Assembly (NCBI GenBank): GCA_963965975.1
Contig: OZ014420.1
Coordinates: 5,792,001 to 5,856,000 of the forward strand
Direction of reading: 5' to 3'
Source: Xestospongia bergquistia
Taxonomy: Eukaryota > Porifera > Demospongiae > Haplosclerida > Petrosiidae
Length of the DNA: 64,000 nt
Shown piece after piece: positions 1 to 64,000 of the stretch. Position 1 is the stretch's first letter. Every line of letters starts with the position of its first letter. A model generated the notes under the pieces. It was not told where the DNA came from and did not search any database. It saw only the letters and a list, made by a program, of their open reading frames with translations. Position numbers and translations under genes: made by a program.

Positions 1-2300
1 TGGATTTTCAATATTCACACATGTCCTATAAAATAGATGGTAATATTATATGTTAATCTTAGTCTGTATATTATTGTCAAATTTAGTATATATAATATAC
101 CATTTAATATACTTACCAGTGAAACCATCTGCAGCAGTCATCACATTCTATCATGTTTCTGTGTGTTGTAGATAGTTGGCAATGAGAGCACATCCATTCA
201 AGACGTTTGGTAGTCGCTGTGGTTTTGTGTTGATGATAGTATGGTTGAAGTGTAATGTCACCTTACCTAGTTGTTGTAATGCTTCCCATGATTTCATTTG
301 ACATGTAATCCTGAATGTTAGAGATATCAAAGTCAATTATCTCATCAGGTAGGTTGTCCATTTTCTTTTTCATTTTTACCAGTGTTAATTTGTTTGCTGT
401 TCCATTAATGATCTTATCTGCTCTATCTTTGGTACATAACAGTATTAGAGTATCTATAAAGGGAAAGTAATTGTTATTTTATTGTTTAATGTTAGATTTA
501 GTCATACCATATGTGGCTTTCTTTGTCATATACAATCTTGTGTCATTGTTTAATTGTTTTTCAATTTCTTCTTTTTCAGTGTTCTTTGGCTTTGCTAGTC
601 TAACTGATCGTTTTTTTGTTCTTTTTCGAGTGCTGAAGAATGGTCATTGTGGAGCTATAGTTTTATTTACTGGTTCATGTTGTGTCAGTGGAAGTACTGG
701 TTTCGTCTGCTCTAAATGACATTTCATCAGTTCTATTGTGGTACCAAGCTGTGTGTTTATTGTTTGTAATGTCTGTTTATCAGTACATTGTTCTGAATTT
801 TGTTAAAAACGTGTTGTCTGGTTTCAATAATGTCCAAATCACCACTAACTGACATTATTGCTTTAAGTATATCATTTAGTTCTTTGTCTGAATTCTTTCC
901 ATCATTAGTTGAGTTGTTTTCATTTAGTTGTTCTTGACTGTTGTGTTGTTGAAATTGTACCATTAAATGAATGTGTTTGCATATGTTTCCTATTGTAGTA
1001 TAGTCTTGACATGTACAGGATTAGGAGTGGACACATATGTTGCAGTCATTACATCTTAGTCTACAATTCACTGGGGATACCTCATTCTCTATAGTCACTC
1101 TATATTTGTCATTACCACATGATGATGTCACATCCCATACTCCATCTTTAACTTGTTCAACTGAATCTATTGTCATGTCCTTGCTGGTTAAATGTTTTTT
1201 GTGTATGTCAATCAATCTCTTTATCTTCTTTCCCTTGGTTAGTTTTATAAGTCGTTCGAATGCTTTGTCCCTTGTAATTTTCATTAATGTATTGATACAA
1301 TTGTCCACTCTTTTATTGATCCTACCATTCATGTATATATACTTTAATACACGATGGAAAGCCTCAACATACATGTTCATATTAATAAACAATCCCTGTC
1401 TATAGCATTGTGCCCATTGTTGTTTTCTATCTACGTAAGTTCTGATAAAATATTCTGCAAATGGAGATGTTTCGTCATTCATCTGAAGTTGTTAAATTGT
1501 TTTTGTCAGAAGTATTTGAAATTTCTGTATGTCTTTCTCTTCCAGTAAAACACGCAAGTTGTGATACACTGCTACCTGTGTCTGTTTGTCTTTTATAAAC
1601 GAGAGTTTCTCACGCCATGCCCTATCCACATGCCAGGTGCATAACAGTTTGTTGTTGACTTCACCAAACACTGACCTCCAGGCATTATAAAACTGTTCAG
1701 CGTCATCAGACATGAACCATTGTGGTGTTATGGAACTGACCCTCTTCTTAACTGCTCTGAGAAAATTGTGAAGCACAAATTGATCTTCACGATTTGACAA
1801 ACACCAACCAACAGGCTAGCCTTCACCAAATTCATCTACTACTACCAATGTGACCAAGGAGAAGTTATAGCTATTAGTGCCATGGGTGGAATCAATGCAT
1901 AATATTCTCTGATGCCCAAACTTCTTCATCATGGATGCTTGCATTGGTGTTTGTAGACATATCAGGAAGTCATCATCACGCATGTTGTTGGATTCATCTG
2001 ACTGACGACAGCCTTGAGGTTTATACACAATAACTGGATTCCTCTCTTCCTTTTCCATCATTTCTTTTACCCAACAGTCAACACTTGTTGCATCATTCTT
2101 ATGTCTTTGTTTACTATTTAGGTGATATGATTTTTCAATATTTCCAATGTCTTTTCTACTTATTAGATGAACTCGTTTCAGATCTGTGCCAACACTGTCA
2201 CGTACCTTGTCCAAAATGTGTTGAAAGGATAATGAAGTTCTACCCTTTTATACCACTTTTCAAGCATATGTCAATTCCTTTGTCTTTTTAAAGCCTCCAA
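1..2300 (-). pseudogene. Decayed MULE-type transposase with SWIM and PHD-like zinc fingers (continues past left edge)
   Basis: This is a degenerate Mutator-like (MULE) transposase read right to left. Visible pieces are the catalytic region (CIDSTHGTNSYN with the first Asp, SDDAEQFYNAW with the second, CTWHVDRAW, and YVEAFHRVLK with a candidate Glu), then a SWIM finger (CTCQDY...CKHIH, about 1018-965), a basic Lys/Arg-rich segment, and a C-terminal PHD-like finger (CSHC, then CDDCCRWFHW) that is completed across an intron (116-26) by TCVNIENP at 25-1. Another small intron is likely at 507-454. In-frame stops lie at 1816-1818, 1492-1494, 1021-1023, 644-646 and 263-265, and the frame shifts near 780-800. 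Family knowledge: MULE transposases cut and paste DNA in the nucleus. With this many breaks it is almost certainly non-functional. The 5' end is unclear; similarity fades near 2300. Confidence 0.75.
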
Positions 2301-2889
2301 AAAAAAACTAATGGGTAGTATGTTCACTCCCTATAAAGAGTTAATGTCAGCTCTTCTTATGTCTTTACTTACAGTTTTCTTCTTAATACTATTATATATT
2401 ATGAAGATATAGCCATTGACTATCTGGAATGTTATTTAAATGTTTTTATTGGTAATCTGTTGCATTTCATACATTGTCATTGAGCCAACATTCACCACTT
2501 GAACTTGATTCCCACGCCTGACGTAGACACTGGAGATCAGTCCCTTTGACATCAATTTGCTGTTTGTATGTGTGCTGTGCATTCTCCCAAGAAATTGACA
2601 CAACTGTTGAAGTAAGTGACTGCATTTGAAAACACTTCTCCATATCTAAATGCATGTAGTATACTATGGTAAATGTAATTAATAAGATAATGTATAATAC
2701 AGTTATTAGACATAAAATAATAAAATTAATACCAGATATTAATATTATTTATTGCCTTATATACTTATTATGTACACTATAGTGTGTTGGTAATATCAAG
2801 AAACATTAATCTCATCACTGTATATAGTTTACTATAGGATTTAAAAAGACTTGTCCTGCTAATCTGTGTACCATTACTATAGTACTATA
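2301..2889. other. Non-coding stretch between the MULE remnant and the SRCR pseudogene
   Basis: AT-rich sequence. A short minus-strand open frame at 2655-2467 has no recognisable domain. No repeat or RNA gene was seen. It may hold the worn 5' end of the MULE element. Confidence 0.4.
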
Positions 2890-3340
2890 TAGACATATAG
2901 TGACAGATAAGACCAGCATATTGTGAATGGCTAGCTACAAGAAGGTGCATATTCCAATAGGTTATGTGTTAGAATTGGGTACAAGTAACGCCAGCTATAT
3001 TAGTAGAACTACAGCTACTCATCTGATAGGTACAGCTGTCAATGTCACTCATATCAGTATCACATGATATATCAGTGATAACAGGTGATTCTTTTGATCA
3101 CTAAATTCATCAGCATTGTTATTGAGATCTCTACATGCTATTTGTACATTCTTCCAGGACCATGATGTGGTAAAACTACCAGCACTAATAGTAGTCCAAG
3201 TACAGTTGCCTCCATTACTAGGACAGTAACATATTTCTAGTCTACCAGCATTGTTAGTTGATGTGAAACTTAACTTGGGGTACGGCAGTTGTGGACATTC
3301 ATGAAAGTTCATGACACATCCACAAGATTGATATTCATGG
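2890..3340 (-). pseudogene. SRCR receptor fragment, broken tandem copy downstream of gene A
   Basis: Reading right to left, about 3290-3110 matches the first SRCR half encoded by exon 2 of genes A and B (GRLEICYCPSNGGNCTW, SWKNVQIACRDL). It runs directly, after a frame change near 3090, into SPVITDISCDTDMSDIDSC and SSCSSTNIAGVTCTQ, which match exon 5. A stop follows, then a worn remnant of exon 7 (SHSQYAGL near 2910-2890). The exons that should lie between (3 and 4) are missing, and the introns between the joined pieces are gone. It is therefore a deleted, frame-broken paralog of the neighbouring SRCR genes and not an extra exon of gene A, whose own stop and polyadenylation signal lie upstream at 3789. 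Confidence 0.75.
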
Positions 3341-3776
3341 AGATTCATAAGTATTTATTTAGATGATTATTCAAGAATGCTAGCTGTTAGTATAATCATC
3401 ATGAGATGGATATTGCATAAAGTTCACAAACATATACTGCACAATCAATATTCATTAGTGTCCCTCTCTGAGATATCTGTGAGAGGGACACAATTGTAAT
3501 TATAATATAAACCATTTCATTTACATCATGAAAACAATGAATGTTTTCAATACTTTTTTCCTGTGGATTATGAGTTTCCAGAAAAGTTGCTATAACCAAT
3601 CATGTATGCTTCTATCCAAGGAGTATATATAATTACCTAGTATATATGGTGGAAAATTGATAACAATGATTCATCAATTGATGTCAGTTGTAATAGTGTT
3701 ATTAATGTTGCACACAATCTATACAGAAAAATATTTTAAAAATACAGTAACAGCAAAATAAATATAGAAACATTTT

Positions 3777-3782
3777 TTTATT
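3777..3782 (-). promoter_or_regulatory. Polyadenylation signal of gene A
   Basis: AATAAA on the minus strand begins 6 bases after the stop codon, giving a very short 3' UTR. Confidence 0.5.
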
Positions 3783-3788
3783 TTGTTA

Positions 3789-6700
3789 TTAAAGCCAACT
3801 ATTATTAGGAGGAGGAGGGGCAGAAGGATCTACAGTGGAGGGTTGTGAAGTAGGACCTGGTACTGCCATGTCACCAACTAAATAATAATAAAACAATTCA
3901 TAGATAAATTAATAATATAGGTAATTAAAATAATAAGTACAAAAACCTACAACATCTTTAGATAGAACCTTTGTTGTAACTAACACTGACAATTCAAATG
4001 ATTATTGAGTCCTCTAGCTAATAAACAGAGACATCTTTGTTAATTCAATAAATGCTATTATATTTGCTATACATTGTAAAGATTCATTATTATAATTATA
4101 AAGTATTCCCGAAGAAGAAAGTAAGTTCAAATTTATGATCATTACTTCCATGAAAATTTGCTCTAACTTTTTCTACTATTGTTGTAGACCCATACTGAGC
4201 TAGCAGAATTTCTACCAAATGAGTAATTAAAACAATGTTTGACATGACATTCAGAGGGACTTGTGATGTATCTTATTTACCTGGTGGTGGATAGTAACCA
4301 GGATATGGATTAGGAGGTGCTCCATATCCATATGAAAGTGGATAACCAGCTGCTCCAAACCCATAAGAAGGTTGTGGAGGGGGATAGGCTGGATCAGGGG
4401 CATGCGATAATACTGGATAAGGTACATGTGGATTTATCATTTCTTCTGGATGCTGTTTCTCCTCAAGTTCATTAGGACGAGGATTAACTTGTTTCAATTC
4501 CAAAGCTTCATTGTATGAAGGGGGTGGAGCTTTTCTGAGCTCAGTATCTTTCTGATTGTCAGTAACTCTAGCAGAACTAGAATCAGACGATGATGATGAT
4601 CTCCTACTTTGAGGAGTCTAAAAAAGATCATATAGTGACTAGACATTAATAACAACAATGATATTGAATAGAAATACTTTAAAATGAACTGTATAAAAAA
4701 ACTAAGAGGACAAAATGTTTATGTTCTATAGCTGAAATTTATATTAATATTATAATGACTTTATTTTTTAATGAACAACAGCCTCCTGTTTTTTTAATAA
4801 ACTACAAAATGTAAGACTCCATAGTACTATGCTTTTAAAATTAAGAAGATGTAATAGTATCAGATCCTAAATTAGGCCAATTAAAAATATTATATATTGT
4901 TGCTTATCTTTACTGATGTATTCTATAAACAAACCTCATTAGTAATTTCATTTGCTGGAGATGATGTAAGAACTGTCTCTGCATTATTTGTTGTTACTGA
5001 AGTCACGTTATTAGGTGTGGGTTGTGCTCTTGATGTAGTTGTACTACCAGCAGCCCTAGCAGCAGCTGCCTTCCTGGCTTGTTCTTTCTTGTGAAGATGT
5101 ATTACAAGAAAAATAACACCTCCCCAAAAAATCAAGTTACCAATTACGATACCAGCTATTGCACCACCTGACAATCCACCCCCTTCATCATCACTTGTTG
5201 TTGGAGTAGCTAAAATATTAATGATAATGTATGCCACAATATGAATATCAGATATTGTAAAATTAACACTGGTCTACATATTTAGTATATGTCTTTTTGG
5301 TTATATCTTGTGACAATAATATCATCGTTACATATATAGTCCAACAGAGTATCAAAGTGACAAACACATTATAACATACAGGACTTACTACAAGAAAGAC
5401 CAGCATCTTGTGAATGGCTACAAGAAGGTGCATATCCAATAGGGTATACATTAGTACAAGTACTCAGTCTACTCTCTGATCCTGAACAAGTATATCCTGA
5501 TACCCAGATTGGTCTCTGAGAGGATGAGGGCTTACTAGAAATTAAACAATAATAACAATTATTATTATATACATATACATATACATGTACTTATAATGAT
5601 TTTATGAAGGATAGAAGTCACCACATTCTACATCAAATATTAAACTTAAATTAATACTAAAAAGTCTCATCCTATACAGGTACTGCTACTGCTTGTCTAA
5701 TCAATACCCCACTATTGTGTACTATGTGTAGACTCACGTATAGACTGAAACATTGTTTGTATTAAGACCTAATTCACGACAAGTGACTTGTCCATCATTA
5801 ATAGTCCATTGATTATTACAGACAGTACCCCAACGACTTCCATATACAATCTCTACATTAGCTAAATAAAGACGAACAGTTCTTTCAGATGAACCTACAA
5901 CAGAAAACAAAGATAATTTAGTTCATCATTATCATACAATATTACTTTGGGTACAAGTAACACCAGCTATATTAGTAGAACTACAGCTACTTATCTGATA
6001 GGTACAGCTGTCAAAGTCAGTCACATCGGTATTACATGATACACCAGTGATAACAGGTGAAAGAGAGATTTCGCCACCTCGACTGAGATGAGAAAACCAA
6101 GAAGATAAATACAATAATAAGATGTTGAATTAGAACATTTATAAAAAAGTAATAAACAATAGCTGGCTGTACAAATGAATGTTAATTTAACTTCTATACA
6201 TCTTAGACCCTGTGCTATACTATATGCATATTTTTATTTGAAGATGTCACATTAAAAAGTGATTTTGTCCCTATTAACAATATTACTGTATATAATTTTG
6301 GATCATATAGGGCTCACTATCCAGTCTTTGTGAATGATCTCACAATCCCACTAGAGTAGCCAAGAGTCTGACAAACAACATTAGCATCTACTGTATCAAA
6401 ACCGGTGGGACAAAATGTTTGCCATATTCCTGATACATATATCTCTAGTATACCTTGATGTCTTGTTGTACTACCTGTTAGTCTTAGACTACCACTGGAT
6501 ATAGCTAGAGAGAGAGAGAGAGAGAGTCACTTTCACATTCAAACTTATCATCATTATTCCTTACTACTTAAACAGTTAATGAAGACATCAGCACTGTGTA
6601 CATTAGAGTCAGTAGGTATTGATAATGTAATACAATCTGATAGTTTGGTTTCTGTTCCATCACAAGAGAAAGTGGATGGATATATACTAATGGAAGATAA

Positions 6701-7253
6701 AGCAACATCTGCTGGTCTTACCCTATAATGTAATGAAAGAAAAACAAAATCAACAAATGTTAAATAAGTATCATTACAACTAACGTTGATTGTAATATAG
6801 GGTTTCCTAGGCCAGTATTAATACTAAGATCTCTACATGCTACTTGTACATTCTTCCAGGACCATGGTGTGATAAGACTACCAGCACTAATAGTAGCCCA
6901 AGTACAGTTGCCTCCATTACTGGGACAATAACATATTTCTAGTCTACCAGCATTGTTAGTTGAAGTGAAACTTGAAGTATGATTAAGTTGTAGTTCATTA
7001 GCTGTAATGCAAGGGGTCTGTCCTGTAATAATAAATATATTACAATTAATAAAGATAATGTAAATTAAATAACAACTATTTAAACACGATACCATCATGT
7101 ATTGTATTGGTCTGATCCAAATTATAATAAGTATTCCTAACAATCCAAATAATTAACAGCTGTTTCTATTAATGAAATATATTCTTATTAATTACCTTGG
7201 CTAAAATAAGGAGCAGTACAGACTATAGCCAATAGAATTAATTTGAGAGTCAT
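3789..7253 (-). CDS. Gene A: three-SRCR-domain single-pass membrane receptor
   Basis: Ten exons, 592 aa: 7253-7196, 7022-6785, 6722-6568, 6504-6318, 6082-5946, 5894-5738, 5534-5389, 5209-4935, 4617-4281, 3877-3789. Exon 1 is a signal peptide (MTLKLILLAIVCTAPYFSQ). Each SRCR domain spans two exons: 2+3, 4+5 and 6+7. Domain 3 has the classic SRWGTVCNNQW and CRELGL; domain 1 is divergent (GRLEICYCPSNGGNCTW). Exon 8 encodes one membrane helix (about residues 374-398, AIAGIVIGNLIFWGGVIFLV) followed by HLHKKEQ. The tail is Ser-, Pro- and Tyr-rich with PPPSYNEAL (about 482-490) and DPSAPPPP near the end. SRCR domains bind protein or microbial ligands; the ligand here is unknown. AATAAA lies at 3782-3777, just past the stop. 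Exon borders come from splice sites and comparison with gene B; the total length is a multiple of three. Confidence 0.82.
6506..6527. repeat. (AG)n microsatellite at the exon 4 acceptor of gene A
   Basis: About 10 AG units; on the coding strand this is the CT-rich polypyrimidine tract directly before exon 4. The same site in gene B holds about 60 units. Confidence 0.9.
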
Positions 7254-7891
7254 GATCTTCTTATCCTATACAACACAACAAAATCAACAGTATAGTATCA
7301 TAATTTTAATAGCTCTTAGGATATGCCTCTCATAATTATTATAATAATAACAATATAATCGTATCGTACTAAAAATTTTAGGTAAAATGACAAATACTCT
7401 GTTACAGACAACATGGCAACAAATTTAATAATAGACTAATAGCTCAGTATAGTTAGGTGAATGTATATTACAAGTTATTTAATGTATCAATCAAATTACT
7501 GCAAATTTGTAAACACAAACTACACATGTTACATGTTCTTGTTTGTTGATTTTAAAAATAGAAATGATTTCTTGATTGAAGAAAACGAAAAACTATGAGA
7601 TCACAATAAAACTCATTATTTTAATTTCTAATGTAATCAAGATATTATAAATCCAGTTAAGTTGATTTACATAAAATGTCTGCAGATTAAAGGACAGAGT
7701 ATCACACTATATCATTCCATCAATAGTATATATTATCTGACATAGTCATTTAAAAATCCAATAGTTTTTATAGCTACATGTTAATAGTATTAGTGTGTGT
7801 GGGGTTGACTATCATTATGTTTAATCAGTTCATATTACAAGTTCTGAGGACAAATGGTATGACAACTATTTAGTTCTGATTACATGTGGTC

Positions 7892-7913
7892 TAAACATGC
7901 TGTGTCATTCTAT
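7892..7913 (+). promoter_or_regulatory. Conserved upstream block of gene A (shared with gene B)
   Basis: A 22-base block containing AAACATGCTGTGTCATTCTA lies about 640 bases upstream of the gene A start. An identical 22-base block lies about 535 bases upstream of gene B, at 14435-14456. Surrounding sequence is poorly conserved. Confidence 0.4.
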
Positions 7914-8910
7914 CATTACAAGTATGCATAAAATATTAGTTAGGTCAATAAGCAGATAGAGATATCTAACTAACATAGACACCTAGGATTTGGTGCCAAG
8001 TTCAAAAGAGCTATGTATAATGTTCATGCCAAGGGTATGCACTAGCATTAACTTGGTCTTGCTGAACCACACACCACTATTGATATACATAACGACAAGT
8101 TATATATTATTCATAGTCGTGAATTTATTAATAGTAAAAGTGATAGGTCAATCGTTAGGGTGTGGTTTAGGTATACTATTGCTTGTGTATAGACTAAACT
8201 CAAGGACAGTATGGCCTTACCCATTTAACAATAAAGATGCACCAATTTACTACCATATTGGAAGACAACATGGCAACAAGGAAGTCGTTGAAGTTTGTGC
8301 TTGCACCTTGTACTTTATACTTTGTCTATAACATTTTACGTATCTTCTTTACAAATAATATAGAAACCATTAATACAACTAGGATAAGTGTAAAAAATGA
8401 TCTTAATGAAGATTAGTTACCCTGCAAAATGGCAGTCATGGGACAGGCCTATTATGATCTGGGGATCGAACTTTTGCATGATAAAGTTGTAAGCTTTTAA
8501 CAGACAATGTAATTACCATAACAATAACTTTATGGACACATTGAGGCTGTTGTGCCATTAACATAATGCTGTACTTCAGTGTACTAGCCATAATACTATA
8601 CCTTATATACTTAACTCAAACATTAAATGTATTAATTTTATATATTGAAATATGGTATTTGTTAATGGTAGGTTCATCAAATCATTATGGAAATGGATAA
8701 GGCTTCTAAAAGTCTACAAGTACATATATTAGCTTATATATTAGAGAAAGGAATTAGGTATCCAGCTTACCAAATATGTGCACATATAAACTAGCGTTTT
8801 TAACAAGTTCTAAATTATCTCTGTTAGTTCAATTTCAATAGGCTCAATTTCTATCTATATTAAGTATAAAAAACATAATATAGATTACATAGAGAGTGTA
8901 GTTGTTGAAG

Positions 8911-8941
8911 TTAACCTCACATTCCTGAAATGTGAGGTTAA
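8911..8941. repeat. Hairpin: 13-base perfect inverted repeat
   Basis: TTAACCTCACATT (8911-8923) and its exact reverse complement (8929-8941) are separated by 5 bases. Similarity of the flanks extends outward (TTGAAG against CGACTTCA). It could be a short foldback element remnant. Confidence 0.7.
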
Positions 8942-9414
8942 CGACTTCAGCAGTCATTATATCAGAGCCTAGAGTCAATCAATTCTCACCTATTTACAAA
9001 CTCCAGAAAGTTTTAAGATCCACCTAAAAATATACACGCTTTTGCTGAAATATGCTGACAAGTAGCTAAACAACACTGACCATACAGCAACGCCCAAGCT
9101 GCAAAAATATGTGAATATCATTATGTAATATTTTAATTTATGTAACAGCAATAATGTGGACGTATAGTGAAGGGAGGGGCTCATTATGTTCTACCCTTTC
9201 TATTTATTTATTTATAGTTCTGAAATAATAATTATTGTATATAATTACGACAACACGTTAGTAAATAACAATGATTCATCAACTGATGACAGTTGTAACA
9301 GTGTTAATGATATTGATTCTTTTAATTGGCATATTTATCAGAACACACAATCTACACAGAAAAAGAGAAATATAGCAAATAAATACATATTTTTTAATTA
9401 TATTTTGTACTAAG

Positions 9415-13902
<4,488 letters not shown>

Positions 13903-14434
13903 GATCTTGATATTTTGAACATAACAAAATTGACTATAGAATAGTATAGCTTAAAAAGAAACAACACTGTTATACACATGAGGTATCTATTTATAAAGAC
14001 AATTAATAATATTTATGTGATAATCTATGGTCAAATGTGATAAATGATGAAAACGTGACTAGACTTTAAGCAGTCTTAATGAGAATAAGATAAGGCTCAC
14101 AAATGATATAAGAGCAAATCAAATTGTATGCACACTTGAAGTTAATTGTAACTAAAGGAGGAGAACATTGAGCTTTGATGTTTGCATGTTAGATCAACAT
14201 TGTTGATTATAAGTGAGATGACATCAACAAGAAGGAAATATAAATTATTGTTGAAATCAAGTAACATAATGGATGATCTATTGCCGTAAACAATATCATG
14301 TAAAAACAAGCAATACTACAGTCAGCAGTACTTCAAATATTTACAATTATAGTGTTAATTATTATTGGTGTGTGGGAGTGGATTTTATAAATTGCATATA
14401 GGAATTTGGCATGTTGTTCAGATTATTTGTAATT

Positions 14435-14456
14435 TAAACATGCTGTGTCATTCTAT
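14435..14456 (+). promoter_or_regulatory. Conserved upstream block of gene B (shared with gene A)
   Basis: Same 22-base block as at 7892-7913, here about 535 bases upstream of the gene B start codon. It is the strongest match between the two upstream regions that can be found by eye. Confidence 0.4.
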
Positions 14457-15308
14457 ATAGTATAAGAGTTACCATTACTATAATATAAACTGTTTATTCG
14501 TTCCTATATAGGAATATAGTGACAATAAACATTCAGTATGTTACAGAGTCTAGCAGGTACAAAAAATATCAGGAACAAATATCAGGAACAAAGCTCTTGT
14601 TAAAGCCATTCAAATATTTCTAAGACTATAGTTAGTGGACAAAGTGTTACATAATAGATAACATCCTAAAAATTATTGATTTTCAGCAGTATTCACAATA
14701 CATTAAAAGACCAGTCTCATTGAGGCAGACTCATCAGAGTCCAGCTCCATATAATAGCTCGCGAGTTATGAAACAAAGCAATTAACCTATTAGAGAACTA
14801 GCAACCTCAGATATATACACAGGCTTAACAAATTAGATGTCTTTATTAGTATACAAGACTTGTCTCACCTGCTTGTCTTAATAGTCAAAATTCTCACCTA
14901 GCAACATCATTCTCAACAAGAAACAACACTGCTATGAATGTTATTAACAGTAGATAGCCTCGCCTATTTCCGATCAGCAGTGTGGTGCAATTTAATACAA
15001 TTACCAAACAATACGTACAAGAATTATTGCACAGACAATAGTTAATCTATGCAAAGCTCTAGAAATAAATTAATTAACAATATGTTTTCATTGAATATGG
15101 TTGTAAACATTGTCAATGCCTACATTAATAACTGTTGTTTAATTTCCATTCATAATTGGTAAGTATTGTCAAAAACAATAGTCATTAATTAAATATCCAG
15201 GATTTGTTTTCAACAAGTTCAGAATAGTTACAGCAATAAATGGCTTCCAAAATGTGTAGAAACTTGTCAATGAGACTAAATTTGTAACAATTACTAAATT
15301 TGCAAAAA

Positions 15309-15424
15309 TTACTAACATAGCAACAACATGTTACCATAGAAACAATTACCATACTATAGTAACAATATTTATGTTATCATAGCAACTATTGACATATTAA
15401 CATTAACAATGTTACTACAGCAAC
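15309..15424. repeat. Degenerate tandem array of X-box-like 14-mers
   Basis: GTTACCATAGAAAC (15330-15343), GTTATCATAGCAAC (15373-15386) and GTTACTACAGCAAC (15411-15424) lie 43 and 38 bases apart, with weaker copies between and before them. All resemble the RFX-factor X-box (GTnnCCATnGnAAC). It could be a regulatory cluster or a worn minisatellite. Confidence 0.45.
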
Positions 15425-15497
15425 GATGTAAGTCTCTCAAAGTATCTCTAAGCATTGATATCTTTACATATCTCCCAAGTAGCTGTGACTCCCACAT

Positions 15498-15521
15498 TGT
15501 CTCAGTGCATGCACTGAGACA
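15498..15521. repeat. 24-base perfect palindrome
   Basis: Two 12-base arms (TGTCTCAGTGCA and TGCACTGAGACA) with no spacer, located in the B-C intergenic region. Confidence 0.75.
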
Positions 15522-15773
15522 TCTACATTGGATATTCTGACTCATAATTGGATCAACTTACTAACTTCGTTGGATCAACTGATCATTTGATTATTTGAAC
15601 TGATCATCACTGATTTAATTGATTTTAATGGATTTATTAATAACATCAGTTGAAAAATACTAGTACTCTGTTCCATTTAACTCTTCCACATTAAAAACAC
15701 ATTAAATATTTCCATTGTTAAAAAATTATAGTGAAACAATATACCGAGTTCTTTATAATAGTACATTAAAGCA

Positions 15774-18700
15774 TTAATGTTTACTTTCAATCAAGTCTTC
15801 AATATCAGTAAAAGATACAATACTATTTACTTCAGTACCCACAGCTTCGTGATCATAATAGTGATCAAAGTCTGTCGTCATAGGAATGTGCTCCTTCTTG
15901 TCATCTTCCTCAAGCTCTCTCATCTTGTTCACACGACTCCTATAATGAAACAAGATCATGCAATTAACACTAAATATGCCAGAATTATAAATGCCTCTTG
16001 GAAATATCCATGCACTTATATACACATTTACCATGTTTTGTAAACTATCCAAGTCACACACACACCAGCTCCAATAATGACAGGTAAATAAAAAAATGGC
16101 CAAAAGAAATATGTTATTGAATCGTTAGGAGGTAAGTCAGATTTATAGATACTCGGTATTGAAGTCCCAGAATATTGTTCTAAACTATCCAGTAGAGTCT
16201 GTGGAAAACGAAAGATAAAAAGCACTGTGTAGTCCAGAAGGACAATAGCTTCTATAAAATTCTGGATTGTATATTTGTATGGACGTATGTAGACATGTAG
16301 GACAAAAAGGAAAGCCAGCACATAGAGGGGAGCTACCTAGAGAGAAATAACAGGATCAATAATGAGTTATGAATGTACAAGACTATATCAAGTCTTTGAA
16401 AAAAAATAAAGGAGTCATAATCATTGCTTGTCCACTGGTTTGACAGATGATAACACTTGGCTAGACTTGCTTACTGTTCGTCCAGGTAATCCAATAGCAA
16501 TACTTATTAATAGAATACGACGAAACAACTCCATTCCTCCCCACCACTTCCAATTTGGTCGATAACCAGCCTTTAAAGCTTCGACAACATTGATTAATAA
16601 TGGATGCTTCTCCTAATAAAGAATAACAATAGTTCCATTAAAATTTGGGGAATCAAATTATTAATAGTTAAATCAATCATGCATTCAGTTAATTAATTTA
16701 GCAAGGAATTCTATATAAGTCTCAAGAAAGGTGCTTGTGGAAAATCAGATTTTTGACTAATGTATGATTAATATATTGACAATACAAATTGGCTGATAAT
16801 TATATTAAGCAATTAAACTACACATTAAGTACATGATCTTTGCATGGCAAACCTGAATAAAGGAATGTTTTTCGAATAGCACTAGTAGTATAATAACTGG
16901 AATTAATCCAATTAAACCCAATAAAAAAATAATTGCCATGAGCCCAAGAATGATGTGTGATACATCATTGAAACATTTAATATCGGCATTTAGAAACCAT
17001 CGCTAAAAAAAGAGTGACAAGGAAAATTAAAGAATATTCAGCGGTACATGAGTGCAGACCATAACATTTTCATTTCCATCATTTTTTGGCAGTACAGGAC
17101 AATGTAAAAGAGCTATACATGTGTAGCAAAGTGGAACATAAGTTAACTGAACTAGACTCCATACACCATGCCACATCCCTCGTTTTCCTCTAAAAATGAA
17201 TAAACAGAATGTATGAACAGCAAAGATCCTTTCTCTGTATACCTCTGACTGAATATGAAAAATATAGGTATGATAAAAACCAACAGAGGTGGAATAAATC
17301 GAGGTAGAAATACTAGTACAGATGGAACATCCGATAAGAAACAAAAGTCGACTGGGAAATAAAGACCCATCAAATTACCCAGATATAGCATCTATCAACA
17401 AGAATCAATAACAAATAGTTGTATAAGTTGTCAAAAAGATATCTCACGTATTGTCTAGAGTCCCAGAATGAAATTGGGAAATATTCTGTAGTGATATATA
17501 CAGTCTAAACAAAACAAACAAATAATAGCATCCAACTAAAATCAGGTCCCTACTTGGACATAAAACAGAACTGCCCTCAGTGAGTGAGGCAAAGGAATAC
17601 TCAACTTCATTGATACAAGTAGTACCACAACTATTATGACAACATCCATAAAAACTACAAGAAAACCCAACACATCACTACATAATAATACAAACAAAGA
17701 GTCATACCTAAGATAGCAGTAGCAATGAAAAAAATACCATTATCACAGTCGTCTTGACACTGCATTCTTAGAACAGTCACTGTAGCATTACTACCACAAG
17801 AACCACAAAGAGTCCCTAAAGAACAAAGTTCATTAAAATCAATCAATTTAACCATCATTTTAGACTTTTGTACCATATCTTGGTGGATGACATTGCTCAT
17901 TAGGATCGTTATAGTTGTAGGCTGTAACACAATTGTTAGTATCATTATTTGATAAGCATTGACAGTAAGTAATAGGACAAGTGTAAGTTATCAGATTGGG
18001 TGCTTTGAGATTGTTTGCACCCTCATTGACTTTTCCAGCCCAGTATCCATTCTGTGTATAATGTAGGAAAACAGAAACAAAAAACAAGAAAGATTTTGAG
18101 GCAAGTATATATACAATTTAGAGATAATTGTAATGTAATGTTGGTCAGCTCTTACTCGTAGTATGACAGCTGTCTCATCATCTTTGCAATCTAATACAGA
18201 AAATGGATCATCTTTTGCACCAGTACAAATGCATTTTATGATATTATTGTTATCTGAAGTAGGTTGCAACTCGTAGCCAGGCAAACAAGGCTGTATCTTT
18301 AGTGATATGTTGATATAGTTTGACTATAAGAATGATATTGAAAAAGTATTCACTTTGATATGTTAACATATAGCTAGCTACAAGGAAAGGTATATTGCAT
18401 GCAATTAAAAGAGTAATTATAATTTAGTGTTGAAATAGGAAATTAATGTCCTATAGTCTTTGAACTGTTGCCATACAACACCTACACAATTGTTACCTAT
18501 TCAAGCAATACTTCTATTAAATTGCCTTCCATGCCATCTCCATTTGCTAGGCCAAATTTAATGAAATTTCATTATTTTGATAAATTGATAATGGCATTAC
18601 TACAGCACATTATATCTACACTATCTACTCACATTAATACCATCATTAGTTTGCACTTGTAGCAACACGTGTTTATGTTGTGTTTTGATGACACTGGTAT

Positions 18701-21700
18701 AATCTTTTTCTGCCTTTCCTGGTCTCAGTGAAGAAGGCAATTCAAGACCATATGTAATATTGATTGATTTGTTAGGATACACAGGTATCAGACCAGGATT
18801 AAATTGAGCTGTGAAAATATCCTAGAGATGGTTCAATATTAAGAAAGAGAACACCAAATATTATTTATTAACTCAATAATTATATAAGATAGTTATATTG
18901 AACCCAACTAACACATGACTTGCATACATTTTTAAACTGACCATACTAAAGCATGTATTCATAAGCTATATAGTAAGTAAGCTAGTGGTTTCGGCCATTT
19001 ATAATACATTGGCTGGTTTACATGAATTAGTCAGTTTGTGTATGCATTAAAATGGTTGTTGTTTATTTATTATATACCTTTTGTTGATACACCTTTGAAT
19101 AGTTTTCAGGAGGTTGAAATGAAGAATTTACATCAAATAATTTGGAAAGAGTGCTGCCCAAACTTTTATCTTCATCAAGAATACGAACTACAAAATAAGT
19201 AGGATTATTAAACTGATCCAGTCCTGTAATCTGTATTGTCTTAACTTCACCAGGACGCAAATCAAGCTACAAAGAAAACAAGGCAATATATCTTTTAACA
19301 CCTACAGAGCCTTGTTCTTACGGTATAATTGTTAAAAGTTCTATTATCAATAGTCAGGGCCGGTGTCTGTATATAATAACGTCGATTGGTATGATCTTCA
19401 TGACTAGTATTGTTATTGACACTATTGAGAAAACAATAATAGATTATTGTTATATACCCAGACTGTGTTGTTTGGTTACAAGGTTATTTGACATACTCAA
19501 AGTGAAACACTGGCCAGTTGGGAAACTGATTAATATTGAAGATATTTTTAATGTCAGTTTTATTGTTAGAATAAAAAGAGCACAAGTTTAAATATGAAGC
19601 ATATATAGCCGAGCCAATAGAGGCTTTGTTACCAGAAAAATGGATCAATTCCTATAGTAATGGATACATGAATATTGCAGTGTAAATATATCTCCTTACG
19701 GGGTCCCATTCAAGAGGGGGCATATCTTGGTTCTCATAGAGTAAAAAGCAAAGAGGGTTAGAAAGAAAATTTGAATAGACATTTGGAAACTGTTGGAGAT
19801 CAATCTTCATGGCAGCACCAAGACTAGAGAAATTTGAAAACTTTACATTTACTGTCGATTGAGTGTATAGTCTGTCCATTAATCTATCCTTTATCCATCC
19901 ATTCTGTGTTATCTTACGTTCCATTGTTGTTAATGAATGAGATGTTGGTATTTTTATGCAACATGATCTGAGCAAATGCAGACAAATGCATTGTTGCACC
20001 ACCTGCTATCTGATTGCTGTTTCCGATAAAAGAGAGATTGCCTTTTTGTCGAACTAAACATCCAATGACCTAAGAGTCAATCTGTTACTATCAGTGCCTC
20101 CATCCATCCACCATCCATTTTAATATTTGTCCATTTTCTCATTCTTCCATCAATCTGTTCCTCCATCCATCCATTCACCCACTCGTCAAAACATCCACCC
20201 ACACAATTACTTGAAAGGCAGTTCCAATATTATTAAGAAATGTATTATTGCCAATTGTATCAATGTGAGTGAAACCAGCAACAACAGTACCACCAGGAGA
20301 TTCATTTTCCATGAAGAAGCTAACAGAATGAAACCATTATCAGTATGTTAGAATTACCAAAACTCACTATTGTCTATTCACCATTATCAACTAACCTGTC
20401 TTCTAGTTGTGAGGGTTGTATCAAACCTTGAGATTTCACATTATACAGTGATCCAAATACAATAGCTGATCCTTGTTTTGCTTCGTTACGTATGAAATTA
20501 GACCTCTGAACTATCATGTAGTCATGACTACCATTGACTCGAGTTTGAACAGCTAAAATCCCTCCACCAGAATTGCCACTGTTATTTACAAAATTACAAT
20601 CGCTAAATTTAAATACAGAAGGGTCACTATCTGCTTCTCTCTTCAAATAGCCAAGAAAAATAGCTCCACCACCACCCTCAGAGCATTTATTTCCAATAAA
20701 TTGAGTGTTAGAAACAACCATAGAATGCGTCGTGTTGCTACCATCAAGAGCAATATATATAGCACCTCCAAATGATTGTGCTTCATTTTTGATGAAAAGA
20801 CAGTCAACAACAGAGGCACTTATGTTGGTCATTGACTCTGTGATAATCACACTTAGTGCTCCACCACGAGCAGGATAGTAGTTTTCATTCAATACTTGAC
20901 TGGTTTGTTGGGCAAGTAGTGTATCTGAAATTTTTGCTTGATTTCCTTCAAATTCGCATCCTTGTACCATCAATGTTGGATAAGAGTCAGGTTCTCTTTC
21001 AAACTTGTATGAGACACAGAGTCCTGGTGCATCAGCTCTATACCGATCATTCAAGGATGTGACATTGTTTTCAATAAAGTGACTGTTTATGACTGTAATA
21101 TTAACAGTGTTTAAAACATCAACTGCAGGTGCCTTGAAATTCCTACAAGAAGTGTATATATACCACAAAATATACTTCATATCTACATTGACTATTTAAA
21201 ATTATTTTAATGGATTGTGTTTTATGCACAAAATCTATAAGTGTTACTATGGTAATGAATAATACCTATTAATGTAAAGATATAAACAGGAACACTAATG
21301 GAGTATTTCAGTACATACTTTCCAATGGATTACAGTATATTACTTGCATATAAACCACAGAAGCTTAAGTAATTTACATAGTAGTATATCAATAATGGTA
21401 AAACAAACTAAAGTAATCAATCATTATCATTGCTGTTGCCATAGTAACATTAAAATAACTTGTGCTACTCACATGCTAAACTAATACTAAAATCACATGA
21501 TATATTTAATTTCCTACTTTGGTATGACTCAGACCACATCCTTTACTACAAGTTTTAATATTGAGCATTTTTGCCAATCTAGTAAGTTACATTAGAGTCA
21601 GCTAATTAATGTTTTCGACATATATTGCTAAATAAGCATCACAAACCTGAATGTGCAATTTTCTATCAGCAAGTTCTCTAGATTATCAAACTTTAAGGAA

Positions 21701-22140
21701 TAAGGGCATTGCTGAAACACAATATTTTCAAATGTAATGTTACCCTTATTAAGAATTTGTTGAGGACCAAATCCAATCTGTGTTCCAGTTTCATCACCCT
21801 TGTGTTCATTATCACTACATAATAGAACTACATCATCTCCAAATGCAGCCATTATTGACAATGAATATGTCACATTGATGTTTGATGACACAAGTCGATA
21901 AGTGCCTGCAGCTATATTAATGTCAACATTTGAATGATTTTGATTGAGGCTCTGCAGAAAGCTTGTCAAATCTAAACCTTTGCAGTCATTAACTGGATAG
22001 TTTTGGGAGGACACATTCACTTGTTCAGCATTGTTAGTACAGGGATATATATAGTAAACTGATTGTCCTTCTGTACTACTGGTAAAGATGAGTGATCCAA
22101 GAAGACAAAATAGAGGCACAATGTCATAAGAAAGTGGCAT
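15774..22140 (-). CDS. Gene C: beta-helix ectodomain multi-pass membrane receptor-like protein
   Basis: Twenty exons, 1302 aa: 22140-21647, 21142-20396, 20319-20211, 20069-19918, 19823-19700, 19651-19497, 19421-19322, 19266-19078, 18821-18633, 18323-18156, 18051-17874, 17815-17708, 17654-17554, 17504-17448, 17391-17243, 17189-17060, 17002-16853, 16612-16475, 16336-16032, 15939-15774. Signal peptide at residues 1-26. The beta-helix region (exons 1-6) has Pmp-like repeats such as FIKNEAQSFGGAIYIA and FVNNSGNSGGGILAV. A cysteine-rich stalk lies in exons 10-12 (CLPGYEL, GYWAGK, GTLCGSC). Membrane helices are in exons 13-19; IRPYKYTIQNF at about 1163-1173 is the family signature. The acidic tail ends DLIESKH and lacks the REPLL motif of its paralogs. 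The ends of exons 8 and 16 have alternative in-frame donors (19093; also CAT|GTACCG past 17060). It starts 141 bases from gene D, head to head. Function is unknown; a surface receptor or adhesin is inferred. Confidence 0.82.
21243..21448. promoter_or_regulatory. Two X-box-like sites in intron 1 of gene C
   Basis: GTTGCCATAGTAAC (21435-21448) is an excellent match to the RFX X-box consensus. GTTACTATGGTAAT (21243-21256) is a weaker one. Both lie in the first intron. Confidence 0.35.
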
Positions 22141-22281
22141 TTCTATTGGAATTAGGTGACAGATCAGTAATGAAAAGGACTTACTCGTTACTATTTGCGG
22201 TAACCACAGCGTACATTCAAATTCCTAACATCAAGTAGCCACACCCTCGATCCCTCCTACGTCGAAGTTTTCAAACCAGGG
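22141..22281. promoter_or_regulatory. Shared 141-base promoter region between genes C and D
   Basis: The start codons of C (minus) and D (plus) are 141 bases apart, so both promoters and 5' UTRs must fit here, unless there are untranslated first exons further away. No TATA box was seen. The sequence does not match the E and F upstream regions except in the last few bases before the ATG (accaggGATGAAAC versus accagcAATGAAAC). Confidence 0.6.
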
Positions 22282-25200
22282 ATGAAACTAGAGATAATCT
22301 ACTGTCTGTTCCTTCTCGTTCATTTGGTATGTCCATCATTATGTGATAATAGTGCATGTCAAACTTTGAATACATACTTTGAAGATTTTCACATTAATCT
22401 TCTAAGTACTTCAATAGTTCGATTTGTCTCATTTCATGAAAATGCCACTGACTCACCGGACTGTTTGTGTCGGGGTAACCCCTGTGCTACTCCTCGTTAT
22501 GCTTTATATGGTGATGATTTCATGTCAACTGATGTTCAGCTTCAAAATATCACTATAATTATTGGATCTGGAGTCCATCAACTAACTGAAGGATTACCAA
22601 TACATAATGCTACTTTCATATCATTTATTGGTGTAGATGATACAGTTATTGAATGTGGTGAAAATCCGATTTTTTCAAATTGTTCTTTGAAAAATATCCA
22701 CATCATTAACAGTTCCTTTATATACTTCTATGGAATTACATTTCAGAATTGTCAACCCAAAGTATCCATGCTTCACATACAACATTCAGAAAAAGTCATT
22801 TTTGATAATTGTGTTTTTAGGTAAGAGATTTAAGGCACAAATTCTAATATATATATAAATCTGAACATAATTAAATGTTGACATATAAAAAATGTGTGTA
22901 CTTAATTAAAAGATTTCGGATTACTTAAGACCCTGCAATACTATCCCTAAACACCTATTGCATGCAACCATTTGTCTAATAATAATTACAATCATCCTTT
23001 TTTATATTCAGAAATCATCCAAGCAGTGCTGTTCATCTTTTTCAAGTAGATTCAGTTGCTTTTCGTCGCTGTATTTTCAACAATAACATTCAAAAAGAGG
23101 AAGACTCAGCTTCCACTTATCCTCAATGTTACCCTGAACAAAATGATAACATATTCTTTCTAGATAGTCGACCAACAGCTGGTGCAGTGTCAGTGTATTC
23201 TTTTCAACATAATATAAAACTTTTAGTCTCTGACTGTACCTTCACAAACAATGCAGCTCTCAATAACATAAATAGCTCTCTTCCAAGATCTCTATTCTCA
23301 TATGGACATGGTGGTGCTATGTTCATTCGTTTTGTTAATTCTTCTAATTCTCAAGTCTGTATTGAGAACACATTTTTTAATAATAACACTGCTCAAGCAA
23401 ATGGTGGAGCTCTGCAATTATCAACAGCTAACAATAGTGTTGCCAATGAGATTATGATATTGAATAGCACCTTTTCTGGTAATAACTGTACCTTGAAAAC
23501 TTGTTTTGGTGGAGCTGTTGGTGTGGACTATGTTCTTGACTCCAGCTTTGAAATTCTTCATATCTTTAATTCATCTTTTATTGACAATCTAGCTGATGCT
23601 GGAGGAGCTCTTGGACTATTGACATCCATAAGTTCTACCTATGAGGATGAAGCACTCAAGTCCTTGTGGTTTATGAACTGTCTGTTTGATCATAACATGG
23701 CTAGACAGGATGGATCGGCACTCAGTCTTTTCTCAATCACACCTATCAGCAAACGTAACTTCCCTATATTTATAGATAATTGGTGAGTTTATTTATATAA
23801 TCCATACTCTAAGAGATATGGTTTGAATAACAGACTATACTATTTACTAAGATCATCCAAAGATGTAATAGCAACTGGAAAGTGTGCATGGTCTGTTATG
23901 TTAATTCACTGATGGGTGTGCTTGAATCTCCAACTTCTCTCTCTTTCTCTCTCTCTCTCTCTATCTCCTTTCTCTCTCTTTCTCTCCTTTCTTTTACTAA
24001 ACAGTTCCTTTCACGATAACATTGCATTGAATGTAGAGAGTACTTCTGCTGTCTCTGTATTTCGAGTAACTCTTAATTTTCTTAATAAGAATGTATTTTA
24101 TAACAACTTTGGTGGTGGTATTACACTCATTGAGTCCCAAATTAATGTGAAAAACAACCTTACCTTTCGTCAAAATTTTGCCAACAATGGTGGAGGAATA
24201 GCAATGTTTGGATACTGTCTTGTAAGTGACAACATATATAGAGTAACTATGTGTCCTTAGTTAGTACAGAGGTTAAGCAATAATGGTAGATGTTTGATTG
24301 AATGAGTGAAACAATTGGCCTAAATATAAAGCTTAATACATAGAGCTTCAGGTTACACAATGTTGGTTGCTTCAGTTCATGTTATCTCTCTCTCCCTCTC
24401 TCTCTTTTTCTCTTCTCTTTCTCTCTCTTTAACCAGCTACTCTTGTATAAAGACTCTAATCTCACTTTTGTTGAGAACTATGCTCTTAGAAAGGGAGGAG
24501 GAATATACATTGAGTATGTGACAATAAATTTTGCTGTCCTTGCTGCTCTAAATAGAGGCTGCTTTATGCAATATCACTCTTCAAGTGACAATCCTTCCAA
24601 TACTTGGGTAAATATCTTTTAATGTCTATCTTTGCCACTATTGTATTGTAACTGTGTTATTTATCTTTAGGATACTAGTGTTAGTTTCATAAATAACACT
24701 GCAGGAGAGGCTGGTGCTGCTCTATATGCCAGTGATATGTCCCAGTGTCAATGGTTTGGTAATAGCTCTATTACTAATACACCTATATTTGTTCCAATTG
24801 ATGGATATAATTCACCTTTTCACTTTGAGTAAGTTACTAATTAACTAATTATAACTGTGTAATTTTAAATGTAATAGTTTGTCTTAGTTTATTTTGTTAG
24901 TGTTTAGTAATATTATAAAATATTAGAGAGTCTAACTGTAAATTAACATTGTGAAATGATATAAAAATATCAGATCTTGTCAGTAATTATAACACTTTAT
25001 TTATTACCATTTTTATAGTGGAAATACTTTCGCAGGAGTTCATTCTATTAACATCACTAAAGTTGCTTTAGGTACAGATGCTAAGACTATGTATGCAAAT
25101 ACAGAGGTGAGTAGAAAATATACCATTATATAATTTTCTCTCTTCCCATATATATATGCATGTATAAACAGAGTAATTATACTGACTATAGCTTCAGTGA

Positions 25201-27024
25201 GAGCATAGTTTTCAAATTGTCAGCTTTAGACCAGTTTAATAATCCTCGAGAGGCAATTTGGGAAGTTGATGCACCTCAAGAAGATGATGTAAGAAAAGAT
25301 CACACGAGTTTTTCAGGCACAGATAAAATTTTAATATATATTATGCATTACATATTTTTAGCCTTTGGGAGCAATCTCTTCAGAACAAACTCTTTATACA
25401 TATGATGTTCCATCAAGAAATGCCTTACTTGAATCAAGAAAAATCAACAATGATTCCACTAATATCAAACTGACCTTCTCTATCTTCTCTATTACTTCAA
25501 CAGTAAGTTTAGTATTACAATAAATATTACTTGACCCTTATTAAGATTATAGTAGTTAATAAAAGAAAATGTTGTGGTTGATTTCTTGTCATATTTTTAA
25601 TTACTAGGTTGAGCCAGTTGATGTTGTTATTGCAGTGATATCCTGTCATCCTGGTTATAGTCAGACTGAGACTGGCTGTGTATGTAATAGGGATCTCAAG
25701 CATATTGTTAGATGTGATGATTTAGGACGTTACTTCTATGTACAGGTAAAATGGAGTGACATAATGTGTCTACCACTTATGATGCTTCAACATTAGTTTG
25801 AATGGATGGATGGATTAGTAAAGACAGATAAATAGATGGACTGACTAACTAAACGACAAACTGACTGACGAAAAGACAGATAGAGAGATTTGAACTTTCA
25901 TATTTGTCTTTCCATGTATCCTCTCTTATTGACATGTAGGAAGGATATTGGGTAACATTTCACAACAAAAAGCTTATCTTTAAGTCTACAATACCAGGTT
26001 TTTTAAATTGCTCACATGAAGGTACTCTACCAGGATGTTTGTTCAAATATGATAACGAAAACTCACAATGTACTTCTGGAAGAACAGGTTAACAAAGTAT
26101 ATATAATAATAGTTAATAAATACTTAACAATTGAGTAAGTATCTATATTGTATCCAGATTATATTATAGCTGTTTCACATATCCATTTCTCTTAACTAAT
26201 TATGTTATATTTACAACTCAGTAATTGTGTTTGTGTATGTACACTATAAACTGAATTATATGTACTTGTACTATTTAAATATATATGTATATTGTATACA
26301 GATTATATACTGTAATAAAAATATATTTTAGCTGTTTTGTATACTAATATGCACATATATCATGTATCTATTTCTCTATTACTATAATGATTATGTTATT
26401 TGTTGTTATATTAGGTGTATTGTGTGCAGAATGTGAGTCTGGTTATTCACTAACCATGGATCTATTGAGTTGTAATAATAATTGCAGTAATTGGGGAGCT
26501 AGTCTACTGCTTGTTACAGTCTGTAAGTTATGATGTTGGACACAAGAAGCCACAAAGTCTTCAAATATATCACTATAAAAATTGATTGCAGTCGCCATTA
26601 ATTGGTTATACACGTTGCAATTGCAAACCCTTTTTGTTGACGAAGTAATCAAAGACTGTTTTTATTACTAATGTACTACTGTTTATGTAGCTACATAAAC
26701 CGTCAACTTCATTGTATTTAAATAATCAAATATAGAATAAAATAAAAAATCAAATAACATTATGCTTACATTTTCCTCATGTAACTTGTATAACCATGAT
26801 CAACAATTCAATTTTCACAGTGTATATTGTTAATAAATAACATTATTACTACTTTCAAGTATGTATCATATATCTTTGTTGCTGTAGGTATTTTAACAGT
26901 AGTTTTATGTCTGTTGGTTCTTTATTTTGATATTGCTATTCCAAATGAACTCAAAGGATTCATCTTTTTTGCACAAGTAATGAAAACAAAATTTAGCATG
27001 ACTTTACTATCATGACTACAAGAG

Positions 27025-27055
<31 letters not shown>

Positions 27056-29211
27056 GGTTGTAGGTGTTGTGTATCAAAATAGTCCATATTTAAATAAAAA
27101 TGAAGGAAGTGGAGTGAGTCCTTGCACAGATAATATAGACAACTTTGGTCACATGTTCATTCTATATCTTTTCTATTTCAGAATCGGTTTTTAGATTTCC
27201 TTGTCAACATGTTTGGAATATCTCTACCATTTCCTGTTTGTTTTTCTGGTGTATCTGGAGCTGGTCTTGCCTGGTTAGGTATGGTCCCTCCATTCCTTGC
27301 ACTGGCCACAGCTATTATATTTATCAAAAGGTTAATTATTTGAAACAATCTTCTGGTCTGGATTTTACTTCACTTGTTAAGGGACCATATACCTTTCTAG
27401 TAACATTTTAAGAAATTCAATAGCTGAAGTAACATACCTTAGAAGCTGGTAGAGGTCCATAGACTTTATAGTGCATTCCATGCACAAATGTCAGGTTTTG
27501 GATAATCATTCAGATTTAAGAGTAGAGATCTTTTAGTGACAAACAAAGTACAACTGTAAATATTGTCTTCCATTTTTCTAGTGCTGAAAAATTTAAGTTT
27601 CTACACAACAGAAAGAATTATGGATTACATGGTCTTCATTCAATATCTCTCTTTATTTACAAATATTTTCTTGACACAAGTTTCGCTTTTGTTAATGTCA
27701 AGCGAGTTTATGACAATTATTATGTAAGTTTCTTTTAATTTAAATCTTATCATTTGTCTTGTTATATAGGTATTCAGTTATAGTGGAGAGTCAATATCAT
27801 CTCCTTTGATAATTACTATGTATGTTCTTGGTTTGATCTTTGTTATTGGGTTTGCTATTATATGTCCAATTATACTTCTAGTCTATATATACAGACCTCA
27901 GGTAAGACAATAGAATATGACACAGTGCATTTAACTTTACAAGCAATCATGTACTGTGATTGAATCCTGCTATTTCATTGACATTTACAGACTGGAACTA
28001 GATATGTCATTCAGTAAATGTATACTTTTATTATAGTATTAATAGCAGTAGTTAACAACCTTGTGTTCTTTATATCTAGAAACATCTTCATTTGGCTAAT
28101 GCATTTACTCGTGGTATTAAAAATGGTCGTCGCTATATCTGGTATAGTGTCTGGGATATTTGGAGACGTCTCCCATTTATTGCCATTAATCTTTTAATTT
28201 CCATAACTACTGTCTCCATTATAGTGGTAAGAGTTGTCACATACTTTCTATAAGCATGGTTATTCTCTTTTTTCAGTTGATACAATGTATTCTAGTGCTG
28301 TTTGTATTAATAGTACACTGTGTAACTAAACCATACAAGAAAAATCACATCAATGTCATTGAATTTGGCATTATTTTTTGTCTTCTTGGAGCTACATTAG
28401 CCATACTGGATGAGAATGACATATACATACAAAAAGAAATCAGTGTGTTCTTCATTATTGTTCCATTTCTCTATGCTTTACTCTTTGTATTATGTCTAAT
28501 TGTTCTGAAATTGTTTAAGTAAGTCAGTACCTAAACTTAATATCTACATGATTATTCTACAATCTCACTTTTTGACCTGTTATTGATCTTAGACAATTGT
28601 GACCTGATTTGCAAAAAGGGACCACTTCTGTCAAAACATTTGTGACCTGACTTTTGAACAAACTACTGTTAAAACATCTCAAACATCTCAGTTTTGTATA
28701 CATACAGTTGATACATATGCATAACTATTCTACATGTATGCAAAACTGTTTACTGTTATGTTTTAACAGTGTTTTTTTCACAAATCAGGTCACAAATGTT
28801 GTGACAGAAGTGGTCCCTTTTTGCAAATCAGGTCACAATTATATAATGGCTAGCCTAAAATACAACAATCTTCTTGTCAAATATAGTTCATAGCACTATT
28901 GTATATCATATTTAGTACCCTGCTGTGTTGAGTAGCCATTATGGTTGGTTACCTTAGAGTAGATTTTGTATGCATACTATATATTTACTTCCATATTTTG
29001 ATTTGATTACATTGTCTTTTGATGGACCAGGAAAAAGAATCCAGACTTCACGTTAAAAAAAGCAATATTGAACAAGTTTCCTAAATTGAGATCAATATTT
29101 CTCTCAGATGATACTAAAGAGGTCAAACCAGAAGATGAACAGCAGACATATGATCCTACGGAACTGTTAATGATAAGTACAGCTTTGAGAGAGCCACTTC
29201 TTGAAGATTAA
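22282..29211 (+). CDS. Gene D: beta-helix ectodomain multi-pass membrane protein
   Basis: Nineteen exons, 1244 aa: 22282-22820, 23012-23782, 24005-24221, 24437-24607, 24671-24828, 25019-25106, 25172-25288, 25362-25502, 25608-25745, 25940-26087, 26415-26522, 26888-26976, 27057-27113, 27182-27330, 27582-27723, 27770-27901, 28080-28226, 28277-28518, 29031-29211. Signal peptide about 1-20. The N-terminal CLCRGNPCATPRYALYG motif opens the beta-helix; repeats such as FFNNNTAQANGGALQLS and FIDNLADAGGALGLL follow to about residue 620. The cysteine-rich stalk (exons 9-11) has CHPGYSQTETGCVC and GVLCAECESGYSL. About eight membrane helices start in exon 12 (ILTVVLCLLVLYF); TKPYKKNHINVIEF is at about 1121-1134. 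The tail ends LREPLLED. The intron positions downstream of exon 4 match gene C one to one. Intron 18 holds a foldback element. Intron 10 uses a weak GTTAAC donor, conserved in E and F. Confidence 0.9.
27025..27056 (+). repeat. (CT)n(CA)n microsatellite at the exon 13 acceptor of gene D
   Basis: CT units followed by CA units run straight into the CAG acceptor of exon 13. The same site is non-repetitive in E and about 105 bases of CT in F. Confidence 0.85.
28595..28840. mobile_element. Foldback/MITE-like element in intron 18 of gene D
   Basis: A 246-base element starting AATTGTGACCTGATTTGC and ending with its reverse complement. The outer ~55 bases of each arm (with GGGACCACTTCTGTCA inside) pair almost perfectly and weaker pairing continues nearly to the centre. 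The matching introns of E (near 37725) and F lack it and show the empty site (gacagttatataaatgg in E against gacaatt...aattatataatgg here). There is no coding capacity. A target duplication cannot be told apart from the palindromic AATT ends. Confidence 0.85.
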
Positions 29212-31046
29212 TATTTTTTACACTAATTTTTAAACAGTATAGTGCTATAATTATCAAACAATATGGACATAATTAATTAAATATTTTCAATTTCAGCAGT
29301 TCTCTTGGTGGAGAGGGTTAGTTATTACAACAGATTTGGCTGTACTTTGGTCACATAATTAATGCCTTTTAATGCATATAATATATATATATGTTTTTTT
29401 TTAAATTTCTTATTAGTACTTGTAATTTCCATTTGTGATTGATATGAATGCTATTACAAAAGAATAGATAAAGTAATATTATATAATTATGATAATGTTT
29501 AAACTGAGCATTGTTTAATTAGTAATTTACTATTCATAAAGTCACTCAGGGTGCATACATCCACTGTTTAGTAATTAAAAAGCCTGAAAGCAGAAAAGCA
29601 AGCTAGTTAGCCATCATGTTCTGAACTCGATCACCCACAGCCATCAATGTTGTGCTATGTGCACTTACTATCTGTTATCTTGTACAATAATACATACCTA
29701 TCATGTGGTCCAAAAGAATTATGGAGTACCTCTACCATAGCAAAATTCTAGAATATCTAAAACAAATTTGATAGGCTAATTAAATGAATCTGATTGTTCA
29801 TTTTAATATATAGGGTGTATAGGGCTAACTAACCAAATTCATAGAATTGTTAAACTGCCAACTAGCATATAAATGCAGGCAGGAAATGTATTGACAGTTA
29901 ACATAAACTGTTTTGATTACTATGGAACTTTATATGTACAGTTAAACACATGACTACTTAAAAGGATCATATATAATAGGATCAGTTATCTTATTTCATA
30001 GTGACAGCTCTTACACACTGACACAGCAATTAGTCTATCATACATATACATATCATATATACACATTGACATACTGATCATCTGTAGTGGAGAAAAAACT
30101 GGCTACATATTAAAAGGTCCATGAAACAAGACAACATGTACTAATTAATTTAATATACAAAGTACTGTTATTAACTCAGTCATCAGTTTCTTTAAATTGC
30201 CACATCCCATAGCTAGCATGGTGACCAGAAAGTGGTATTAATAGACAGTGCCGAGGGAACAATATAGCCTATCAGTACTAGCAATACTGAATAGTACAGC
30301 TTCAACATGTACATCTATTGTCTCAAGCCAAGAATTGAGAGGTGGCCAAATCACTTGAAAATATTTATTTAATTATAATTAGAGTTCTTTATTAAATTGA
30401 GTGACACCTGTTTTCAAGATTATGTTCCGTTAAGTTAATGGTCATTGTTAAACTACATTTTTCAACAACTATAAGGAATTGGTTTTACTGAAACATGCCA
30501 ATTATGAATAGAAATTGAACAAATAATGCATAGCTTAATATTTTGGACAATGTTGTTCTTCTAGTATAATTATGGTAAACGTTTTACTGATTTTTCCAAT
30601 AATTACTATTTTCTTGTGACATCATTATGCGTCTACTTAAAATGCATTCTCAGATCACTTATCTTCACCAGTACATACTTAACACAATCAGTTTATTATA
30701 ATTTTAAATTATTATTAATACTACATTAGAGTCTAGTAGTCTAATATACTAATGTGATTATGCAAATCGTTAATCCATTACTTCACACGTCTTGTTATTT
30801 TTTTGCTACATATGCATACACTATTAATATTAAAATAGAAATCCTACTACTCATCTTTGAAGTGCCACACCGAAATTTTCTAGCCCGTATAGTATGTATA
30901 CGGACTAGAATGCAGAAAGATACAGAATTGTACGGGAGTTGCGACCCCGGGGCCCGGAGAGTGCAAAGAGACGTCTAAAAGCCTGTGCGTGTGTGACTAA
31001 CATTTCTCAAAAAGTCATCTATTAATAACTTTATACTAGACCAGCA
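29212..31046. other. Intergenic region between genes D and E
   Basis: 3' flank of D and 5' flank of E. AAACAGTATAGTGCTA at 29232-29247 recurs after E (38256-38271) and F (47223-47238), marking the duplicated 3' end of the unit. The E promoter block starts at 30879. Nothing else was recognised. Confidence 0.5.
30879..31046 (+). promoter_or_regulatory. Promoter-proximal region of gene E with imperfect palindrome and AGACGTCT
   Basis: It starts with a 31-base imperfect palindrome (arms TCTAGCCCGTATA and TATACGGACTAGA, 30879-30909). Then come a GC-rich block containing TACGGGAGTTGCGACCCCGG, the palindrome AGACGTCT (30969-30976), and a segment matching gene F almost base for base up to the ATG. 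Gene D lacks this region. Confidence 0.55.
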
Positions 31047-38103
<7,057 letters not shown>

Positions 38104-38124
38104 CTTTTTTGACATTTTTTGATA

Positions 38125-38128
<4 letters not shown>

Positions 38129-38182
<54 letters not shown>
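38129..38182 (+). repeat. (TG)27 microsatellite in the 3' flank of gene E
   Basis: An uninterrupted TG run starting 26 bases after the stop codon, probably in the 3' UTR. D has none; F has only a short GT-rich patch at the same place. Confidence 0.95.
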
Positions 38183-38183
<1 letters not shown>

Positions 38184-39061
38184 TTATGATATGACAATTA
38201 TATATTTTTAAACTTTCTTTTTTAATCATATAGCTATATTTATTTAATGATTATTAAACAGTATAGTGCTAGATATGCACACAATTAATTAATTAGTGGA
38301 GTGATAATCAGCTGTAGAAATGGAGTAACTTCCTGTATTTTAAACCTCAATCTTCTTCCATACATACATCCACAAACAAGTCTATAATTTAAAATCTTAT
38401 ACAGTTTGATGATGTTATATTAATTAATTGGTTGCCATGTGCTTCAGCTTTAATGTATGCCATTTAATGCATTCCTTGTACACAGTGGCTCAGCCAATGA
38501 AGTTACTACAGGTTACATTGATTGATCAGAAAGTGAATAACTACTACTTTATATTAAAAGACCAGCCTGTGGCATCAACAGGTTAAATTTTGAAATTTAT
38601 TACAATAATTATGAATCAATTATGCAAGTTAAGTAATCCACTGTACTCAAATGTCTTGCCTGTAAAATAACTAAAGAGGTTCATTAAATAACTTGCACAT
38701 TATATTTGTAGAACAAGTATTGAATATTAAACTGAGTTGAATGCAACATTTGATAACAGTAACACTAAAGAAGCATTATTTTAATTCTATTAAAGTGATT
38801 TGGTAGGTTTCAATAGTTGACCAAATTATAAAGGTCCTTGTTTTTATTATAGTTATTATTATTATTATTTTAAAGTTTTATAAAATTAAGCTGATGGCTA
38901 TTAATATTCCCAGAGATAGAAATAACCAAATGAAAATAATGTAAGTGACAATTTACAAATCAAAGGAGAGTCTTAGATAGAATAGATAACAATTTGAAAA
39001 GTAACATTATAATTAATATTATTCGACTCAATTGTTGTATTAAAATATTATGAACTGTTTT
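38183..39061. other. Intergenic region between genes E and F
   Basis: AT-rich. It holds the conserved AAACAGTATAGTGCTA block at 38256-38271. No gene, RNA or further repeat was recognised. Confidence 0.45.
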
Positions 39062-39259
39062 TCTAATCCGTATAACAAGTATACGGACTAGAATGCAGAC
39101 AATTTCTTGGACCCTCTACTATATTGAAGTGCACTACAAATACAGAATTGTACGGGAGTTGCGATCCCGGGCCTGGAGAGACGTCTAAACACTTTGTGCG
39201 TGACTAACATTTCTCAATAAACAAAAGTCATCTATTAATAACTTTATACTAGACCAGCA
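39062..39259 (+). promoter_or_regulatory. Promoter-proximal region of gene F with imperfect palindrome and AGACGTCT
   Basis: The imperfect palindrome (arms TCTAATCCGTATA and TATACGGACTAGA, 39062-39092), the TACGGGAGTTGCGATCCCGG block and AGACGTCT (39179-39186) match gene E. F has about 40 extra bases after the palindrome and a short insertion (AATAAACA) nearer the start. Confidence 0.55.
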
Positions 39260-47128
<7,869 letters not shown>

Positions 47129-47536
47129 CATTTATTTAATGTGTGCTTGTGTGTAAATAAGTGATATAAAGAATTTCCTTTAATTTTTGAATTTTCAGTC
47201 TATAACTATTTTGTTAATTATTAAACAGTATAGTGCTACATATGCACACAATTAATTAAATATATTCAATTTTAGTGGTTCTGATAATAAGAACCAAAGA
47301 ACTATGAAAAGGACAGAAATTAATAAAGGATGATTAATTATAAATTTATAACTGAACTGAGGATGATGAGGTAATCCAACAAACAAGGTAAGGTGATTGA
47401 GAAAGACCTTCTAGGCAACCCAATCAAGGACATCAGTCCATGATGAATGATGAATTATATTAAGAACATTATTCACTATAAATAGAAAAAGAATCAATTA
47501 GTAAAAACCCGCAAAGACATTTAATATAAATAACCC

Positions 47537-47573
<37 letters not shown>

Positions 47574-47984
47574 CATATATACATATATATCCAACTGATC
47601 ATGAAATAAAATAAATCAAAGATGTTATCCAAAGAAGAGGTCTCTTCGTTCGATAACTTCTTTGATCTCGTCTAGACGAGGTGCTTCAACAAAGAGGTAA
47701 GGTGATCAGATAAAAATTTCTCTTTAATCGACAGTAAATCACTTTTAGTTTTTAGAGAGAAAGAATTAAAAGAAGATAGTACATAGGCAACACAACCATC
47801 TACCTGAAAAAGAATGTTCATCTCATGAGCCAACATTTCAACCATCTATAGACTACACTCACTGTGCTCTCATCTGGGCTGTTTAAATGGAAGTATCATA
47901 ACAATATACTATTGTCAAATATCAAACAAAATAAGCAATCACATTTAATTATTGTATAACAAATACACTACATACATATATAAT
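47129..47984. other. Tail-to-tail intergenic region between genes F and G
   Basis: 3' flanks of both genes. It contains AAACAGTATAGTGCTA (47223-47238), an (AT)n run near 47541-47568 and a 14-base palindrome CTCGTCTAGACGAG (47667-47680). No gene was recognised. Confidence 0.5.
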
Positions 47985-50900
47985 TCATATCAGTGGCTTT
48001 GTACTGTCTTCAAATGCAGAATAATTACTGCCACTTTCATCAAATAATAGGGATTCCCTTCTTTGGTATCTTTCAACAACAGTTGTAGGTACATTTTGAC
48101 GATCCACAATCACTTCAGCATCTTCTACAAGAGAATTCATCAAGCTGCCATGCTCTGTGTCTTTTCCACCTTGATTTGTAACATAGCTTTTGCTTTTAAA
48201 TTTAATACGTCTGATTTCACAACAATGCAAAATTTTAATGAAGATATGGTGGCAGAGAATACCAAAGAAAGTCAAGAATGCAGCAGAGGTGACAACAATG
48301 GCAGCATTCGGAGTTTCCTTTACCAGAGACAACAATACAATGAGAATGAAATGAAACCAACACTCAGTATAGTTGAGCCATCGTTTCTTGTATACACCAT
48401 TAACCAGAACTAACACACTGAGAAAGAAGGCAACTAAAATGATAGTCACATAGACGTAACTGTCTTCATCAGCAACAGCTGCAACAATAACAAGAACAAG
48501 ACGACCACACAGCAACAAACCTGTCCAAATACGTAAATTGGTCTTGTAGGGTCTATAGTAAGCATCAAAAAATGGTTTAAGCCTGAGACATAATGAGTCA
48601 CAGCTATAACATCTGTGCTTTGCTCTACCTACTGGTTGTAATAACAGAAGTAGTGTATAAGGAAGGCACAAACCAAAGAATATGAATATCACAAATAACA
48701 GTAGTACTATAAGGTTATTAGAGCCATAAGGAACATTAGCATCAACTGCCCAGTAAAATTTGTTGTTGACTGTTTCATTAGTATTCACACATGGCACACT
48801 TATAAATTGTAGTATTGATACAATCACACGAAACAGTTTTGTATATGAGAGAAGAATGAGCGTTGCAAAAACTGGCATTACATTGTGACCAATGGCACGT
48901 GCTAGACGAGAAATGTATCTACAGAGAATTATGAGGAGAATGATCAAGAACCATATGTAAAATGGGAAGAGAAACTGAAGCCATGCTTTGGAATACGATG
49001 TCAAACCATTATAGAAACAGGTCTCAATGCCTAGGTCTAGATTGAGCCAGGAAATGAATTGACTCAAGAATAGTACTGGACCATTGGGAAAGAAAACCTT
49101 TTCATTGATTTTAATGACATTAGCAAAGAATATAAGACCATTGATAGTACCTACAGATATGGTTAGATTTAAAGCAATGAGAAAAGCTACCAGTATTATA
49201 CCAGCTAGAGCAAATAGAATGATAAGAGCTAAGTAGTCATTAGTACATAGTCCACATTGATTGGAACCTAACATGAGACTGAGTCCTTCAGCACATTGTC
49301 CACAGAGTATGCCAGCTCTGTTGTGAGCACATTGAGGGTTGGGAGATGTTACACTAATTGTAGTGGACTTTGCAATGCAGTAATCATAAGGGCATGCTGA
49401 TGCAACCAACAGACACTCTGACCTATTATTATAACCTATCCAAACATTGCCTTGTCTGGTGATCTGCTGACTGCTGACATTACATGTGATATTTTCCACA
49501 GTCTGTGTCAACTTGCTATTACAATCACATACTTTGTATACAGATGACAATTGAAAACCAGGGGGACAAGGCAGTAAGAGTATAGTTACAGATATTGTTG
49601 GGTATTGCATAATGATATCTACTCTGTTGTTGAGAGGATGGACAGAGAGAAGGAGATCAGTAATACCTGAGTTATAACGTACAACATAAGAGTAGTTGAA
49701 GCATGTTGATTGACTAGGTATAAGAATAGGATCCGACACAGACCAATTAGATTCATTGAACATCTCTTTTATTTTTATAACACCTGGTGACAAACCTTCT
49801 AAATCTCCTACAGTTGCCAACTGAAGAACAAGAAACTCTCCAGGAATAGCTTCATAGTTTACTGATGTAGTATTGCAGTCTGTTGTGTTGCCTTCACAGA
49901 AACAGACTTGAAAAGCATTAGATGAAACTACAGAAAGACCTGTTTGGTTTGTTAAATTAAAAGTGCTATCAAAAACCTCACGAGGGGTATTGAATGAGGT
50001 AGGATAGCTCAAAGCAAGTAGAGAACATTTGTTAACATTACCACCATATATAGCACTCCCAGAGATGCCTGCAGTGTTTCCAGAGAAGATCCATTGAACG
50101 TCAGGATTTTGGCTGAAATTAGCATCTTGTGTTTGGAAGAAGCAGAAATTAGATAGTGTAGCAATTTGATCAATGTAGATAGCACCTCCTTCTTTGCTAG
50201 CATGGTTATCAATAAATTTTAAAGTGGCTGGAGGAGTAAGAATGAAGTAGGTTGCCCCATACATTGATACAGCACCACCATTGTCGGAAGTATTGTTTTG
50301 AAAAATATTATTTCCTGAAAAGACAATCAAACTGTTTGTGATAAGAGCACCTCCATTAGGAGAGTTATCAGTTACTAAAATGTTGTTTATTACAACTCTT
50401 TCCAGGGCACTCATAAAAATAACAGTACCTTTGTGTACCAGTTGTAGAGAAGGTGGCAAAAACACATTAGAATTGTTCATCATTACATCATTTAAAACAT
50501 ATTCTATGGAGGCTCCAAAAGATGTATAGGTGTTTTGGCTTATGTACATACCAATACCAAGGTATCCATGGTTATTACTTAGATCACATGATTGCAATTC
50601 TAATTTTTGATGTGACAGAGGGACAGCCATGACATCAATATACACTCCAGCTCCAATCACGGCAATATTATCAACAAAAGAACTGTTTGCAATAAAGATT
50701 GGTGTTCCAACAATTGGTATTTGCCTACAAGTATACTTTGACTGAGAACTAGCAAATGCTATACCCAAAATAATGTTTAATCCACCACCAGTATTGAGAG
50801 AGGTCTTTTCCTCCCATCCTGGTTGAGTATAAAGCCAATTTGACCGGGTACTTATTGAATTTGTAATATTAAAAGTGTAGTAATGCAAGGATTCACTTGT

Positions 50901-51788
50901 AATGAAGATGATATTGCTTCCTTGTCCACCAACATTCTCGTATGCTACTATGTTATCCAAAGTAACATCAACACCAAAACAGGCTGTCTGCTCCATGTAG
51001 ATTGACAAACCTCCACCAGCAAAATATTTTGTTGAGTTTAAATTGTAACCAAATGAGAAATTACTGCTTTTAATTGTCAAATGAAAAATCTCCATTATTT
51101 TACTATCATTAGTCATCTGGGGATTGACATATGAAAATACTGCATTGCCTCCACTACACTCCGAAGTGTTTGTATTACTGTGACAAAGAACAGTGGAATA
51201 AAAATTGTTTCCACTAAATGTTGAATTGTACACAGTCGTATTGAAAGTGTTAGTAGCTATTAGTCCAAATCCAGTTCCATTGAGAATTCCAAAGTTCTCT
51301 ATTTTACAACCTTGCACATTGATAATGCAGAGTGAAACATAATAAAGTAAAGTGTCTAGTAACGAGTTGTAAAATTTAACAGGTGGAGCACCACATTTCA
51401 CAATAGTAATTCCACTTAAATCAAGATCGGTGACATTAATAAAAGCTAGCCCTCCTTTGTTGCTAGAACACGTGATCTGAACTGTAGACTTTCTTACAGT
51501 CTCATGAAATCCCTGCTTCAAAGTTCCTATTCCCTTTAGAGTGAGGTTACTAACGTTGCTGATCACTATCAACTCATCCTGATTCAAAATATGACTTCCC
51601 TCTAGAAAGTAAAAGATGGTGTTATCAGTGAAGTAGTGATCAGAATTGTTAATGTAGAAGGAGAAGTTGTGGCATGTGGAGTTATCAGCACAGCTAGATG
51701 AATTATCAGAGGAGGAGACATAATATTCATTAGCTAAAGCCAATGATAAGAGAAGAAACAAGGAGAAAGCAAGTCCACAAAATGCCAT
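47985..51788 (-). CDS. Gene G: intronless beta-helix multi-pass membrane protein
   Basis: A single open frame of 1267 aa. Signal peptide about 1-19 (LAFSLFLLLSLALA). A long, Asn-rich (likely glycosylated) beta-helix ectodomain carries Pmp-like repeats such as FQNNTSDNGGAVSMYG and FIDNHASKEGGAIYIDQ. The cysteine-rich stalk has CPPGFQLSSVYKVCDC and NRAGILCGQCAEGLSL. Membrane helices begin near residue 850 (YLALIILFALAGIILVAFL), and GTINGLIFFANVI matches the conserved first loop of D-F. The family [RK]PY loop is altered to VYKKRWLNYTEC (near 1130). The tail ends EDSTKPLI, a weak form of the REPLL end. It is the most divergent of the family members here. It starts 124 bases downstream of the gene H stop, in the same direction. 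Lack of introns over 3.8 kb contrasts with its 19-20-exon relatives. Confidence 0.9.
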   Translation of the reverse strand: MAFCGLAFSLFLLLSLALANEYYVSSSDNSSSCADNSTCHNFSFYINNSDHYFTDNTIFYFLEGSHILNQDELIVISNVSNLTLKGIGTLKQGFHETVRKSTVQITCSSNKGGLAFINVTDLDLSGITIVKCGAPPVKFYNSLLDTLLYYVSLCIINVQGCKIENFGILNGTGFGLIATNTFNTTVYNSTFSGNNFYSTVLCHSNTNTSECSGGNAVFSYVNPQMTNDSKIMEIFHLTIKSSNFSFGYNLNSTKYFAGGGLSIYMEQTACFGVDVTLDNIVAYENVGGQGSNIIFITSESLHYYTFNITNSISTRSNWLYTQPGWEEKTSLNTGGGLNIILGIAFASSQSKYTCRQIPIVGTPIFIANSSFVDNIAVIGAGVYIDVMAVPLSHQKLELQSCDLSNNHGYLGIGMYISQNTYTSFGASIEYVLNDVMMNNSNVFLPPSLQLVHKGTVIFMSALERVVINNILVTDNSPNGGALITNSLIVFSGNNIFQNNTSDNGGAVSMYGATYFILTPPATLKFIDNHASKEGGAIYIDQIATLSNFCFFQTQDANFSQNPDVQWIFSGNTAGISGSAIYGGNVNKCSLLALSYPTSFNTPREVFDSTFNLTNQTGLSVVSSNAFQVCFCEGNTTDCNTTSVNYEAIPGEFLVLQLATVGDLEGLSPGVIKIKEMFNESNWSVSDPILIPSQSTCFNYSYVVRYNSGITDLLLSVHPLNNRVDIIMQYPTISVTILLLPCPPGFQLSSVYKVCDCNSKLTQTVENITCNVSSQQITRQGNVWIGYNNRSECLLVASACPYDYCIAKSTTISVTSPNPQCAHNRAGILCGQCAEGLSLMLGSNQCGLCTNDYLALIILFALAGIILVAFLIALNLTISVGTINGLIFFANVIKINEKVFFPNGPVLFLSQFISWLNLDLGIETCFYNGLTSYSKAWLQFLFPFYIWFLIILLIILCRYISRLARAIGHNVMPVFATLILLSYTKLFRVIVSILQFISVPCVNTNETVNNKFYWAVDANVPYGSNNLIVLLLFVIFIFFGLCLPYTLLLLLQPVGRAKHRCYSCDSLCLRLKPFFDAYYRPYKTNLRIWTGLLLCGRLVLVIVAAVADEDSYVYVTIILVAFFLSVLVLVNGVYKKRWLNYTECWFHFILIVLLSLVKETPNAAIVVTSAAFLTFFGILCHHIFIKILHCCEIRRIKFKSKSYVTNQGGKDTEHGSLMNSLVEDAEVIVDRQNVPTTVVERYQRRESLLFDESGSNYSAFEDSTKPLI

Positions 51789-51912
51789 CTTAAGTTAGAC
51801 ACTCCTTCTGTGTAGGCGTTTTATAACATGTGCAATTTATAAACACACAATACAAAAAAAAGGAGTTAGTACATAATATTTGCACACATTTCTAAAAAAT
51901 AATGTTAAAGTA

Positions 51913-54900
51913 TTAATCTTCTTCGAGAGACGAGTGTGTACCATAATCTAAAGTAAGAGCTTGTTGTTCATTCTCAGGAAGAAGAGCTAAAAGAGGTTCT
52001 CGATATTCATAAGCACTCTCAGATATCTGCACAATCTGATGAGAAACTTCTCTACTAGTGTTGGAGGTCCTTTGTATAGTACTGTTACCATGAGATTTGG
52101 TGTACTCGGGTTCTTCTAACGCTGTCATTTCTTTTGAGAATACTTTCTTTAATAATATTTTACGACACTTGAAATGTCGCATTATGACATAGACTCCACT
52201 GAGAAGTATATAAAGAAGGGGAAGTAGAGTAAGAGTATAAATGACCACTGCATAAAATGGTTTGATCCATTTGTTCTGAGAATAGGAATAGACTGGATTA
52301 CTCTGCTCTTCGATGAGAGCTGTAAGAAGGATGAGGTCAGAGAGAAGGAGGGTGTTGACAACATTAAGCCATTTGTTATGATATGGGCGAAAAAGAAAGT
52401 GGATAGAAGCCATGGCAGCTAATAGTATCTGTGTCACCACAGTTATATCTTGTACAGAAAGGATTAGCATCCAGAATATCATATAAAGTGCTGGATACCA
52501 GCGATAATTATCCTCATAGCTAGCTTGAAATTGATCCAACACTGGTTTCAATCGAACAAGATTGATTTTTTTGGCTAAGAACGGAGCAATGGCGAGAAGG
52601 ATAACAAATGGAATAATAAGGACAAGAAGTATTAATAAAGCAAATATTGCAAATGGTATGTGTGTTCCTGTGAAATAGGTCAAGTTTGGCTGGAGTGTAA
52701 CACGAAGTGTATCAACACCAGAGAAATGGCAAAACCTCAAAATTTGAATGCTTGTATCAGCTAGTGACCAAAATGATAAAAGCATGAGGAGACAAATGGC
52801 ATGAAGAGGTGATACATTTAAAGATTCTTGAAGCCGAGGACATCTTCGAGCTGTGAACACAGTCATTAGCAATACAGAGCTTACAATGATTGGTCCAAGA
52901 TAGTGAAAGGCATAGTTTTCTAATGCTGATAAAGACGGGAAAAAACACCATGGTATTTGTCCAAAGATTTCCATATTCAAAAGAAACACTGAAGTAAATA
53001 TTGACACAATAATTTTCAATTTGTAGTACTCAGCGTAGTACCCAAATGGAAGATGATTAATGACAGCTAAGAAAAACAAAGGTCCATATAAAAATCCCAG
53101 ACCACTTGAGAATTTCATGCTGATGGCAAACTTGATCATAAATGACAACAGTAATTGAAAACTTATAACCAAGATCAGTAGTACATATGGTTGCCATGGC
53201 TTGCACAGTTCACCTGATACACAATGGATTCCCTCAAATGTGAAACTTGCTCCGTCTCTACAATCCATACACACAATACCACCACGATCATTAGTACATT
53301 GACCATTTTCAAAGGAGGCTAACAAAACATAACTAGAAGATTGTTGCTTGCCAACGCTTGCTGGACAATCTTGTGCATCACGACTACAATATAGGTATTG
53401 ACATTTCACCAAAATGTAGAAATCTTCTCCTCCTATTGTTAGTCTGCCATACCAGTATCCTTTAGCGATACAGGATTTACCTTCTCTCAGTGAGCATGCA
53501 TAATCACGTTGATCTTCCCAAGCACATTGACACATTGATGAAGATGAGTTGTATGTGAAACCAAGTGGACATTTCTTGATGTTTAAATATAATATAGCTT
53601 GATTTGAGTAGCGACATTCAAAACGTAAAGATGGCTGACTGAATGTGGTAAAGTTGTCTGCTTTGTTGGGTGCTAATAACCTCAAATCTGAAATAAATGC
53701 TCCTTTGGATAATGTAATTTTTGTAGGTCCTTCTAATTGGAGGAATTCGTCACCATATCCACAACTGATAACTTGATTTTCACATTGCAGATAAACACTA
53801 GCCACACAGGAACTTGTTTCATCAAATGCTCCATAAACACTTGTATTGACAACAATATTTTGTCCTGGAAATACAGTCAGAATGCCAGTAGTGTCATTGT
53901 CACCATATATAAAACCAATTTCAGAACCAGATGAACCAAATCCTAGTGTCCCTTCTAAATAATCACTAATATTGTAACAGTTATCCAGATATGTAGACAG
54001 ACAATCAAACACAACATTTGGATTTGTTAAGTATAAATTATTTCCACCACTACTGGCCCTGTTTCCTTGGAATGTCATATTCATACTACAATAAGGGTCA
54101 TTGATATAACACTGATCTAAAGAATCCATATCAATATACATAGCACCTCCATATAAGGCACAGTTCTCATAAAACTGGACATGACACTGTTTGTATGCAT
54201 TAATTACTGTTTGACCATGTAGAGCTACTCCTCCTCCATTGCGACCAGAATTACTTATGAACAGAAGAACACCTCCAGATAGATATACGTTACAATCAAC
54301 TATGTAAAGAGCTGTACCAACATTGGCATAAAAGGTGGAATTTAGAAGGAAGAGTTGTTGGTTGGTAAACTGGACTATACCACCTATTGTTAAAGGAATA
54401 ACATTACCAGCCACTAGCACATTCTCAAATGTCACAAAAGGTACTTTTGGGTACAAACAGGGTTGACATATCATTATTATAACATTCCCATTATTTGCAG
54501 TAAAATTATTATTGCTTATCAAGAAGGTCCCTGGTTCTGAGACATTCCAGTGCTCAATATGAAACCCATTTCCATTGTTATACACAAGAGCATTGTAGGT
54601 AAGGTTTATGTTTATTGAAGTAATTGTCATATCACTGAAATAAAAGGATACCAATTTTCCAATTGATACTGAGTTATTGAAAAATGTATTGCCAGACATT
54701 TTTATCTTTAGAATACGCAATAATGGACTATAAGCATCAATCCAAACGCTTCGCCCATAGTTACCATAATCATTTGCAAAGAAGTTGTCTTTGAATTCAA
54801 GATTGACTAAATTGGCTTTACCAAATGCAACCATGATGCCTATTTCAGCAACAAATTTAAATGTTACATTTAGTCCCTGACCTTGGACGATAACATTATT

Positions 54901-55668
54901 TGAGAAGTTGCAATTCTTAATAGTGCTCAATAAATTATATTCGTCATTAAGAGATTGGATATAAATACCAATAGTAGCAGTGGGTGTTGCTACTGATGTA
55001 GTTAGTCCAACATTATTAATAAAAGTGCAACCCTCAATTAAATAACTGGTTGAGTTAGGTGATCCAGACCCGTCTGTACCAACCTGTTGACCAAGGTAGA
55101 TTTGTCCATTGTAAAAATTATTTTTGTTGAAAGTGCTATTACTGATATGAACATTTTGAGCACGTATGATTACCAAATCACTACAATTGCTGACAAAATT
55201 GTGAGTAAAAGAAAAAATATTGAGATTTACAAAATAGAAACCAACAACCTCATCACCTTCCATATAATATCCTGTACAGTCTTTCCATGACAATAACTCC
55301 ATAGTTACAGATAGATTGACAGGATGCACAGCAGACATATGTACAAAACCTTCATTGACACATTGAAGTGTTACTGAACTTACACCCTGTATGGTGAGGT
55401 TCAAATCAGAGCGAAAGGTTGCATTGACTGGACTAATAGTATGACTGTAAATCACTTTAATCAAGACATCAGTGGATAATTGGTACATTGGCAATTGATT
55501 CAATGCATAGCTCAGTGTAAGACAAGATTCCTGCTGATTCATGAAGCATGAAGGTACGTTATGACCGTTAGCATTGACTGAAATGATTGTCAAATCTCCA
55601 GCTACATCTTTAATAAGGGATAATGAAGTAAAGAGGATAAGGAGAATTACTGACACTTTCTTAGACAT
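51913..55668 (-). CDS. Gene H: intronless beta-helix multi-pass membrane protein
   Basis: A single open frame; 1251 aa from the Met at 55668, chosen because a signal peptide begins there (SVILLILFTSLSLIKDVAG). An upstream in-frame Met at 55704 would add 12 residues. SCFMNQQESCLTLSYAL is the N-terminal family motif. The ectodomain has Pmp-like elements (FISNSGRNGGGVALHG, FYENCALYGGAMYID). Stalk: CPLGFTYNSSSSMCQC, GYWYG, DRGGIVCMDCRDGASF. Membrane helices start near residue 820 (YVLLILVISFQLLLSFM), with GLGFLYGPLFFLAVI and FRPYHNKWLNVVNT near 1092. The tail contains YREPLLALLPE about 35 residues before the end. Closest in the window to gene I by loop motifs. Spaced 124 bases from G and 215 from I. 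Function is unknown; the family plan suggests a surface receptor or adhesin. Confidence 0.9.
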   Translation of the reverse strand: MSKKVSVILLILFTSLSLIKDVAGDLTIISVNANGHNVPSCFMNQQESCLTLSYALNQLPMYQLSTDVLIKVIYSHTISPVNATFRSDLNLTIQGVSSVTLQCVNEGFVHMSAVHPVNLSVTMELLSWKDCTGYYMEGDEVVGFYFVNLNIFSFTHNFVSNCSDLVIIRAQNVHISNSTFNKNNFYNGQIYLGQQVGTDGSGSPNSTSYLIEGCTFINNVGLTTSVATPTATIGIYIQSLNDEYNLLSTIKNCNFSNNVIVQGQGLNVTFKFVAEIGIMVAFGKANLVNLEFKDNFFANDYGNYGRSVWIDAYSPLLRILKIKMSGNTFFNNSVSIGKLVSFYFSDMTITSININLTYNALVYNNGNGFHIEHWNVSEPGTFLISNNNFTANNGNVIIMICQPCLYPKVPFVTFENVLVAGNVIPLTIGGIVQFTNQQLFLLNSTFYANVGTALYIVDCNVYLSGGVLLFISNSGRNGGGVALHGQTVINAYKQCHVQFYENCALYGGAMYIDMDSLDQCYINDPYCSMNMTFQGNRASSGGNNLYLTNPNVVFDCLSTYLDNCYNISDYLEGTLGFGSSGSEIGFIYGDNDTTGILTVFPGQNIVVNTSVYGAFDETSSCVASVYLQCENQVISCGYGDEFLQLEGPTKITLSKGAFISDLRLLAPNKADNFTTFSQPSLRFECRYSNQAILYLNIKKCPLGFTYNSSSSMCQCAWEDQRDYACSLREGKSCIAKGYWYGRLTIGGEDFYILVKCQYLYCSRDAQDCPASVGKQQSSSYVLLASFENGQCTNDRGGIVCMDCRDGASFTFEGIHCVSGELCKPWQPYVLLILVISFQLLLSFMIKFAISMKFSSGLGFLYGPLFFLAVINHLPFGYYAEYYKLKIIVSIFTSVFLLNMEIFGQIPWCFFPSLSALENYAFHYLGPIIVSSVLLMTVFTARRCPRLQESLNVSPLHAICLLMLLSFWSLADTSIQILRFCHFSGVDTLRVTLQPNLTYFTGTHIPFAIFALLILLVLIIPFVILLAIAPFLAKKINLVRLKPVLDQFQASYEDNYRWYPALYMIFWMLILSVQDITVVTQILLAAMASIHFLFRPYHNKWLNVVNTLLLSDLILLTALIEEQSNPVYSYSQNKWIKPFYAVVIYTLTLLPLLYILLSGVYVIMRHFKCRKILLKKVFSKEMTALEEPEYTKSHGNSTIQRTSNTSREVSHQIVQISESAYEYREPLLALLPENEQQALTLDYGTHSSLEED

Positions 55669-55883
55669 CTTTTGATTATTAAACTGCAGAGTCTGCCAAT
55701 GCATGTGATTGTTATGATAGCAGGAAGGCTAACACTTTTAAATGATCAATTATCAAAATTTGCACTTGTATTCAGCATGTTTATAATAAAAATTAATTGT
55801 ATAAGCAATAAAATCCATTAACTTATAATGTACCAAATTATTAGTGGATATTCGTTTACACACTGCACACAAACTAAATTTTA

Positions 55884-58800
55884 TTACTGAATGCCATATC
55901 TTGTAGTGTCTTCGTCACTTTTGAAAAAGATCGAATCAAGTAATGGCTCTCGAAAACCTGTGGTACCTCCGTCAATAATGACTACTTTATTTTCAGAATC
56001 CTGGCTAGAATCTCTAAATGTATTCATTCCATTGTCATTTAAAGATGGTGTCTCTTGAACAGTGTTTAAAAAGTTGTATCTTAATTTCAACCATCTAAAG
56101 AGACCAAATTGATATAAAATTACACATACACCACCCAGGATAGCATATAGAATTGAGGATAGAATGAAGATGTAGATAAAGGCTGTTGTTGCAGAGTCAC
56201 TGTTGTTGGCCTTTGTTTGCTGGAATAGAAGAGATGATACAAATAGAAGATTGAGAAGCAATAGCGTGTCAACAATGTTCATCCATTTCAGTTGGTAGGG
56301 TCTCAGAAGGTACTGCATTGTGACTAGTGTTATCAAAAGTAACTGCTGAAAAAGAGGTGAGGATTTTGCTAGAATAAAAATAAAATAGGCAATGAAATAA
56401 ACAGTTGGATACCACTGAAATTTGCTTTGATAACAGCCTTGATAAAAATACAGTAAAGGTTTCAACCTGGTAATGTTTAGCTTGCGAGCAAGGAGACACG
56501 AGCACATCAATAAGAGAACAAATGGAAAAAACAGAAACACAACCAAAAAAAATGAGAAAAGCCACAATGGTACATGTTCATGAGTGAAATAATTTAGCTC
56601 TGGTTGAAGAGCAACTGCTGTCTTCTCAAGACCATCAATATACACATGTACAGACTCCATGATTGCTACACTAGTACCAATTAAAGTCCAATATGACATA
56701 AAGAGGAGGAGAGCTGTTGCATGCAATGAGGACCCAAGATTAATTTGATGGCACTTGGGTATTAGTCGAGCTATCACAAACATTACAAACACTAATACAA
56801 TGACAATGATGGGTCCTAGAAATCGAAGTCCAAAATTTGATAGGGGACCTAAGTTTTTAAAGGTGCAGACTGGTATCAAACCGAACAGCTCCATATTGAG
56901 GAAAAGGAAGGTAGTAATGATAGTAACAAAACTCACCAATGTTGAGTAGACTGAGAAAGAATTAAATGGTAGTTGACTGATAATAGCAAAATAGAAGAAA
57001 GGACCATAGAAAATGCCAGCACCAAATTCTAATGACCACTTGAGTACTGGTAGTAAAAGTAAAGAGAGAAAGGTTTGAAAAATGAGTGCGAGAAAGAAGA
57101 TGAATCCTGGTTCCCAAGAGTGACAATGCGTAACACATGACACTCCTCCAAAGGTGAAATACTTATTGTTTGCACAATCCATGCATCCTATACCACCATG
57201 ATTACCAGTACATCGTAATGATGATTCTATCAACAGTTCATACATTTGGTTATTAGGAACATCAAGGGGGCAAGGTAAATGAGTGACATTGCAATACGGA
57301 GAATGACAGTTAGCATACGAAATGACATTATTTGCTTTGCCGAACCATAATCCTCGAGTTATGCAAGCATCCCCAGACCTGTTAGAGCAATGTACATTGT
57401 CTTGCACATCCACACACTCGCAGATTTGTGTGGAATTATCAAAATGGAACCCTTGAGGACATGTTTGTATAGTCAATTGCACAGTGGTCTTTAAGTTAAA
57501 ATATTCTTCACACTGTAATATCATTGCCACTTGTAATCGTGATGAAATAGGAAATAAAGTGGTTTTAAGATATAAGTTTGTAATCACACTACCTGATGAT
57601 AGCATCAATATTTTAGTGCCCATTAGAGACACTAACTCACAATCGTTATCATTGCAAGTTATTCTAGCAAAACCAATACAGTAACTGTCATGGTTATTTG
57701 CATCCTTTATGTTTAAATCAAGTGGTATGAGTTGTCCAGGAAAAACTGACACATTCAGTGTAACACTATTGACAGTAGAAGGAGGTGTACTAGCTCTTTC
57801 AATTAATGCCTTAGTTTCATTAGAGCAGTTTGAATTATTCAACTCACTTTTGTATTCTGTGACTTGAGAAGAGTTTTGAAAATATATACTGGATCCAGCA
57901 ATAGTTGCCTCATTGTCATTGACGAGAATGTTTGCAGAACACAATGAATGTAAATCTAGGTCTGAGTCTATATACATGGCGCCACCAAATGTTGCTTGAT
58001 TTGATTGGAAGGATAGATAATTAAATGACACATTAGACTTTCCATAGATAGCCAGACCACCACCTTGGTGACCAATGTTATCATTGAAGCTAACATAACC
58101 ATTGAAGCTTACACTAGAATTGTTTATACAAAGTGCTGTACCGTTATTGAAAGTGAACTGAGAGTCTACAACTGACAAGTACACATTCTTAGCATACACA
58201 ATTGCCTTAGGCCATAATCTATGAACTGATGGCCTGTTACTTGTAATGTTGACATTAGTAAGGGAGATAAAGGGAAAGATGAATGAACATTGGTCGCAAA
58301 GAAATTGAATTAAGTGAGATATGGTGGAGCTAGGTCTTGAATTGCTTACAATAATATCAGTCAAGTTATGTGTGATGTTGGTATTGCAAAGTATAGTGGA
58401 ATGATTGAGGGTTAGTATAGCTCCATTATTGTGAGAGAATGAATTATTGTGGTATGTAAAAGATATATCTTTATAGTTCTCACAATTGGGTATGTCATGA
58501 AGATTGATATGCATAACTCCCTCAGCTGTGTTGTTAAGGAAGACACTATTAACAACAGTCACAATACTACTTGTCTGTTCACTAATATCAATAGTTAAAA
58601 TACTTTTAAAATTCCCCCTATTGTCTTCGAAATGACAGTCTGTAATAGAAATGTTAACAGAATATGGACATTCACTTGTTTCAGATTTTAAGACATTATT
58701 CTCAGTTACAGTAGACTTGGTTATAGAAATATTGTTATATGTATGCCAGCATTGTTGTTGTCGTAACTCAATCTTTACCAATGCACTGAAATACTCTTCA

Positions 58801-59405
58801 TATTGATCTTTCATGGTGTCATTGACATGGTTATTACTGAAACTGTTCCCATGGAGGTACACAACAGGGGACTCCCTTATCGTGAGAGATGATCCATTAA
58901 TAAATGTGCAATTTTGTATGGTAATTTTATTAGCAGATCTAATAGTAACATTAGATCCAATAAAATGAACAGAATCTACAAGTACATTATCAAATCCTTT
59001 ATAAAATTCACACTCCTGGAGTGTAATGGAATTACAATCCTTCCATGATATTCCATGCATCTTTAGAGATCCAACACTGCAACCATGTATATCAATGAAT
59101 GAATTAACTGAGCAGCTAACATCAATACCATGACCAATAATGGATAAATCATGGAGTAATTCATATAGAGGCATATTATTGGCAAATTTATGGCTATATG
59201 TTATGTTTATAAGAGTTTTTGCTTTTGTTATAGTTGCTCCATATAAAGCATAGTCTAGAGTCCGACATGGATGCCATTGTGGAGGGGGTGGACAAAGACA
59301 ACCAACTGAGTTTTTACCATTAGCAGACACAGTCAGGTGACATGAAGGCGATCCATTCACTGAGCAGAGAAGAAGTAAGAAGACAAGACCTAGTAACAAC
59401 TCCAT
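55884..59405 (-). CDS. Gene I: intronless beta-helix multi-pass membrane protein
   Basis: A single open frame of 1173 aa with signal peptide 1-18 (ELLLGLVFLLLLCSVNG). The motif GCLC...HPCRTLDYALYG corresponds closely to DCLCRGNPCATPRYALYG of gene D, linking the intronless and intron-rich groups. Pmp-like repeats include FNDNIGHQGGGLAIYG and FQSNQATFGGAMYID. Stalk: CPQGFHFDNSTQICEC, GLWFGK, NHGGIGCMDC. Membrane helices begin near residue 765, with GAGIFYGPFFYFAIISQL and LRPYQLKWMNIVDT near 1033. The tail has GFREPLLDSIFF. An AATAAA (55885-55880, minus strand) overlaps the stop codon. It is divergent from J across a 207-base gap. Function is unknown; a surface receptor or adhesin is inferred. 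Confidence 0.9.
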   Translation of the reverse strand: MELLLGLVFLLLLCSVNGSPSCHLTVSANGKNSVGCLCPPPPQWHPCRTLDYALYGATITKAKTLINITYSHKFANNMPLYELLHDLSIIGHGIDVSCSVNSFIDIHGCSVGSLKMHGISWKDCNSITLQECEFYKGFDNVLVDSVHFIGSNVTIRSANKITIQNCTFINGSSLTIRESPVVYLHGNSFSNNHVNDTMKDQYEEYFSALVKIELRQQQCWHTYNNISITKSTVTENNVLKSETSECPYSVNISITDCHFEDNRGNFKSILTIDISEQTSSIVTVVNSVFLNNTAEGVMHINLHDIPNCENYKDISFTYHNNSFSHNNGAILTLNHSTILCNTNITHNLTDIIVSNSRPSSTISHLIQFLCDQCSFIFPFISLTNVNITSNRPSVHRLWPKAIVYAKNVYLSVVDSQFTFNNGTALCINNSSVSFNGYVSFNDNIGHQGGGLAIYGKSNVSFNYLSFQSNQATFGGAMYIDSDLDLHSLCSANILVNDNEATIAGSSIYFQNSSQVTEYKSELNNSNCSNETKALIERASTPPSTVNSVTLNVSVFPGQLIPLDLNIKDANNHDSYCIGFARITCNDNDCELVSLMGTKILMLSSGSVITNLYLKTTLFPISSRLQVAMILQCEEYFNLKTTVQLTIQTCPQGFHFDNSTQICECVDVQDNVHCSNRSGDACITRGLWFGKANNVISYANCHSPYCNVTHLPCPLDVPNNQMYELLIESSLRCTGNHGGIGCMDCANNKYFTFGGVSCVTHCHSWEPGFIFFLALIFQTFLSLLLLPVLKWSLEFGAGIFYGPFFYFAIISQLPFNSFSVYSTLVSFVTIITTFLFLNMELFGLIPVCTFKNLGPLSNFGLRFLGPIIVIVLVFVMFVIARLIPKCHQINLGSSLHATALLLFMSYWTLIGTSVAIMESVHVYIDGLEKTAVALQPELNYFTHEHVPLWLFSFFLVVFLFFPFVLLLMCSCLLARKLNITRLKPLLYFYQGCYQSKFQWYPTVYFIAYFIFILAKSSPLFQQLLLITLVTMQYLLRPYQLKWMNIVDTLLLLNLLFVSSLLFQQTKANNSDSATTAFIYIFILSSILYAILGGVCVILYQFGLFRWLKLRYNFLNTVQETPSLNDNGMNTFRDSSQDSENKVVIIDGGTTGFREPLLDSIFFKSDEDTTRYGIQ

Positions 59406-59612
59406 TGATGATCATTACTGATTATCAGCTCAGTGTACACAGCTGATAATCATGTGAGCATTTTGTATAGTATAGACTTCCCCTCTCTGTTGATCCTACC
59501 ACTTCACATTGAATCATACCAACTGCAGTAGGCATGGCTATGAAATTATTATAATTATTTGCTTCAATTTGGCCCTAATAAACAATAGAGGTGTGCGTTA
59601 AGCCTTGTGGTC
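59406..59612. promoter_or_regulatory. Shared promoter region between genes I and J with 12-base inverted repeat
   Basis: The head-to-head start codons are 207 bases apart. TGATTATCAGCT (59419-59430) and AGCTGATAATCA (59441-59452) form a perfect inverted repeat with a 10-base spacer just upstream of gene I; each arm holds a GATA-like core (TTATC/GATAA). Confidence 0.55.
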
Positions 59613-62600
59613 ATGAAGATTCTTCTCTTTCTTCTCTTCTTTCTTTTTCTTGCTTCATCTGGTCTCGTGTTCTCACTAGATTGTGAGGAACTTACTATCA
59701 ATCCTAGACCAGGCCCTAGGGACACTCCATTGGATAGGGCCCTTCGAGATATAGGTGGGGAGGATACTGATGGTGAATGTCATATTGTGACAATCAATGA
59801 AGGATCGTACGTAGTAAGACAAGGTTAGTTAACAAACTTAACAATACAAATTGATGTGTTGTTTTGAGAACATAGATAGTTTACTCCTTGTTTCTCTGCT
59901 TACTAGGTATCACCATCTCTGGTGGTGGTGGTGTCACTCTGATAGGTAATGGAAGTGTAGTAATACTTTTTAGCTCGCCAAATGCAACAGAATTAACAGC
60001 AGTCGAGTTTACAAACCTCTACTATGTTGAGATATTTGGTATAACCTTGAATGGTTCCTCAGGTTTTTTGAGTTTCACAAACGTCAGTAACATTGGTATT
60101 TATGACAGTCTTTTCAGGTAAGTTTGTTACAAAAATGATATATCAAATCAGCACTTCATTTTTTTCTTATCACAATACGTTAAATGCTCTCTCTACTGTT
60201 CATGTACTGTTCATTATTCTAATGATAGTTGTATTTATCTTTTTATTTCATATGATCACTTCCATTCTAACAACTCATTTTCTGTCTACTATAGATTTTT
60301 CCAACGAGGAACTCTTGTTGTACAGAACTGCGATAACGTTTCAATCTCAAACTCTGTGTTTAGAGCAAATGGTGAAAATGTTGCAACAAGAAACATGTTA
60401 GAAGGAGGATCAGGAGGTTTATCCCTCCAGTACACAGATGAAGTCACCTTTCCTCAACCACCCACTTTCCTAATAAATAATTGTAGCTTTATTGCTAATG
60501 AAGCATTAGTGGGTGATAATTCAGCTGGTAGTTTTTCAGAGGTCGATCGAGACGAGTTTGTATATACTGGTAGAGGAGGAGCCATCTTTATATTGATGCA
60601 GAATACACAACGTGTGATTGGTATTATCGGAAATTCTGTTTTTATTAACAATAAAGCTTCTTTTTATGGCGGTGCTATTTATATTGCATTTAATTCATTG
60701 TCAAGGAGCAATATTACTATTCATAATTCAATATTTCGTCAAAATAGTGCTGGTCGTGCTGGAGGTGGAATCATGATGTCGTTCCAAGAAGGTGGAGATG
60801 ACGAACATATTAATAGTGTTAATATGCATAATTGTATTATGAGAAATAATACAGCACCGTATGGAGGAGGTGTATACTTTTTAATTAGTATTCAATCAGG
60901 TTTGTTGATGGAATGGGTGGTAGATGAATGAATGGATAATGCTTTGGTCTTGTGACGACTTCACATGTTAAACATGTGATGTGAAATGTAATGTAATTAT
61001 CATATAATAGTGTCATTATTACATATTTACACTCATCATATATGCTGGTAACTTTATTATGTAAGAGCATATTAAGTAAAACTAGTGTAAAAAAGAGATA
61101 TTATATTATTCTCCCACAATCTGACCCATATTTTATTGGTTCTGTATCAATAGTAATGTACTACGAATATATATAAGATTAGTTCAATTAGGAGCTCATT
61201 AATAATTAATAGCTATAATGTGTAAAGACATATGCCCTCACTCATAAATATTAGAAGGAAGGACACTGGCCATTCCTCTGTCCTAATTTATGTTCCATCA
61301 TTTAATTTGTATGTTTTTGTTATGTTTATAACTGTATTCTCTCTTATGATTTCCTGGTATGTTCCTTTTAGGACGAGAGGATGGTGAATTGGGTTGTTTT
61401 GCATTGTTTCTAAACTGTACATACATTAATAATTTTGCTACTGAATATGGTGCAGCTATTGGAGCTACAGCTCTTAATTTGTTTGAAAGTAAAGCAGAAA
61501 CCAGACCAGCAGCCATTGTTGACTGGTAAGAATAATTTTACTATCAAAGAAACCACATAGAGTATTAATACACGTCTAATATTTCCAAATTATTCCATAT
61601 TTGGTGTTGTTATAACACTTTGTACAATATAATAAAACTTTGTATTATTACATTTATGGCCATGTTTGGTCACAAATTAAATAGTTGCATTATGAGATCA
61701 TGTGGTTAGTAACATGACACCAAGACACCTTTCTACCACATGACTGACTTATTTTTTATTCTACTTTGAACATAAATAGCTGAAATTGTTTTATATGTTA
61801 AAATTATTGATAAACTAGTATATTGATGGGCAAGTATGTACAATCAACATATTCCATATAACACTGGTGGTTGTTGTCATCGTGATCATATTAGCATGGA
61901 GTTTGTTCAGATTATGTCAATTCTATTGGTTACATCATAATTATTTCATTCTCTCTCATTGTCAGTACATTTAGAAACAACGAGGGAGGTACCTCAGTTA
62001 TTGCCATCACAAACTTTCCTTTTGTTCTGCGAGGCAATAATACAATCAGGAACAGTGAAGGTTCTGCTATTATGGTATATTGTACTTGTTATATTGGTAA
62101 TTAGTATCTTGTTTTATAGATTATACAAGCTAAAGTATTTTTCAATGGAACTATAAACATCATTGACACTAATGCACAAGACAATGGATTTGGTTCATTA
62201 GTCACTTTGAGTCATGGACAAATCCAATTAATGAAGAATACGAAAGTCTCTTTTATTGGAAATCGTGGAAGGTTAGTCTTAAATCATGGAGGGAATGTAC
62301 ATGCCATTCTTGAAACCTGTCATGACATTTAACATCCATACTCATAACTTGGATATTACATTTTTGTTTTAGAGTTACAAAGGCTAAGGGGTGGAGTTTG
62401 GATATAATAAGTGTTATTACAGTTACATGCACATTATGTAAGGATGATATAATTTATTTCTTATTTCAGATTGGGTGCTGCTCTTCACCCAATATTGTAC
62501 TCTGCTCCAAATGCCTATCCTGAACTCTTGCTTAATCCACTCTGTACCTTATTATATGAAATACCACATTTACCACCAGATAAATGGCAGGTTCGTTTGC

Positions 62601-63786
62601 CCTTCTCCCCTCATTCCTCTCCCTCCCTTCTTGTTCCCTCACTAACATACCAATTCTTATGTTTTATAGGTAAACATGACATTTGATCGTAATAGAGCTG
62701 ACATTGGTAGTGCAGTTTATACAAATAGACTAAATTTATGTTCTTGGACTAGTTATGATGGCAATAATATGTTTGATATAGATCAAGCTTATCATTGGAA
62801 ATTTATTCACTTTGGGTAAGATATTCAATACTATGTGTATATTTAGTGGTATTGAACTCCTAGTAATGTAAATTAATTACACAAGTATTTTTTGTTTTTA
62901 TAAAATCTTTGCTCTTTCTTTTAGCCCTTCTAATTTTGACAAAGCTCATCCATTTTCTGAATCTGGAGGTGAAAATGTTGTTCAAACACAGCCAGCATCT
63001 GTATCTACTATGCCTGTGGTTAGTCATATTACAAGTTACTATTTTTAGCAACTATTGTTAATACTAAATTAGTAAATGCTGCTAAAGATAGCATGTTTCT
63101 ATTTTTAGTAACATTTGCTTATATTACTTTAGTTGCTAATATAATACATCTTTATTTTAGTAAAGTTTTATTTTTAGTAAAAGCTGTTATATGTAAGTAT
63201 TGAAATGGTTGTCACTATGTTTCTTTACTATATTTAGTAACAACATGTTTCTTTACTATATTTAGTAACAACATGTGTTCTATTTTAGGTTGAAGGACTT
63301 CCAGGCCAAGAAATCACACTACAGATATCTTCTTTTTCAGAAACTAATGATTTGACATTTGCTTTCTGGAGATTTATAGCAGTAAGCATACCAACTCTAA
63401 CATCAAGTGTATTATATAGGTTGTTGTTAGGAAGGTGGAGAAATTGTTTTCAGTCCATCAGTCCGATCAGCTCCTTTTGATTTGACAAGATCAACTGATT
63501 TGATATTTTATGTTAATGAGTCTCTTACTGAACGTCCTCTTAGAGTAAATGTTAGAGTAACAACATTACTTAATGAGGTATCATAACTCCATATATACAT
63601 TTGATTGACTCTCTCTCTCTCCCTCTTTCTCAGGATGAGAAGAGTACATACTTTCAAGTTATAGTTAAAGATTGCCCTGTGGGCACCCTTCTAGAAGCCA
63701 CTGCAATTACTGGATACAGTCGATGTGTGTGCAATCAAGGAAGAAAAGAAATTGTATTTTGTGATAGAAGAAGAATATATATGATT
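59613..63786 (+). CDS. Gene J: beta-helix multi-pass membrane protein, 5' part (continues past right edge)
   Basis: Twelve exons seen, 732 residues so far: 59613-59823, 59907-60117, 60295-60899, 61372-61525, 61966-62074, 62120-62271, 62470-62590, 62670-62815, 62925-63018, 63289-63381, 63431-63577, 63634-63786, ending in a good donor (ATT|GTAAGT). Start chosen at the Met that opens a signal peptide (KILLFLLFFLFLASSGLVFS). Pmp-like repeats: FINNKASFYGGAIYIA, FRQNSAGRAGGGIMMS, MRNNTAPYGGGVYF. Exon 12 has the first stalk cysteines (CPVGT, GYSRCVCNQG). The phases of exons 5-12 equal exons 3-10 of gene C, including the intron missing in D-F. Its first four exons correspond to two in C, so it carries two further introns. 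The stalk end, membrane part and tail lie beyond 64000. It is closer to C than to D-F. Confidence 0.82.
63019..63288 (+). repeat. Tandem repeats with acceptor-like TTTAG in intron 9 of gene J
   Basis: Two perfect 28-base copies (63217-63244 and 63245-63272, each with CTTTACTATATTTAGTAAC) and several worn copies upstream. Each unit contains a pyrimidine-rich TTTAG followed by TAA. The true acceptor TATTTTAG|GTTGAAGG follows at 63288. Confidence 0.7.
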
Positions 63787-64000
63787 GTAAGTTCCATTAC
63801 TCTCAATACCAAAGAATTTAAAATAGATACACAGTGTACTTAGTGTATTTCTTTTCCATACAACAGTTTTACTAGTAAACAATATTTTGTACTCTAACTT
63901 TTTTATTATAAATTACTTGCATAATTGTCCTAAGACTAAGTGTACTTTAAAGCACTACATTAACACCAACTCAATTAATTAATAATTCTAATTTTATATG

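What the first reader, a model, noticed from the sequence alone, without database searches (positions are those of the whole stretch)
15774..63786. Cluster of eight beta-helix / multi-pass membrane receptor genes in 48 kb
Genes C-J share an unusual fusion: a Pmp-like parallel beta-helix ectodomain (FxxN...GGA repeats), a cysteine-rich stalk with a CPxG...CxC...G(Y/L)W...NRxGxxCxxC pattern, seven to eight membrane helices and a short tail. The membrane part is not an obvious class A, B or C GPCR by eye. A dense local expansion of such surface proteins beside SRCR receptors suggests a recognition, adhesion or allorecognition locus (inference).
Basis: partly seen in the sequence, partly recalled or inferred. 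Interest (0 to 1): 0.8.

Follow-up and report, generated by a model that had tools for sequence, protein, structure and literature searches.

The report
Huge beta-helix membrane-receptor gene family
The eight genes are one small piece of a very large, largely intron-free family of surface proteins, each a predicted beta-helix head on a cysteine-rich neck and a multi-pass membrane part that matches no described family, and they probably serve to recognise sugars or particles at the cell surface.

Summary
Genes C-J are homologous and complete: Pmp-like, probably beta-helical ectodomain, cysteine-rich stalk, multi-pass membrane domain, short tail. Five have exons; G, H, I are intronless. Corrections: the membrane part has at least eight predicted helices (nine favoured); the cluster spans about 71 kb with two further complete J copies; and it is not special. 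At least 382 places in this 146-Mb genome match the stalk/membrane module (413 with weak stalk-model matches), largely long uninterrupted frames, often in tandem arrays. The membrane domain matches no Pfam family over cut-off and no PDB sequence, nor 9 class A/C GPCRs of this genome. Intron-bearing and intronless genes lie on opposite sides of one branch (92/84), suggesting a single intron-loss event before expansion. Selection is mainly purifying; the ectodomain changes faster than the membrane part in 10 of 10 intronless pairs but 1 of 3 D/E/F pairs. A PL[LI] tail motif recurs in 17 of 29 tails (1 expected), suggesting endocytic sorting. Best reading: surface recognition receptors, perhaps glycan- or particle-binding and internalising. 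Allorecognition is unsupported. Molecular function is inferred, not shown.

The parts
15774..22140 (-). Gene C: 19 exons, 1,279 aa, Pmp-like ectodomain + stalk + multi-pass membrane domain; tail ends DIEDLIESKH
   Evidence: splice-aware model; Chlam_PMP 28.9 bits in exon 20374-21195; membrane profile E 9.5e-22, stalk 3.1e-14
22282..29211 (+). Gene D: 19 exons, 1,282 aa; tandem duplicate of E and F; tail REPLLED
   Evidence: membrane profile E 2.1e-13, stalk 2.2e-14
31047..38103 (+). Gene E: 19 exons, 1,246 aa; tail REPLLED
   Evidence: Chlam_PMP 26.5 bits; membrane profile E 4e-14, stalk 8.1e-15
39260..47128 (+). Gene F: 19 exons, 1,245 aa; tail REPLLESIM
   Evidence: membrane profile E 1.2e-18, stalk 3.1e-13
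47985..51788 (-). Gene G: intronless, 1,267 aa; of the window genes G, H, I, E and C the closest to paralogues L037, L040, L041, L042 (41-44% in the stalk/membrane part)
   Evidence: 92 further genome places listed with its stalk+membrane query
49575..51731 (-). Gene G ectodomain (predicted right-handed parallel beta-helix)
49230..49574 (-). Gene G cysteine-rich stalk (CPPGF...CDC...NVWIG...NRAGILCGQC)
   Evidence: alignments; Pfam DUF7630 match is sub-threshold (13.1 bits, cut-off 27); boundaries approximate
48219..49229 (-). Gene G membrane domain, about nine or ten predicted helices
   Evidence: boundaries approximate
47988..48218 (-). Gene G predicted cytoplasmic tail (contains RRESLLFDES and ends in PLI)
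   Evidence: tail analysis
51913..55704 (-). Gene H: intronless, 1,263 aa, same architecture; tail has YREPLLALL
55884..59405 (-). Gene I: intronless, 1,173 aa, same architecture; tail has FREPLLDS; divergent from J, start codons 207 bases apart
   Evidence: membrane profile E 1.6e-54, stalk 8.8e-16
59613..64000 (+). Gene J: 23 exons, 1,261 aa; runs off the window to about window coordinate 66919 (L009:3919); no PL[LI] in its tail
   Evidence: membrane profile E 5.7e-21, stalk 6.3e-13

Best explanation
Genes C-J are members of one large superfamily of cell-surface proteins. A signal peptide leads an ectodomain (about 575-780 residues) that probably folds as a right-handed parallel beta-helix of Pmp-like coils, set on a cysteine-rich stalk and anchored by a domain of about nine membrane helices (N outside, C inside) with a short cytoplasmic tail. 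Most likely mechanism: the beta-helix binds extended surface ligands such as microbial or self polysaccharides or particles, and the recurrent PLL/PLI (dileucine-type) motif of the tail recruits adaptors so that bound material is internalised. The many paralogues would give a large germline-encoded recognition repertoire. Many copies are intronless; the tree suggests one intron-loss event (a retrocopied ancestor) followed by tandem and dispersed duplication. SHOWN: architecture at sequence level, homology, copy number as a lower bound, mainly purifying selection, recurrence of the tail motif. INFERRED: the fold in detail, helix count and topology, ligand class, endocytosis, recognition role, retrocopy origin, and that the organism is an animal, probably a sponge.
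Against: No ligand, expression or localisation data. The ectodomain model is weak (pLDDT 45, three-row alignment), Foldseek alone gave no match at E <= 0.001, and AF2 is reported to over-produce beta-solenoids for perfect repeats (PMC11795689, abstract). The membrane model is unusable (pLDDT 39), and the helix count depends on the setting (8-13). Only 7 of 29 tails have the strict [DE]xxxL[LI] form (3.4 in shuffles), YxxPhi is near chance (16 of 29 against 13.4), C and J lack PL[LI], and many tails are close relatives. In D/E/F the ectodomain exceeds the membrane domain in 1 of 3 pairs. The tree branch is under the tool's starred level and near several long branches. The stalk profile scored L021 and L039 only at E 0.31 and 0.081. 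In L019, L022 and L025 the open frame leaves little room for a beta-helix, so that head may not be obligatory.
Confidence: 0.5

Rival explanations
1. Chemosensory or signalling receptors of a new GPCR-like class with extra helices: ligand binding to the beta-helix drives a G protein through the membrane domain.
For: Large, tandemly arrayed repertoire of long open frames, as in chemoreceptor families (recalled); positively charged loop after the fifth hydrophobic segment; sub-threshold 7tm_3 match in D (E 0.0036, 17.4 bits against a 33.5 cut-off).
Against: No 7tm_1 match and no other 7tm_3 match in the members scanned; family membrane profile does not match 9 of 9 class A and class C receptors of the same genome (best E 3.1); more than seven hydrophobic segments in 27 of 27. 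HHalign found nothing, but the class A against class C control also found nothing, so that test has no power here.
Confidence: 0.2
2. Allorecognition (self/non-self) locus.
For: Dense tandem cluster of surface proteins beside SRCR genes.
Against: Not a single locus but arrays over many contigs; no sign of diversifying selection on D/E/F ectodomains; polymorphism between individuals untested.
Confidence: 0.07
3. Membrane-tethered polysaccharide lyases or hydrolases that digest captured food or matrix.
For: Many of the best structural matches of the ectodomain are lyases, epimerases and polygalacturonases.
Against: That fold is shared by non-enzymes such as adhesins; no enzyme family of this kind in the Pfam and NCBIfam scans of 21 members. 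No polar residue of the ectodomain is invariant over those 21, but this is weak, since rows are cut at the locus edge and three have little or no beta-helix.
Confidence: 0.1
4. Channel or transporter whose gating or surface stability is set by the ectodomain.
For: Eight or more hydrophobic segments; the best, non-significant PDB profile match is a calcium channel (6w6l, E 1.2).
Against: No channel or transporter match over a cut-off in Pfam, and no PDB match at E <= 1 with profile A1 or below 1.2 with A2.
Confidence: 0.1

Closest known systems
Trichomonad Pmp-like surface proteins (48 in T. vaginalis; PMC6701047, passages read)
   Same: Eukaryotic, expanded, N-terminal Pmp repeats, membrane anchor, short tail with endocytic and acidic motifs.
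   Different: Single membrane helix, NPx[YWF] tail motif rather than PLL, fewer copies; no cysteine stalk is mentioned in the passages I saw.
Chlamydial Pmp autotransporters (PF02415, TIGR01376; PMC11166332, one section and passages read)
   Same: FxxN and GGA repeats at the spacing of beta-helix coils.
   Different: Bacterial beta-barrel autotransporter and Pmp middle domain instead of a cysteine stalk and membrane helices.
Pfam DUF7630 (PF24633, 45 positions)
   Same: Covers the NRxGxLCGxCxxGY part of the stalk; matches 18 of 21 members at E <= 0.1, best 2.8e-5.
   Different: Unknown function; D (20.5 bits) and G (13.1) are under the cut-off of 27, C had no match; in the genome 5 of 141 places are marked over it. 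It does not cover the membrane domain.
Expanded seven-helix receptor families (class C GPCRs here; olfactory receptors, recalled)
   Same: Large tandem repertoires, many copies in single open frames.
   Different: No detectable sequence relation; different ectodomain and helix count.

Membership tests
Pmp-type repeat proteins (PF02415/TIGR01376) | FxxN and GGA(I,L,V) repeats at coil spacing | tested here: met
   All 8 window proteins above shuffles, allowing GGG for GGA; PF02415 over cut-off in C and E exons, below it in G and absent in H and I; 11 of 21 members at E <= 0.1
Chlamydial Pmp autotransporters | Pmp middle domain and C-terminal autotransporter beta-barrel | tested here: not met
   No such Pfam match in 3 full window proteins or in 21 members; C-terminal half is hydrophobic segments
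Trichomonad Pmp-like surface proteins | Single C-terminal transmembrane helix | tested here: not met
   At least eight hydrophobic segments in 27 of 27 members
Trichomonad Pmp-like surface proteins | Endocytic sorting motif in the tail | tested here: inconclusive
   PL[LI] in 17 of 29 tails against 1.0 by chance; strict [DE]xxxL[LI] in 7 of 29 against 3.4; NPx[YF] in 2 of 29
Rhodopsin-like (class A) GPCRs | Match to 7tm_1 (PF00001) | tested here: not met
   No match in the members scanned
Class C GPCRs | Match to 7tm_3 (PF00003) over cut-off | tested here: not met
   Only D, 17.4 bits against 33.5, part of the model. By eye, the listed 7tm_3 places of the genome do not coincide with beta-helix family places
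GPCRs in general | Seven-helix bundle fold and G-protein coupling | tested here: inconclusive
   Membrane model pLDDT 39; profile comparison lacked power; coupling not testable
Right-handed parallel beta-helix fold | Parallel coils of short strands matching solved beta-helices | tested here: inconclusive

The most novel reading that the evidence does not exclude
This animal's largest receptor repertoire is a new, non-GPCR superfamily: hundreds of beta-helix-headed, nine-helix, endocytic surface receptors, expanded from one retrocopied intronless ancestor, which act as its main germline-encoded sensor of microbial and particulate glycans and which Pfam-based immune-receptor inventories cannot see.
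Probability: 0.3. Interest if true: 0.9.

Novelty: new variant of a known kind. Interest (0 to 1): 0.66.

Why it matters
Yet its membrane domain has no Pfam entry over cut-off and no PDB sequence relative. A published sponge immune-receptor inventory picked receptors by Pfam domains (PMC8242945, passages read), so such a family would be missed by that approach. If it is a recognition system, it bears on how an animal without adaptive immunity tells food, symbiont and pathogen apart.

Tried and rejected
Rejected: allorecognition locus (not local, no diversifying selection seen in D/E/F); GPCR class A or C membership; enzyme, on weak grounds. Prokaryotic or viral relatives: 87 and 78 pattern matches, none confirmed by tblastn at E <= 1e-3, in genome contigs (84,980 species) and viral contigs; these scans rest on two short patterns each, so distant relatives may be missed. 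Sub-threshold Pfam matches set aside: Wzy_C (best E 0.00096), 7tm_3, zf-LITAF-like, YMF19, cEGF. dN/dS values not below 1: D-F stalk 1.72 (dS 0.023) and one tail comparison, 1.03.

Rows dropped: one search used 117 of the 141 PF24633 matches (frames of 500 codons or more), 40 of 71 (window exons and one short frame left out), 94 of 111, 101 of 106 and 100 of 102 (frames under 500 left out; one of 425 kept through) and 98 of 99; some kept places hold stop codons. One search kept 29 of 34 proteins (L033, L035, L019, L022, L025 out). One search kept 30 rows (L033, L035, L022, L025 out). All searches of G000 score only the best candidates (e.g. 93 of 757), so the counts are lower bounds; the 757-775 first-look candidates are not verified. 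Six-frame searching favours intronless genes. Changed on re-checking: helix count widened, J2/J3 found complete; the enzyme rival raised from 0.08 to 0.1 because the invariance test is weaker than I had first written.

Full report
What is there. The window lies at C10:5,792,001-5,856,000 of an unnamed 146-Mb, 21-contig eukaryotic genome. I take it for an animal, probably a sponge, from its SRCR genes and its class A and class C GPCR repertoires; this is inference, no call names it. The three large frames G, H and I are intronless genes of 1,267, 1,263 and 1,173 aa. A splice-aware model, hinted with conserved peptides, gives C, D, E and F with 19 exons each and J with 23 exons, all without internal stops. 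J continues 3 kb past the window. Downstream lie two more J copies that match J over its whole length, each with a truncated 5' fragment of I (to residue 266) in front of it, so the unit 'I head / shared upstream region / J' was duplicated; the cluster ends at C10:5,878,527 and so spans about 71 kb. With the window proteins, tblastn found no member in the 50 kb upstream of the window nor in C10:5,885,001-5,905,000 (the upstream search used the 750-aa part of J).

How large is the family? Queries with G, H, D and three paralogues gave, after merging, 382 distinct places; with the DUF7630 model, whose matches are weak (E up to 1), 413 on 15 contigs, 289 of them in clusters of three or more. The largest runs have 31 members in 360 kb of C11 and 30 in 204 kb of C3. 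Each of these searches scored only part of its candidates, so the true number is probably larger. Frames of at least 1,000 codons were found in 77 of 93, 88 of 106 and 91 of 102 matches of three searches; one search lists more fragments and frames with stops. Six-frame searching favours intronless genes, so intron-bearing relatives are under-counted.

How did it arise? In a maximum-likelihood tree of 30 membrane domains, the five intron-bearing genes (C, D, E, F, J) and the 25 intronless ones fall on opposite sides of one branch (92/84; 90% of bootstrap trees). One intron-loss event, such as a retrocopy, is the simplest reading; the support is under the tool's starred level, several long branches meet, and intron gain is not excluded.

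Is it functional? Pairwise dN/dS is below 1 over whole genes in D/E/F (0.39-0.55) and in ten pairs among nine intronless paralogues, where the ectodomain (0.40-0.73) exceeds the membrane part (0.13-0.46) in every pair (pairs share sequences). That fits a constrained membrane part with a looser binding part. D/E/F do not follow (ectodomain faster in 1 of 3 pairs), and no test shows positive selection.

Tail. PL[LI] occurs in 17 of 29 tails against 1.0 expected, in both intron-bearing (D, E, F) and intronless genes, but not in C or J. Proline before the dileucine recalls lysosomal and endocytic sorting signals (recalled), but the strict acidic form is found in only 7 of 29, and several of the 29 are near copies.

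Comparison. The membrane domain has no Pfam match over a cut-off and no significant PDB sequence match. Nine own-genome GPCRs of class A and class C do not match the family profile. In the passages I saw of PMC12716839 on 18 choanoflagellate GPCR families, none is described with a beta-helix or Pmp ectodomain. The nearest working analogue is the trichomonad Pmp family, with Pmp repeats, a membrane anchor, endocytic motifs and adhesion (PMC6701047, passages). A sponge immune-receptor survey used Pfam domains (PMC8242945, passages) and so would not list this family.

Verdict.

Noticed in passing
window 55884-59613; C10:5,860,386-5,861,395 (L009) and C10:5,870,200-5,871,212 (L010): I and J are divergent with 207 bases between start codons; the two downstream J copies each keep a truncated 5' fragment of I (to residue 266) in front, so the shared upstream region was duplicated with them.
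   Followed up: yes
window 2700-13400 (-): Two similar SRCR-domain genes (A, B; blastn segments 77-96% identical) with proline-rich tails; SRCR over cut-off in 2 of 3 exons scanned.
   Followed up: partly
window 757-2247 (-): Transposase-like frames; ZSWIM1-3 RNaseH-like domain E 2.5e-7 with a weak MULE match.
   Followed up: no
L019, L022, L025: Paralogues whose open frames leave little room for a beta-helix: signal peptide-like start, then a cysteine-rich part and the same membrane domain (E 7.9e-36 to 8.1e-24). They may have upstream exons.
   Followed up: partly
G000:C5:6,974,000-7,212,000: Dense array of class C GPCR genes, most in open frames of about 900 codons, a second tandem receptor expansion in this genome.
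   Followed up: no
window 32690-32930, 44290-44430, 12480-12780: Long CT/AG microsatellite runs within introns of E and F and at an SRCR gene.
   Followed up: no
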